Origin: Buxus sempervirens
Lineage: Eukaryota > Streptophyta > Magnoliopsida > Buxales > Buxaceae
DNA length: 64,000 nucleotides
Assembly: GCA_947561395.2 (NCBI GenBank)
Contig: OX387183.1
Coordinates: forward strand, 35,700,853-35,764,852
Reading direction: 5' to 3'
Made by a program: the position numbers and the translations under genes. The notes under the pieces were generated by a model that was not told where the DNA came from, did not search any database, and saw only the letters and a program-made list of their open reading frames with translations. The first letter of the stretch is position 1; each line of letters starts with the position of its first letter. This document shows, one piece after another, positions 1-64,000 of the stretch.

Positions 1-175
1 TAACCTATTAAAATTTTAGTAAATACTATAAAAATACTTAATAAACATGATTTTTTTTTCAAAAAATAAAAAAAAGCATATTTTACTTGTGAAGAAGGTT
101 AGAAATATCTAAAAACAATTAAATAAAATCTAAGTAAAATTAATTACAATAGTTAGTGTAGCATGCATTGTATAT
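1..175. other. Host intron sequence left of the LINE insertion
   Basis: AT-rich DNA without coding potential. The last 13 bases (163-175, ATGCATTGTATAT) recur at 22431-22443 and are the LINE target duplication, so this stretch was once contiguous with 22431 onward. It therefore belongs to the large intron of the minus-strand LRR receptor gene whose last visible exon ends at 22999. Confidence 0.6.
163..175. repeat. LINE target-site duplication, left copy
   Basis: ATGCATTGTATAT, identical to 22431-22443 just after the LINE A-rich tail. Thirteen bases is a normal length for LINE insertion. Confidence 0.8.
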
Positions 176-479
176 TCGTGAAGGAGGACCTTGACATTTG
201 AATATAATTGCTAGATCTCGATGTGTACTATGTCAAGCAACTCATGAGGACCTTGACCACCTCTTTTTCCAATGTGATTATTCAAAACAAATTTGGCAAG
301 AGTAATGGGAAAAAATGGAATTTTTGTTCAGCCAACTCATTGGGAACAGGTTATTGAATGGACAGTTTTGAATCTTCAAGGTAAAGGTCTTATACCATGG
401 GTAAAGAAGGCATCACTTGCAGCAATGACTTATCATGTATGGAGAAAGGAACCGAAGACTATTTCAAAGCAAAGCTACC
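176..479 (+). mobile_element. 5'-truncated L1-type LINE, first part (split by element A)
   Basis: About 207-295 reads as the zinc-binding end of a plant L1 reverse transcriptase (zf-RVT): CVLCQATHEDLDHLFFQC followed by an aromatic-rich stretch ending IWQE. A stop and frame change follow, then a C-terminal part resembling the usual LINE ending (AAMTYHVWRKE at about 421-454). Only the 3' end of a LINE is present, as expected of an incomplete insertion. The copy is decayed. It runs antisense to the host LRR gene and is interrupted at 479/480 by element A; it resumes at 22169. Confidence 0.75.
475..479. repeat. 5-bp target-site duplication of element A, left copy
   Basis: CTACC directly before the LTR TG. 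The same CTACC follows the other LTR at 22164-22168. Five bases is the usual duplication made by Ty3/gypsy integrases. Confidence 0.9.
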
Positions 480-2755
480 TGTGAGACATGGGAAAAAATC
501 ACCGGAGTGATCGTCCCTCCGTCAGCACACGGGCTCAACGCAAAAAAACGGGAGAGTCGCCACCATTCATGATTTTGGGGTGAGAATGGACACCAAAGAT
601 TCAAAATATGCAAAAATAGCCAAAAGACAAATTCTAGGATAAAAATAACCCTACTTGAAAATAAAATCCAGAGATGGGTAAGGGGATTAGATTATGAACG
701 GGGGAAGGTGTTAGGCACCCCCATTCATCCACACGAAGTGGTTGCCAAGTGTATGTTCATGCAAAAAATAAAGTAAGAAAGCTTGCTAAAAATCATGAGA
801 AACCTTGAAAAAGGTCAAATGTATGATATCTCCACATGAAGATCTAAATGGATTTTAGATCATCTCTTATGTCAATATCAGTTCTGGAACATTAAAAAGG
901 TGGAAATCAAAACACAAGTTGCTCAAAACCAAGTTAAATCAAATCCGGGGAGTTTGGTAAAAAGTATGTCATTTGCCTTAAAATCATTCAAAATCCAATT
1001 CTAAATTGAACCAAACCAAATCCATTTGAAAGATTAGGGCAAATAAGAGTTTCATGCAAAATTTCAATCCATTCCGATAAAAATCCTAGGAGTTATGCTC
1101 CCTTGAAGTTGCTGCTGGGGATTTTTAAAAGTGGTAAGTGGGCAACTTTGGAAAATTGTCTAGAAAAATCCACTACATAGAAATCCACGAAATTTGGTGT
1201 GATTGAAGTCTGTATGGCCATATTTCAACAGAAACTAGCCTCATACAAAAATCCCTTCGGATGTGCCTTGGGTGGTCTCCCGAACAGGCCCCGAAGATCA
1301 CAGATTTACCCAGAAAAATGCAAATGAGCAGTTCTGAGTAAATCGGCTACCAATAATTCAAATGGAATCCAAAAAATTATGAAACCAACTGGATTTAAAA
1401 ATAGACTCATAAATGAGTACTCAGAAACAAAAATCACTCGAATCGGACTTAAAACGAACACATGGCGGTCCGTCGAAGTGACAAGTTCTGTACTTGGACC
1501 TGAACTGTCCACTTAACTTCGACAGAGCAGTGTCAAAAATCGGCTAGATAGAAAATCATGAAATTTGGTGGACATAAACTAGACAGCCTCACCTTTCCCA
1601 TGGTTCTGGAATCGCCCCAAAATTCATTCGGATGATGAAGTTACGGACGTCCGAAGTAGGGGTACAGGTGCTGTCAAGCTAAGCCGTTTTTGAAGAAAAT
1701 CAAATCCGAAAATTGACAAAAAGTGTGTGATTCGTGAGAGATGAATCCAAAACCTTTGAACAACATTTAAAAACACTCCAGAATTGATTTAGGCAATTTA
1801 TTGGAGTTTTATCACAATAAATGCAATAAACCCCAAATATGAGCCTATCCCGCCAAAATAGTGTAATGTATGTGCAAGTGTAAAAACCCAAACAAGATCA
1901 ATACAACATGCATATAGATTCAACAAAATAGGTTCTAGCATAGCCTAGGGTTCCGTTCCATTATCGTTTCCCTCTGTTCTCTTTAAGATAATCAAGGGTA
2001 CTTTGAATATGGAACGGTTTACAATCAATCAAAAGCCTTACGCTACATGGGTTCTAGCACTAGGGTCAATCCCCAGTCTCGTTTCTCCTAGATCCGCCTT
2101 CACGTTTTACGGCTAGGGGAGTCTTGAGATACTTTGAGCCGGGGAAGGATTTCCACACACACAAACAAGGCTTTACACTACAGAAAGGTAGAAGAAGAGA
2201 TCTAGATCTAGGAATGTAAAGACAGAAAATAAAGAGAAAAGTTGAGGCTTACCTGAATTCTGGAGGCGATTCCGCAGCGGTTTTCTTCTTCTCTTGGAGT
2301 TCTTCTTTGCGAGAATTCAAAACAAGAGTTGTGTGCCATTTGCTCAAGGAGGAGGCTCCTATTTATAGGCAAGGGCTAAGGTCATTGGTAGACACAACTT
2401 AATGTCTAGAACCCCTCCAACCTAAACCCTAAGGTTATTTCCGCGATTTCCCCTCATTTAATGAGGGACATGATGGTAAAAGTGAAAAGCTCTCGGAAAA
2501 CCCTAATTTTGAGCAAACTTAAGGTATCCGGTATATCAGGCCGGATAACAAAGGGCATTAAGGTATCCGGTACATGGTACCGGATACGCTAAAGCCCACA
2601 AGTATCCGGTATGAGTATCCGGATAGGGGAAAGGGTACTTGTATCCGGATTGAGTATCCGGATACAGGTAAAAGTATATTTTTTTCAAATTCTGTGCTGG
2701 CTTTCCAGGAGATAATGATTTTTGATGATTGTTTGTGCAATTTGGGGTGTCTACA
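480..2755 (-). repeat. Element A 3' LTR
   Basis: Begins TGTGAGACATGG and ends GGTGTCTACA on the plus strand, so on the element strand it starts TGTAGACACC and ends in CA. It matches 19889-22163 almost base for base. U3 holds the palindrome array at 2524-2665 and a TATA box (minus-strand TATAAAT, 2361-2367). The splice-donor-like CAG/GTAAGC lies just downstream of that TATA. Confidence 0.95.
2524..2665. promoter_or_regulatory. Four-unit 39-bp-phased palindrome array in the 3' LTR of A
   Basis: Units start at 2524, 2563, 2602 and 2641, exactly 39 bp apart. The unit at 2563-2587 is a perfect dyad: GTATCCGGTAC, ATG, then its reverse complement. The others are imperfect versions of GTATCCGG-N9-CCGGATAC. 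Each contains CCGG, a site that can be methylated in CG and CHG contexts. The array lies in U3, upstream of the LTR TATA box. Confidence 0.85.
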
Positions 2756-2800
2756 ACTGCCCCTCTTTGCGGGAGCTGCGAAGCAGTGAGCTGCAAAGAG
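2756..2800 (-). promoter_or_regulatory. Polypurine tract of A with adjoining hairpin
   Basis: On the minus strand the LTR is preceded by GCAAAGAGGGGCAGT, a purine-rich primer for plus-strand DNA synthesis. Its GCAAAGAG part (2763-2770) pairs with CTCTTTGC (complement of 2793-2800), so the tract lies in one arm of a hairpin. Element B keeps the hairpin with changed arms (32847-32884). Confidence 0.75.
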
Positions 2801-2930
2801 TAGACAAGCCCAAATTGCATTCCCTTGAGCATGATTTGCTCGGTTCAATTCAATTTTTGTAGAAAACAATTTTTGAGTGGAGATTTGCCAAAAAGGCCCT
2901 CACTTTAAGGGGGCATCTCTCCAAGAGTTC

Positions 2931-2973
2931 TTAAATTCCACTGAGCCCTTTGTGGCTGTGAAGTGGATTTTAA
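2931..2973 (-). repeat. Stem-loop 1 of element A (3' untranslated region)
   Basis: Arms TTAAATTCCAC (2931-2941) and GTGGATTTTAA (2963-2973) pair at 10 of 11 positions around a 21-nt loop. The loop resembles that of stem-loop 2 (3076-3113) and of three structures in B and C. It lies in the element's sense RNA between pol and the polypurine tract. Confidence 0.55.
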
Positions 2974-3075
2974 GCCCAAAAATAGGATTTTTGAAAAACT
3001 GATTTTTTATCAAACCAAGTTGAAAATTGAGTGGATATCATCCTTTTGACCAGGCACATTTCCCAAGGTTGTCCC

Positions 3076-3113
3076 GAATTCCACAGAGCTCTCGTGGCTG
3101 TGAGGTGGATTTC
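3076..3113 (-). repeat. Stem-loop 2 of element A
   Basis: Arms GAATTCCAC and GTGGATTTC (8 of 9 paired) flank the loop AGAGCTCTCGTGGCTGTGAG. The loop core GAGCTCTCGTGGCT recurs exactly in element B at about 33049-33062 between unrelated arms. Confidence 0.55.
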
Positions 3114-3167
3114 AAGGCAAAAATAGGATTTTGAGAAAATAGTAAGAATTATAGCATAAGTTTGCTC

Positions 3168-3364
3168 CCTCCTTTTCCTTCTCTTTTTTTTCTTTTCTTT
3201 TTTTTTTTTCTTTCTTTTTTCCCTTTTCTTTTTTTTTTTCATTTCCTTTTCTTCTTTTCTTTTTTTTTTCTTTTCATTTCCCTTTTCTATTCTTTCCTGT
3301 TTTTTTCTCTATTTTTTCTATTTTTTTCTGCTTTTTTCTATTTTTTTTTTCTTTTTTTTCTTTA
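3168..3364. repeat. Polypyrimidine (CT-rich) tract
   Basis: About 200 bp of almost pure T and C on the plus strand, upstream of the palindromes before antisense gene 1. Element C has a similar but shorter tract at 45361-45446. Apparent reading frames here are low-complexity artefacts. Confidence 0.8.
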
Positions 3365-3416
3365 GTATCCGGTAAGTGTATCCGGATAATACAGGGTCTG
3401 CGGGTATCCGGATCCC
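3365..3416 (+). promoter_or_regulatory. Two-unit palindrome array upstream of antisense gene 1 (A)
   Basis: Units begin at 3365 and 3404, again 39 bp apart; the second is only a half-dyad here. In element C both units are fuller (45450-45474, 45489-45513) and are followed at once by TATAAA at 45522. In A the equivalent of that TATA is altered (TTACTTAAG near 3422). Confidence 0.7.
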
Positions 3417-3751
3417 GCAGGTTTACTTAAGTCGCGCGCGACCGCGACTTTTCCTCTTCTTTTCTTCTTGCTCCGATTACTCAGACCGGCTCCAGTCTTT
3501 GCTTCTTCGACGACCGACGATCCTACTTCTTCTCCGGCGATCTCCGACGACTCCGATGCTCTTTTTGCTGCCGGCGACCACCTGTAACTCCGGCGACTTC
3601 TGTTCCTTGCCACAACTGAGCCCTAACTCGGCTTTCTTCAAAAATTTTCGATTTCCAGCGACTTTATCAACTCAGTGTGGGGTGTTGATCTTCGGTGATT
3701 GCTTGTGCCTGATTCTTCATCAACCAGATTCCCTTCTTTGCTGCTCAACTA

Positions 3752-4461
3752 GTAAGTGCAATCCGACCCAGTCAAGCATGCTTCTTTTTTTTCTTTGCAT
3801 GATTCCATCGAATTCAAGCATGTTTTTGCTTTGATCATGTTGGATTATTGTGGATTGGATTTTTGTCATTGATAATTCACCACTGCATTGTGCCCAGCAT
3901 GACTTTTGTATTTCCCATATAACTATTGATAGAATTTTCAGACTTCATGTTATGTGATTTTTTTTTTTTTCAAAATTTGTATTGACTTTCAATTGCCATT
4001 TTTTTTGGAGCTGCCCATGTGACTGTGGCTTGTGCAAGCCTTGTCTTGATAGTGTCCAAAACTTAGGACGGCCTTGCTGCTACTTCTTTTGTCTTGATAT
4101 GCTGGGACTTATTTTTCTCAATCCGCCCGGTGTTGATGTTGTGCTCTAACTGCCAGGACCATTCTGTGGTTGGTTCTTGTACTCCTTGATTTAGCTCAGA
4201 CCATTTGTTTTTTGCACAACTGTAACGATCCTGCAGTAAATTATCAGATATTAGGCCTTGTAAACAAAATGTTTTAGAATAATATAGGAATATTTTCTAA
4301 ACTTTGAACTAAAACACAATTCCTGAAAAATCATATAAGATTCCTGATGAACCAGAGTTGGAACCTATACAATCAAAAACTTTTCTTTTCAACTTGAACT
4401 GAGCAAAGTAGGATTCCAGATAGATTTGAACTGAAATTTATAAAACACTTCCCTGTTGTAG
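3752..4461 (+). other. Probable 5' UTR intron of antisense gene 1 (A)
   Basis: Donor CAACTA/GTAAGT at 3751/3752 and acceptor TTGTAG at 4456-4461, directly in front of the ATG. Element C shows the same arrangement (donor ACCAG/GTCAGT at 45875/45876, acceptor ATGTAG before the ATG at 46818). The intron has no coding potential. The start codon would thus be the first three bases of the second exon. Confidence 0.6.
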
Positions 4462-7153
4462 ATGGCTAGGAGTCGTTCCCGCGTTCGTGAGGAGGTTGAC
4501 CCGACCGACCGGCCTTCTTCTTCTAGAGCTCGGATTGATACTAGTTCTAGTGCCACCCTGTCCGAGCCACTAGGCGACTCTCGAGAGAGCTCTGCTGAGG
4601 TAGACTTTCACGCCCTTTCTCTCTTTTCTTTCTTCCATTCTCCTTTCTACACAAATCTTCACGCTGTTCCTTTGAAATTTAGCCCGTGGTTGCACCCGCT
4701 CGTGGTCGAGGCCGAGGGCGAGGCAGAGTTCAGGATCAGGCCCCTGAGGGCGAGAGAGGCCGTGGTAGAGGCCGAGGCAGAGCCAGAGATATGGCTCCGG
4801 AGGGGGTTGCTGTAGCTTTGGCAGGGGTATCTGAGGAGTTGAGGGCTTCTGTGCATGATACAGAGCTCCTCCATGGCTTGGATAGCCACCCCTCCATGTG
4901 CATCAGGGCCGATGTGCCGCTTCCCTACTATTCTTCCCACTTGCGCGGCAGCTGGGGGAGATTCAGCGAGTTGGCACGGTCACTTTCTCCGGCACTCAGG
5001 CGGGAGTTTGGGAGGTGCCATCTGGATCATTTCCTCAGTATTCCATCATTCAGAGCCGACCGTCCACTCATCTTTGCCATGATGGAGAGATACTTCCCAG
5101 AGACACAGTCGTTCCACCTGCCGGACGTGGAGCTGGGGATCCGCCCTTCCGATTTTGTGATGATTACTGGCATTCCTCTGACGGGGCGGACCATCGTCTT
5201 GGAGCGGCCTTCTGCGGAGGATATGGGACTTCTCCTGGGATATCAGGCCCTGCCTCCTACTGCTTGGGATGGGCGGAGTGGCCGGCTCTCCATTAGTTGG
5301 TTGCGGGAGAGTCTGGCTCGACATTTTGAGGGGAGGCACAGGACTGTGGCTGTGGATGATGCCGCATTTATTCCTATCTTCCGGCACGTATTCCTGCTGA
5401 TGCTTGGGAGCTGCTTTTTCCCGGAGGATACAACCGGCGTCAGCCCACTTTTCCTGGACGCTTTGAGAGATCTCCATCAGACCCGCCAGCTAGCATGGGG
5501 TCGGCTCATTTATGGGACCATCTTGGCCGGGTTGTGCCGGGCAGTTCGAGGTCTGGCATCCCCGAGAGGCGATGGAGTCAGCAGCCGGTTCTTCTGGCAG
5601 ATTCTACAGGTATTGCATTTATCTGTATAGCTTAATTCTTTAGGCTTTATCTTTTCTTGACTGATTTTTCTTTTGCTAGGTGTTCATGTACACCTACATG
5701 ACCTTCTTCCGCCCCTCCCCGGTTCCTGAGGTTGCGGATTTTCCCGTGGCCCTGCGATGGTCGGCCCAGGTTCGAGATGCCGACAGGAGCCAGCCTCGTA
5801 CTGCCCGGGTGCACTTAGACCGTGCACGCCGATCTGATGTAAGTCCTCTATCTTTTTTCTTTTATTTCCTTTCCTGTACCTTGACTGTATCTGACCACTT
5901 TGCTTCTTTGCAGCTCATTCTATCCCGTCCAGATGACGTGGATGTCGGAGTTGCCCGTGAGATGGCAGTACAGGATGCTTTTGAGCGAGATCTCCGACGT
6001 CAGTCTTACCAGTGCTTCCTTGGGAGGCTTGGTAGGGTGATGTACTTGGGAGAGCGCCTGTACTACCAGCACACTGGCGCACTTCGCATCCCCGTCCCTC
6101 CTCCTGCTGTGGGTCCCGACACACTCCTCCCGGGCTTTGATGTTGATCAGTTCGATCACTTCTTGGATGCGGAGGGGCTTACAGTAGCTGGAGATTATGA
6201 CGAGTGGTTCCAGCGGGTGTCTATTGGATGCTTGATGGATCGACCCACTCGTGCTGGGGTGACTGAGATTGGCGGGATCCGTATCCGGATCCATGAGGAC
6301 ACGGTAAGCCTTGTACTCTTCCCATTTTTATCCTCTTTCCCTTCCTTATGCCTTTCTGACCATGCTTCCGTTCTTATTGGCAGGTACACGAGCTGAACTC
6401 CATTCGGGACCGGTTCGAGAGCCAGCGGGCTGCGATTGATGATATGATCGCGGAGCACGATGCAGTCGTGGCCCAGCGGGATGCCCGGATCAGGGAGCTG
6501 GAGGCCCTAGTTGCTGAGCTCCAGTCTAGACAGGTATCTGGCCCTCTCATATGTTCATTTCTTTCATTATTTTCCCATTTCTGCTATTCTGATGTGCTTG
6601 TTTGACTTGTGCAGGGCCCGGTCCATGATCAGGACGCCTTCTTTGAGCATGATTTCCTGATTCCTGACCCATCTCCGGCTCAGGCTGCTGATCCCGAGGA
6701 TGCCCCCGCGGCTGGTCTTGACGAGCCGGATCCTCCTGCTCCTTCTGCAGACATTCCTGGTATGATCTTCTTTTAATTCTCCTCTTTTATTCTTTCTTAT
6801 ATTTGAGTCTTCTGATTGTTCTCTTTTTTGTGGACTCAGCTACTTCTGATCCCGGCCCCTCTGCTGCTGATGCTGGGCCTTCTGGAGCTGCGGGAGCAGA
6901 GGATGCTTTGGATGAGGGCCCAGTTGGGCCGGTTGCTGCTGAGCCCGAGGCTTCTTCCCCAGATTCTACTCCTGCTCCTCCTCCAGATCTCGAGGATTAT
7001 TGCTTGGAGTATCATCTTCAGCAGGTGGTAGGTCGGCATCCTCGCCATGCGGCCGAGCGGATTCTTGCATACTCTAGAGGCCGAGCCCTTTGGGGGAGAC
7101 GCCGTAGAGGTGGACGTGGCCGAGGACTCGGGGATGATCCTGCACAGGAGTAG
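4462..7153 (+). CDS. Antisense gene 1 of element A: plant-mobile-domain-like protein, 7 coding exons
   Basis: Opposite to gag-pol. Coding exons 4462-4599, 4683-5609, 5680-5838, 5914-6303, 6384-6533, 6615-6759 and 6840-7153 join with GT/AG borders and matching phases into 740 open codons. Order: Ser/Arg-rich start (MARSRSR); two RG-rich blocks (about 49-80); a large domain resembling the plant mobile domain (PMD), with FHLPDVELGIRPSDF near residue 190; a short helix region in exon 5; an acidic Pro/Ala-rich stretch; and an RG-rich tail (GRRRRGGRGRG). PMD proteins are known from plant transposons and from MAIN-family nuclear proteins. The RG blocks suggest nucleic-acid binding, but that is inference. 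The copy in C is 46818-49498. Upstream lie a 5' UTR intron and palindromes. This is the only undamaged antisense gene in the window. Confidence 0.8.
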
Positions 7154-7358
7154 ATTAGGATTATATTTTTCATTTTCATGTATTTTTATCATCCCTGTAC
7201 AAAACTTTCAGATATATATGAAAAAAACTTTTTATTCATTCTATTATGTCTTGCACATCTCCTGCTCTCAATTCTATGCAATTATGACTTGTAAGCAGGT
7301 AAAACAGGTAAAAATTCGGATTTTTTCATCCTTAGCCCTTTTTTTGCATTTTTTCTCG

Positions 7359-7499
7359 GTATCCGGTCTGACATACCGGATACATGGATTGGTCTTTGTA
7401 TCCGGTATGTTATACCGGATATTCATGGAATCCTTTGTATCCGGTATACTTATTCGGATATTACCAAAGCCTTTGTATCCGGTCTGAGTTACCGGATAT
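7359..7499 (+). promoter_or_regulatory. Four-unit palindrome array upstream of antisense gene 2 (A)
   Basis: Units start at 7359, 7398, 7438 and 7475 (spacing 39, 40, 37). Best dyads are GTATCCGGT-N7-ACCGGATAC-like, for example 7359-7383 and 7398-7422. The array stops 12 bp before the TATA box at 7512. In C the matching array has exact 39-bp spacing. Confidence 0.85.
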
Positions 7500-7511
7500 G
7501 TTAAAAGATGC

Positions 7512-7517
7512 TATAAA
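7512..7517 (+). promoter_or_regulatory. TATA box of antisense gene 2 (A)
   Basis: TATAAA in the context GCTATAAATG, about 110 bp upstream of the chosen ATG at 7629 and directly downstream of the palindrome array. It is conserved in C at 49867-49872. Confidence 0.6.
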
Positions 7518-7628
7518 TGCAACCAATCTCGGGATTTGGGCATTTTTTACGAGTTTTTGAGTTTAGAAACCCCCTTTTTCGCCTCTTTCTTCCTCCTCTT
7601 GAGTTCTAGCTTGCTCCCGTCCAATCCA

Positions 7629-8413
7629 ATGGAATCCGGATCATCTTCTGCCCCATTATTGTCTGTCCACACTGCCTCCCCTGCAAAACAGCCTTTTAGA
7701 TCAAAACCCCCAAATCTCACTAGGTACAACCCTGTGGATTCCTTTTACACAAGGTGGGTTAACTCTATGACCCTAGATGAGGAGAGGAGATGGGGTTCTA
7801 CTAATCTAGGCCATACCCTGCTCATTCCCAAGGTTCCCTTCAGGTGGGAGATTATAGAGGCCATGATTGGTCATTGGGTTCCTGATCTCAACCTGTTCTG
7901 TTTTGGGACCCATGAGATGACCCCAACCATTGAGGAGGTGGAAACCATCCTGGGCCTGAGGTTTGATGAGAAGGTGGTGAATCCACCTCTTAGGCCCAGT
8001 TATAAGAAGGAAGCTTCTACTTTTTTGGGTATAGGGAAGAAGGACTTGGGGGATTCTGACACCCTTTTGACTCTATCTAAGGCTTTTTTGACTGAGAAGC
8101 TTTTGAGGGGAGAAGATAAGGAGGCCCGATTCAACGCGTTGACCCTGATAGTGGTCAACCAGTTGCTTTTCCCTCGGGAGGATGACGAGGTGGACTTGGC
8201 CTTGATTTCTGTGATCTGCCAGGTCAGGGAGCGGGAGAGGTTGGCCCCTATGATTTTAGCTGGGATATATCAGGCCTTGACTGACTGCTACAACAGGAAG
8301 TCGAAACGCTTCTTAGCATGTGCCCAGATCCTGCAGGTAAACAAGTTTTTTTTTTTTCTTTCTTTTTCTCTTTTTCTTTTTTCTTGCTTTTTGGCCTTCT
8401 TTTTGCCTTTTTT

Positions 8414-8453
<40 letters not shown>

Positions 8454-9366
8454 TACAATGTGCTGACACCTCTTTCTTCCTTTGCAGCTTTGGCTACTTG
8501 ATCATTTGAGCCAGATTGAAGAGATCAATCGACACTTCTTCCCGAGTCTGAAAGTCCCTTTGTTGATGAGCAACAGGGGGTGCCCCGATATTCCAGGGGG
8601 CAAACAGGGCTGGTTCACCTTCTTGGGCTCGCTTCAGGATGACCAGGTGAGATGGCCTGGTACTTATCAGCCTAATGCGGAGACAGTGATTAGCTTCCGA
8701 GACCGCAACTTTCTGATTTTGGCTAGCCTGAGGCATGCAGTGCTTTATCTTCCTCTGCGGGTCCTTCGTCAGTTCCGAGCGACCCAGGGGATTATCATCC
8801 CATGTGGATATGAGGATCGTCTTGGGCCCCTTTCTATGAAGCTAAATGCCTGGTTGATGAAAGAGTGGTCCTATGTCCGCTTTATGCATGGTCCAGTCTT
8901 CTGAGAAGCCCATGTGAAGGATTATCTCTTCTGGATCAAGGAACAGATACAGACTCAGGCCCCAGTACCCGAAGATCCTCCTGTAGTCTTGGCTCCCACC
9001 TATGAGGACATTCTAGAGTCTGAGCGGGCTTCTCATAAGCGGCTTCAGCAGATATGGGTACGGGAGGCCCATGAGCTCAGGATACAGGGCGCTTATCTGG
9101 AGAGGCAGCTTGAGGAGCAGATCTCACGCCGTATTGCCGTGGAAGAGAAGCTGGAGGAGCAGAGGCAGGCCCGTCGCTTCGAGGTCCGTATGATCCGGCA
9201 GAAGTACCAGGATACTTTGGCCAGCCTTAGGAGTATGCGGATCAGGCAGGCCCTTTCAGATGAGGTCATTTCCTTCTTGAGTGATCCCGCTGCAGAGGGG
9301 GCTTCAGGAGTCATTGCAGCTCAGGCAGCTCGGATTCGGGAGCTTGAGGAGCGGCTAGGAGACTAG
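7629..9366 (+). pseudogene. Antisense gene 2 of element A: PMD/DUF7745-like protein with coiled coil, one nonsense codon
   Basis: Two exons, 7629-8336 and 8488-9366, with donor CTGCAG/GTAAAC and acceptor TTTGCAG; both keep one frame. I chose the ATG at 7629 (CCAATGG, start MESGSSS) because it is conserved in C at 49985; an in-frame ATG at 7536 is less likely. The N-terminal half has FGTHEMTPTIEEVETILGL near residue 100, typical of the plant PMD-like/DUF7745 fold. The C-terminal third (from about 9010) is charged and heptad-like, ending RIRELEERLGD, so probably a coiled coil. A TGA at 8902-8904 replaces the Ser codon of C, and nine bases present in C (51152-51160 region) are missing. The intron has a long T run (8417-8453). 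Its function is unknown; partnership with gene 1 is inference. Confidence 0.75.
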
Positions 9367-10310
9367 CTTTATTTCCTGCACATTTTTCATACCTTTGTAC
9401 AAAATTGAACTCCAATAGTGGAAATACAAAGGATTTAATTCAAAATAAAGTTTTTATATTATTGGCCTCAGAATGCTCAGATGCTTGTAAAAACAAAGGT
9501 TTTATGAAAAGTATTTGATTTCTCATCACTGGCCAAAGTATAATTTTTCTTTTTTATCTTTTTTTTTATTTTTTTGAAATTTGGTCCATGCACTTAATCA
9601 CCTATAATTAAAGGAATTAGAACCAGGTTAAATAATGAAAAGGGTAGTCCACAAAATACTGAGGGATCAGAACCGTCCATCTTAGGACCTTTAGAGTCAT
9701 CCCCAACTGCCAAAACTGCCCCATTCTGCTCATGCCAACTTTGCTTGAAGCTCAGATCCCCATGATCAACTCAACCTCTGATTTTCTTTCATTTTTCTTA
9801 TTTTTTTTTCTTTTTGCCTTTTTGCCAATGTTGCCCCTAGCGCCAGTTACGGTTTTCACTAGGGCCGGCTTCCGAATTCCGTCATCACCCATCCTACTCT
9901 GATATTTGAATGAACAAGCTAAGATCACCGAGGGCTTAAAAATAGGACGAAATAAAGGCTAGGCTCAGTTTATGAAAGAAAGGGTATTAAAGGCCCAAAA
10001 TTTTTCAAGTGTGGAAATAGGTCAACCGGACTTACAGTCATGATGAATTTAACCCTTTTCCCCCAAATTGCATTTTTTTGCATTTTTCTTTTTTTCACAC
10101 TTGGCTTTCATTTGCCATTTCCATTGCTTTTCCTCTCTTTTTCTTTTTCTTTCCTCACTTTTGCCCCAATTGATTTTGCCCCAATTTGACTGTAAATCCG
10201 GTTTGGGTTGATCAAAGAAACGAACCGGCTCAACTTGGCTAGACTAGGGATTTGAATTTTTGAAGGAAATAAAGAAAAATGGCCTCAGATCATTTCCTAG
10301 AAATATTCAC
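9367..10310. other. Convergent 3' region between antisense gene 2 and pol (A)
   Basis: No gene seen. The plus-strand gene 2 and the minus-strand pol end face to face across this 0.94 kb, so their 3' untranslated ends probably overlap here. It is T-rich, with CT tracts near 9780-9830 and 10075-10170. Parts are conserved in C (51698-52665) and recognisable in B from about 33800. Confidence 0.6.
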
Positions 10311-13300
10311 TCATGGAAAATACCTTTTTACCGCATCAGAGTTAATGGGCTCAGGAAAATCTGACCCATCCATTTCTGCTAAGATGAGTGCACCCCCTGA
10401 CAGTACTTTCTTGACGACATATGGGCCTTCCCAATTGGGCTTGAACTTACCACGAGGATCTTCCAAAAATGGTAGAATTTTCTTTAGCACTAAGTTTCCT
10501 TCTTGGAAAGTTCTGGGCCTCACTTTCTTATTGTAAGCCCGGGCCATTCTCTTCTGGTACAACTGTCCATGACAAAGCGCTTTCAACCGCTTTTCTTCTA
10601 TCAAGTTAAGTTGATCATGTCTCGACTGGATCCATTCGGCTTCTTCTAGTTCTGCTTCCATGAGCACTCGGAGTGAGGGGATCTCTACTTCCACGGGCAA
10701 GACTGCTTCCATCCCATAGACTAGGGAGTACGGGGTTGCCCCAGTTGAAGTCCGGATCGAGGTTCTGTATGCATGCAGAGCAAGTGGCAGCATTTCATGC
10801 CAATCTTTGTAGCTTACTACCATCTTCTGAATGATTTTCTTTATGTTCTTGTTTGCTGCTTCCACTGCCCCATTCATCTTTGGCCTGTACGGAGCTGACT
10901 TATGATGGGTGATCTGAAACTGCTCACACATTTTCTTCATGTCCTTGTTCTTAATATTTGAAGCATTGTCTGATACTATAGCACTTGGCAGTCCATAGCG
11001 ACAAATAATATTGTGCTTCAAAAATTTGATCACATGGTTGCTTGTGATATTTGCATATGATGCTGCTTCCACCCACTTAGTGAAATAATCAATTGCCACC
11101 AAGATGAATCTGTGCCCGTTCGATGCCTTAGGGGAGATCATGCCGATGACATCTATGCCCCACATAGAGAAGGGCCAGGGTGATGTCATGTTGTGCAACT
11201 CACCTGGGGGTGCATGCTTATTATCTGCATATATCTGACATTGGTGGCACCTCCTGACATGTATACAGCAATCATGCTCCATGGTTGTCCAGTAATATCC
11301 CAGCCTCAGGATCTTCTTAGCCAGCATGTGCCCACTCATATGGGGCCCACAGACTCCTCCATGTACAGTCTCAATCAGCCTCTCCGATTCCGCCTTGGCA
11401 ACACATCTTAGCAGAATGTCATTATGTGACCTCTTGTACACATGTCCACCACTTAGCAGAAATTGACCAGCCAATCTCTGTATTGTCCTCTTCTCAGTAG
11501 CAGTGGCATTTTCTGGCAAACTCCGATTATTCAAGAAGTTCTTGATATCCTGAAACCATGGTGTTTCTTCTTCTGGTGCTCCCTCTAGAATGAGACAGTA
11601 AGCCGGTTCATCTCGGACTTCAATTTCCAGCGGTCTGATGTCTACTCCTTCTGATATGCTGACCATTGAAGCTAATGTTGCTAGAGCATCCGCAAACTGA
11701 TTCTTGGCCCTTGGCATATAGTTGAAGGAAATTCGAGTGAAATTTGTGCTTATTTCTTCCAAGTACTGGTGATAGGGGATCAATTTGTGATCCTTGGTTT
11801 TCCACTCACCAGTTGTTTGGAAGATGATAAGACTCGAATCCCCGTATACGTCAAGTTCCTCTACTCCATGATCCATGGCTGCTTGCAATCCAATTATGCA
11901 TGCTTCATATTCTGCTATGTTATTGGTGCACTGGAATCTCAGCTTTACTGCAATCGGGATGTGTGAACCATCTGGTTTGACCAAGACTGCCCCTATTCCG
12001 TTCCCATTCATATTGGCGGCTCCATCAAAGAACATCTGCCAAGAACTCTCACTGTCTTCCTCTTCAGTGTACAGAATTGCCTCATCTGGGAAGTTGGTCT
12101 TCAAGGGTTGATATTCTGGCAAAGGATGTGCAGCCAGGTGATCAGCTATGGCTTGACCCTTGATCGCCTTCTGGGTGATGTATGTGAGGTCAAACTCGGA
12201 CAATAGCAGTTGCCACTTTGCCGTCCTGCCAGTTAATGCCGGTTTCTCAAATAAATACTTCAGCGGGTCCATCCGGGATATCAATAGTGTGGAGTGACTA
12301 AGGAAATAATGCCTTAGCCTCTGAGTGGCCCACACTAGAGCACAGCAAGTCTTTTCCAATGGTGAGTATTTAGCTTCATATTCTGTGAATTTTTTACTCA
12401 GATAGTAAATTGCCCTTTCTTTTCTACCAGTCTCATCCTGTTGCCCCAAGACACATCCCATCGACGTTTCCAACACTGACAAGTACAGGATCAGCGGTCT
12501 TCCTGGAGTTGGTGGCACTAGTACCGGTGGGTTCAGCAAATACCTCTTTATGGTGTCAAATGCCTGCTGGCAGTCCTCATTCCAGACCGTAGGGTTATCT
12601 TTCCTTAGAAGTTTGAAAATTGGTTCACAGATAGCAGTGAGCTGTGCTATGAACCGGCTTATGTATTTAATCCTTCCAAGAAAGCCCCTGACCTCCTTCT
12701 CTGTTCTGGGTGCTGGCATTTCAATTATGGCCTTGGCTTTAGCCGGGTCAATTTCAATTCCTCTTCGGCTCACTATAAACCCCAGTAACTTCCCTGATGT
12801 AGCCCCAAAGACGCACTTATCCGGGTTAAGCCGTAAACTGTACTTCCTGAGACGATCAAACACTTTCTTCAGATTGATCAAGTGGTCCTCCTCTTTGCAT
12901 GATTTGGCAATCATATCATCCACGTAGACTTCCATCTCTTTGTGGATCATGTCGTGAAATAGTGCAGTCATGGCCCGCTGGTATGTTGCCCCAGCGTTCT
13001 TAAGCCCAAATGGCATGACTGTATAGTGGAATGTGCCCCAAGGTGTGATAAATGCTGTTTTTTCTTGATCTTCCTTAGCCATCTTGATCTGATTATATCC
13101 CGAGAAACCATCCATGAAGGAGAACAGGCTATGTACCGCAGTATTATCGACCAGAATGTCGATGTGTGGAAGCGGAAAATCATCCTTTGGGCTTGCCCTG
13201 TTTAAGTCTCTATAATCTACGCACATTCGGACCTTCCCGTCCTTCTTTGGTACTGGCACTATGTTTGCGAGCCACTCTGGGTACGTAGAGACTGCCAGAA

Positions 13301-14546
13301 ATCCAGCTTGGAACTGCTTGACCACTTCGTCCTTGACCTTTAAGGTCCATTCAGGTTTCAATCTTCTCAGCTTTTGCTTAATCGGCTTAACCCCTGGTAA
13401 AATTGGCAACTTATGCACCACCATGTCCGTGTCCAACCCTGGCATGTCCCGATATGACCAAGCAAACACATCCTTGTAATCTGCCAAGAATTGTGACATT
13501 TCAATTTTCTGCACATCAGACAAGCATGACCCGATTTTTACAATTTTTGGGTCATCTTTGGTCCCCAGGTTTATGGATATGGTCTCCTCAATATTAGGTT
13601 GGACCCCCTTTTCATGACGTTCCAATTGGTATTCAATTTCTTTTGGAACGTCTTCTTCTTCGACCTCGGTCTCTTCTTCGACCCCCATGAGATCAAAGTC
13701 GAGCTCAAGGTCGAAGTCATATTCAACCTGGTCCAATTCGGTCTGATTATATGGCTCATAAGTGGTTTGGACCTTTTTGAAAAAATTAAATTTCCTAGAA
13801 AAAATAGAAAAATCTTTTTGGGTTTTTTGTGGGCCTTCTAAACATAATTCCCCTGAAGACGAAGGCCCATTAGAACCTTCAGGGAAATGGCATTCCACTA
13901 TTGGAGTTTTTTTTTTGGAAGCCGCGTCAGTTTGCCGAACTAACGCTGCTTCAAAAGTAAGGGGAGTTTCCTCCCAATTGTTAAGTACAAAATTTTTGGG
14001 AGCAGGGGAAATAGGGAAAGCCTGCTCTTCAAACCCAGCATCCGATGCCATCATCACCGGGTGGGTACTGCCCTTTTCTGCTGCGGGGCCCAATCCAGAA
14101 ATGACCTTGTCTGGAACCTTTACTGCGGTCCAGTCAATAAATTGCAGTTCCATGTCTGCCCCTATCTTTTCGCCTTCAGTCATGGCGAAGAATGCACCAA
14201 TATCTTCAGAAAAGTCCGCCTGTTGCTCGGGCTGTGGTCCAGGCCCATCCACGGCTCCCAGTATTGGAGATGGGTTATAGGGTTGTAGGGCCGAAACAAC
14301 AGGCTTCTGAAATGGGTTGACATTGTAGTAGGGAGGTTTTGATTGGTCCATAGGAGGAGAAATTTGGATTATGTAGGAGGGTTTAGGGAAACTTTCCCTT
14401 AAATGAGGGGGTTTTCCTTTGCTTCTGCTCTCCCCTTCTTCGTGCTTCATTCTTCTCCAGCCTCTGGGCTTGAAGCCCAACCCTACCTTGGGGATCAGTT
14501 TCTTAGCCGTGATTGGCTCCACCATACCCTGCAGATTGATCCCCAA
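10311..14546 (-). CDS. pol: pol polyprotein of element A: RT, RNase H, second RNase H, integrase
   Basis: A single open frame of 1411 codons from the first Met after the stop at 14568-14570; the frame itself opens just after that stop, and its first part completes a G-patch (GKGLGINLQG, later VGLGF). Reverse transcriptase spans about residues 415-620, with the catalytic motif YVDDMIA near residue 541 and MPFGLKNAGATYQRAM before it. The pol RNase H follows (ETSMGCVLGQ). A second, plant/archaeal-type RNase H lies at about 835-962 with FDGAANMNG, AEYEA, YGDSSLI and QFADALA supplying its acidic residues; such a double RNase H is typical of Tat elements. The integrase has HVRRCHQC, then the DDE residues in GIDVIG, VSDNASN and NGAVEAANKN. 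No break was seen, so this is probably a working enzyme set. Confidence 0.93.
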   Translation of the reverse strand: MGINLQGMVEPITAKKLIPKVGLGFKPRGWRRMKHEEGESRSKGKPPHLRESFPKPSYIIQISPPMDQSKPPYYNVNPFQKPVVSALQPYNPSPILGAVDGPGPQPEQQADFSEDIGAFFAMTEGEKIGADMELQFIDWTAVKVPDKVISGLGPAAEKGSTHPVMMASDAGFEEQAFPISPAPKNFVLNNWEETPLTFEAALVRQTDAASKKKTPIVECHFPEGSNGPSSSGELCLEGPQKTQKDFSIFSRKFNFFKKVQTTYEPYNQTELDQVEYDFDLELDFDLMGVEEETEVEEEDVPKEIEYQLERHEKGVQPNIEETISINLGTKDDPKIVKIGSCLSDVQKIEMSQFLADYKDVFAWSYRDMPGLDTDMVVHKLPILPGVKPIKQKLRRLKPEWTLKVKDEVVKQFQAGFLAVSTYPEWLANIVPVPKKDGKVRMCVDYRDLNRASPKDDFPLPHIDILVDNTAVHSLFSFMDGFSGYNQIKMAKEDQEKTAFITPWGTFHYTVMPFGLKNAGATYQRAMTALFHDMIHKEMEVYVDDMIAKSCKEEDHLINLKKVFDRLRKYSLRLNPDKCVFGATSGKLLGFIVSRRGIEIDPAKAKAIIEMPAPRTEKEVRGFLGRIKYISRFIAQLTAICEPIFKLLRKDNPTVWNEDCQQAFDTIKRYLLNPPVLVPPTPGRPLILYLSVLETSMGCVLGQQDETGRKERAIYYLSKKFTEYEAKYSPLEKTCCALVWATQRLRHYFLSHSTLLISRMDPLKYLFEKPALTGRTAKWQLLLSEFDLTYITQKAIKGQAIADHLAAHPLPEYQPLKTNFPDEAILYTEEEDSESSWQMFFDGAANMNGNGIGAVLVKPDGSHIPIAVKLRFQCTNNIAEYEACIIGLQAAMDHGVEELDVYGDSSLIIFQTTGEWKTKDHKLIPYHQYLEEISTNFTRISFNYMPRAKNQFADALATLASMVSISEGVDIRPLEIEVRDEPAYCLILEGAPEEETPWFQDIKNFLNNRSLPENATATEKRTIQRLAGQFLLSGGHVYKRSHNDILLRCVAKAESERLIETVHGGVCGPHMSGHMLAKKILRLGYYWTTMEHDCCIHVRRCHQCQIYADNKHAPPGELHNMTSPWPFSMWGIDVIGMISPKASNGHRFILVAIDYFTKWVEAASYANITSNHVIKFLKHNIICRYGLPSAIVSDNASNIKNKDMKKMCEQFQITHHKSAPYRPKMNGAVEAANKNIKKIIQKMVVSYKDWHEMLPLALHAYRTSIRTSTGATPYSLVYGMEAVLPVEVEIPSLRVLMEAELEEAEWIQSRHDQLNLIEEKRLKALCHGQLYQKRMARAYNKKVRPRTFQEGNLVLKKILPFLEDPRGKFKPNWEGPYVVKKVLSGGALILAEMDGSDFPEPINSDAVKRYFP

Positions 14547-14567
14547 GCCTTTCCCTGGGTGAAAGTG

Positions 14568-17500
14568 TTATTTCTCCATCACTTTCTTGACCATTTTTTC
14601 TGCAGTGGTCCCTTTTTCCTTCTTTTTCTCACACCCCCCAGGTATGTAATTGACCGCCTCAAATTGAAATGAGTGGAATGCAATCTTGTCAACAGTCAAG
14701 TCCACATTTATCAAGGGTACATCAGGTGACACAATGGGCGGCACCAAGTTTTCAGCTAGGACTGTTATCACCCTTTGCCCTCTTATATATTTCACCCTTT
14801 GGTGGAGCGTGGATGGTATTGCCCTAGCCGAATGTATCCACGGCCTCCCTAGGAGCAGATTGAAGGCTGCGGGTATATCCATCATCTCAAATGTGATGTT
14901 AAAGATATTCGGCCCAATTGTGACCGGCAGTTCAATCTCCCCTAGGGAGTGGGTCTTGGAGCTATCAAAAGCCCTTACTATCCGCCCATTTCGTTTTATC
15001 TTTGACTGGTCCAGACCCAGCTTGGTAAAAGTGATTAACGGGCAAACGTTTAACGCTGACCCGTTGTCAATTAAAACCCGTGCAACCATGCAGCCCTTAC
15101 AAAGCACAGTGATGTGCAAAGGGTCCACATGATAACACCCACCTGGGCTGATCTCACCCTCTGAGAAACTTATCACATTATGTGACAAGATTTGACCAAC
15201 CATTTTGCCAAGCTGGTCTGGATCAATGGTCTGGGATACGTGTGCACTCTGCAGCACCCTTAACAATGCATCCCTATGCTTTTCGGAATTCAGCAAGAGG
15301 CCCAGTATTGAAATCTGGGCCGGGACCTTATTTAGCTGATCCACAAGATTAAATTCACTCTTTTTGATTATTTTTATGAGGTCTGCTGCCTCATTTTCTG
15401 CACCCTGGGGGGTGTCTTCTCCCACTTTATTTTTTCCTTTTTGTTTTCTTTTTTTCTCATTTTCTTTTTCTGTTTTTTCTTTTTCTACTTCTGTCTCCTT
15501 TTCTTTCTCTTCACCCCCTGCACATCTCCCCGACCTCGTCATGAGGTTCACCTCCTCCTGGTTCTGGTTCCTGACCATTGGAACCGTAGCCGTGATTCCC
15601 TCGCTGTAGTTCCATGGTACAGCGGCCTCTGAATAGGCTAATTTAGGGATGTCAACCACTAGTGGCTGGAGTCTGGACCGGGATGTATGGGCCGGTTTAG
15701 GGATAGTATGGGCTGGCTGCACATTTACAACCAGGGGTTGAAGTTTAGATTTGGTGGGGACAGAAGAAGTGATGGAAGCAGTAGTGGGGTCAAGATTGAT
15801 GACCAGTGGAGCCTTAGACGGCTTGGATGGGGAATAAATGGGTGGACTGCAATTGAAGACCAATGGGGGCCTTGCAGTATTCATCTGGGTCATAAGAGAT
15901 GAGACCCGGTTCAAAGAGGAACTTATGTCCTCAGCAGCTGTATTATTTTTTTGGGAGACCATGTTGATCTCCTCTTCTTCCCCTTCTGGGAAAAATCGGA
16001 CCTGGACCGTGGTCCCCACGGGAGCTATGAGCTGTGATGGGTCAAAGGCCCTTCTGGTGGTGGATATGGCAGAGATGGAGTTGGATGGGCCTGCCCCATT
16101 GTGGTACGGCAGAGGGTTCTGCCCAATATCATTCCCGGACGGGGCCGGTGCAGCAGTGTTAAAGACCAAAGCCTTCTGGTCCAACAAATCCTGAACTGCA
16201 TGCTTCAGCACCCAGCAGGTATCAGTAGAGTGCCCCGGTGCACCCATGTGGAAGTCACAGGTGACCGATGTGTCAAAATTTCTTCCCCTGGTGGCATTCG
16301 GGTTAGGCTCCTTCAGAGTCAAGTATTCCCCTTTCAGCAGGGTTGGCAGTAGTTGGGACAGAGATATGGGTAGAGGGGTGAAAACCCGGTTCTTTCTCGC
16401 TGCGAACCAAGCATCCCGCTCCTCCTTAGAAAAAGTCCTCCTTGTGTTAGCTGGCACAGAGGGAGGGAAGTTGACATTTAGCGGGGTCTGGTACGACTGC
16501 TGGGCCTGCTGGGCCTGTTGGGGTGCAGAGATGTTGACGTGCAGTGGCTTCTTGGCTGGAGGAGCCTGGACTAGGTTCACCTCCCCTTCTTTTCGGGCCC
16601 CTGTCTTTTTAAACCCGGCCCCTTTCTTCTGGGCCATAGAGGCAGAGGAATCAGACTGCCCAGTCAGAGTAGAGTAGTCTATCAGTCTTCCTGACCTGAC
16701 CCCTTCCTCAATCCGGTCCGCCACTTGTACCAGGGCAGCAAAGTTGGTGGTTATCTGACCCACCAGATGGTTGTAGAAGGGCTGGCCCAGTGTGCCCATA
16801 AATGTGGAGATCATCTCCGGCTCTTGCATAGGTGGCCTGACCTGGGAGGCGGCCTCTCTCCATCTCTTGGCGTACTGCCGTACCGGTTCATCCTTCCCCT
16901 TGGTCATCCTCATCATGTCGTACCGGTCTGGCACGATCTCAGAGTTGAACTTGTACTGGTCCAGGAAAGCATCGGCCAAGTCCTTCCACCTTCTAATCCT
17001 TCCATGGTCCACTGTAGCGAACCACCGAAGGGCTGACCCGGTCAGACTCCTCTGGAAGAGCTGGATCAGTATTCCATCGTCCCGGCCAAATTGGCACAGG
17101 GCCCCGCAGTATAGTTTCAGATGGCTTAATGGGCAGCCCGTGCCATCAAACTTGTCAAAATCCGGGCACCTGAACTTAGCCGGTAGACAGACGTCCGGGT
17201 ACATGCACAGGTCCTCGAAGGTGGTGCCTGCATGGCGGCCTCCCCCCTTCACTTCCTTCAGCTCTGCTTGGATCCTTTCTATCCTCAGCAGCATTTTCTT
17301 CTCCATCTCATCTCGGGCCTTTTCTTTTTCCAGCTCTTTCTCAGACTCTGCTGTATTTTCCCTGATCAGAATGGGTTCAGGGACTGGTTCAGAAATGGGC
17401 TGAACCGGAGGCGGAATGTAGGCCTGAGGTGGTGGTGCCTGATGGGAAGTAGATGCCTGGTTCGGGGCTTGGGCCTGTTGGGCCTGAGCCGCCAGTAGGT

Positions 17501-17597
17501 CCCCCAGCATTTTGGCCAGACCGGCCACTTGCTCCTGCAGTTGAGTAAAGTCCTGAGCAGGGACGGTAGCTTGGGCTTGGTTCTCTTCAGTATTCAT
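14568..17597 (-). CDS. gag: gag-protease of element A
   Basis: Same frame as pol, ended by TAA at 14568-14570. I start at the Met of MNTEENQAQ (17597-17595), conserved in all three elements; an upstream in-frame Met at 17702 precedes the probable splice acceptor at 17664 and is not conserved. Retrotransposon gag domain: CPDFDKFDGTG, then WKDLADAFLDQYKF and RQYAKRWREAA. A variant zinc knuckle, CDFHMGAPGHSTDTC, lies near 16217-16261; Tat/Ogre gag often shows this C-H-H-C-like form. The aspartic protease motif is VLIDNGSALNV (about 15046-15078), with LLGRPWIH further on. The start of the G-patch (VKKVMEK) ends the frame. In C the stop codon is TAC (Tyr), so the ancestral element probably made one continuous gag-pro-pol protein. 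Confidence 0.9.
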   Translation of the reverse strand: MNTEENQAQATVPAQDFTQLQEQVAGLAKMLGDLLAAQAQQAQAPNQASTSHQAPPPQAYIPPPVQPISEPVPEPILIRENTAESEKELEKEKARDEMEKKMLLRIERIQAELKEVKGGGRHAGTTFEDLCMYPDVCLPAKFRCPDFDKFDGTGCPLSHLKLYCGALCQFGRDDGILIQLFQRSLTGSALRWFATVDHGRIRRWKDLADAFLDQYKFNSEIVPDRYDMMRMTKGKDEPVRQYAKRWREAASQVRPPMQEPEMISTFMGTLGQPFYNHLVGQITTNFAALVQVADRIEEGVRSGRLIDYSTLTGQSDSSASMAQKKGAGFKKTGARKEGEVNLVQAPPAKKPLHVNISAPQQAQQAQQSYQTPLNVNFPPSVPANTRRTFSKEERDAWFAARKNRVFTPLPISLSQLLPTLLKGEYLTLKEPNPNATRGRNFDTSVTCDFHMGAPGHSTDTCWVLKHAVQDLLDQKALVFNTAAPAPSGNDIGQNPLPYHNGAGPSNSISAISTTRRAFDPSQLIAPVGTTVQVRFFPEGEEEEINMVSQKNNTAAEDISSSLNRVSSLMTQMNTARPPLVFNCSPPIYSPSKPSKAPLVINLDPTTASITSSVPTKSKLQPLVVNVQPAHTIPKPAHTSRSRLQPLVVDIPKLAYSEAAVPWNYSEGITATVPMVRNQNQEEVNLMTRSGRCAGGEEKEKETEVEKEKTEKENEKKRKQKGKNKVGEDTPQGAENEAADLIKIIKKSEFNLVDQLNKVPAQISILGLLLNSEKHRDALLRVLQSAHVSQTIDPDQLGKMVGQILSHNVISFSEGEISPGGCYHVDPLHITVLCKGCMVARVLIDNGSALNVCPLITFTKLGLDQSKIKRNGRIVRAFDSSKTHSLGEIELPVTIGPNIFNITFEMMDIPAAFNLLLGRPWIHSARAIPSTLHQRVKYIRGQRVITVLAENLVPPIVSPDVPLINVDLTVDKIAFHSFQFEAVNYIPGGCEKKKEKGTTAEKMVKKVMEK

Positions 17598-17663
17598 TGT
17601 TCTTGCTTTGGATCTGGTCACGGGAGCAATGACTGCAAATGAGTGCACCCGGGGTTGAATGTA

Positions 17664-17666
17664 CCT
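17664..17666 (-). promoter_or_regulatory. Candidate splice acceptor upstream of gag (A)
   Basis: The minus strand reads a pyrimidine run then CCCTCAG/GTACATT, the exon starting at 17664. B (CCCCAG/GTAC, 37914) and C (CTCCAG/GTACATT, 59953) match. A donor CAG/GTAAGC is conserved in all LTRs. Splicing would remove about 4 kb of leader with its many ATGs, including the primer site. Confidence 0.45.
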
Positions 17667-17795
17667 GAGGGAAAAAAATGAATAGAACATGTTAGCTTCC
17701 ACTTAACTTGAGTCACACCCCTATATATGTAAACCAGTAGGTTAGGTGAACACCAGCCAGAAAAAATTTTTTGTTTTTTGTTTTTTTTGTTTTGA

Positions 17796-18075
17796 GTTGG
17801 AATATTCTAGGGCTTCCAAGGGTCCCAATTTTTTTTTTATTTGATTGATAAAAATAACTAACCAAGGTTTTCATGGAATATTCTAGGGCTTCCAAGTGTC
17901 CCAACTTTTTTGATCTTTTTTTATTTTGATTTGATTGATAAAAATAACCAACCAAGGTTTTCATGGAATATTCTAGGGCTTCCAAGGGTCCCGATTTTTT
18001 GATTTGATTGATAAAAATAACCAACCAAGGTTTTCATTTTTTTGATTTGATTGATAAAAATAACCAACCAAAGGT
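17796..18075 (-). repeat. Leader minisatellite of element A
   Basis: About three to four copies of a roughly 70-75 bp unit built on TTGGAATATTCTAGGGCTTCCAAG-like dyads alternating with a TTTGATTGATAAAAATAACC-type segment. The same unit is present about nine times in C (60076-60760) and about seven times in B (38946-39515). It lies in the 5' leader, between primer site and gag. Confidence 0.8.
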
Positions 18076-18373
18076 TTTTTTTCTTCTTCAAATTTGCTGA
18101 ATTTTCTCAGGTTTCAAGTTCCAGAGTTTGACTGACACATGTTTGAGTTGAGTTGGTGTCAAAAAATATGACACCTTGGTTTCCTCTTTGATTTTCAAAC
18201 TTAGGTTAAATCCTGAAAGAATATTTTATTTTATTCTTTTTTTTTTGTTTTTCTTTCTGTATTTTGGAACATTTTTTATGCTCTTTTCGGGGTGCCTAAG
18301 GATTATCCACAGTGTTTTAGGCATTTTATTCTGAACATTTGGGCTGAAAAGCCAATTTGTGCATTTTTTGAAT

Positions 18374-18514
18374 GTATCCGGTATAACATTCCGGATAATA
18401 ATATGCCTTATTGTATCCGGTTACCATAACCGGATTCACGCATATGCCTTTTTATCCGGAAATATATACCGGATATGAGCAGGGTTGTTATTAACCGGCC
18501 TGAGTTGCCGGTTA
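18374..18514 (-). promoter_or_regulatory. Four-unit palindrome array in the leader of A
   Basis: Units start at 18374, 18413, 18452 and 18491, exactly 39 bp apart. The last has different arms (TTAACCGGC and GCCGGTTA) but the same symmetry. The matching arrays are 61049-61189 in C and 39750-39891 in B. Confidence 0.85.
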
Positions 18515-19868
18515 TTGCCGAAATGGCCCTTTTTGACTCATTTTTTTCACCAGATTTGATTTTTTTCATTCCCCATTGATGTTCACCTTAATTTGACCTT
18601 CAAAACTTGCCCCAAATTGGGCTTGGACATCATACTTGCAAAATTCCCCAAATTTAGGAAAAGAACATGGCTTTACCTTGCCACCTTGTATTACCTTCAT
18701 TCAATATGGTATGCACATTATACCTCGGCCTGTAAAACATGCAAACGGCCTTCCCACATTTACATCCAATTCCCCAAACGCAATTGTGTGCTTTTAGCCA
18801 AAAACGTGTTTCTCCACCTTCAAGCGTATGGTTTTTAGGTTTTGGCTTAATTGGCAACTTAGAACTCAAGTCTAGTGATGCCCGGAATCGAATCACAGAT
18901 CCCATTGTCATCACATCATTGACCCAAATTCTAAGGTAAATGTTTTCACTTTCGCTTTCCGAAGTCACGACCTCGGTGCGCCAAGCTACACACATTCATG
19001 GTTCAACTTCCTAATAGGTAAAAGGGTAGGCTGTGCAAATTGTTTCAAGTGCTCAAGTGCAATTTTAAATTGTGGTAACATTCATAACGTCCCAGCCCCT
19101 TGCCACTCTTTTTCGTAGCCATGCATTCAATTTCAAGCCAAGGTACAAATGACAAAGATAATGAAGCTAAATACAAGCAAGCAAGCACCAAAGTAACCAA
19201 ATATGCACAAAAAATATTACATGCCCAAAAAGTGGTATACAAAACATGTTATTTGTGCAAACAACAATCAACTCATGTAAGCATGCTTGAAACTCAAAAG
19301 CATTCCCTAAAATCCCAGATTTCATGCTCTTTTTCATGCTCAAAGTATACCATTTCTACCCCAAGTTGATGCCTAAAAATTTAGCACTACTTGACATGAT
19401 ACGAGAAAAGTTTTGATGGTAAAAGCATGCTTTAAAACTCCCAAAATATGCACTAAATTTCCAGATTTTTTTTCCTTTACTTTCATGCTCAAATCAAGTC
19501 TTCCTATACCCCCAAATCAAAGGCATGGCATCATACAAACATTAAGCACAAAAAACTTTATTCATGGCAAAACATGCTTGAATACCCAAAATACACATAA
19601 AATTTCCAGATTTCAAATATTGTATTTTTTTTTTAGCTCATGGCCTTCAAACCCCAAAATAACACATGCTATCACATAATATAGCCAAGTCATATCACAA
19701 TATGGGTTTTCTTTTCAACAAAAATCAAGCAACATGCTTATGCCATTATCCAAAGCATACCAATCTGATTTGAAATGTAACAATATGCCCAAATAGAGTA
19801 ATCAAAATAGCAAGCATCCAAAAGTATAGAAAAGCATGAACAAACACAAAATGGCTTAAATCCACAAG
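18515..19868 (-). other. Untranslated leader of element A, downstream of the primer site
   Basis: No convincing coding frame. It is well conserved in C (61190-62533) and partly in B (39892-41632), including CCCACATTTACA and CCAAACGCAATTGTG blocks near 18755-18790 and CATAACGTCCCAGCCCCTTG near 19082. Conservation without coding suggests packaging or dimerisation signals, or simply common descent. Confidence 0.55.
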
Positions 19869-19886
19869 TCCCCAGCGGAGTCGCCA
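19869..19886 (-). promoter_or_regulatory. Primer binding site of element A (Arg-tRNA type)
   Basis: Minus strand TGGCGACTCCGCTGGGGA, two bases from the LTR end. TGGCGACTCC fits the CCA-terminated 3' acceptor end (GGAGTCG-CCA) of a plant arginine tRNA, the primer reported for Ogre-type elements. Only about ten bases match without interruption, from memory of that tRNA. Confidence 0.75.
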
Positions 19887-21768
19887 GTTGTGAGACATGG
19901 GAAAAAATCACCGGAGTGATCGTCCCTCCGTCAACACACGGGCTCAACGCAAAAATTGGGAGAGTCGCCACCATTCATGATTTTGGGGTGAGAATGGACA
20001 CCAAAGATTCAAAATATGCAAAAATAGCCAAAAGACAAATTCTAGGATAAAAATAACCCTACTTGAAAATAAAATCCAGAGATGGGTAAGGGGATTAGAT
20101 TATGAACGGGGGAAGGTGTTAGGCACCCCCATTCATCCACACGAAGTGGTTGCCAAGTGTATGTTCATGCAAAAAATAAAGTAAGAAAGCTTGCTAAAAA
20201 TCATGAGAAACCTTGAAAAAGGTCAAATGTATGATATCTCCACATGAAGATCTAAATGGATTTTAGATCCTCTCTTATGTCAATATCAGTTCTGGAACAT
20301 TAAAAAGGTGGAAATCAAAACACAAGTTGCTCAAAACCAAGTTAAATCAAATCCGGGGAGTTTGGTAAAAAGTATGTCATTTGCCTTAAAATCATTCAAA
20401 ATCCAATTCTAAATTGAACCAAACCAAATCCATTTGAAAGATTAGGGCAAATAAGAGTTTCATGCAAAATTTCAATCCATTCCGATAAAAATCCTAGGAG
20501 TTATGCTCCCTTGAAGTTGCTGCTGGGGATTTTTAAAAGTGGTAAGTGGGCAACTTTGGAAAATTGTCTAGAAAAATCCACTACATAGAAATCCACGAAA
20601 TTTGGTGTGATTGAAGTCTGTATGGCCATATTTCAACAGAAACTAGCCTCATACAAAAATCCCTTCGGATGTGCCTTGGGTGGTCTCCCGAACAGGCCCC
20701 GAAGATCACAGATTTACCCAGAAAAATGCAAATGAGCAGTTCTGAGTAAATCGGCTACCAATAATTCAAATGGAATCCAAAAAATTATGAAACCAACTGG
20801 ATTTAAAAATAGACTCATAAATGAGTACTCAGAAACAAAAATCACTCGAATCGGACTTAAAACGAACACATGGAGGTCCGTCGAAGTGACAAGTTCTGTA
20901 CTTGGACCTGAACTGTCCACTTAACTTCGACAGAGCAGTGTCAAAAATCGGCTAGATAGAAAATCATGAAATTTGGTGGACATAAACTAGACAGCCTCAC
21001 CTTTCCCATGGTTCTGGAATCGCCCCAAAATTCATCCGGATGATGAAGTTACGGACGTCCGAAGTAGGGGTACAGGTGCTGTCAAGCTAAGCCGTTTTTG
21101 AAGAAAATCAAATCCGAAAATTGACAAAAAGTGTGTGATTCGTGAGAGATGAATCCAAAACCTTTGAACAACATTTAAAAACACTCCAGAATTGATTTAG
21201 GCAATTTATTGGAGTTTTATCACAATAAATGCAATAAACCCCAAATATGAGCCTATCCCGCCAAAATAGTGTAATGTATGTGCAAGTGTAAAAACCCAAA
21301 CAAGATCAATACAACATGCATATAGATTCAACAAAATAGGTTCTAGCATAGCCTAGGGTTCCGTTCCATTATCGTTTCCCTCTGTTCTCTTTAAGATAAT
21401 CAAGGGTACTTTGAATATGGAACGGTTTACAATCAATCAAAAGCCTTACGCTACATGGGTTCTAGCACTAGGGTCAATCCCCAGTCTCGTTTCTCCTAGA
21501 TCCGCCTTCACGTTTTACGGCTAGGGGAGTCTTGAGATACTTTGAGCCGGGGAAGGATTTCCACACACACAAACAAGGCTTTACACTACAGAAAGGTAGA
21601 AGAAGAGATCTAGATCTAGGAATGTAAAGACAGAAAATAAAGAGAAAAGTTGAGGCTTACCTGAATTCTGGAGGCGATTCCGCAGCGGTTTTCTTCTTCT
21701 CTTGGAGTTCTTCTTTGCGAGAATTCAAAACAAGAGTTGTGTGCCATTTGCTCAAGGAGGAGGCTCCT

Positions 21769-21775
21769 ATTTATA
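21769..21775 (-). promoter_or_regulatory. TATA box of the element A 5' LTR
   Basis: Minus-strand CCTATAAATAGG context, conserved in B (31909-31915) and C (44532-44538). The start of transcription would be near 21740. No ATG occurs on the minus strand between there and the donor at 21661. Confidence 0.7.
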
Positions 21776-21931
21776 GGCAAGGGCTAAGGTCATTGGTAGA
21801 CACAACTTAATGTCTAGAACCCCTCCAACCTAAACCCTAAGGTTATTTCCGCGATTTCCCCTCATTTAATGAGGGACATGATGGTAAAAGTGAAAAGCTC
21901 TCGGAAAACCCTAATTTTGAGCAAACTTAAG

Positions 21932-22073
21932 GTATCCGGTATATCAGGCCGGATAACAAAGGGCATTAAGGTATCCGGTACATGGTACCGGATACGCTAA
22001 AGCCCACAAGTATCCGGTATGAGTATTCGGATAGGGGAAAGGGTACTTGTATCCGGATTGAGTATCCGGATAC
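21932..22073. promoter_or_regulatory. Palindrome array in the 5' LTR of A
   Basis: Same four units and 39-bp spacing as 2524-2665, with one base changed in the third unit (TATTCGG). It lies upstream of the TATA box for gag-pol transcription. Confidence 0.85.
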
Positions 22074-22163
22074 AGGTAAAAGTATATTTTTTTCAAATTC
22101 TGTGCTGGCTTTCCAGGAGATAATGATTTTTGATGATTGTTTGTGCAATTTGGGGTGTCTACA

Positions 22164-22168
22164 CTACC
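22164..22168. repeat. 5-bp target-site duplication of element A, right copy
   Basis: CTACC, matching 475-479. Confidence 0.9.
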
Positions 22169-22430
22169 CCGTTGGAAAATCTGGTGGGATTAATTATCAT
22201 GGACATAAGCATGAGATTTTTGTATATCCGTGAAAGAGTTAGAAACAATAGCTCAAACAGAATTTTTTGTAGAAATTGGAATCTACACCTGAATTTCATC
22301 TAGATTGGGTTTTTAGATTTTGTAAGTGTCTCTCTTGAGTGGGAGCGCTATTTTTTTTTTTCTTTTCTTGTAACTCCTTGTAAATCTTTACTGATATATA
22401 TACATTACTAACTTTCCAAAAAAAAAGAGT
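22169..22430 (+). mobile_element. L1-type LINE, 3' part with A-rich tail
   Basis: Continues the LINE of 176-479. It reads as the end of the LINE ORF (for example MRFLYIRERVRNNSSN-like codons near 22213-22258), then a T-rich 3' untranslated part and the tail CCAAAAAAAAAGAG ending at 22430. Together the two parts make only about 566 bp. The next 13 bases duplicate 163-175. Confidence 0.7.
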
Positions 22431-22443
22431 ATGCATTGTATAT
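22431..22443. repeat. LINE target-site duplication, right copy
   Basis: ATGCATTGTATAT, identical to 163-175. Confidence 0.8.
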
Positions 22444-22880
22444 ATTAATAATATAACTTGTAATGTTTGTAAAATATAACTATATACTTATATAGTTATG
22501 GCAATATTACTAATTCTAAAAGTAATAAAATTATATTAGTCATAAAATAACTTAATAGTTAAAATCTCAAATGTTAATTAAACTACTGTGCTTAATTAGT
22601 TGACTGTACTTTATAGCATCATAAAATAGAATATAAATTGGCTATGAGAGATAAAAATAAGGGAAAAATATAAAGACTTAAAAGTTAAATGGCTACCCAA
22701 CAGTTGGCGGGTTGAATTCAGGTTGACCCATTTTCAAATGGGTTAAGAAAACCTAAACCCACACCTAACCCAACATAACCCGATTAATATACGGTAAGAA
22801 ATTGCAGGCTCTAAAAAAAAGCTTAAGTTTTTCTTGATTATTTTGATAAAGTATGATTGAAAAAACAATTTTTTTTGCCT

Positions 22881-22942
<62 letters not shown>

Positions 22943-22998
22943 TATGTATGGGTTTCTGACATAAAATAACCATATGCTGAATGGATTAGAGCCCTCAC
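22444..22998 (-). other. Intron of the LRR receptor gene, with a TA microsatellite
   Basis: Follows the donor CT/GTGAGG at 22998. It has no LRR exon and no coding signal. A (TA)n run of about 50 bp occupies 22884-22934. Confidence 0.6.
22884..22934. repeat. (TA)n microsatellite
   Basis: About 25 uninterrupted TA repeats. Length is likely to vary between individuals. Confidence 0.95.
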
Positions 22999-24268
22999 AG
23001 AGATTTCATTCTTGTCAATTTTGTCAAATTTGGAAATTTCAATCCAGTGCTGCTTCTCAGTTCACTAACCCACCTGGAAATAACAAGAAAATCTTGGAAA
23101 TCAATACAAATGGAGCGCAGAAATGATTACAGTGTGAAGAAATTAAGAACAGTACAGCGGGAAAAGAAATTAAGAACATTACTTACAAAGTTTCTAGTGT
23201 TTCAAGCATAGAAATTTCATCAGGTAAAGGCCCCTCAAAATTATTTCCCATCAGTAACCTATGATCATCAAAATGCATCATGATAGTTATATAGATTCAA
23301 GAATTAGATCTGTTAGTGAAATTTGCTTGATATTCTATAATGCCCTCAAACTATTTTTCCAGGAAAATAAAGTGAAATTTCTTGAGGGACACTACAAAAA
23401 ATGAGGGATTTAGTGGCGGGGCATAATCGACATTTAGCAGCGGTCTCTTAAAGGACCGCTTCTAAAAGCCTTATTGTTTGGGACTGGGAGGTAGAAACAG
23501 TAAAAGGTTCATCCGCCTCCTCCCTTGCTAATTGCTATTAGTTTCTTATCTCAAGAGTCTCTCACGCCAAAGGCTGTGCTGTCGTAAATAAGATCGTAAA
23601 ACCATAAATCTTCTCTCACAAAACTTTCTGAGTAGTAGAAGAAGAAGAAGAAGGAGAGGTAGGAACATTAGGAAGAGCGATCTACGCAGTTGGATTCTAG
23701 ATTCGAGAGACCGGTCAAGCCATTGATCGTCTTGGCTGCTGCATCCAAGGCAACTATTACTTCCAAGAGCAATGTAAGGGACCCGAATATGTATGAAGTA
23801 ATGCGCATTTCGACTTAAAACAGGCGTGCTTCGACATGCCGTTCTAAGCTTTGGAGTTCGCTCCTCTGTTTTGTTGTATTCGTTGTTCTTTGTTTCTTGT
23901 GTTTCCAGAGTGCGAACCTCTGATCTGTGTTCCTTACAGGAGAAGTTCTGCAACTACACTTGCGTTGAGCAATTTCTCAAAGCGAAAGGTGATAATGTGA
24001 AGAAGGCGGTGAAACAGTTAAGAGCATGTCTCACATGGAGAGAGAACATCGGCACTTTCATCCGCCTTCGATCTCTGTCTTTGAAATAAAGTTCTCTCTT
24101 ATCTATTAGTCGAAAATGATAACTAACTGAACTGATCTGTTTTCCTCTTTCTTGCTTGTTTGATCTATCAATGATAAAGCATTTAAAAGCAGATGAGTTT
24201 TCTTCCGAGCTTGCCGAAGGCGTCGCTTACATTGCCGGTCACGATGATGAATCTAGACCTGTAATGGT

Positions 24269-24309
<41 letters not shown>

Positions 24310-27300
24310 TCGGTCACTCTGCTAATTACGAAATAGCTTTCCTTTTTTTTTTCTCATTCGCATTCAAATAAAAACGATGAGAATATTCTTCTGCTTTTTG
24401 CAATTGCAGATTTTCCGCATAAAGCAAGATTACCAGAAATTCCATTCACAGAAACTGTAAGTATCAACAGAAGAAAAACAGAGTAGAACGAAAACAAAAA
24501 CTGATTTCCTGATTTGGTCCTATGAAAATTTCTAATCTCTTTATCAACAGAAGGGTATGATGACAGTGACAGGAGAATACTCGACATGACCATAATCAAC
24601 ACACAACTCGGTATTCCATTTCCAGAAGTTAATCTGGTGTTTATAATCATGTATACCATTGTTTATTTTCTTACTAATCCCTTCATTGTTATAGACGGTG
24701 AAGGGGCATGGGAGAGTTTGCAGGTTGCTCTACAAGAGTGGTAAAGTGCAAGCACTAGTCATGAAAGGCATGTTGACAAGGCATAACAGCTCCACAGGGG
24801 AGCTTAGAAGGCCCAGAAAAACCAATTTTTATAAGGCACAACGGAACCCTCTCTTTACAAAGAAAAAACAATATTCAGATTACGTTGTTGCTTGTGGTCT
24901 TGGCCGTGGCACAATTGTAAAATAGCCCATTTATAAAAATGGAGGGATTCATTTAATTTTCTTTTATAAAATATATTTGCAAGCTAATTAGATTAGGGAT
25001 GGGTGAAGGGGCAGGGGCAGGGGCAGGGGCAGGGGCAGGGTCAACGGGCAAAGGGCAGGAAGCAACGGGAAAGAGGACGGGTGCGCTGCAATAAAATTTT
25101 TTTTTAATGCCAGTGGATCTTTAGCGGCAGTCAAACGACCGCCACTAAAACCAAAAAGACCGCCGCTATAACATTTAGCGACGGTGCCTTTAAAGACGGA
25201 CTTCTGTCGAGAGGCTCGGTTTTTAGTGGCGGATTTTGGGGTTTTACCAGCGGTCTTAGCCCGCCGGTAAAAGCCTGTTTTTTTGTTGTGGGACTTGCTC
25301 CGACAGGTTACTGGATACCGTTATTTGTTGGAACATCCCCGGAAGAATCAAGCCATGTCCAAGCCATGCCACTTCCAATTTTTTTTTTTTTCCTTTTTTA
25401 ATTCTCCTTTAATTTAATTTAAATTTTTTTTCACTTTTGGGAGACAAAATTAAGGCTTATAAAACTACTGAATTTCAGAGAGCATTGCCCAGGCTCATAT
25501 ATATCAATGACGAACGTATTAATTAATGAAGGTTTAAAGAGGCTTACAAATATTGAAGCTGCTTCAAGTTCTTTATTGAAGGATGTATTTGACCAGAAAA
25601 ATGGTTCCCAAAAATCGAGCTGCGCGCATTGACGATTGAAACTTGACTGCTTTTGAGCATGGAACCCAGGTGGAATTACGGGACAAAAAATAAGATACTT
25701 ACAGCACTTGCAGGTTTGAAAGTTGATAAAAGCTTTGTGGCAAGGTTCCACCGAGATTATTTGATGACAGATGCCTACAACCATAAACCAACCACTAATT
25801 AAAATGCGGCTACTCCTCGAAAATCAAAATTCACCATGCACGCAGTCTTTCACTTTCCCCAAACTTACAAGAATTCAAGTTTATTCAAATTTCCTAGTCG
25901 CTCTGGAAGACCTCCAAAGAGATTGTTCTCCTTTAATCCCCTGTGTTTATTGATTACACCAAAAAGAAAAAAAAAAGTAAAATGAACAACAAAAGTGAGG
26001 ACTTAGTTGGCGATTATTAAACAACCATTGCACGTGATATTAGAACAGGAAGTCTAGTGTTGGATTCCTAAAGTGAATTTGCCTTATCATTAATTTATTT
26101 GTATCAAGGGTCTATGGAGTGGGCCGGAGGTGAAAGGAATCCGACCTGATTCATATAGATAGCTAGGAGCAATAATGGAGAAAAATGAAAAGAAAAACAC
26201 GTACAGATTTTACGTGGTTTACCCCAGAATAGAGCTACATCCACGGCCGCCGTTTTCACTATATCACGAATAGAAGAATACAATGAATGACTACAAGAAC
26301 AGGGATATACCCTAATGCAAAGCGAAATACCCAAAATACCCTCTTGCAAATTATCAGGCTCCACAAACCTCAACAGGAGGTATGGTGTTCGATGCGTGGG
26401 AATGAGTTTTGCCTTGATATTTATTTGTATCAAGGGTGTATGTGCCATGTGTTTCCTCCCCATGTAAAGTCACACATGTGCAGGGAGTTTTGAGTTGAGC
26501 CTATGTTATATACATATATAGTTACATTTTCATTTATCAATTTAAGTTTTTAGGTGCAATGGTTGTTTAATAGCGATAACGTTTTTAAAATGGGTAGAGT
26601 AACACACATAAATGTGAGGGTGGCGATGTTCCCCAGTTCATCTGGGATAGTTCCTGATAAGAGATTCTGACCAAGAGACCTGCAATGCCATGATGGACAA
26701 ACATATATACAAGAAAAACGCAAATTTAATATTTTTAGGAAGCAACGACCAGTGATGCTACTTACAGGGTATATAGCGACGGCAATGCACTCAAACTTTT
26801 TGGAATGGAACCATTGAGGAAGTTGTTGTACAGAAGCCTGTGGAGAACAAGATAAATTAAACAATCATTTAAGCCTTATAGACCTACTTTATTGTTGTTG
26901 AAATTTCCAAAAAATTCAGTATCTTATCAATTGTATAATTTAATACCATTACAAAAAAAAAGTTGATGTAGTGACTAAGGGCACTTATACAAAAGTGCTG
27001 TTACAAATACCGTATTAAATATAAATAAAAAGAAAAAGAATTTCATTTCCCCAAAAAAATTAAATATAAACAAATAACTTATGAAAGTCAAATCATATAA
27101 GATATGAAAATAACAAGGCATCAAACATGTCTTACTTTCGAAGATGACAAGGATCAAATTTACTTGGTTATTATATTGATTAATAAGCTTCTGGTTTATA
27201 TATTAATTCTTCTAGTAAGCTTCAGGCAAATAATTTATGGTGCAATGCCTAAGTAATTCAAGAAAAAATCAGAGGACTTACAGGCTTTCCAACGACTTCA

Positions 27301-29230
27301 TCCCTTGGAAGATGTCAGGTATGGGTCCGTCGAATTGGTTCGATGAAAGATCCCTTAAAATTATATTGGAACAACCCAATTACAGTAATCAAATATTGCA
27401 CAATTAAGGTAATAAATAATAACCAATTAATATTAGTTAAGATGGGACTTACAAATATTTGAGGGATGATAGATTCCCCAGCGTGGCAGGTATGGGACCA
27501 TGAATCTTGTTATTAGATAAGTCACTGTTGAGGCATTTACCAAAAAACATGAAAGTAAAACCGGTTATCGTTACTAGTTACCGCCTGTAATTTTGTCTAA
27601 CCTCAAGGGCGGAAAGAAATCAAATATAGAGAGAATTAGTGTTATTCTGAAATTGTTCACAAAGGAACGGTACCTATTATATTATCGAAAGAGTAAATTA
27701 TACTTACCTCTCTTTTGGTCTTTTTAACAACTGCTATTACGTCTCTAAAGGATTTTGGAATTACACTTACCTCTCTTGTTAGAGTTATAAAATGTAATTT
27801 GACCATTTCTTATCCCTTCTTAATTTTTTTTATTTAAAATAATAAAAATTCAAAAAATTAAATCACCCATGATTTTTAAATTGATTATTAAGACTTTTAA
27901 ACATTAAAGAAATTATTTTTTATCATAGAAATCTCAAAATCTAACACTTTTTGCACTTAAATAAGGGTAAATTCATCAAAACACATTCAAATTTTAATAA
28001 CATCTGCACAAAAGCGAGGGATATGAAGTAGAGACAACAGAAAAAGAAGGAAGGTAAATATCATTTCATAAACCATTTCAGAAACCTCAAGGGAGGTGTC
28101 TGTAGTTGTCAAAAAAGAGAAAGGAGGTAAGTGTAAATTTCTCTTTTCAGGATTAATGGAATTTTTATTAGCTTGTGTCTTGCACATGCTACTTCAACCG
28201 ATATCCACCAATCAAACTAACACAATATACTTTTAGGTTCTATTTGGTGTTGCTTAAATAAAAACTTTTCATTAATTGTACTAAATTGGAAATTAGCAAA
28301 TATATATTTTTATTTTCTAGAGATAAGTTGGAAGGAAAGGTATAGTATCTGTTGTTCAACCAGATTATATGGCATACGGATAAACATGATCAATGTGAAA
28401 ATGTATAGCTTTAAAATTAATAAATAGATTGTAAAAAAAAAAAAACAAAACAAAAGAAGAGAAAAATAAATTAGAATGTACTTACATTTTTTTCAAATAG
28501 GTAAGGTTACCCAATTCTTCAGGAAGCTTTCCAGTTAGACCAAAGCTAGGGAACGAACTGAAAAATAAAATTATTGATGAGTTACCCCTTGTGGAGTTAT
28601 ATAATTTTCCCTATACTCGTGTAATATTGATGAAACACAATATATACAAGTATCATAGTTGTGGAATAAAAAATTATACAAAGTTAAGACGTGGCGAGGC
28701 TGATCAGCTTGAAAAGGGCCGCAATAGATGAAGGCGCTGCCAACATAGTATTCGTCGCAAGACTGACTTGAGAAGGGCTTGAGCAGCTGCATCTCCAAGC
28801 TCGTTGAAATGTCCCTTAGAGCACTTACTGCAAATATGTATGATATTATTTAGGTGGACTCTTCTAATTTTCTCAAGAAAAAACAGACTTGCTAAAATTA
28901 TGCTTGATCGAAACATGATAAAATTGTAACACCTTCATCAATAGTCAGCATGCCAGCAGTACTAGGCGGAGGCGGAGGCTGAGGCTGAGGCTGAGGCTGA
29001 GGCTGAGGTGAAGGCGGAGGCGGAGGCTGAGGCTGAGGCTGAGGCTGAGGCTGAGGCTGAGGTGAAGGCGGAGGCGGAGGCTGAGGCTGAGGCTGAGGCT
29101 GAGGCTGAGGCTGAAGTGAAGGCGGAGGCGGAGGCTGAGGCTGAGGCTGAGGTGAAGGCTGAGGCTGAGGCTGGGAATGAGAATAGAGTTGCATAAGAAG
29201 AATGAACGTTAGATAAAGTGCCGATCTCAT
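22999..29230 (-). CDS. LRR receptor-like protein (LRR-VIII-2 class), 5' part, 12 exons
   Basis: Exons on the minus strand: 28933-29230, 28680-28827, 28486-28557, 27453-27524, 27282-27353, 26766-26837, 26608-26679, 25869-25940, 25703-25774, 25548-25619, 23187-23258, 22999-23073. Exons 3 to 11 are each 72 bp with phase-2 borders, one LRR per exon (for example [41 protein letters not shown]). Exon 1 encodes a signal peptide ([15 protein letters not shown]) then a Pro/Gln-rich stretch. Exon 2 supplies [13 protein letters not shown], the usual LRR-VIII start. Exon 12 gives [13 protein letters not shown] and RMKSL, matching the segment before the LILRNC motif of LRR-VIII-2 kinases. No stop or shift was seen. 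It should be a plasma-membrane receptor; malectin and kinase parts, if kept, lie left of the window beyond an intron of more than 22 kb. Confidence 0.88.
23696..24458 (+). pseudogene. Captured fragments of a CRAL-TRIO (Sec14-like) gene inside the CACTA element
   Basis: Exon-like pieces with intact borders: about 23696-23776 (ending [14 protein letters not shown], donor GTAAGG), 23940 to about 24055 (acceptor [25 protein letters not shown] and [17 protein letters not shown]), 24180-24266 ([18 protein letters not shown] and [11 protein letters not shown], donor GTAATC) and about 24410-24458 ([16 protein letters not shown], donor GTAAGT). They match the N-terminal CRAL-TRIO region of plant Sec14-type lipid-transfer proteins. 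Introns are kept, so capture was at DNA level, not through RNA. A CT microsatellite fills part of one intron (24275-24305). The lipid-binding body is absent, so no working protein is expected. Confidence 0.7.
24696..24925 (+). other. Unrecognised open frame within the CACTA element
   Basis: About 75 codons, rich in Lys and Arg ([18 protein letters not shown], then [17 protein letters not shown]), preceded by TTATAG, a possible acceptor. I do not recognise it. It could be a second captured exon or a stretch open by chance. Confidence 0.3.
24996..25045. repeat. GGGGCA tandem repeat
   Basis: Five to six tandem GGGGCA units near the right end of the CACTA element. G-run spacing could allow a G-quadruplex. 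Confidence 0.7.
26093..26437. mobile_element. Possible small copia-like LTR fragment between direct repeats
   Basis: ATTTATTTGTATCAAGGG occurs at 26093-26110 and 26419-26436, with loosely similar bases before each copy (TTGCCTT). Between them is TTTTACGTGGTTTACCCC followed by CTACATCCACGGCCGCCG, a motif common in plant copia LTRs. The long, imperfect flanking repeat does not fit a 5-bp LTR duplication, so the nature of the insert is uncertain. Confidence 0.35.
27687..28148. mobile_element. MITE in an LRR gene intron
   Basis: Imperfect terminal inverted repeats of about 30 bp: GAAAGAGTAAATTATACTTA (27687 on) and, reversed at the right end, GAAAAGAGAAATTTACACTT (from 28148), continuing into ACCTC. 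About 460 bp, AT-rich, no ORF. I could not find a convincing target duplication, so the superfamily (hAT or Mutator type) stays open. It lies between exons 3 and 4 of the LRR gene. Confidence 0.6.
28962..29172 (-). repeat. Hexamer repeat coding for the Pro/Gln-rich segment of the LRR protein
   Basis: Plus strand GAGGCT (CAGCCT-type codon pairs on the minus strand) in many tandem copies, broken by GGCGGAGGCGGA blocks. It encodes alternating QP runs and PPPPPS blocks after the signal peptide. Such repeats expand and contract easily. Confidence 0.85.
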
Positions 29231-29670
29231 TTTCAGATCATACGACCTTGGCTCTCACAGAAGCTCAGAACACTACTCTTTCTGGTAGTTACAATGATAG
29301 GGTACCGTGGCTGAAGTGTGGTACTTATAGGCTTAAATTAACTCTGCTAGGTAATGGAATTAATACATGCATATTTAAAAAAACTAGAAGGGCGAAATTC
29401 GATTGGGTGCATGCATGCTTTAAGATGAACGGACCTCCACCGCTTGACTGGGGCCATAAAAGTTGCCGGAGTCTTCGCTGAGTCTACGGCCACTTTCTTT
29501 TGTAGGAATCGAAGCCCATTTTTCAAATGTGAGTGGAAATGAAGTTGATGAGGAGTGGTGCCAGTTGGAATCAATCCAGCTCACATGCAACACATACTTT
29601 TGCTTTTTGAAGCTGAAAAGGAAACTTAATCACGGCTGTAACAAATAATAAACCAAGATATTCTGCACTA
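29231..29670 (-). promoter_or_regulatory. Upstream region of the LRR receptor gene
   Basis: Minus-strand CCTATAAGTACC at 29321-29332 is a plausible TATA box about 95 bp before the ATG at 29230. No gene seen in the rest. Further upstream the promoter is cut off by a CACTA end (29671) and element B (29855). Confidence 0.45.
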
Positions 29671-29854
29671 CACTACAACAAATGGGCCCTTCTTAAAGGA
29701 AACGGATCCTATGTGGAGCGCAATCCAACGGACCAAATTAATTTGGTCCGATCCTTTCTACGGAGGTACTTTCAGCTTGTAGGGAGGTACCTTTGGTTTA
29801 TATTGGGGTACCTTAGGCTTAGAAGGAGGTACCTTAGACTATTTTTTGTGATTG
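29671..29854. mobile_element. Left end of a CACTA-like transposon, interrupted by element B
   Basis: CACTACAACAAATGGGCC is a typical CACTA terminus. It is followed by four copies of a GAGGTACCTT-like motif between 29763 and 29850, resembling subterminal repeats. The rest lies beyond element B and outside the window. Confidence 0.45.
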
Positions 29855-32081
29855 TGTGAGACATGGAAAAATCACAGGGATGATTCCCCCTCCATCAACA
29901 TACGGGCTACACGAAAATGGGAGAGTCACCACCATCCAATTTTTGGGGTGTGAATGGACGCCAAAAGATTCAAAATAAGCAAAAAGAGCTAAAAGGCAAA
30001 TACTAGAGTAAAAATAACTCTACTTAAAAATCAAATCCAGAAATGGGTAAGGGGATTAGATTATGAACGGGAGAAGGTATTAGACACCCTCATTCACCCA
30101 CACAAGGTGATTGCCAAGTGTTGTTCATGCTAGAAAAAAAAGAGAAAGCTTGCTAAAATAATCAAAAACCTTGAGAAAGGATTAAACAAATGTGTGATAC
30201 CTTCGCATGAGAAATCCAAATGAATTCCAGATCCTCTTTTATGTCAATATCACTTCTGGAATATTACCAATAGATGGCAATCAAAGCAAAAATTGCACAA
30301 AACCAAGTTGAGTCAAATCCGGAAGATTCGGTAAAAGATAGTGCCATTTGTCTTGAAATCAATTAAATCCAATTTAAATTAAATCAAACCAAATCCATTT
30401 GAAAGATTATGATAAATAGAAGACTCATGCAAATTTTCAATCAATTCCGGTTAAAATCCTAGGAGTTATTCTCCTTTGAAATCTGCTGCTGGAGATAATT
30501 AAAAGTGACAAGTGGGCAAGTTTCGAAAATCATTTAGAAACATCGGCTCCATATAAATCCATGAAATTTGGTGTGAATGAAGTTTATATAGCCATCTTTC
30601 AAATGAAACTAGCCTCATACAAAAATTCATTCGTATGTGCCTTAGGTGACCTCCCGAACAAGCCCCGAAGATCACAGATTTACCCAGAAAAGTGTTGTTG
30701 AGCAGTTCTGAGTAAATCTGTTACCCACGACACAAATGGAGTCAAAAAATTATGAACCTAACTGGGTTTGAAATTAGACTTCCAAAGGAAAACTCAGAAA
30801 TAAACATCACTCGAATCGGACTTAAAACGAACACATGACGCTCATTCGAAGTGACAAGTTCCGCAATCTAGCCTGAATTGACCTATCAACTTTGACAGAG
30901 AGGTGTCAAAAATCCACTTGATAAAACTTAATGAAAATTTTCAGGCATAAACTAGACAGCCTCAACTTTCCCATGGCTCTAGAATCACTCCAAAATTCAT
31001 CCGCACGATGAAGTTACGAGTGTCCGAAGTTGGGGTACAGCTGTTGTCAAGTTAAGCCTTTTTAAAGAAAATCAACTCAAAACAGTGATAAGGTGTGTGG
31101 AATCAGTGCAAGATAAATCAAAATCATTTTAAAAAGATATTGAAGAACCTCTAGGAAGAAATGGGGCACAATTTTGGCTCACCATTCTCTCCGATTGGAA
31201 AGAATATGCCAAAAACCCCAAAATTGAGCAAAAGTGCCCAAAACCGAGAGGTTAGACCTAGAGGTCTTCAATACTTGCTTGAAATCATGTTGAAAACCAA
31301 TAAGAAATATCCCAGAATTGTTTGGGTCTATTTATTCCAGATCTATCATAATGAATGCAATAGATTCGAAACACAAGCCGATTCCGACAAAACAAGTGCA
31401 ATATGTGCATGTGTAAAAATCCATTCTTCAATAATATAACAGCATATAGCATGCATTCATATCAATCAAATGGGGTTCTAGAACAACCTAGGGTTCCGTT
31501 CCATTCTCGTTTCCCTTAGTTCTCTCTCCCCGTTTAACAGTTCTTCGAGATAATCTTGGGGTACTTTGAATATGAAACGGTTTTCATAGAATCAAAAGGC
31601 TTATTCACAAGGTTCTAACACTAGGATCAATCCTCAGTCTCGTTTCCCCTAGATCTCGCCTTCACGTTTTACGGCTAGGGGGAGTCTCGAGGTACTTTGA
31701 GTAGAGGAAGGGTTTTCATACACACAGATTAGGCCTTATTCTACAGAAAGGTAGAAGAAGAGAACTAAACCTAGAATGTAAGACAGAAAAATTAAAGAAG
31801 GTTTTAGGCTTACCTGGGTTCTGGGAGAAGTGCGGCAGCGGTTCCCTTCTTCACTCGGAGCTCTTCAATCTCCAACTTATTGGCCATTTGCTTAAGGAGG
31901 AGCCTCCTATTTATAGGCAAAGGCTAGGGTTAGGGTTTGCATGATGGTAGACACAAAATGATGTCTAGAGCCCACCAACCTTAACCCTAAGGCTATTTCC
32001 GAGATTTCTACTCCTTTAATGAAGGATATGATGGTAAAAAGTGAAAATTCTCGGAAAACCCTAATTTTGAGCAAAAAGCTT

Positions 32082-32262
32082 GTATCCGATATGTGAGGTC
32101 GGATACAAGCAATTCTCTTTGTATCCAACATTATCTGTCGGATACAATAAAGATCCTTTGTATCTGACATTATCTGTCGAATACAATAAAGATCCTTTGT
32201 ATCCGACATTATCTGTCGGATACAATAAAGATGTTTTGTATCCGACATTATCTGTCGGATAC
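32082..32262. promoter_or_regulatory. Five-unit palindrome array in the LTR of B, changed arm sequence
   Basis: Units start at 32082, 32121, 32160, 32199 and 32238, exactly 39 bp apart. Best units read GTATCCGACA then TGTCGGATAC around a 5-nt centre. Compared with A, CCGG became CCGA in the left arm and TCGG in the right, so pairing is kept. Confidence 0.85.
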
Positions 32263-32303
32263 AAAAAAAAAAAGCTTTTATCCGAATTTTAACACAGGAA
32301 ATA

Positions 32304-32385
32304 CTTATTTACATGTAATATCGTTTAAGTAAATGTCCTCGTATTTTTTAATCTCCATTTACTTAAGATATTACATGTAAATAAG
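32304..32385. repeat. 82-bp foldback
   Basis: Arms of about 30 bp: CTTATTTACATGTAATATC near 32304 and its inverse ending at 32385, each continuing to an AAGTAAATG block. It is found only in B's LTR and may be a tiny foldback transposon. A run of about 15 C follows at 32391. Confidence 0.65.
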
Positions 32386-32839
32386 CAAACACCCCCCCCC
32401 CCCCCATTTGAATCCATTAAAAATAGTTCCAGACCCAAATTCCAAGTGAATAAAAAGTCAACTTTCCAGTTCCAAGCTAAATTCCAGTTTTTCAGGTCCG
32501 GTAAAAAGATTCAATATGTTAAAACCAAGGTATTCATCAAGATTTAAAACCTCAAAAAATTCTTTTATGAAATAACATGGCTAAAAACCTGATTACCGGG
32601 AAAAATTATCTTGAAATCTTGCTTTAAAAAACATTTCATTTTCTGGGGTCAAAAGTCAACAAAATTCAACAGGAAAAAGTTTACTTTGCACAAAAGATTG
32701 AATTCGGGCCTTGTCCTTTACGGTTTTGGATTCAAATGGGTTAAGGATCTCAAACCCAATGCTAAGAATTGAAAATTCCAATAAGATATTTCTCTCCTTC
32801 ATGATTTAACAAAAATCGTGCAATTTTGGGGTGTCTACA

Positions 32840-32884
32840 ACTGCCCTTCTTTGCTGGAGTTGTAGGACAATGAACAGCAAAGAA
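32840..32884 (-). promoter_or_regulatory. Polypurine tract and hairpin of B
   Basis: Minus strand CAGCAAAGAAGGGCAGT abuts the LTR. TTCTTTGCTG (32847-32856) pairs perfectly with CAGCAAAGAA (32875-32884), the same placement as in A with different arm bases. Confidence 0.6.
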
Positions 32885-33033
32885 TAGACACAACTCAAAA
32901 TTGCACGTTTGAAAGACATCTCCTTAATTGAACATGCTTTGGTCAAACAAATGAGTGATAAAAAACATGGATTTGAAGATAGCCAATGAAACCACTGCTG
33001 CTTATAGTCTGACAGGGTGGCGTCTCTTCCTTA

Positions 33034-33079
33034 TCTCAGATTTTTGTGAGCTCTCGTGGCTATGAAAAGAAATCTGAGA
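33034..33079 (-). repeat. Stem-loop of element B with conserved loop
   Basis: Perfect 10-bp arms TCTCAGATTT and AAATCTGAGA flank a loop containing GTGAGCTCTCGTGGCTATGA, which matches the loops of A and C although the arms do not. Confidence 0.6.
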
Positions 33080-35505
33080 CAAGAAAATTTTGAAAAGAAT
33101 GTGGATTTAAAATTGACCTCTGCAACCTCAATTGCTTTTGATGTTTTTCCCTTTACCGCTTAACAATAAGGAAATATTTTATTGAATTTTCTTGATTGAT
33201 TTTTTTTTATTTGACATACCTGGGTGCCATTTGATGCCCAAACCTGTGCTTGAATATTTCTCAACTTGCTTTTGCTTCTTCATCTTCTTGCTCTCTCAAT
33301 AATGATGTATGTGCCGTTGTTGCCCATAACCTGCCTTTATGCTTTTCAATTGCCCAAGTGACTGCCCTCCTCTTTGATTGATGGGTTTGAACATCATGAT
33401 TTGTTGATCTAACCTCATGCCCTTACTACCCATGATCTCTCCTTCCTGCCTTCTTACTGTCCCAGTAAAATCCTTCTTTAGAATTGGAAACAATTGTTTA
33501 AAGGAGAAAACATGAACTACTTCGAAGCTTTTTTTTTTTCAAATCCGAAGACTAAGGCTTGACTGCTTCCTCCAAATGCTGTAATTTATTCCAATGAAAA
33601 CCCAAAGGGAAAGACTCTGAGCAAGCCCCGATTTTTGGTTGCTTGAAGAAGTACTTGCCCCTCAGCAGAGATAATCCCTCTTTTTTTTTCTCTTTTTTCT
33701 CTTTTTTTTCTTTTCCTACTTTTTTTTTTTTTTTTACCTTTGCCAAAAAGAAACCATAATAAAAGAATTCAAATGCAAAAATCAAAAAATATGTTTTATA
33801 CTAGTGGCCTCAGAATTCTCTAATGCTTGCAAAACCAATGTTTTTATGAAAAGACATAGATGCTCATCATAGGCCAAAAATATATTTTTTTCGCTTTTTT
33901 GTGTTTTTATAATTTTTTTTTGAAAAATGATCCAACCACTTATTAGCATATAGTCCAAAAGAATTAAAATCAAGTTGAATAATGAGAAGATTATTTCAGA
34001 AAATGAAGAAAGACCAAAATAAGCCTTCAGAACCTTTAGAATCATTCCCATGACCATCGGCTTGTCAATTGATGCTCCAGATATGACGACTCTTTCAATC
34101 TGATTATTTTGCCTCAGTCTAGAAAGACATTTTCCTTCATCCAATTGAAGAGCAATTGTTTCTCCATTGTATCCATGATATGAGAATTTATGGCTTCAAC
34201 TTCAGCACTAATTTCCTAATGGCAATTTTGATGACCATCAACTTGTTCATAGATGATTCATATCATAGTTCTGATTATGTTGCTTCAGTCTTGAAAAGAG
34301 AATTTTCCTCAATCACTCGAAAAGTGACTGTATCTCAAAATAACTACCAACATGAGGACTTCACCTGAATCTATGCCAATTCTGGACTTTCCTCTCTGAC
34401 GATTTCCTTCTTGTAGATAGCTGATTATTTGCCATGTAGCGCCCTTCCGGGTGTTCACTACATTTTCTCCGTTTTTTTCTTCTTTTTTTTTTTTAATCCT
34501 TCATCACCAACAACTATGTAGTCAAAACTGCCTTAATTCAAAATTTTTTAATCTAAGAGGACTTATGAATGGGAAGAAACGAAGGCTTGGTGTTTGTTTA
34601 GAAAGAAAAGGAATAAAAGGCTCAAATACCATATGATCAAATGGGTTAACTAAAATTGTAATTCTTAAGGCATTTCTTCCCTTGGAATGAATACAAAATT
34701 GCCCCCCAGTAATGAAGTTCTTCCTCCATTGTGATTTCTTCCTTTGAAACTTATTCCCCAGTATTGAACTCTTTTTTTTTCTCATTCTTCCCTTCACAAT
34801 TTTTATTTACCCCTTTTGAAGACATTCTCCAAATATCCCATAACATTTTATGATCTCTTTTCCTTCTTTCTTTTTTTTTCTTTTATTTTCTTTTCTTTGC
34901 CCCCTTTTTCTGAAAACATCTTTAAAATCCCTTTTTGAACTTCAATAATGCCCCCTTCTTTTGTTTTAAAAAAAATTGTCCCTTCATTCCTTTTTTTTTA
35001 TGCCTTAATAAATTTGCCCCATTGTGGGGTTTCAATTCTCAGTTTAGGTTACTTGGAAAAATTTATCAAGCTCAAAGGGTCTAATTAGGGATTTCAAAAA
35101 TTTTGGGGATATAAGAAAGAAAGGCCTCTTATCATTTTAAGAAAAGTTTGAATTTTCAGACTTGGTAGAGTTGCACTACATGACTAGTTCAGGAAATTTT
35201 TTTTTCTTTTTTTTTTTTAATCACCTTCTATCGACATGAAAGCCTCTTCAAATAGAACCTTTGTTATGAACAAGTTCTTCACCTTTTGATCAGTCTTATA
35301 GATTTGGATTCTTTCCATCAAATGATGCTCAATTCGATTTCCAAAAAAAAGGTCAAATCTTCTCCCATATTTTCAAGTGCAAAGCCCCAAAATTTCTTCA
35401 AACAATATCATCAACTTCCCTTTGAACAAATCAGCAAATGGTGTGATCCTTTCTGTATTCTAATGAAGAAACTTCAAATCTTCTTCTATCTTTTCTGTTG
35501 AAGAC
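33080..35505. other. Non-coding middle of element B (deletion zone)
   Basis: No gene seen. From about 33800 it aligns with the convergent 3' region of A (9460 on), for example GGCCTCAGAAT and GATGCTCATCA, and continues to about 35100. The antisense genes are missing before it and pol after it. T-rich and CT-rich tracts are frequent (33680-33735, 34860-34900). Confidence 0.6.
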
Positions 35506-36264
35506 TGTGGGTCATCTTTGGTTCCAAAGGCCATAAAATTGGTCACTTCATAATTTTGCAGAATATTCTTCTCATGACACTTAAAAGGATTTAAATTTTC
35601 ATATAAAATGTCTTTTTCTTCGATTTTGGTCTCAAGATTGAGCCCAATGTCGAAGTCATATTCAACTTAATGATATTTAATGGGAGATATAACTCATAAG
35701 TAAAACAGGACCTTGTTGAAAACTTTTTTTTTTTTTAAAAAAAAAAATGTTAAAGGGGAATTTTTTTTTTTTTGAAAGAGCCTTTATTGAAATCACCTCC
35801 TGAGAACAAGGCTCCTTAGAGTCCTCAGGAAATGTGCATTCTTTTTATGGGGGTTTCTTTTTAGAGAACATGGGACTTCGAAAATTGCCCCTGTTTTCAA
35901 AGGCAAAAGTTGATTTTTTACCATTTTTGAAAAAATTTTCATCTTCTGCTGGTTGAGGCAAGAATTCCTTTCTTTGATCAACAATTGTCTTCATATTTAG
36001 GACATCATGCTTAGCCCTTGGAAGAAGTGACGTTACTTGATCTGGAACTTGGACGACTGCCCAATCAATGTGTGGCAAAATGAATTCAACCTTTGCCTCT
36101 TTCTTTTCTTTGAAAACACCACCATTCTTTCTCTGCCATCCTTCTTTCTCAATCGAATCTGCCCCATTTTCTATACTGGCTTCTTGTAGAATATCCTGCC
36201 CTAGAACAATCTTTGCATCACCTTGCCTTGATCGCTCTTGCAGTGTAGTCATGGTAATCTGCAC
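35506..36264 (-). pseudogene. Remnant of the N-terminal pol part of B
   Basis: Minus-strand VEFILPHIDWAVVQVPDQV (near 36090-36035) resembles the linker before RT in A (LQFIDWTAVKVPDKV). Near 35507-35670 the DNA aligns with A 13548-13700. Reverse transcriptase, RNase H and integrase are deleted. Confidence 0.6.
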
Positions 36265-37864
36265 CGTTTCTTCTCTTTTGGCTCTTTTTTTCCTTTTTCT
36301 TCTTCATTCTTTTTTTCTTCCCCACCCATCATATTTTCTTGTTCTTCTTCCCTTTCAAAATAAACCCAGATAGTTGACCCTATAGGAGCAATAAGTTGAG
36401 AATGGTCAAATCTTCTTTCTCTAGAGAAAATTGCTCCTATTGAATTTGAGCTGCTTGCCCCATTGTTGTTGGTGGGAGGAGTGGGTGTGACTGAATTGAA
36501 TGATAAAGAGTTATTATCTGGCAAATCCTGAATTGCATGCTTTAGGGCCAAACAATGATCTGTGGTATGCCCTGGACTACTCATATGATACTCACAAATT
36601 GCAAATGGATTATAACCCTTCCCCTTGCTTGCATGAGGATTTGGCAACCTCAAAGTGACGTAACCCTTTTGAAGTAAGGTAGGCAAAAGTTCAGATGGTC
36701 TCATAGGCAGTTTTGAGAATTCCCTTCTCTTTCCTACTTCTGTTTCCTCCTTCACAGGCTGTATAGAAGGGACATTAATTTGGATAGGTAGCAAAGGAAC
36801 TGGATGGGTATTGATTTGATAGGGTCCCTTGGGAAGCTGCACCATATTCACTTCTGCTTCTCTCCTTTCCTCAAATATTTTCTTTTCATTACCATTTCCT
36901 TCGTTATGAGTGGAGTCTTGTTGACTGATCAAGGCGGAATAATCAATTATCTTGCCAGATCTGATCTCATCCTCAATCCGGTCGGTCACTTGTATCAGGG
37001 CAACAAAATTGGTGGTAATCTTACCCACCAGGTGATTTTAGAAGGGCTGCCCCAGTGTACCTACGAATGTTGAGATCATCTCAGGCTCCAATATAGGCGG
37101 CCTGACTTGGGAGGCAGCCTCTCTCCATCTCGTGGCATATTGCCGTACAGTCTCCTCCTTTCCCTTGCTCATTCTCATCATGCCGTACCGATCTGGCATG
37201 ATCTCCGAGTTAAATTTATACTGGTCCAAAAAAGCATCGGCTAGGTCCTTCCACCTCCTGATCCTGCCATGGTCCACGGTGGCAAACCACCTCAGAGCCG
37301 ATCCTGTCAAACTCCTCTGAAAGAGTTGGATCAGTATGCCGTCATCCCAGCCAAATTGGCACAAAGCCCCACAGTATAGTTTCAAGTGGCTCATTGGGCA
37401 GCTCGTGCCATCATATTTATCAAAGTCTGGGCACTTGAACTTGGTCGGTAGGCATTCATCCGGGTATATGCACAGGTCATCAAAGGTGGTACCTCCATAG
37501 CTGTTTCCCCCTTCACCTCCTTAAGTTCTTCCTGGATCCTCTCTATCTTGTGCAGTAATTTCCTTTCCATCTCCTCCCTAGCTTTTCTTTTTCCATCTCT
37601 TTCTCATACTCCACAGTGTTTTCCCTGATTAGAATAGATTCAAGGACAGGTTCAGAAATGGGCTCAGGTATGGGTTGAGCCGGAGGTGGAATGTAGGCTT
37701 GAGGTGGCGGAGTTTGATGGGAAGTAGAGGCTTGGTTTTAGGCCTGGGCCTGAGCCGCCAGTAAGTCTTCCAGCATCTTAGCTAGTCCGGCCATCTGCTC
37801 TTGCAGCTAAGCAAAGTCCTGAGCAGGGACAGTAGCTTGGGCTTGGTTCTCTTCAGCATTCATT
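36265..37864 (-). pseudogene. gag remnant of element B
   Basis: The gag domain survives at 37038-37394 (SHLKLYCGALCQFGWDDGI, WKDLADAFLDQYKF). The variant knuckle CEYHMSSPGHTTDHC lies at about 36560-36605. The start MNAEENQAQ is at 37864. Stops and frameshifts occur at 37027-37037, in 37395-37600 and in the N-terminal part. The protease region is missing: the frame runs from a Glu/Lys-rich linker straight into pol linker sequence. Confidence 0.75.
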
Positions 37865-38174
37865 GCTCGAGCTTTGGATCTGGTCACGGGAGCAATGATT
37901 GCAAGTAAGTGTACCTGGGGAAGGAAAAGCAAAGAAACATGTCAGCTCCAATTTATAGCTTATTTCATACACCCATAAATATAGAGATGTGAGGTAGGTG
38001 AACACAGGTTTACATATATATATATATATATTGGTTTTTTTTTTACTTGAGCTAAAAGAATTGTTGGAATATTTTAGGGCTTCCAACATGTCCCACAAGG
38101 TATGAAAATGATTGGTACGAAAAAGACCAACCAAAGGGTTGTTGGAATATTTTAGGGTTTCCAAAGGTCCCAAA

Positions 38175-38935
38175 GAATGAGAAATGTCTAAAATTCAGAG
38201 GCTTTTAGACGACCCAAAGGATAAGTGTCTATAATTCAGAGGCTTATAGACGGCCCAAATGATATGTGTCTAAAATTCAGAGGCTTATAGACAACCCAAA
38301 GAGATTGATGTTTGAAATTCAGAGGCTTTCAAATGGCCCAAAAAGATTGTGTCTAAAATTTAGAGGCTTTTAGAAGACCCAAAGATATGGATGTTTGAAA
38401 TTAAGAGGCTTTCAAATGGCCCAAAAAGATTGTGTCTAAAATTCAGAGGCTTATAGACGGCCAAAAGGATATGTTTCTATAATTCAGAGGCTTATAGACG
38501 GCCCAAAATAGGTTGATGTTTGAAATTCAGAGGCTTTCAAATGGCCGAAAAAGGTTGTGTCTAACATACAGAGGCTTATAGACGGCCCAAAGGATATGTA
38601 TCTATAATTCAGAGGCTTATAGACGGCCCAAAATAGGTTGATGTTTGAAATTCAAAGGTTTTCAAATGGCCCAAAAAGGTTGTGTTTAAAATTCAGAGGC
38701 TTTTAGACGGCCCAAAGGATATGTGTCTATAATTCAGAGGTTTATAGACGGCCCAAAATAGGTTGATGTTTGAAATTCAGAGGCTTTCAAATGGCCCAAA
38801 AAGGTTGTGTCTAAAATTCAGAGGCTTTTAGACGGCCCAAAGGATATGTGTCTATAATTCAGAGGCTTATAGATGGCCCAAAATAGGTTGATGTTTGAAA
38901 TTCAGAGGCTTTCAAATGGCCCACAAAATTCAATT
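38175..38935 (-). repeat. Hairpin minisatellite 1 in the leader of B
   Basis: About 18 units at 41-42 bp spacing (for example 38186, 38227, 38268, 38310, 38351). Each is a 25-nt dyad with centre TTCAGAGGC and one of three arm pairs: GTCTAAAA/TTTTAGAC, GTCTATAA/TTATAGAC, or GTTTGAAA/TTTCAAAT. Arms change together, so pairing is kept. Confidence 0.85.
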
Positions 38936-39515
38936 GATTGGTACGAAAAAAACCAACCAAAGGTTTTTTGGAATATTCTAGGGCTTCCAAGTGTCCCACA
39001 AATTTTTGATTTGATTGGAAAAAATAACTAACCAAAGGTTTTCTTAGAATATTCTAGGGCTTCCAAGTGTCCCACAAATTTTTGATTTGATTGGAAAAAA
39101 TAACCAACCAAAGGTTTTTTTTTGGAATATTCTAGGGCTTCCAAGTGTCCCACAAAAATTTGATTTGATTGGTTCTCGTGACCGAACAAAGGTTTCTTTT
39201 TTTTTTTTGGAATATTCTAGGGCTTCCAAATGTCCCACAAATTTTTGATTTTGATTGGTTCTCATGACCAAACAAAGGTTTCTTGGAATATTCTGGGGCT
39301 TCCAAGTGTCCCACAAATTTTGATTTGATTGGTTCTCGTGTCCAAACAAAGGTTTCTTGGAATATTCTGGGGTTTCCAAGTGTCCCACAAATTTTTGATT
39401 TGATTGGTTCTCATGACCAAACAAAGGTTTCTTGGAATATTCCGGGGCTTCCAAGTGTCCCACAAATTTTGATTTGATTGGTTCTCGTGACCGAACAAAG
39501 GTTTCTTTTTATTAT
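38936..39515 (-). repeat. Minisatellite 2 in the leader of B
   Basis: About seven copies of a 58-76 bp unit with two dyads: CTTGGAA-N11-TTCCAAG and a TTTGATTGGT/ACCAAACAAA pair. It is related to the arrays of A (17796-18075) and C (60076-60760). Confidence 0.85.
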
Positions 39516-39749
39516 TATTTTTTTTATTTGCTGAATTTTCTCAGTTTTTAGATTCAAAAGTTTGATTGAAACATGTTTGAGGTGAATTGGTATCAAGAAA
39601 TATGACACCTTGGTTCCCTTTTTATGTATTTCTCAGTTTTTTTTTGTTTTTTTCATATTCTCTTTTGGGTGCTTAAGGATTATCCACAATGTTTAGGCAT
39701 TTTATTCTAAAAATTTGGGATGAAAAACCAATTTGCACATCTCCTGGTT

Positions 39750-39891
39750 GTATCCGACATGACATGTCGGCTAAGGCTATGCCTTATTGTATCCTATACA
39801 AATGATCAAATACATGCATAAGCTTTTATAACCTATGGAATATACCGGATAAGAAGGAAACTCTGTTTAACCGACCTGAGTTGTCGGTTAA
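39750..39891 (-). promoter_or_regulatory. Palindrome array in the leader of B (partly decayed)
   Basis: Units at 39750, 39789, about 39826 and 39867. The first (GTATCCGACATGACATGTCGG-like) and last (TTAACCGAC and GTCGGTTAA) keep symmetry; the middle two are degraded. The last corresponds to TTAACCGGC/GCCGGTTA of A with both arms changed. Confidence 0.7.
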
Positions 39892-41632
39892 TGCCGAAAT
39901 GGCTCTTTTTTGTCTCATTTTTTCACTAGATCCTATTATTTTCATTCCCACTTGATGTTCACCTTGACTTGGCCTCTAAATCCAGCCCCAAATTGGGCTT
40001 TGACGTCATACTTGCAAAAATTCACAAACTCATGAGGGTACATGCCCCTTTGACAGTTAGACACCAATTCATGGATCTTGTACACTTGGTTGCCTCCTAC
40101 ATGGACTTTGGGAAGGATGACTTTTAAATTGAGTTGGAAATTCATCCTATAGGTTACACCAACCTTGGGCTATAAACACTTTTGGAAAAAATTTCATCCC
40201 AAGAATATGGACACCATGGCTTTTAATTTACATGAAGATAATAAAAAAGAAACATGGCTTTACCTTGCCACCTTGTGCTACCTTCAATATGGTATTAAAA
40301 TTATACCTTAGCCTATGAAACACGCAAACGGCCTTCCCACATTTACACCCAATTCCCCAAACGCAATTGTGTACTTTAGCTAAAAACGTGTTTCTCCACC
40401 TTCAAGCGTATGGTTTTTGGGTTTTGGCTTATTTGGCAACTTAGAATTCAAGTCTAGTGATGCCCGGAATCGAATCACAGATCCCATTGTCATCACATCA
40501 TTGACTCAAATTCTAAGGTAAATGTTTTCACTTTCGCTTTCCAAAGTAATGACCTCGGTACGTGAAGCTACAGACATTCGGGTTCAACTTCCTTTAGGTA
40601 ATGGGTAGGCTGTGCAAAGTGTTTAAAGTGCTCAAGTGCATTTAAAATTAAGGTGCATTCATAACGTCCCAGCCCCTTGCCACTCTTTTCGTAGCTATGC
40701 ATACAATTTCAAGCCAAGGCATATGACATTATATTGAAAGCAAAACGCAAGCAAGGTAGCTAAAGAAACTAAATATGTACACAATTGTTACATACCCACA
40801 AAGTAGCATACAAACATGTTATCATATTGCACAAACAACAATTAAATCATGGAAAGCATGCTTGAAATACCAAAATCATTACCTCAATTTCCAGATTTCA
40901 TGCTCTTTTTTTTCATTTTCATGCTCAAAGTTCATCATTTATGCCCCAAATGGAAGCCTAAAAATACAGCAACTAGACCTTTTGTACAAAGAGAATTTAA
41001 CCGGAGAAAATATGCTTGAAAACCCGTCAAAACATTTGCTGAATTCTGGGTTTCATGATTCTCATTTTCATGCTCAAAGTTCATGATTTATGCCCCAAAT
41101 TGAAGTCTAAAAATCCAGCAACTAACAATATGGTACATGAGGTATTTTAATTAGAGGAGACATGCTTGAAAACCCTCTAAATACCCGCTGAATTTCAGAA
41201 TTTTTGCTCATTGTTTTTCATGTTCAAATCATGTCATCCCATACCCCTAATCAAAGGCATGCCATAAAAAAAACATTTAAGCACAAGAAATCATTGTTCA
41301 TGGGAATCATGCTTGAATACCCCAAAATTTACACTAAATTTCAAGATTTCAAAAAAAAATTTTTTTTTTATGTTCAACTCATGGCATTGAAACCCCAAAA
41401 TAACACATGCTATCACATAATATAGCAAAGTCATATTACAAGATGGGTTTTCCCTTAAACACATTTCTAGACAAAATCAAGCAACATACCCATGCTTTTA
41501 TCCATGTGAATTTTTTAATCATACAAATCAGATTTGAGATTCAATATACACAAGTAAACTAGGAAAAATAGCAAGCATTCAAAATAAAGAAAAAGCATGA
41601 ACAAAACACCAAACATGGCTTAAATCCACAAG
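39892..41632 (-). other. Untranslated leader of element B
   Basis: No coding frame supported. It shares blocks with the leaders of A and C (for example CCCCAAACGCAATTGTG near 40362 and TAACGTCCCAGCCCCTTG near 40661). Confidence 0.55.
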
Positions 41633-41650
41633 TCCCCAGTAGAGTCGCCA
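41633..41650 (-). promoter_or_regulatory. Primer binding site of element B
   Basis: Minus strand TGGCGACTCTACTGGGGA, two bases from the LTR. The same Arg-tRNA-type site as in A, with two bases changed. Confidence 0.7.
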
Positions 41651-41652
41651 GT

Positions 41653-42615
41653 TGTGAGACATGGAAAAATCACCGAGATGATTTCCCTCCCGTCAACACA
41701 CGGGCTCAATGAAAATGGGAGAGTCGCCACCATCCAATTTTTGGGGTGTGAATGGACACCAAAAGAGTCAAAATAAGCAAAAAGAGCTAAAAGGCAAATA
41801 CTAGAATAAAAATAACTCTACTTGAAAATCAAATCCAGAGCTGGGTAAGCGGATTAGATTATGAATGGGGGAAGGTGTTAGGCACCCCCATTCACCCACA
41901 CAAGGTGGTTGCTAAGTATTGTTCATGCTAAATAAAATGAGAAAGCTTGCTAAAATAATAAAAAACCTTGAGAAATGATTAAACAAATGTGTGATACCTT
42001 CGCATGAGAAATCCAAATGAATTCCAGATCCTCTTTTATATCAATATCACTTCTGGAATATTACCAATAGATGACAATCAAAGCAAAAATTGCACAAAAC
42101 CAAGTTGAGTCAAATCCGGAAGATTCGGTAAAAGATAGTGCCATTTGTCTTGAAATCATTCAAATCCAATTTAAATTAAATCAAACCAAATCCATTTGAA
42201 AGATTATGATAAATAGAAGACTCATGCAAATTTTAAATCAATTCCGGTTAAAATCCTAGGAGTTATTCTCCTTTGAAATCTGCTGTTGGAGATAATTAAA
42301 AGTGACAAGTGGGCAAGTTTGGAAAATCATTTAGAACAATTGGCTCCATATAAATCCATTAAATTTGGTGTGAATGAAGTCTATATGGCCATCTTTCAAA
42401 TGAAATTAGCCTCATACGAAAATTCATTCGGATGTGCCTTGGGTGACCTCCCGAACAGGCCCCGAAGATCACAGATTTACCCAGAAAAGTACTGTTGAGC
42501 AGTTCTGAGTAAATCTGTTACCCATGACATAAATGGAGTCAAAAAATTATGAAACCAAATTGGATTTGAAATTAGACTTCCAAAGGGAAACTCAGAAACA
42601 AAAATCACTCGAATC
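41653..42615 (-). repeat. Element B 5' LTR, first 963 bp (interrupted)
   Basis: Aligns with 29855 to about 30817 with many differences. It stops in CACTCGAATC, where the start of element C follows directly. The remainder should lie right of the window. Confidence 0.85.
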
Positions 42616-44949
42616 TGTTAGACACGGGAAAAAATCACCGGAATGATCATCCCTCCGTCAACACACGGGGCTCATCTTAAAAAGTTTGGGAGAGTCGCCA
42701 CCATACATTTTAGGGTGTGAATGGAAACCAAGATACTCAAAATCATCAAAAAGTGCAAAAAGCCAATTCTAGGGTAAAAATAACCCTACTTGAAAATCAA
42801 ATCCAGAGATGGGTAAGGGGATTAGATTATGAACGGGGGAAGGTATTAGGCACCCCCATTCACCCACACAAGGTGGTTGCCAAGTGTTTGTTCATGCTAA
42901 AAGAAAATGGGTAGCTTGCTAAAAAATCATGAAAAGCCTTGAAAAAAGGAACAAGTGTATGATATATTCAAATGAAGATCCAAATGGATTTTAGATCTTC
43001 TCTTATGTCAATATCATTTCTGAAATGTCATAAAAGGATAAAAATCCAAGCAAAAGAATGTACAAAACCAAGTTGAGGCAAATCCGGGAAATTTGGTGAA
43101 AGTAATGCCATTTGTCTTGAAATCATTCAAATCCAATTTTAAATCAAATCAAACCTAATCCATTTGAAAGATTATAGTAAATAAGAGTCTCATGCAAAAT
43201 TTCACTTCATTCCGATAAAAATCCTAAGAGTTATGCTCCTTTAAAGTTTCTGTTGGGGATAATCAAAAAGTGATAAGTGGGCAACTTTGGAAACGTGTCT
43301 AGAAAAATCCACTCCATAAAAATCCACGAAATTTGGTGTGATTGAAGTCTGTATGGCCATCTTTCAAAAGAAACTAGCCTCATACAAAAATCCCTTCGGA
43401 TGTGCCTTGGGTGGTCTCCCGAACAGGCCCCGAAGATCACAGATTTACCCAGAAAAATGCCATTGAGCAGTTCTGAGTAAATCGGCTACCAATAATTCAA
43501 ATGGAATCAAAAAATTACTAAACCAACTGGATTTAAAAATAGACTTATAAAGGAGTGCCCAAAAACAAAAATCATTCGAATCAGACTTAAAACGAACACA
43601 TGGCGCTCTGTCGAAGTGACAAGTTCTGTATTTGAACTTGAACTGTCCAATCAACTTTGACAGAGAGGTGTCAAAAATCCGTTTTATAGAAATTTATGAA
43701 ATTTTGTGGACATAAACTAGACGGCCTCACCTTTCCCATAGTTCTAGAATCAATCCAAAATTCATCCGGAAGATGAAGTTATGAGCATCCGAAGTAAGGG
43801 TATAGGTGCTGTCCAGTTAGGCCCTTTTTTGAGTAAAACCAATGCAAAATTGTGATAAAGTGTGTGCCATTCGTGCAAGATGAACATAAATCTTTGAAAA
43901 ATCATTTGAAAACATTTTAGAATTGATTGAGGCCATTTATTTGAGATTTATCACAATAAATGCAATAAACCCCAAATATGAGCCTATCCCACCAAAATAG
44001 TGCTATGTATGTGCAAGTGTAAAAAAACCATACAAGATCAATAGAACATCATGGCATGCATACATATTCATGAAAATAAGGTTCTAAAATAGCCTAGCGT
44101 TCCGTTCCATTATCGTTTCCCTCTGTTCTCTCTCCCCGTTAAACATGGTTCTTCAAGATAATCAAGGGTACTTTGAATATGAAACGATTTACAATCAATC
44201 CAAAGGCCTTATGCTATATAGGTTCTAGCACTAGGGTTAATCCCCAGTCTCGTTTCTCCTAGATCCCACCTCCACGTTTTACGGCTAGGGGGAGTCTCGA
44301 GATACTTTGAGCCGGGAAAGGATTTCCACATACAAAGAAGGCCTTATTCTATAGAAAGGTAGAAGAAGAGATCTAGATCTAGGAATGTAAAGACAGAAAA
44401 TAAAATAAAAGTTTGAGGCTTACCTGGATTCTGGAAGCACTTCCGCAGGGGTTTTCTTCTTCTCTTGGAGTTCTTCTTTGCGAGAATTCAAAACAAGAGT
44501 TAATGGCCATTTGCTTAAGGAGGAGCCTCCTATTTATAGGCAAAGGTTAGGGTTAGGGTTGGTGAGAATGGTAGACACAACATAATGTCTATAGCCCACC
44601 AACCTTAACCCTAAGGCTATTTCTGAGATTTCCCCTCATTTAATGAGAGATATGATGGTAAAAGTGAAAAGCTCTCGGAAAACCCTATTTTTGAGCAAAA
44701 CTTATGTATCCGATATGTCAGGCCGAATACACAAGGGCCTTAAGGTATCCGGTATATAATACCAGATACACTAAAGCGCTCTTATATCCGGTCTGTTAGG
44801 CCAGATACACAGAGGAGTACTTGTATCCGGCCTGAGTTGCCGGATACAGGTAAAAATTTATTTTCTTCAATTTTTGTGCTGGCTTTCAAGGAGATAATGA
44901 TTTTTAATGATTATTGATCATTTTGACAGTGCAATTTGGGGTGTCTACA
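42616..44949 (-). repeat. Element C 3' LTR
   Basis: Plus-strand TGTTAGACACGG to GTGTCTACA. It has TATA (minus) at 44532-44538, the donor-like CAG/GTAAGCC near 44423, and a palindrome array at 44706-44847. It is clearly closer to A than to B. Confidence 0.9.
44706..44847. promoter_or_regulatory. Four-unit palindrome array in the LTR of C
   Basis: Units at 44706, 44745, 44784 and 44823, exactly 39 bp apart. The last is a near-perfect dyad (GTATCCGGC-N7-GCCGGATAC). Confidence 0.85.
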
Positions 44950-44995
44950 ACTGCCCCTCTTTGCGGGAGCTGCGAAGCAGTGAGATGCAAAGATT
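44950..44995 (-). promoter_or_regulatory. Polypurine tract and hairpin of C
   Basis: Minus strand GCAAAGAGGGGCAGT abuts the LTR; CTCTTTGC is followed 22 bases later by TGCAAAGA, a slightly weakened version of the hairpin in A. Confidence 0.6.
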
Positions 44996-45125
44996 AGACA
45001 AGCCCAAATTGCACTCCCTTAAGCATGATTTGCTTGATTTAATTCAATTTTGTAAAAAAAGCAATTTTTGGGTGAAGATTTGCCAAAAAGCCCTAACTTT
45101 AAGGGGGGCATCACTCCAAGAGTTC

Positions 45126-45308
45126 TTAAATTCCACTGAGCTCCCGTGGCTATGAAGTGGATTCTAAGCCCAAAAATAGGATTTTTGAAAACTGATTTTT
45201 TATCAAACCAAGTTAAAGATTGAGTGAATGTCTTCCTTTTTGACCAACACATTTCCCAAATTTGTCCTAAATTCCACTGAACTCTCGTGGCTGTGAGGTG
45301 GATTTTAA
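45126..45308 (-). repeat. Two stem-loops in the 3' untranslated region of C
   Basis: 45126-45167 (TTAAATTCCAC with GTGGATTCTAA) and 45267-45308 (CTAAATTCCAC with GTGGATTTTAA). Loops resemble those in A and B. A pyrimidine tract follows at 45361-45446. Confidence 0.5.
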
Positions 45309-45449
45309 GGCAAAAATAGGATTTTGTGAGAAAATAGTGGAATTTGTAGCACATTTTTGCTCTTTTTCTTCCTTTTTTTTTCTTTTTCCTTTTTCTCTTT
45401 TTTTTTTCTTTTTTTCCTTTTTTCATTTTTTTTCTTTTTTTTTTCTCGT

Positions 45450-45527
45450 GTATCCAGTATAACATACCGGATACGAATGACCTTGTGTGTATCCGGTTTG
45501 ATTGATCGGATACACCTGCTTTATAAA
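45450..45527 (+). promoter_or_regulatory. Promoter of antisense gene 1 in C: two palindromes and TATA
   Basis: Dyads at 45450-45474 and 45489-45513 (39 bp apart), then TATAAA at 45522-45527, only 8 bp after the second dyad. A GTCGCG-rich block follows, conserved in A at 3429-3450. Confidence 0.7.
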
Positions 45528-45875
45528 GTCGCGCACGACCGCGACTTTTCTTATTCTTTCTTCCTTCTCCGATTACTTAAACCGGTTACCTCTCCTCTCT
45601 TCTTCGTCCCGGACGACTCGTCCTGCTTCTCCGGCGACTTCCGACGATTCTTGGAGCTCCGGCGACTCCCATTGACGCTGGCGACACTCACTCCTTGCTA
45701 CGACCGAGCCCTATTTCTCACTATTCGTCTGTGATTCTTAGATTCCAACCATGTCACTGTACTTCCGCCGGCTGGTATTGACTCCGGCATCCTTGCTTCT
45801 GTTCGACGATTTCACCCAACCTCCGGCGACTTCCTGCTTCGTCCATCTTCCTGTTGTTCTTGCCACTCGAACCAG

Positions 45876-46817
45876 GTCAGTGCACCTTTTTACTTGATTA
45901 CCTATCCGAGACTTCATGGAGATCTTTGGTAATGCATTGCTTCATGTTAATCTTTGGTAATGCATTGCATCATGTTAATCTTTGGTGCTGCATTGTATCT
46001 GATCAATTGCTGGTGATGATTTTCGACCAATTAACATGCTCTTGGATGCTGAATCATGCTAAGATAATGAGTTCCATGATTAATCCCACAGCTTGCATGA
46101 TCACCCCATGGTAGGCAAAACAATTTTGATAAATTTTGAAGCATGCCTATTCTGCCGGTGATTTCTTCAGATTTTGCATTCCCAATGCTGCAGATGATGC
46201 CATGTTTTTTTCTTGTTCTGTAATTTTATTCGCCTTGCTAAATTTTGGGCCTACGGTTCCTTAGACCTGATAGCAATGGCTTGTTTGGTTGGTGATGTCG
46301 TTGGATTGACAGCGTCCAGAAACTCTGGATTGCCTATCGGTGATATCTTCCATTGAATTGTATGTTTTTGAATCACTGATAGTGAAAATTTCCCAAATAC
46401 CATGTTTTGATCTTGATCTGACTTTAGTATGCCTTTGACCGAAATGTTGCTTCGACTTCCCAGTCTTTTCCTTGATTGGCCCTCGGCTTCCACAGCTTTG
46501 GTCTTTGATCAGTTAAGACCTTTTGCTTTTGCACCAATGTAGCAATCCTGTAGTAAATTATCAGATATTAGGCTTTGTAAAAAAAATGTTTTGGAATAAT
46601 ATAGGAATATTTTCTAAAAGACTTTGAACTGAAACACCATTCCTAAAAAATTTTTTTAAAAAAATCATACAAGATTCCTGATGAACTAGAGTGGGAACCT
46701 ATACCAAAAGCAAAGTGAAATTTCTGATAAATTTGAACTGAATCTAGATCAAAAGCAAAGTAGGATTCCAGATAAATTTGAACTGAAACTCATAGGACAC
46801 TTCCCTGTTGCATGTAG
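45876..46817 (+). other. Probable 5' UTR intron of antisense gene 1 (C)
   Basis: Donor ACCAG/GTCAGT at 45876, acceptor ATGTAG ending at 46817, directly before the ATG. No coding potential. It includes short direct repeats of TCTTTGGTAATGCATTGC near 45922-45970. Confidence 0.55.
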
Positions 46818-49498
46818 ATGGCTAGGAGTCGTTCCCGTGTCCGAGAGGAGGCTGACCTGCTGATCAGCCCTCCACTTCGCGGGCTCGGACAGAGGCGAGT
46901 TCCAGCGCCACCCTGTCGGAGCCATTAGATGTCTCCCGGGAGAGCTCTGCTGAGGTAGGCTTTCAAGTCCTTCTCTTCCTCCTTCTATTCTCTTCCCATA
47001 TCAATCTTCACACTTTTCCTTTGAATTTTAGCCCGTTGTTGCTCCGGCTCGGGGTCGAGGCAGAGGCCGAGGCAGAGTTCAGGATCAGGCCCTTGAGGGC
47101 GAGAGAGGCCGTGGCAGAGGCCGAGGCAGAGCCAGAGGTGCGGCTCAGGATGGTACTGCTGTAGCTCTGTCAGGGGTCTCCGAGGAGCTGAGGGCATCTA
47201 TGCATGATACAGAGCTCCTCCGTGGCTTGGATAGCCACCCCTCCATGTGCATCAGGGCAGATGTGCCTCTTCCTTACCACTCCTCTCATTTGCGAGGCAG
47301 TTGGGGGAGATTCAGCGAGTTAGCTCAGTCTCTTTCTCCGGCACTCAGACGCGAGTTCGGGAGGTGCTACTTGGATCACTTCATCAGCATCCCCTCGTTC
47401 AGAGCTGATCGTCCACTCATTTTTGCCATGATGGAGAGATATTTCCCGGAGACTCAGTCATTCCATCTGCCGGACGTGGAGCTAGGGATCCGCCCCTCCG
47501 ATTTTGTGATGATCACCGGTATTCCCTTGACTGGGCGGACCATCGTCTTGGAGCGACCTTCTGTGGAGGATATTGGCCTCCTCCTGGGATATCCGGCCCT
47601 ACCTCCCGCTGCTTGGGATGGGCGGAGTGGACGTCTCTCCATTAGTTGGCTGCGGGAGAGCCTGGCTCGACATTGTGAGGGGAGGCACGAGACCGTTGCT
47701 GTGGAGGATGCCGCTTTTGTCCCTATCTTCCGCCATGTATTCCTGCTGATGCTCGGGAGCTGCTTCTTCCCGAAGGATACCACCAGTGTCAGCCCACTCT
47801 TCTTAGATGCCTTGAGAGATTTTCATCAGACCCGCCAGCTAGCATGGGGTCGGCTTATATATGGGACCATCCTAGCCGGGTTGTGCCAAGCGATTCGAGG
47901 ACTGGCATCCCCAAGAGTCGATGGAGTCAGCAGCCGGTTCTTCTGGCAGATTCTACAGGTATTGAATTCATCTGTCTGGTTTAATCCCTTATGCTTTATT
48001 ATTATTTTTTTTCTGACTGATTTTTCTTTTGCTAGGTGTTCATGTACACCTATATGACTTTCTTCCGCCCCTCCCCGGTTCCTGAGGTCGCGGATTTTCC
48101 TATTGCTCTACGCTGGTCGGCCCAGGTCCGAGATGCTGATAGGAGTCAGCCTCGCACTGCTCGGGTGCACTTGGACCGCGCCCGACGATCCGATGTAAAC
48201 TCTTTATCTTTTTTCCTTTTATTTCTCTTCCTGCCTCTTGATTGTATCTGATCACTTTTTTTTTTTTTTTTGCAGCTCATCCTATCCCGTCCAAATGACG
48301 TGGATGTTGGAGTGGCTCGTGAGATGGCAGTACAGGACGCTTTTGATAGAGATCTCCGACGTCAGCCCTACCAGTGCTTGCTTGGGAGGCTTGGTAGGGT
48401 GATGTATTTGGGAGAGCGCCTGTATTTCCAGCACACAGGCACACTTCGCATCCCCATTCCTCCTCCTCCTGTGGGTCCCGACACACTCCTCCCAGGCTTT
48501 GATGTGGATCAGTTCGATCGCTTCCTGGATGCGGAGGGGCTCGCAGTAGCAGGAGATTACGACGAGTGGATCCAGAGAGTCTCTATTGGGTGCTTGATGG
48601 ACCGACCCACTCGTGCCGGGGTGACAGAGATTGGCGGGATCTTCATTCAGGTCCATGATGACACTGTGAGTTTCATGATCTTCATCTTCCATCCTATCTT
48701 TCTTCAATTCTGCATTTTTGACTCTAATTCTATTCTTATTGGTAGGTACACGAGCTGAATCTAATTCGGGACCGGTTCGAGAGCCAGCGGGCTGCGATTG
48801 ATGATATGATCGCAGAGCATGATGCGGTCGTGGCCCAGCGGGATGCTAGGATCAGAGAGCTGGAGGCCCTGGTTGCTGAGCTTTAGGCTGGACAGGTATC
48901 TGGTCTTCTTGTAATTTCATTTTTTCATTTCTCTGTTTCTGTTATTCTGATATGGCTTTTTGACTTGTGCAGGGCCCGGTCCATGATCAGGATGTTGCCT
49001 ACGAGCCTGACTTTTCTGTTCCTGATCCGCCTCCAGCTTGGGCTGCTGATCCCGAGGATGCCCCTTCGGCTGGTCCTGATGAGCCGGATCCCCTGGTTCC
49101 TGCTGCAGATGTTCCTGGTATATTCTCTTTTAATTTTCCTCTTTGGTTCCTCCTTATATCTTGATTTTCTGAATTTTTCTGTGGACCCAGCTACTTCTGC
49201 TCCTGGTCCCTCTGCTGCTGATGCTGGGCCTTCTGGAGCTGCGGGAGCAGAGCCTGCTATGGCTGAGGGCCCAGTTGGGCCGGTTGCTGCTGAGCCAGAG
49301 GCTTCCTCCCCAGATTCTGCTTCTGCTCTGCCCCCAGACCTCGAGGAGTATTGCTTGGAGTATCAGCTCCAGCAGGTGGTGGGTCGGCATCCTCGTCATG
49401 CAGCCGAGCGTATTCTTGCCTACTCTAGGGGCAGATCGCTTCGAGGGAGAGGCCGTAGAGGTGGACGCGGCCGAGGACGCGTGGATGATCCTACATAG
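46818..49498 (+). pseudogene. Antisense gene 1 of element C, damaged
   Basis: Exons correspond one to one with A: 46818-46953 (approximately), 47032-47958, 48036-48194, 48276-48665, 48746-48895, 48973-49117, 49191-49498. Every splice site is kept and most exon lengths are identical (927, 159, 390, 150, 145). Damage: the first exon has shifted frame against A and meets a TAG, and exon 5 has TAG at 48884-48886 where A has CAG. The PMD-like block is open (FHLPDVELGIRPSDF). Retained splice sites suggest recent decay, or that the element was mobilised with products of others. Confidence 0.75.
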
Positions 49499-49712
49499 GA
49501 GTAGTAGATTAGGATTTTTTTTTTCATGTATTTGTACCATCATTCCTTGTACGAAAAACTTGCATATATATATGAAAAAACTTTTTATTCATTCTCTCTT
49601 GTCTTGCACATCTTTCATTTTCAATTTTATGCAATTATGACTTGTACACAGGCAAAACAGGTAAAAAATTCGGATTTTCCATCCTTTGCTCTTTTTTTTG
49701 CTGTTTTTCTTT

Positions 49713-49872
49713 GTATCCGGTCTGATATACCGGATACATTGATTGTTCTTTGTATCCGGTATCATATACCGGATACACATGGCCTCCTTTGTATCCGGTA
49801 TACTTAACCGGATATGAATAAAACCTTATTTATCCGGTCTGAGTTACCGGATACATTAAAAGATACTATAAA
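49713..49872 (+). promoter_or_regulatory. Promoter of antisense gene 2 in C: four palindromes and TATA
   Basis: Units at 49713, 49752, 49791 and 49830, exactly 39 bp apart; 49713-49737 is GTATCCGGT-N7-ACCGGATAC. TATAAA lies at 49867-49872, 12 bp after the array, as in A. Confidence 0.85.
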
Positions 49873-49984
49873 TGTAGCCAGCCTCGAGATTTGAGCATTT
49901 TTTTACGAGTTTTTGAGTTTAGAAACCCCCTTTTTCGCCTTTTTCTTCCTCCTCTTGAGTTCTAGCTCGCTCCTATCAACTCCA

Positions 49985-51697
49985 ATGGAATCCGGATCAT
50001 CTTCTGCCCCATTATTGTCTGTCCACACTGCCTCCCCTACAAAACAACCTTTTAGATCAAAACCCCCAAATCTCACTAGGTACAACCCTGTGGATTCCTT
50101 TTACACAAGATGGGTTAACTCTATGACCCTTGATGAGGAGAGGAGATGGGATTCTACTAATCTAGGTCATACCCTGCTCATTCCCAAGGTTCCCTTCAAG
50201 TGGGAGATTATAGAGGCCATGATTGGTCATTGGGTTCCCGACCTCAACTTGTTCCGTTTTGGGAACCATGAGATGACCCCAACCATAGAAGAGGTGGAAA
50301 CCATCCTGGGCTTGAGGTTTGCAGAGAAGGTAGTGAACCCGCCCCTCCGGCCCAGCTACAAAAAGGAAGCTTCTACATTCTTGGGCATAGGGAAGAAGGA
50401 CTTAGGGGATTCTGACACCCTTTTGACCCTATCTAAGGCTTTTTTGACTGAGAAACTTTTGAGGGGAGAGAATAAGGAAGCCCGGTTCAACGCCTTGACC
50501 CTGATAGTGATCAACCAGCTATTTTTCCCACGAGATGATGACGAGGTGGACTTGGCCCTGATTTCAGTGATATGCCAGGTTAGGGAGCGGGAGAGGTTGG
50601 CCCCTATGATTTTGGCTGGGATGTATCAGGCCTTGACTGATTGCTACAATAGGAAGTCGAAACGCTTCTTAGCATGTGCCCAGCTCCTGTAGGTAAAAAA
50701 AAATATTTTTTTTTATTTTTTTCTTTTTTGCTTTTTTGCTTTCTTTTTTTGCTTTTTTTTTTTTTTTTTTACAATGTGCTGATATATCTCTCTTCCTTTG
50801 CAGCTTTGGCTACTTGATCATTTGAGTCAGATTGAAGAAATCAATCGACACTTCTTCCCAAGCTTGGAAGTCCCCATCTTGATGAACAACCGGGGGTGTC
50901 CCGATATCCCAGGGGGCAAACAGGGCTGGTTCACTTTCTTGGGCTCCCTTCAGGATGACCAGGTGAGGTGGCCTGGTACTTATCAGCCCAATGCAGAGAC
51001 AGTGATTAGCTTTCGTGACCGCAATTTTCTGATCCTAGCTGGCCTGAGACATGCAGTGCTGTATCTTCCTTTGCGGGTCCTTCGTCAGTTCCGAGCGACC
51101 CAAGGGATTATCATCCCAAGTGGGTATGAGGATCGTCTTGGGCCCCTTTCTCCAGATACCATGAAGCTGAATGCCTGGTTGATGAGGGAATGGTCCTATG
51201 TTCGCTTCATGCGTGGCCCAATCTTCTCAGAAGCCCATGTGAAGGATTATCTCTTCTGGATCAAGGAGCAGATACAGAGTCAGGCACCAGTACCCGAAGA
51301 CCCTCATGTAGTTTTGGCTCCCACTTATGAGGATATCTTGGAGTCTGAAAGAGCTTCTCACAGGCGCCTTCAACAAATTTGGGTACGAGAGGCCCAGGAG
51401 CTTAGGATACGGGGCCTTGACATGGAAAGGCAACTTGCAGAGCAGATATCTCGTCGTCTGGCTATGGAGAAGCAACTTGAGGAAAATAGGCAGGCCCGCT
51501 GTCTTGAAGTCCGAGCATTGAGGCAGAAGCATCAGGATGCTTTAGCCAGCTTTAGGAGCATGAGGATTAGGCAGACTCTTTCAGATGAGGTCATTTCCTT
51601 CTTGAGTGATCCCACTGTAGAGGGGCCTTCTGGGGTTATCGCAGCTCAGGCAGCTCAGATTCGGGAGCTTGAGGAACGGCTAGGAAACAGAGATTAG
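49985..51697 (+). pseudogene. Antisense gene 2 of element C: PMD/DUF7745-like, one nonsense codon
   Basis: Exons 49985-50692 and 50804-51697. The last codon of exon 1 is TAG (50690-50692) where A has CAG, a single C to T change beside the donor GTAAAA. Exon 2 is fully open (298 codons including stop) and has the Ser codon where A has TGA, plus a PDT segment missing from A. The motif FGNHEMTPTIEEVETILGL and the C-terminal coiled coil are kept. Thus each copy has one different nonsense change. Confidence 0.75.
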
Positions 51698-52665
51698 CTT
51701 TATTTCCTGCACATTTTTCTTTCATACCTTTGTACGAAATTGAACTCCAATAGTGGAAAGCCAAAGGATTTAATTCAAAATAAAAATTTTATATTATTGG
51801 CCTCAGAATGCTCAGATGCTTGTAAAAACAAAGGTTTTATGAAAAGTATTTGATTTATCATCACTGGCCAAAGTATAATTTTTCTTTTTTATATTTTTTT
51901 TATTTTTGAAATTTGGTCCATGCACTTAATCACCTATAATTAAAGGAATTAGAACCAGGTTAAATAATGAAAAGGGTAGTCCAAAAATAATGAGGGATCA
52001 GAACCGTCCATCTTAGGACCTTTAGAGTCATCCCCAAATGCCTTTTCTTCCAGAATTGACTGTATTACCCAATCTGCTCAGTCTCAGTACTTGTGCTGAT
52101 TTTTTCTTCAAGCTTGGGTTTCCATGATCAACTCAACCACTGATTTTTCTTTTATTTTTTTTGTTCTTTTTTTTCTTTTCTTGCCAATATTGCCCCTAGC
52201 GCCAGCTACGGTTTTCACTAGGGCCGGCTTCTGTATTCCGTCATCACCAATCTTACTCTAACATTTGAATGAATAAACTAAGATCACCGAGGGCTTAAAA
52301 ATAAGACGAAATAAAGGCTAGGCTCGGTTTATGAAAGAAAGGGTATCAAAGGCCCAAACATTTTCAAATGTGGAAATAGGTCAACCGGACTTACAGCCAT
52401 GATGAATTTAACCCCATTTCCCAAATTGCATTCTTTGCATCTTTTTTTTCATACTTGGCTTTCATTTGCCATTTTTCTTTGCTTTTTTTTTCTTACTTTT
52501 GCCCCAATTGGCTTTGCCCCTATTTGTTTTGCCCCAATTTAAGACTGTAAATCCGGTTTGGGTTTATCAAAGAAACGAACCGGCTCAACTTGGCTAGACT
52601 AGGGATTAAAATTTTTGAAGGAAATAAAGAAAAATGGCCTCGGATCATTTCCTAGAAATATTTAC
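51698..52665. other. Convergent 3' region between antisense gene 2 and pol (C)
   Basis: No gene seen. It aligns closely with 9367-10310 of A and probably carries the 3' ends of both transcripts. Confidence 0.6.
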
Positions 52666-55600
52666 TCAAGGAAAATACCTTTTTACCGCATCAGAGTTAA
52701 TTGGCTCAGGAAAATCTAACCCATCCATTTCTGCTAAGATGAGTGCACCCCCTGACAGGACCTTCTTGACGACATAAGGCCCTTCCCAATTGGGCTTGAA
52801 CTTACCACGAGGGTCTTCCAAAAATGGTAGAATTTTCTTTAGAACTAGGTTTCCCTCCTGGAAAGTTCTGGGCCTCACTTTCATATTGTAGGCCCAGGCC
52901 ATTCTCCTTTGGTACAACTGGCCATGACATAGTGCTTTCAACCGCTTTTCTTCTATCAGGTTGAGTTGATCATGTCTTGACTGTATCCATTCAGCTTCTT
53001 CCAATTCTGCCTCCATGAGCACTCTAAGTGATGGGATTTCTACTTCCACTGGCAAGACTGCTTCCGTTCCATAGACTAGGGAATACGGGTTGCCCCGGTT
53101 GAGGTTCGGATCGAGGTTCTGTAGGCATGTAAGGCAAGTGGTAGCATTTCATGCCAATCCTTGTAGCTCACTACCATCTTCTGAATGATTTTCTTTATGT
53201 TCTTATTTGCTGCTTCTACTGCCCCATTCATCTTTGGCCTGTACGGAGCTGACTTGTGGTGAGTGATCTGAAACTGCTCACACATTTTCTTCATGTCCTT
53301 GTTCTTAATATTTGAAGCATTGTCTGATACTATGGCATTTGGCAGTCCATAGCGACAAATGATATTGTGCTTCAAAAATTTAATAACATGGTTGCTTGTG
53401 ATGTTCGCATATGAAGCTGCTTCTTCCCATTTAGTGAAGTAATCAATCACCACCAGGATAAATCTGTGCCCGTTCGATGCCTTAGGTGAAATCATACCAA
53501 TGACGTCTATGCCCCACATATAGAAGGGCCATGGTGATGTCATGTTGTGCAACTCACCTGGGGGTGCATGCTTATTATCTGCATATATCTGACATTGGTG
53601 GCATCTCTTGACATGTATACAGCAATCATGCTCCATGGTCGTCCAGTAATAGCCCAACCTCAAGATCTTCTTTGCCAACATGTGCCCACTCATATGGGGC
53701 CCACAAACTCCTCCATGTATGGTCTCAATCAGCCTTTCTAATTCAGCCTTAGCAACACACCTGAGCAAAATGTCGTTATGTGACCTCTTGTACAAATGTC
53801 CACCACTTAGCAGAAATTGACCAGCCAATCTCTGTATTGTTCTATTCTCAGTAGCAGTGGCATTTTCTGGCAGACTTCGATTGTTCAAGAAATTTTTGAT
53901 ATCTTGAAACCACGGTGCTTCTTCTTTTGGTGCTCCCTCTAGAACGAGACAGTAAGCCGGTTCATCTCTAACCTCAATTTCCAGCGGTCTGATGTCTACT
54001 CCTTCTGGTATGCTGACCATTGAAGCCAAGGTTGCTAGAGCATCCGTAAACTGATTCTTGGCCCTTGGCATATAGTTGAAGGAAATTCGAGTGAAATTTG
54101 TGCTCATTTCTACCAAATACTGGTGATAGGGGATCAATTTATGATCCTTGGTTTTCCATTCACCAGTTGTTTGGAAGATGATAAGACTCGAATCCCCGTA
54201 TACGTCAAGTTCCTCTACTTCGTGATCCATGGCGGCTTGCAACCCAATTATGCATGCCTCATATTCTGCAATATTATTGGTGCACTGGAATCTCAGCTTT
54301 ACTGCAATCAGGATGTGTGAACCATCTGGTTTAACCAAGACTGCCCCTATTCCATTCCCATTCATGTTGGCGGCCCCATCGAAGAACATCTGCCAAGAAC
54401 TCTCACTGTCCTCCTCTTCAGTGTACAGAATTGCCTTATCTGGGAAGTTGGTCTTCAAGGGTTGATATTCTGGTAGAGGATGTGCAGCCAGGTGATCAGC
54501 TATGGCTTGACCCTTGATCGCCTTCTGGGTGATGTATGTGAGGTCAAACTCGGACAGTAGTAGTTGCCACTTTGCCATCCTGCCAGTCAGTGCCGGTTTC
54601 TCAAATAAATACTTCAGCGGGTCCATCCGGGATATCAATAGTATGGAGTGACTAAGAAAGTAATGCCTTAGCCTCTGAGTTACCCACACTAGAGCACAAC
54701 AGGTCTTCTCCAATGATGAATACTTGGCTTCATATTCCGTGAATTTTTTTACTTAGATAGTAAATGGCCCTTTCTTTTCTACTAGTCTCATCGTGCTGCC
54801 CCAAGACGCATCCCATCGATGTTTCCAACACTGACAAGTACAGGATCAGTGGTCTTCCTGGCGTTGGTGGCACTAGCACCGGCGAGTTCAGTAGATATTC
54901 CTTGATTGTATCAAAGGCCTGCTGGCAATCCTCATTCCAGACCGTCGGGTTATCTTTCCTCAGAAGCTTAAAAATTGGTTCACAGATAGCAGTGAGCTGT
55001 GCTATGAACTAGCTTATGTACTGAATCCTCCCAAGAAAACCACGAACCTCCTTCTCGGTTCTGGGTGCTGGCATTTCAATTATGGCCTTGGCCTTAGCCG
55101 GGTCAATTTCAATTCCTCTTCGGCTCACTATAAACCCCAGTAACTTCCCTGATGTAGCCCCAAAGACGCACTTAGCTGGGTTGAGCCGTAGACTGTACTT
55201 CCTGAGCCGATCAAACACCTTTTTCAGATTGATCAAGTGGTCCTCCTCTTTGCATGATTTGGCAATCATATCGTCCACGTAGACCTCCATCTCCTTGTGG
55301 ATCATATCATGGAATAGTGCAGTCATGGCCCGCTGGTATGTTGCCCCAGCGTTCTTAAGCCCAAATGGCATGACCGTATAGTGGAATGTGCCCCAAGGTG
55401 TGATAAATGCTGTTTTCTCTTGATCCTCCTTAGCCATCTTGATCTGATTATATCCCGAGAACCCATCCATGAAGGAGAACAGGCTATGTACCGTAGTATT
55501 ATCGACCAGAATGTCGATGTGTGGAAGCGGAAAATCATCCTTTGGGCTTGCTTTGTTTAAGTCTCTATAATCCACGCACATTCTGACTTTTCCGTCCTTC

Positions 55601-56867
55601 TTGGGTACCGGAACTGTTTGACCACTTCGTCCTTGACCTTCAGAGTCCACTCAGGTTTCAATCTTCTCAGCTTCTGCTTGATTGGCTTAACCCCTGGCAC
55701 AATTGGCAACTTATGCACCACCATGTTTGTGTCCAACCCCGGCATGTCACGATACGACCAAGCAAACACATCCTTGTAATCTGCCAAGAATCGTGACATT
55801 TCATTTTGCTGCACATTAGACAAGCATGACCCGATTTTCACAATTTTTGGGTCCTCTTCGGTCCCAAGATTTATGGATATGGTCTCCTCAATATTAGGTT
55901 GGACCCCCTTTTCATGACGTTCCAATTGGTATTCAATTTCTTTTGGAACGTCTTCTTCTTCGACCTCGGTCTCTTCTTCGATCCCCATAAGGTCAAAGTC
56001 GAGCTCAAAGTTGAAGTCATATTCAACTTGGTCCAATTCGGTCTGATTATATGGTTCATAAGTGGTTTGGACTTTTTGAAAAAATTAAATTTTCTAGAAA
56101 AAATAGAAAAATCTTTTTGGGTTTTTTGTGAGCCTTCTAAACATAATTCCCCTGAAGACGAAGGCCCATTAGAACCTTCAGGGAAATGGCATTCCACTAT
56201 TGGAATTTTTTTTTTGGAAGCCGCGTTAGTTTGCCGAACAAACGCTGCTTCAAAGGTAAGGGGAGTTTCCTCCCAATTGTTCATTATAAAATTTTGGGGA
56301 GCAGGGGAAATAAGGAAAGCCTACTCCTCAAGCCTAGTATCCGATGCCATCATCACCGGGTGGGTACTGCCCTTTTCTGCTACGGGGCCCAATCTGGATA
56401 TAACCTCATCCGGAATCTTCACTGCGGCCCAGTCAATAAATGGTAGCTCGTTGTCATTACCAATCTTCTAGCATTCAGTCATGGCGAAGAAAGCCCCCAC
56501 ACCTTCAGAGAAGTCTGTTCGCTGCTCTGGTTGTGGCCCAGGCCCATCCACTGCTCCCAGTATTGGAAATGGGTTGTATGGTTGCAAGGCCGAGACAAAA
56601 GGCTTTTGGAATGGGTTGATGTTGTAGTAGGGAGGCTTGGACTGGTCCATGGGAGGAGATATTTGGATTGTATAGGAGGGTTTAGGGAAACTTTCCCTTA
56701 GATGAGGGAGTTTTCCTTTGCTTCTTTCCTTTCCTTCTTCATGCTTCATCCTCCTCCATCCTCTGGGCTTGAAGCCCAACCTTACTTTAGGGATCAGTTT
56801 CTTAGCCGTGATTGGCTCCACCATTCCCTGCAAATTGATTCCCAGGCCTTTCCCCGAGTGAAAGTGG
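52666..56867 (-). pseudogene. pol of element C, decayed
   Basis: Pieces in different frames: integrase end (52666-53055), RNase H, second RNase H and integrase core (53076-54713), RT (55009-55650, with YVDDMIA), N-terminal linker (55557-56461) and G-patch (GKGLGINLQG, about 56830). Damage: a lost G in the run near 53086, an extra T near 54750, TAG in the minus frame near 55008, and a deletion of about 54 bp near 55615 in the RT N-terminus compared with A. A further stop at 56468-56470 follows FFAMTEC. It cannot make a complete polyprotein. Confidence 0.85.
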
Positions 56868-59800
56868 TATTTTTCCATCACTTTCTTCACCATTTCTTCT
56901 GCAGTAGTCTGTTTCTTTTCTTTTTTCTCACACCCGCCAGGTATGAAATTGACCGTTTCAAATTGAAACGAGTGAAACGCAATCTTGTCGACAGTTAAGT
57001 CTACATTGATTAAGGGTACATCAGGTGACACGATGGGCGGCACCAAGTTTTCGGCTAGGACTGTTATCACCCTTTGCCCTCTTACATATTTCACCATTTG
57101 GTGGAGCGTGGATGGTATTGCCCTAGCCGAATGTATCCACGGCCTTCTTAGGAGCAGATTGAAAACTGCGGGTATATCCATCACCTCAAATGTGATGTTA
57201 AAGATATTCGGCCCGATTGTGATTGGCAGTTCAATCTCCCCTAGGGAGTGGGTCTTGGAGCTATCAAAAGCCCTTACTATCCGTCCATTCTGTTTAATTT
57301 TTGACTGGTCCAGACCCAGCTTGACAAAAGTGATTAACGGGTAAACGTTTAACGCCGACCCGTTGTCAATTAGTACCCGTGCAATCATGCAGCCCTTACA
57401 AAGCACTGTGATGTGCAAAGGGTCAACATGATAACACCCACCTGGGCTGATCTCACCCTCTGAGAAACTTATCACATTATGTGACAAGATTTGACCAACC
57501 ATTTTGCCAAGCTGATCTGGATCAATGGTCTGGGATACATGTGCACTCTGTAGCACCCTTAACAATGCATCCCTGTGCTTTTCGGACTTCAGCAAAAGGC
57601 CCAGTATTGAAATCTGGGCCGGGACCTTGTTTAGCTGATTCACAAGATTGAATTCACTTTTCTTAATTATTCTTATGAGGTCTGCTACCTCATTTTCTGC
57701 ACCCTGGGGGGTGTCTTCTCCCACTTTGTTTTTTCCTTTTTGTTTTCTTTTTTCTTCATTTTCTTTTTTTTGTTTTTCTGCTTCTGTCTCCTTTTCTTTC
57801 TCCTCACCCCCTGCACATCTCCCCGACCTCGTCATGAGGTTCACCTCCTCCTGGTTCTGGTTCCTAACCACTGGAACCGTAGCCGTGATTCCCTCGCTGT
57901 AATTCCATGGTACAGCGGCCTCAGAGTAGGCTAATTTAGGGATGTTAACCACTAGTGGCTGGAGTTTGGACCGGGATGTATGAACCGGTTTAGGGATAGT
58001 CTGGGCTGGTTGAACATTTACAACCAAGGGTTGAAGTTTGGAATTTGTGGGGATAGAAGAAGTGATGGAAGCAGTGGTGGGGTCAAGGTTGATGACCAGT
58101 GGAGCCTTTGATGGCTTGGATGGTGAATAAGTGGGTGGACTACAATTGAAGACCAATGGAGGCCTTGCAGTGTTTATTTGGGCCATGAGAGAGGAGACCT
58201 GATTCAAAGAGGAACTGATGTCCTTAGCAGCATGATTGTTCTTCTGAGAGACCATGTTGATCTCCTCTTCCTCCTCCTCTTGGAAGAAATGGACCTGGAC
58301 TGTGGTCCCCACAGGTGCTATAAGCTGAGATGGGTCAAAGGCCCTTCTCGTGGTGGATATGGCAGTGATGGAGTTGGATGGGCTTGCCCCATTGTGGTAG
58401 GGCAGAGGGTTCTGCCCAATATTATTCCCGGACGGTGCGGGTGCAGCAGTGTTAAAAACCAAGGCCTTCTGGTCCAACAAGTCCTGGATCGCATGCTTCA
58501 ACACTCAACAAGCATCTGTAGAGTGCCCCGGTGCACCCATGTGGAAGTCACAGGTGACTGCCGGATAAAAATTCCTCCCCTTAGTGGCATTCGGGCTTGG
58601 TTCCTTCAAGGTCACATATTCCCCTTTCAGCAGGGTTGGCAATAATTGGGAAAGAGATACAGGAAGGGGAGTAAAGACTCGGTTCTTTCTTGCTGTGAAC
58701 CAGGCCTCCCTCTCTTCCTTGGAAAAAGTCCTCCTTGGGTTAGCTGGCACAGAGGGAGAGAAATTGACATTGTGTGGGGTCTGATAAGAGTGCTGGGCCT
58801 GTTGGGCCTGCTGGGGTGCAGAGATATTCACGTAAAGCGGCTTCTTGGCTGGAGGAGCCTGGACCAGATTCACTTCCCCTTCTTTTCGAGCCCCGGCCTT
58901 TTTGAATCCAGCCCCTTTCTTCTGGGCCATGGAGGCAGAGGAATCAGCCTACCCAGTCAAGGTAGAGTAGTCTATCAGCCTTCCTGACCTGACCCCCTCC
59001 TCGATCCGGTCCACCACTTGCACCAGGGCTGCAAAGTTGGTGGTAATCTGACCCACCAGATGGTTGTAGAAGGGCTGCCCCAGTGTGCCCATAAACGTGG
59101 AGATCATCTCCGGTTCTTGCATAGGTGGTCTGACCTGGGAGGCGGCCTCTCTCCACCTCTTGGCATACTGCCGTACTGGCTCATCTTTCCCCTTGCTCAT
59201 CCTCATCATGTCGTACCGGTCCGGCACGATCTCAGAGTTAAACTTGTATTGGTCCAGGAACGCGTCGGCCAAGTCCTTCCACCTCCTGATCCTTCCATGG
59301 TCCACTGTAGCGAACCACCTAAGAGCTGATCAGGTCAAACTCCTCTTGAAGAGTTGAATTAATATGCCGTCATCCTGGCCAAATTGGCATAGAGCCCCGC
59401 AGTATAATTTTAAATGGCTCATGGGGCAGCCTGTGCCGTCGAACTTGTTGAAGTCCGGGCACTTGAACTTGGCCGGTAGACATACATCAGGGTATATGCA
59501 CAGATCCTCGAAGGTGGTGCCTCTATGGCTGTTTCCTCCCTTCACTTCCTTCAGTTCTTCCTGGATCCTTTCTATTCTGAGCAGCATTTTCCTTTCCATC
59601 TCTTCTCTAGCTTTTTCCTTCTCCAGTTCTTTCTCGGATTCTGCTGTATTTTCCCTGATCAGAATGGGTTCAGGGACCGGTTCAGATATGGGCTCAGGCA
59701 TGGGTTGAGCCGGAGGCGGCATGTAGGCCTGAGGTGGTGGTGCCTGATGGGAGGTAAATGCTTGGTTTTGGGCATGGGCCTGTTGGGCCTGAGCCGCCAG

Positions 59801-59902
59801 TAAGTCTCCCAGCATCTTGGCCAAACCAGCCACTTGCTCCTGCAGCTGAGCAAAGTCCTGAGCGGGTACGGTGGCTTGGGCTTGGTTCTCCTCAGTATTC
59901 AT
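56868..59902 (-). pseudogene. gag-protease of element C, decayed
   Basis: Start MNTEENQAQ at 59902. Gag domain, knuckle (CDFHMGAPGHSTDAC, about 58560-58505) and protease (VLIDNGSALNV, about 57380-57350) are recognisable. Stops: one before 58505 (TGA after the knuckle, C of CWVLK lost), one near 58948, and a TGA in the gag domain near 59330 (WFATVD region). At the position of A's gag-pol stop, C has TAC (Tyr), so gag-pro and pol share one frame here. Confidence 0.85.
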
Positions 59903-60075
59903 GGCTCTTGCTTTAGATCTGGTCACGGGAGCAATGGTTGCAAATAAATGTACCTGGAGAAGAAAAATCAAAAGAACATGTTAGCTTTCATTTAACTTGA
60001 GTCACACCCCTATACAGGTAGACAAGTAGGTTAGGTGAACACCAGTCCAGGTTTTTTTTTTTTTGTTTTTTTTTG

Positions 60076-60760
60076 TTGGAATATTTTGGGGCTTCCAAGG
60101 GTCCTGCAAATTTTTGATTTGATTGGTACGAAAAAGACCAACCAAGGGTTTTTATGGAATATTTTAGGGCTTCCAGAGGTCCCACATTTTTTGATTTGAT
60201 TGATAAAAATAACCAACCAAGGTTTTCATGGAATGTTCTAGGACTTCCAGATGTCCCACAAATGTTTTGATTTGATTGATAAAAACAACCAACCAAAGGT
60301 TTCTTGGAATATTCTAGGGCTTCCAAGTGTCTCACAAATGTTTTGATTTGATTGATAAAAATAACCAACCAAAGGTTTCTTGGAATATTCTAGGGCTTCC
60401 AAGTGTCCCACAAATGTTTTGATTTGATTGATAAAAATAACCAACCAAAGGTTTCTTGGAATATTCTAGGGCTTCCAAGTGTCCCACAAATGTTTTGATT
60501 TGATTTGATTGATAAAAATAACCAACCAAGGTTTTCATGGAATATTCTAGGGCTTCCAAGTGTCCCACATTTTTTTTTGATTGATAAAAATAACCAACCA
60601 AGGTTTTCATGGAATATTCTAGGGCTTCCAGAGGTCCCATTTTTTTTTGATTTGATTGATAAAAATAACCAACCAAGGTTTTCATGGAATATTCTAGGGC
60701 TTCCAAGTGTCCCACATTTTTTTTGATTCGATTGATAAAAATAACCAACCAAAGGTTTCT
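60076..60760 (-). repeat. Leader minisatellite of element C
   Basis: About nine copies of a 70-80 bp unit, each with a TTGGAATATTCTAGGGCTTCCAA-type dyad and a TTTGATTGATAAAAATAACC segment. Copy number is clearly higher than in A. Confidence 0.85.
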
Positions 60761-61048
60761 TTTCTTTTTTTTATTATTGTTTTTTTCAAATTTGCTGAAT
60801 TTTCTCAGTTTTCAAGTTCAAAAGTTTGACTGAAACATGTTTGAATTGAGTTGATATCAAAAAATAGGACACCTTAGCTTGCTCTTTGAGTTTCAACATT
60901 GTGTTTAATCTTACAGGAATATATTTTTTTATATTTTTTTGAAACATTTTTATATTTTCTTTGGGGTGCCTAAGGATTATCTACAGTGTTTAGGCATCTT
61001 AAGTTTGAAAATTCGGGCTGAAAAAGCCAATTTATGCATTTTCTGCAT

Positions 61049-61189
61049 GTATCCGGTATTAAATACCGGATAAGGATATGTCTTATTGTATCCGGCAACA
61101 ATGACCGGATACAGCATAATCCTTTGTATCCGGTAATATGTACCGGATATGAAGATAATTGTTTTTAACCGGCCTGAGTTACCGGTTAA
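61049..61189 (-). promoter_or_regulatory. Palindrome array in the leader of C
   Basis: Units at 61049, 61088, 61126 and 61165 (spacing 39, 38, 39). The last is TTAACCGG-N9-CCGGTTAA. Confidence 0.85.
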
Positions 61190-62533
61190 TGCCGAAATGA
61201 CCATTTTTGACTCATTTTTTCACCAGATTAGGTTTTTTTCATTCCCACTTGATGTTCACCTTAATTTGACCTTCAAAACTTGCCCCAAATTGGGCTTGGA
61301 CATCATACTTGCAAAATCCCCAAATTCATGAAAAGAAAATGGCTTTACCTTGCCACCTTGTATTACCTTCAATATGGTATTCAGAGTATACCTTGGCCAG
61401 TAGAACATGCAAACGGCCTTCCCACATTTACACCCAATTCCCCAAACGCAATTGTGTGCTTTTAGCTGAAAACGTGTCTCTCCACCTTCAAGCGTATGGT
61501 TTTTGGGTTTTGGCTTAATTGGCAACTTAGAAGTCAAGTCTAGTGATGCCCAGAATAGAATCACAGATCCCATTGTCATCACATCATTGACTCAAATTCT
61601 AAGGTGAATGTTTTCACTTTCGCTTTCCGAAGTCACGACCTCGGTGCGCCAAGCTACCCACATTCATGGTTCAACTTCCTATAGTTAAAAGGGTAGGCTG
61701 TGCAAAGTGTTTATTGTGCTCAAGTGCAATTTAAAATTGAGGTAACATTCACAACGTCCCAGCCCCTTGCCACTCTTTTTCATAGCCATGCATTCAATTT
61801 CAAGCCAAAGCACATATGACAATATAATGAAGCTAAATACAAGCAAGCAAGGGCCAAAGCAACCAAATATGCACAAAAATATTACATGCCCAAAAAGTGG
61901 TATAAAAACATGTTATTTGGTGCAAACAACAATTAAACCATGTAAGCATGCTTGAAACCCAAAAGCATCCCCTAAAATTCCAGATTTTCATGCTCTTTTT
62001 CATGCTCAAAGTGTACCATTTCTACCCAAATTGATGCCTAAAAATTTAGCACTACTTGACATGATACAAGAAAAGTTTTGATGGTAAAAGCATGCTTTAA
62101 AACTCCCAAAATATGCACTAAATTTCCAGATTTTTTTTCTTTGCTTTCATGCTCAAATCAAGTCCTCCTATACCCCCAAATCAAAGGCATGGCATCATAC
62201 AAACATTAAGCACAAAAAAACTTTATTCATGGCAAAACATGCTTGAATACCCAAAATACACATAAAATTTCCAAATTTCAAATATTGTATATTTTTTTAG
62301 CTCATGGCCTTCAAACCCCAAAATAACACATGCTATCACATAATATAGCCAAGTCATATCACAATATGGGTTTTCTTTTCAACAAAAATCAAGCAACATG
62401 CTTATGCCTTTATCCATGCGCATTCTCTAGTCATATAAATCAAATTTGAGATTCAAATATACACAAGCAAAGTAATCAAAATAGCAAGCATTCAAAAGAA
62501 AAACCATGAATATACACAAAATGGCTTAAATCC
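61190..62533 (-). other. Untranslated leader of element C, cut before the primer site
   Basis: Aligns with 18515 to about 19862 of A. It ends in GGCTTAAATCC; in A this is followed by the primer site and LTR, here by a copia LTR. No coding frame supported. Confidence 0.6.
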
Positions 62534-62748
62534 TGAAAGAGTAGAGGACTACTCTATAGGTCCACGATCTACAACAATTCAGAATTTAACAATGCGGAAA
62601 CATACACACAGAGAATTATACGAGGAAACCTGAATCCAGATCCAGGAAAAACCTCGAGTCTATATGAGGCGACTAACCCTTCGAATTTCCACTATTGAAT
62701 GAAAAGACAATTACAAAGGAGCACATACTTAACCTTTAAAATTGAACT

Positions 62749-62945
62749 CACTCAACAGCAATCCACAGTAATCCACAGCTCGAATCCACGAACTGCAACA
62801 CAGCTTGAATCCACAAGCTGCAAACCCCGATCAATCCAGATCGCAAACAATCACTCAACAGTGATCCACAGTTCGAGCCAACGAACTGCAACACAGCTTG
62901 AATCCACAAGCTGCAGAACACGATCAATCCAAATCGCAACAATCA
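62749..62945. repeat. Two-copy tandem repeat in the copia LTR
   Basis: A unit of about 103 bp starts at 62749 and again, shortened, at 62852. It contains AACTGCAACACAGCTTGAAT and an internal inverted CAGCTTG/CAAGCTG pair. Confidence 0.7.
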
Positions 62946-63486
62946 CCTCAGAATCCACTGAGATGATCCAATGATGTAGAAATCCACCTCTGCATCGAAC
63001 AAAGCCGATCACCAATCCAGGCGATCACACGATCAGGTGAAGTTCCGAATTGAAGAAGAATCCTCAACCTTCAATTCCAGGCGATCTATCTCAGATCTCC
63101 CCCTCACTCGATCACCGACTCTCTAAAGAATAATTGATCGAATCTTGAACACCTCAAGATCCGAAATCAAATTGATCTAAAGAAAAAAGTCATTTCTAAA
63201 AATTACAGCACGTCTATTTAAAGGAGAGAACTCAGATCGCGTCGAGCGCTGGTGGCGTCGTGGTGCGATCGGGGTAGACGGCTGGAAGCGAACTCAAGTC
63301 CCGCTCAGAATAGGTTGAATCAGTTAAGGGCGCCCCGCCAGCGAGCTGCTAGCGGGAGAGAACGCGGCATGTGCACAGCTGATCATATAATCTTCAATCT
63401 CGCTTTGCGCTACCAGCGGCGTGTCGGCGTCGCCTTACGACGCTAGTGCATGTGCCTTATTTTCAAAGCACTGATTCACTTATGCA

Positions 63487-63590
63487 CTGCCAGCGGAGTG
63501 GCAGCGGCATTGATCTTCACAAGTGCCTTTACAAGAAATGCTCTATTTAGAAAATCTTTCATTTCCTTGAGCTACCAGCAGCGTGGTAGC
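63487..63590. repeat. Short perfect hairpins in the copia LTR
   Basis: CTGCCA-GCGGAG-TGGCAG (63487-63504) and GCTACCA-GCAGCG-TGGTAGC (63571-63590). A weaker version is at 63409-63428. Arms differ but pairing is kept and loops are similar. Confidence 0.6.
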
Positions 63591-63729
63591 TGTGTGGCAG
63601 CATCGTCTTCTTCTTCTTTAATAAATTCACTAAATTTTCATTATTTAATCTGCACATCTTGAAGATTTATTAGAAGACATAATTTGTCAAACATTTGCCA
63701 TAAAAGGAGTGTGAGTTTTCACACTTACA

Positions 63730-64000
63730 ATCTCCCCCTTGGCAAATGCCTGACAACAACCTTAAAGCAGTGTTTAATATCAAACTCAGTTAATATTGAT
63801 TTCCATTTAAGAATTTTAAAACCACACTGATAAGGAGAGACACAATGATTTTAGAGAATCCAGAATTTCATTCATTCAAAAAGGATATACATTGTTCCAA
63901 CAGATATATACACAGTTATATACACATCCAACCAACCAACATAAAACTTCCCTTACAAACCCACAGAAAACTCCTCCACAAGCCAACTTTCAGAAACATA
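63730..64000 (-). mobile_element. Internal end of the copia element with polypurine tract
   Basis: Begins with the complement of the polypurine tract (63730-63743). The remaining 250 bp show no ORF and are likely the untranslated part after pol. The element continues beyond the window. Confidence 0.6.

Follow-up and report, generated by a model that had tools for sequence, protein, structure and literature searches.

Phased palindromic dyads at promoters of Tat/Ogre-type retrotransposons with antisense PMD genes in Buxus sempervirens: putative operators of an element-encoded regulator

What is the role of the regularly spaced palindromes that lie beside the promoters of large retrotransposons in Buxus sempervirens? 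We studied them in a window of 64,000 nucleotides, the whole stretch of DNA analysed (contig OX387183.1), which carries three elements, A, B and C, and in the 676-Mb genome. We find it quite plausible that the arrays serve an oligomeric regulator as DNA operators at the LTR promoter and at both antisense promoters, with the plant-mobile-domain (PMD) protein of the element as the likeliest binder.

Carrier elements and their antisense genes

Element A (480..22163, minus strand) is complete, with LTRs that are 99.6% identical and a 5-bp target duplication, CTACC, at 475-479 and 22164-22168. Its gag (14568-17702) and pol (10311-14567) together occupy 10311..17702 on the minus strand and encode RT, RNase H, a second RNase H-like domain and integrase, in the Ty3 order RT-RNaseH-integrase. 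The dual RNase H of pol (RT_RNaseH at 688-792, RVT_3 at 847-965) is given as a Tat feature in the part of PMC9289625 drawn on here. PF10536 was detected in both antisense genes, and these PMD extra ORFs, together with the very large size of element A (21.7 kb), are as in Tat/Ogre. A PBS sequence was seen in a Tat/Ogre-type element.

On the plus strand, antisense gene 1 of A extends from its PMD exon on over 4683..7151 (PF10536 in 4683-5609; predicted exon structure). Antisense gene 2, a DUF7745/PMD gene, lies at 7629..9366 (PF24924 and PF10536) and has an in-frame stop in the second exon of the A copy. Pieces of these genes compared between A and C gave dN/dS values of 0.065-0.165, two pieces of gene-1 exons giving 0.09 and 0.17. 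Two antisense PMD genes are conserved in the carriers, which are Ty3 elements of Tat/Ogre type.

Homologue searches gave two weak PMD matches for gene 1 and no homologous protein for exon 1 of gene 2. A PMD query against viral contigs returned no relative, the PDB sequence search with a PMD exon gave no match at E up to 1, and the AlphaFold model of the gene-1 PMD exon (pLDDT 47.7) was too poor to judge DNA binding. MAIN and MAIL1 are host PMD members acting in transposon silencing. PMD proteins occur widely among flowering plants, with a biochemical function described as unknown in the portion of PMC5418596 used here.

Occurrence and geometry of the dyads

The dyad has the form GTATCCGG-N9-CCGGATAC. 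With up to three mismatches, 34 matches were found in the window, as compared to a mean of 0.04 in 100 shuffles (largest value 1), and chance is excluded as the source of the dyads. One of the 34, at 9191 inside gene 2, is isolated and weak, with three mismatches. In the genome the motif occurred 20,444 times with zero mismatches, in copies related by descent and hence not as independent events, and the reversed control gave zero. In a scan for 8-9-8 dyads of any sequence (7/8 or more arm pairs, two or more G/C in the left arm, 38-40 bp phase), 17 of the 18 phased pairs in the window lay within the arrays. Unphased perfect dyads with other centres (5, 7, 8, 10, 11, 13) also exceeded block-shuffled sequence, and the argument therefore rests on phase and shared arm, not on symmetry alone. 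Rfam at gathering scores gave no match. The dyad pattern was also found at 8 loci in viral contigs, with one palindromic match each (both strands counted), and these were taken as chance. In a second PMD transposon family (one copy, 4 kb), phased dyads were absent.

All 11 arrays reported by a first-pass annotation of the window were located, and its 39-bp unit phase held nearly everywhere, with 38 bp once in A (7437-7475) and once in C (61088-61126). Over 52 arrays, spacing was 39 bp for 114 of the 120 neighbours and 38 bp for the other 6, neighbouring units being joined only when 36-42 bp apart. The centre was exactly 9 bp in 20,444 of 20,703 half-site pairs (98.7%) in the genome among gaps of 0-30 bp. 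A unit number of two, four or five per array was mostly correct; the array upstream of antisense gene 1 in A (3365..3416) consists of a complete dyad plus a half unit with the left arm only.

The two arms of a dyad tend to change in step. At position 8 the genome holds 20,444 G..C and 6,516 A..T pairs, with 1,710 and 1,722 mixed ones (odds ratio about 45), and a symmetric variant at position 4 occurs 2,913 times. A second arm class, ATAACCGA/TCGGTTAT, is identical in geometry to the main class; the half-site differs between element families, and the 9-bp centre and 38-39-bp phase are constant. Perfect symmetry is not always required, since a diverged family keeps the asymmetric unit GTATCCGA-N9-CCGGATAC in several copies. 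Position 1 is paired in only 57% of distinct units.

Promoter position and sequence constraint

In element A, four dyads (2524..2665, 39-bp phase; arrays are given without strand) lie in U3 of the 3' LTR, 156 bp upstream of the LTR TATA (GCCTATAAATAGGAG, 2356..2370, minus strand, with TATA beginning at 2367), and four in U3 of the 5' LTR (21932..22073). The 3' LTR array of C (44706..44847) also has four dyads and is 167 bp upstream of its TATA, and that of B (32082..32262) has five, in most of which both arms have changed, to GTATCCGA/TCGGATAC. The distance from LTR array to TATA was 156 bp in 13 of 17 rows and 166-167 bp in three; one row was cut off by the locus end. The array upstream of antisense gene 2 holds four dyads in both A (7359..7499) and C (49713..49854) and ends 12 bp before the TATA (at 7512 and 49867), a distance found in 6/6 rows. 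Upstream of antisense gene 1, C has two dyads (45450..45513) that end 8 bp before the TATA (45522), and among seven gene-1 promoters examined the adjoining TATA was missing in three.

Leader arrays of four units each were found at 18374..18515 in A (672 bp upstream of the gag frame), 39750..39891 in B and 61049..61189 in C. The B array is decayed in its two middle units, and its units 1 and 4 have CCGA/TCGG arms. The fourth leader unit has deviant arms, TTAACCGG/CCGGTTA in A (18491) and C (61165; TTAACCGG/CCGGTTAA) and TTAACCGA/TCGGTTAA in B (39867), and is missed by the literal motif. No minus-strand TATA common to A and C was found downstream of the leader array. Arrays had been described beside every transcription unit; this applies to the LTR promoter and both antisense promoters, but not to the leader array, which has no recognisable promoter. 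That the sites serve an element enzyme, such as integrase or Gag on cDNA, and not transcription, is very unlikely: the LTR and leader sites should be part of the cDNA, but there is no link to the LTR ends, and two of the sites are tied to the TATA boxes of antisense genes.

Between A and C the arms differed at 16/208 positions (7.7%), in comparison to 35/117 in the centres (p=3e-7), 34/124 in the spacers (p=2e-6) and 200/1308 in the flanks (p=0.003). The divergence of centres and spacers (27-30%) was close to the synonymous rate. Indels were not rarer in the arrays than in the flanks (2/425 vs 9/1223, p=0.74). All six near-full-length copies examined (A, C without its 5' LTR, and four on contig C1) retain the arms, the symmetry, the spacing and the promoter position, with the gene-1 array of A half broken. 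In each of the four C1 copies both LTRs, the leader and the stretch before gene 2 have four units apiece, and the stretch before gene 1 has two. The concern that other family members might lack the arrays did not apply inside this genome.

The 39-bp spacing had also been considered as a possible product of simple recent tandem duplication. In this genome that explanation was confined to the B LTR array, where near-identical units indicate partly recent amplification. In 30 four-unit arrays, spacer identity was 75% for the equivalent unit across copies, 38% for different units within one array and 32% for units of different array types and positions. Arms of different units within one array were 94% and 90% identical (about 92%), in loci mostly picked for a perfect or near-perfect dyad, a sample that favours conserved arms. 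Because the spacers within an array are nearly unrelated and the arms alike, the duplications are old and a recent tandem origin is rejected outside the B LTR; as a general account, neutral recent duplication of a palindromic unit is barely credible.

We consider it improbable that the dyads function as hairpins of the full-length RNA, either in packaging and stability or as a source for small-RNA silencing. Folding of the arrays was indeed much stronger than that of shuffled sequence (z from about -4 to -16; the decayed leader array of B reached only -1.9 and -3.7, and one of four control stretches -3.4 on one strand), and in maize Sireviruses palindromic LTR clusters are reported to have excess small RNAs, a finding credited to Bousios 2016 in the part of PMC10760457 used. 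However, fold strength was about equal on both strands. Broken pairs at positions 2-8 in the window set leaned to the genomic-RNA wobble type (10 vs 4, p=0.18), but this lean was gone in the 79 distinct units, where non-Watson-Crick arm pairs had no strand preference (10 of the + type, 8 of the - type), as expected for a DNA site. Both the two-strand folding and the lost lean disfavour hairpins. In addition, arm sequence is conserved, not pairing alone, while the loop is free, and hairpins would leave unexplained why the gene-2 TATA lies at a constant distance of 12 bp.

Candidate binders and related systems

A host transcription factor is a possible but rather unlikely binder; the arrays would then be enhancer boxes, and the PMD genes merely driven by shared boxes. 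The main arm classes all retain CCG, and SHAQKYF-type MYB proteins bind TATCC/GGATA, both of which favour such a factor. However, the TATCC core is broken by the TAACCGG unit of the leader, and a fixed factor would sooner hold the sequence than the geometry, whereas between families the reverse was found.

The first-pass annotation knew of no earlier description, but the principle of palindromic promoter boxes is already known from Sireviruses, members of another superfamily (Ty1/copia), and this precedent also speaks for a host factor (PMC2829016). In the parts of that paper drawn on here, many copies of the boxes, most of which have a CGG-CCG core, precede both the LTR TATA and an extra gene (ENV). 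The Citrus box AATCCGGCTWRCCGGATT (Table 3) shares the ATCCGG/CCGGAT half-site with the Buxus arrays, around a shorter centre, which again counts for a host factor. These boxes measure 10-20 bp (Table 3), with centres that we interpret as at most about 4 bp, and the same parts state no fixed period. The Buxus arrays differ in their 25-bp units, 9-bp centre and 39-bp period, in the two antisense PMD promoters, in the leader array and in having two arm classes with one geometry. The carriers also differ, since in pol here the integrase lies after RT and RNase H, unlike in Ty1/copia.

We favour operators read by a regulator of the element itself. This is based on the dyads, their rigid geometry, the constraint on the arms, the correlated arm changes, the promoter position and the conservation of the PMD genes, from which we infer protein binding, oligomerisation, the PMD protein as binder and the sign of the effect. 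A single dimer of the putative binding protein would occupy each 25-bp dyad (core TATCCGG-N9-CCGGATA). Half-sites alternate at 17 and 22 bp centre to centre, with 142 bp covered by a four-unit array, and this alternation in a 39-bp dyad phase suits a cooperative, oligomerising protein. The putative regulator would govern three promoters of the same element together, that of the LTR and those of both antisense genes. One or both antisense PMD proteins of the element are the likeliest binders, and they may act as a self-recognising activator or anti-silencing factor, like VANC of VANDAL transposons. As for the earlier proposal of operator-like sites for a dimeric or oligomeric protein, arms, symmetry, spacing and promoter position supported it in the six copies, with binding and binder as its putative part. 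Counting against the operator reading are the lack of phased dyads in the second PMD transposon family sampled, the leader array away from any recognisable promoter, the asymmetric unit of the diverged family and the weak pairing at position 1, the indel frequency and the three gene-1 promoters lacking an adjoining TATA.

In the available parts of PMC5735166 and PMC10398659, VANDAL elements (MULE) encode an accessory protein and carry its noncoding target motifs, which are arranged as tandem repeats and diverge between relatives. Similarly, the accessory genes here are under constraint (dN/dS 0.065-0.165) and the repeated noncoding candidate targets differ between families. VANDALs are, however, DNA transposons, and VANC proteins contain DUF1985 and DUF287, unlike the PMD pieces scanned here, for which both domains were absent from Pfam results up to E=10 (seven pieces, covering most but not all of both genes). 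The terms palindrom, inverted, dyad and spacing are absent from the VANC main text (PMC5735166). Tentatively, the arrays could be part of a self-recognition code in plant Ty3 retrotransposons, a counterpart of VANC, in which an antisense PMD of fixed architecture would read the promoter dyads of its own element (25 bp, 38-39-bp grid) and families would diverge by half-site with the geometry kept. If the PMD of the element binds, the element would possess a transcription regulator of its own, together with a coordinated regulon, as in complex retroviruses, and the dyads would form a code that can be read to tell, among thousands of copies, which ones a given family acts on.

Retand, of the Tat group, shares antisense genes between pol and the 3' LTR, tandem repeats and a proposed DNA-binding regulator, with TRP28 in place of PMD and arrays not described as palindromic in the sections of PMC11963269 considered, where the term palindrom is confined to the references. 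The excerpted text of PMC5418596 reports PMD-A clades encoded only by Gypsy elements, and for MULE-captured PMD a role in anti-silencing has been put forward as speculation. Neither there nor in the corresponding part of PMC6317226 is a cis target given for a retrotransposon PMD, unlike the candidate dyads here. With a candidate DNA target beside retrotransposon PMD genes, PMD function becomes reducible to a simple binding test. In the same part of PMC6317226, PMD extra ORFs are reported for 57% of Ogre elements.

Phased dyad arrays in the window and the genome

Three related Ty3-type LTR retrotransposons of the Tat/Ogre type (A, B and C) lie wholly or in part in the window, all on the minus strand. 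Element A (480-22163, minus strand) is complete, with LTRs 99.6% identical across 2,284 aligned bp and a 5-bp target duplication (CTACC). Its gag is one open frame, as is its pol, which has two RNase H-like domains, a trait that PMC9289625 describes for the Tat group. Two antisense genes lie on the opposite strand between pol and the 3' LTR: gene 1 encodes a Plant mobile domain (PMD; PF10536, E=4e-14) and gene 2 a DUF7745/PMD (E=2e-17 and 5e-14). Gene 2 of A has an in-frame stop in the second exon at about 8902, where C is open. C sits within the 5' LTR of B and its DNA pieces are 83-92% identical to A; the similarity ends at about 62533, just short of the expected primer-binding site. The region 62534-64000 showed no match to the elements and contains a 93-bp tandem duplication. 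In the window comparison, at the cut-off used, B gave no DNA match to A's pol and antisense genes.

Arrays of 25-bp dyads (8-bp arm, 9-bp centre, 8-bp arm) in these elements are real, under constraint and widespread within the Buxus sempervirens genome. The first-pass annotation had named 11 arrays at 39-bp phase and proposed operator-like sites; all 11 were recovered on rescanning. With up to three mismatches the literal motif matched 34 times in the window (0.04 expected). In a generic scan for 8-9-8 dyads with at least two G/C in the left arm, 17 of the 18 pairs in 38-40 bp phase were these arrays. Perfect unphased dyads with several other centre lengths were also above block-shuffled sequence in the window. 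The core is TATCCGG-N9-CCGGATA. Among 79 distinct units out of 30 four-unit arrays, pairing was 91-99% at arm positions 2 to 8, 57% at position 1, 59% at position 9 and 23-47% at positions 10 to 12.

The 676.5-Mb assembly, which includes the window, holds 20,444 perfect dyads and none of the reversed control motif. When the gap was allowed to vary from 0 to 30 bp, half-site pairs numbered 20,703 (control 2), so the centre is exactly 9 bp in 98.7% of pairs. Facing half-sites of adjacent dyads, CCGGATAC-N(0-30)-GTATCCGG, were found 13,009 times (control 2); among the matches listed, 50 plus-strand rows had gaps of N14 (34), N13 (2) and N27 (14), the last produced by an overlapping word, GTATCCGGATAC, that keeps to the same grid. 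In 52 arrays from the window and 23 fetched loci, most of the latter chosen on contig C1 for a dyad with no more than one mismatch, 114 of 120 neighbour distances were 39 bp and six were 38 bp, units being joined only when 36 to 42 bp apart. The arrays were present in all four further near-full-length copies read on C1 (3409338-3429866, 3441584-3462246, 4234111-4254949 and 4516488-4536727), with four units per LTR, four in the leader, four before gene 2 and two before gene 1. In a short copy (C1:3385806-3395483) the arrays of the LTR, gene 1 and the leader are still present; gene 1, gene 2, RT and integrase all gave no match there at E 1e-8.

Constraint on arms and origin of the spacing

Summed over the LTR, leader, gene-2 and gene-1 arrays, B comparisons excluded, A and C differed at 16/208 arm, 35/117 centre, 34/124 spacer and 200/1,308 flank sites. 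Arm differences were thus rarer than those in centres (p=3e-7), spacers (p=2e-6) and flanks (p=0.003). Synonymous sites in pieces of gag, pol, gene 1 and gene 2 differ by 24-47% between A and C, so centres and spacers change at a roughly neutral rate, unlike the arms. In comparisons with B the arms were no better kept than flanks (0.20-0.27 vs 0.21-0.26), in part because B's arm class has changed. Between A and C, indels were not significantly rarer in arrays than in flanks (2/425 vs 9/1,223, p=0.74); the argument for fixed spacing comes from the genome-wide counts and from spacers whose length is preserved although their similarity is gone.

Identity inside one array was 38% for spacers, 39% for centres and 94% and 90% for arms; spacers of the corresponding unit in another copy reached 75%. 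Recent tandem duplication as the origin of the arrays therefore fails, B's LTR array excepted.

Correlated arm changes and a second arm class

At position 8, the genome-wide counts were G..C 20,444, A..T 6,516, A..C 1,710 and G..T 1,722, with about 2,230 A..T expected under independent arms; since copies are related by descent, the A..T dyads do not stand for 6,516 separate changes. Within the window, B carries the position-8 change in LTR unit 1, leader units 1 and 4 and the amplified units. The fourth leader unit reads TAACCGG/CCGGTTA in all seven leader arrays compared. Diverged copies contain the arm pair TGATCCGA/TCGGATCA, as well as GTAGCCG./.CGGCTAC, altered at position 4 on both sides and mismatched at position 8. 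Against strict symmetry, several copies of one diverged family keep the asymmetric unit GTATCCGA-N9-CCGGATAC.

TAACCGR-N9-YCGGTTA was found at 2,913 places genome-wide (control 5). This search revealed a second arm class, ATAACCGAaa..ttTCGGTTAT, with sites at C1:11960444 and C1:11960483, 39 bp apart, in a 400-bp locus (C1:11960401-11960800). For this class, ATAACCGA-N(0-30)-TCGGTTAT occurred 551 times genome-wide (control 16); among the matches listed, each of the 50 plus rows was exactly 25 bp long. The facing arrangement, TCGGTTAT-N(0-30)-ATAACCGA, occurred 214 times (control 12), with gaps of N14 (21), N13 (22) and other lengths (7) in 50 plus rows among the matches listed. Two sequence classes therefore have one geometry in common.

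Two other dyad repeats were observed. In the B leader, a 41-bp array (38185-38923, about 18 copies) is likewise built of 25-bp dyads of the 8-9-8 form, whose centre, TTCAGAGGC, varies little and whose arms fall into three types differing on both sides (GTCTAAAA, GTCTATAA, GTTTGAAA); its RNA folding was no better than that of shuffles. Leader repeats of 76 bp beside gag (17797-18078, 38952-39507 and 60077-60758) hold (C)TTGGAA..TTCCAA(G) dyads with a similar centre.

Promoter position and candidate binding proteins

The array ended 12 bp before the TATA of gene 2 in six of six rows, and 8-9 bp before that of gene 1 in four of six. Three copies, namely A (3417-3440) and the fetched loci L022 and L029, carry TTTACTTAAG where the gene-1 TATA next to the array would be. 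Of 17 LTR rows, 13 had an array-to-TATA distance of 156 bp and three of 166-167 bp; the remaining row runs off the locus end. In A the gag frame follows the leader array after 672 bp, and no TATA common to A and C was found for the leader array.

The arrays folded well as RNA, alike on both strands. In the 79 distinct units, 10 of the broken pairs at positions 2-8 were G-T and 8 were A-C, showing no wobble preference for either strand; in a smaller set, from the window, the genomic strand was ahead by 10 to 4 (p=0.18). A putative protein site on DNA fits better than a hairpin, given the conserved arm letters, the free centres and the lack of wobble preference.

As to the protein, both antisense genes are conserved at the protein level between A and C, with dN/dS of 0.09 and 0.17 in two exon pieces of gene 1 and 0.065 to 0.13 in pieces of gene 2. 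Sequence search found no relative of solved structure for the PMD, and its predicted structure was too poor for use. A host factor is a serious rival to the element PMD as candidate binder, as the ATCCGG half-site of the Buxus dyads is also that of the Citrus Sirevirus box (PMC2829016). Palindromic cis-boxes of plant retrotransposons are already known; the arrays here are a variant whose geometry is rigid and which is linked to antisense PMD genes, making it directly testable. In open-licence literature, judged mostly by title and abstract opening, no description of phased dyads in Tat/Ogre elements was found.

A further family of PMD transposons in this genome carries paired PMD frames, about 3.4 kb from each other, with at least 12 of these pairs among the matches listed. 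In 4 kb of one copy (C3:45638601-45643500, loci L041 and L042) no phased dyad was found, so the dyads do not mark PMD elements in general. TCGGCC/GGCCGA hexamers were enriched in that copy, with 11 in 2,500 bp (0.8 in shuffled sequence) and 4 in 1,500 bp (0.6).
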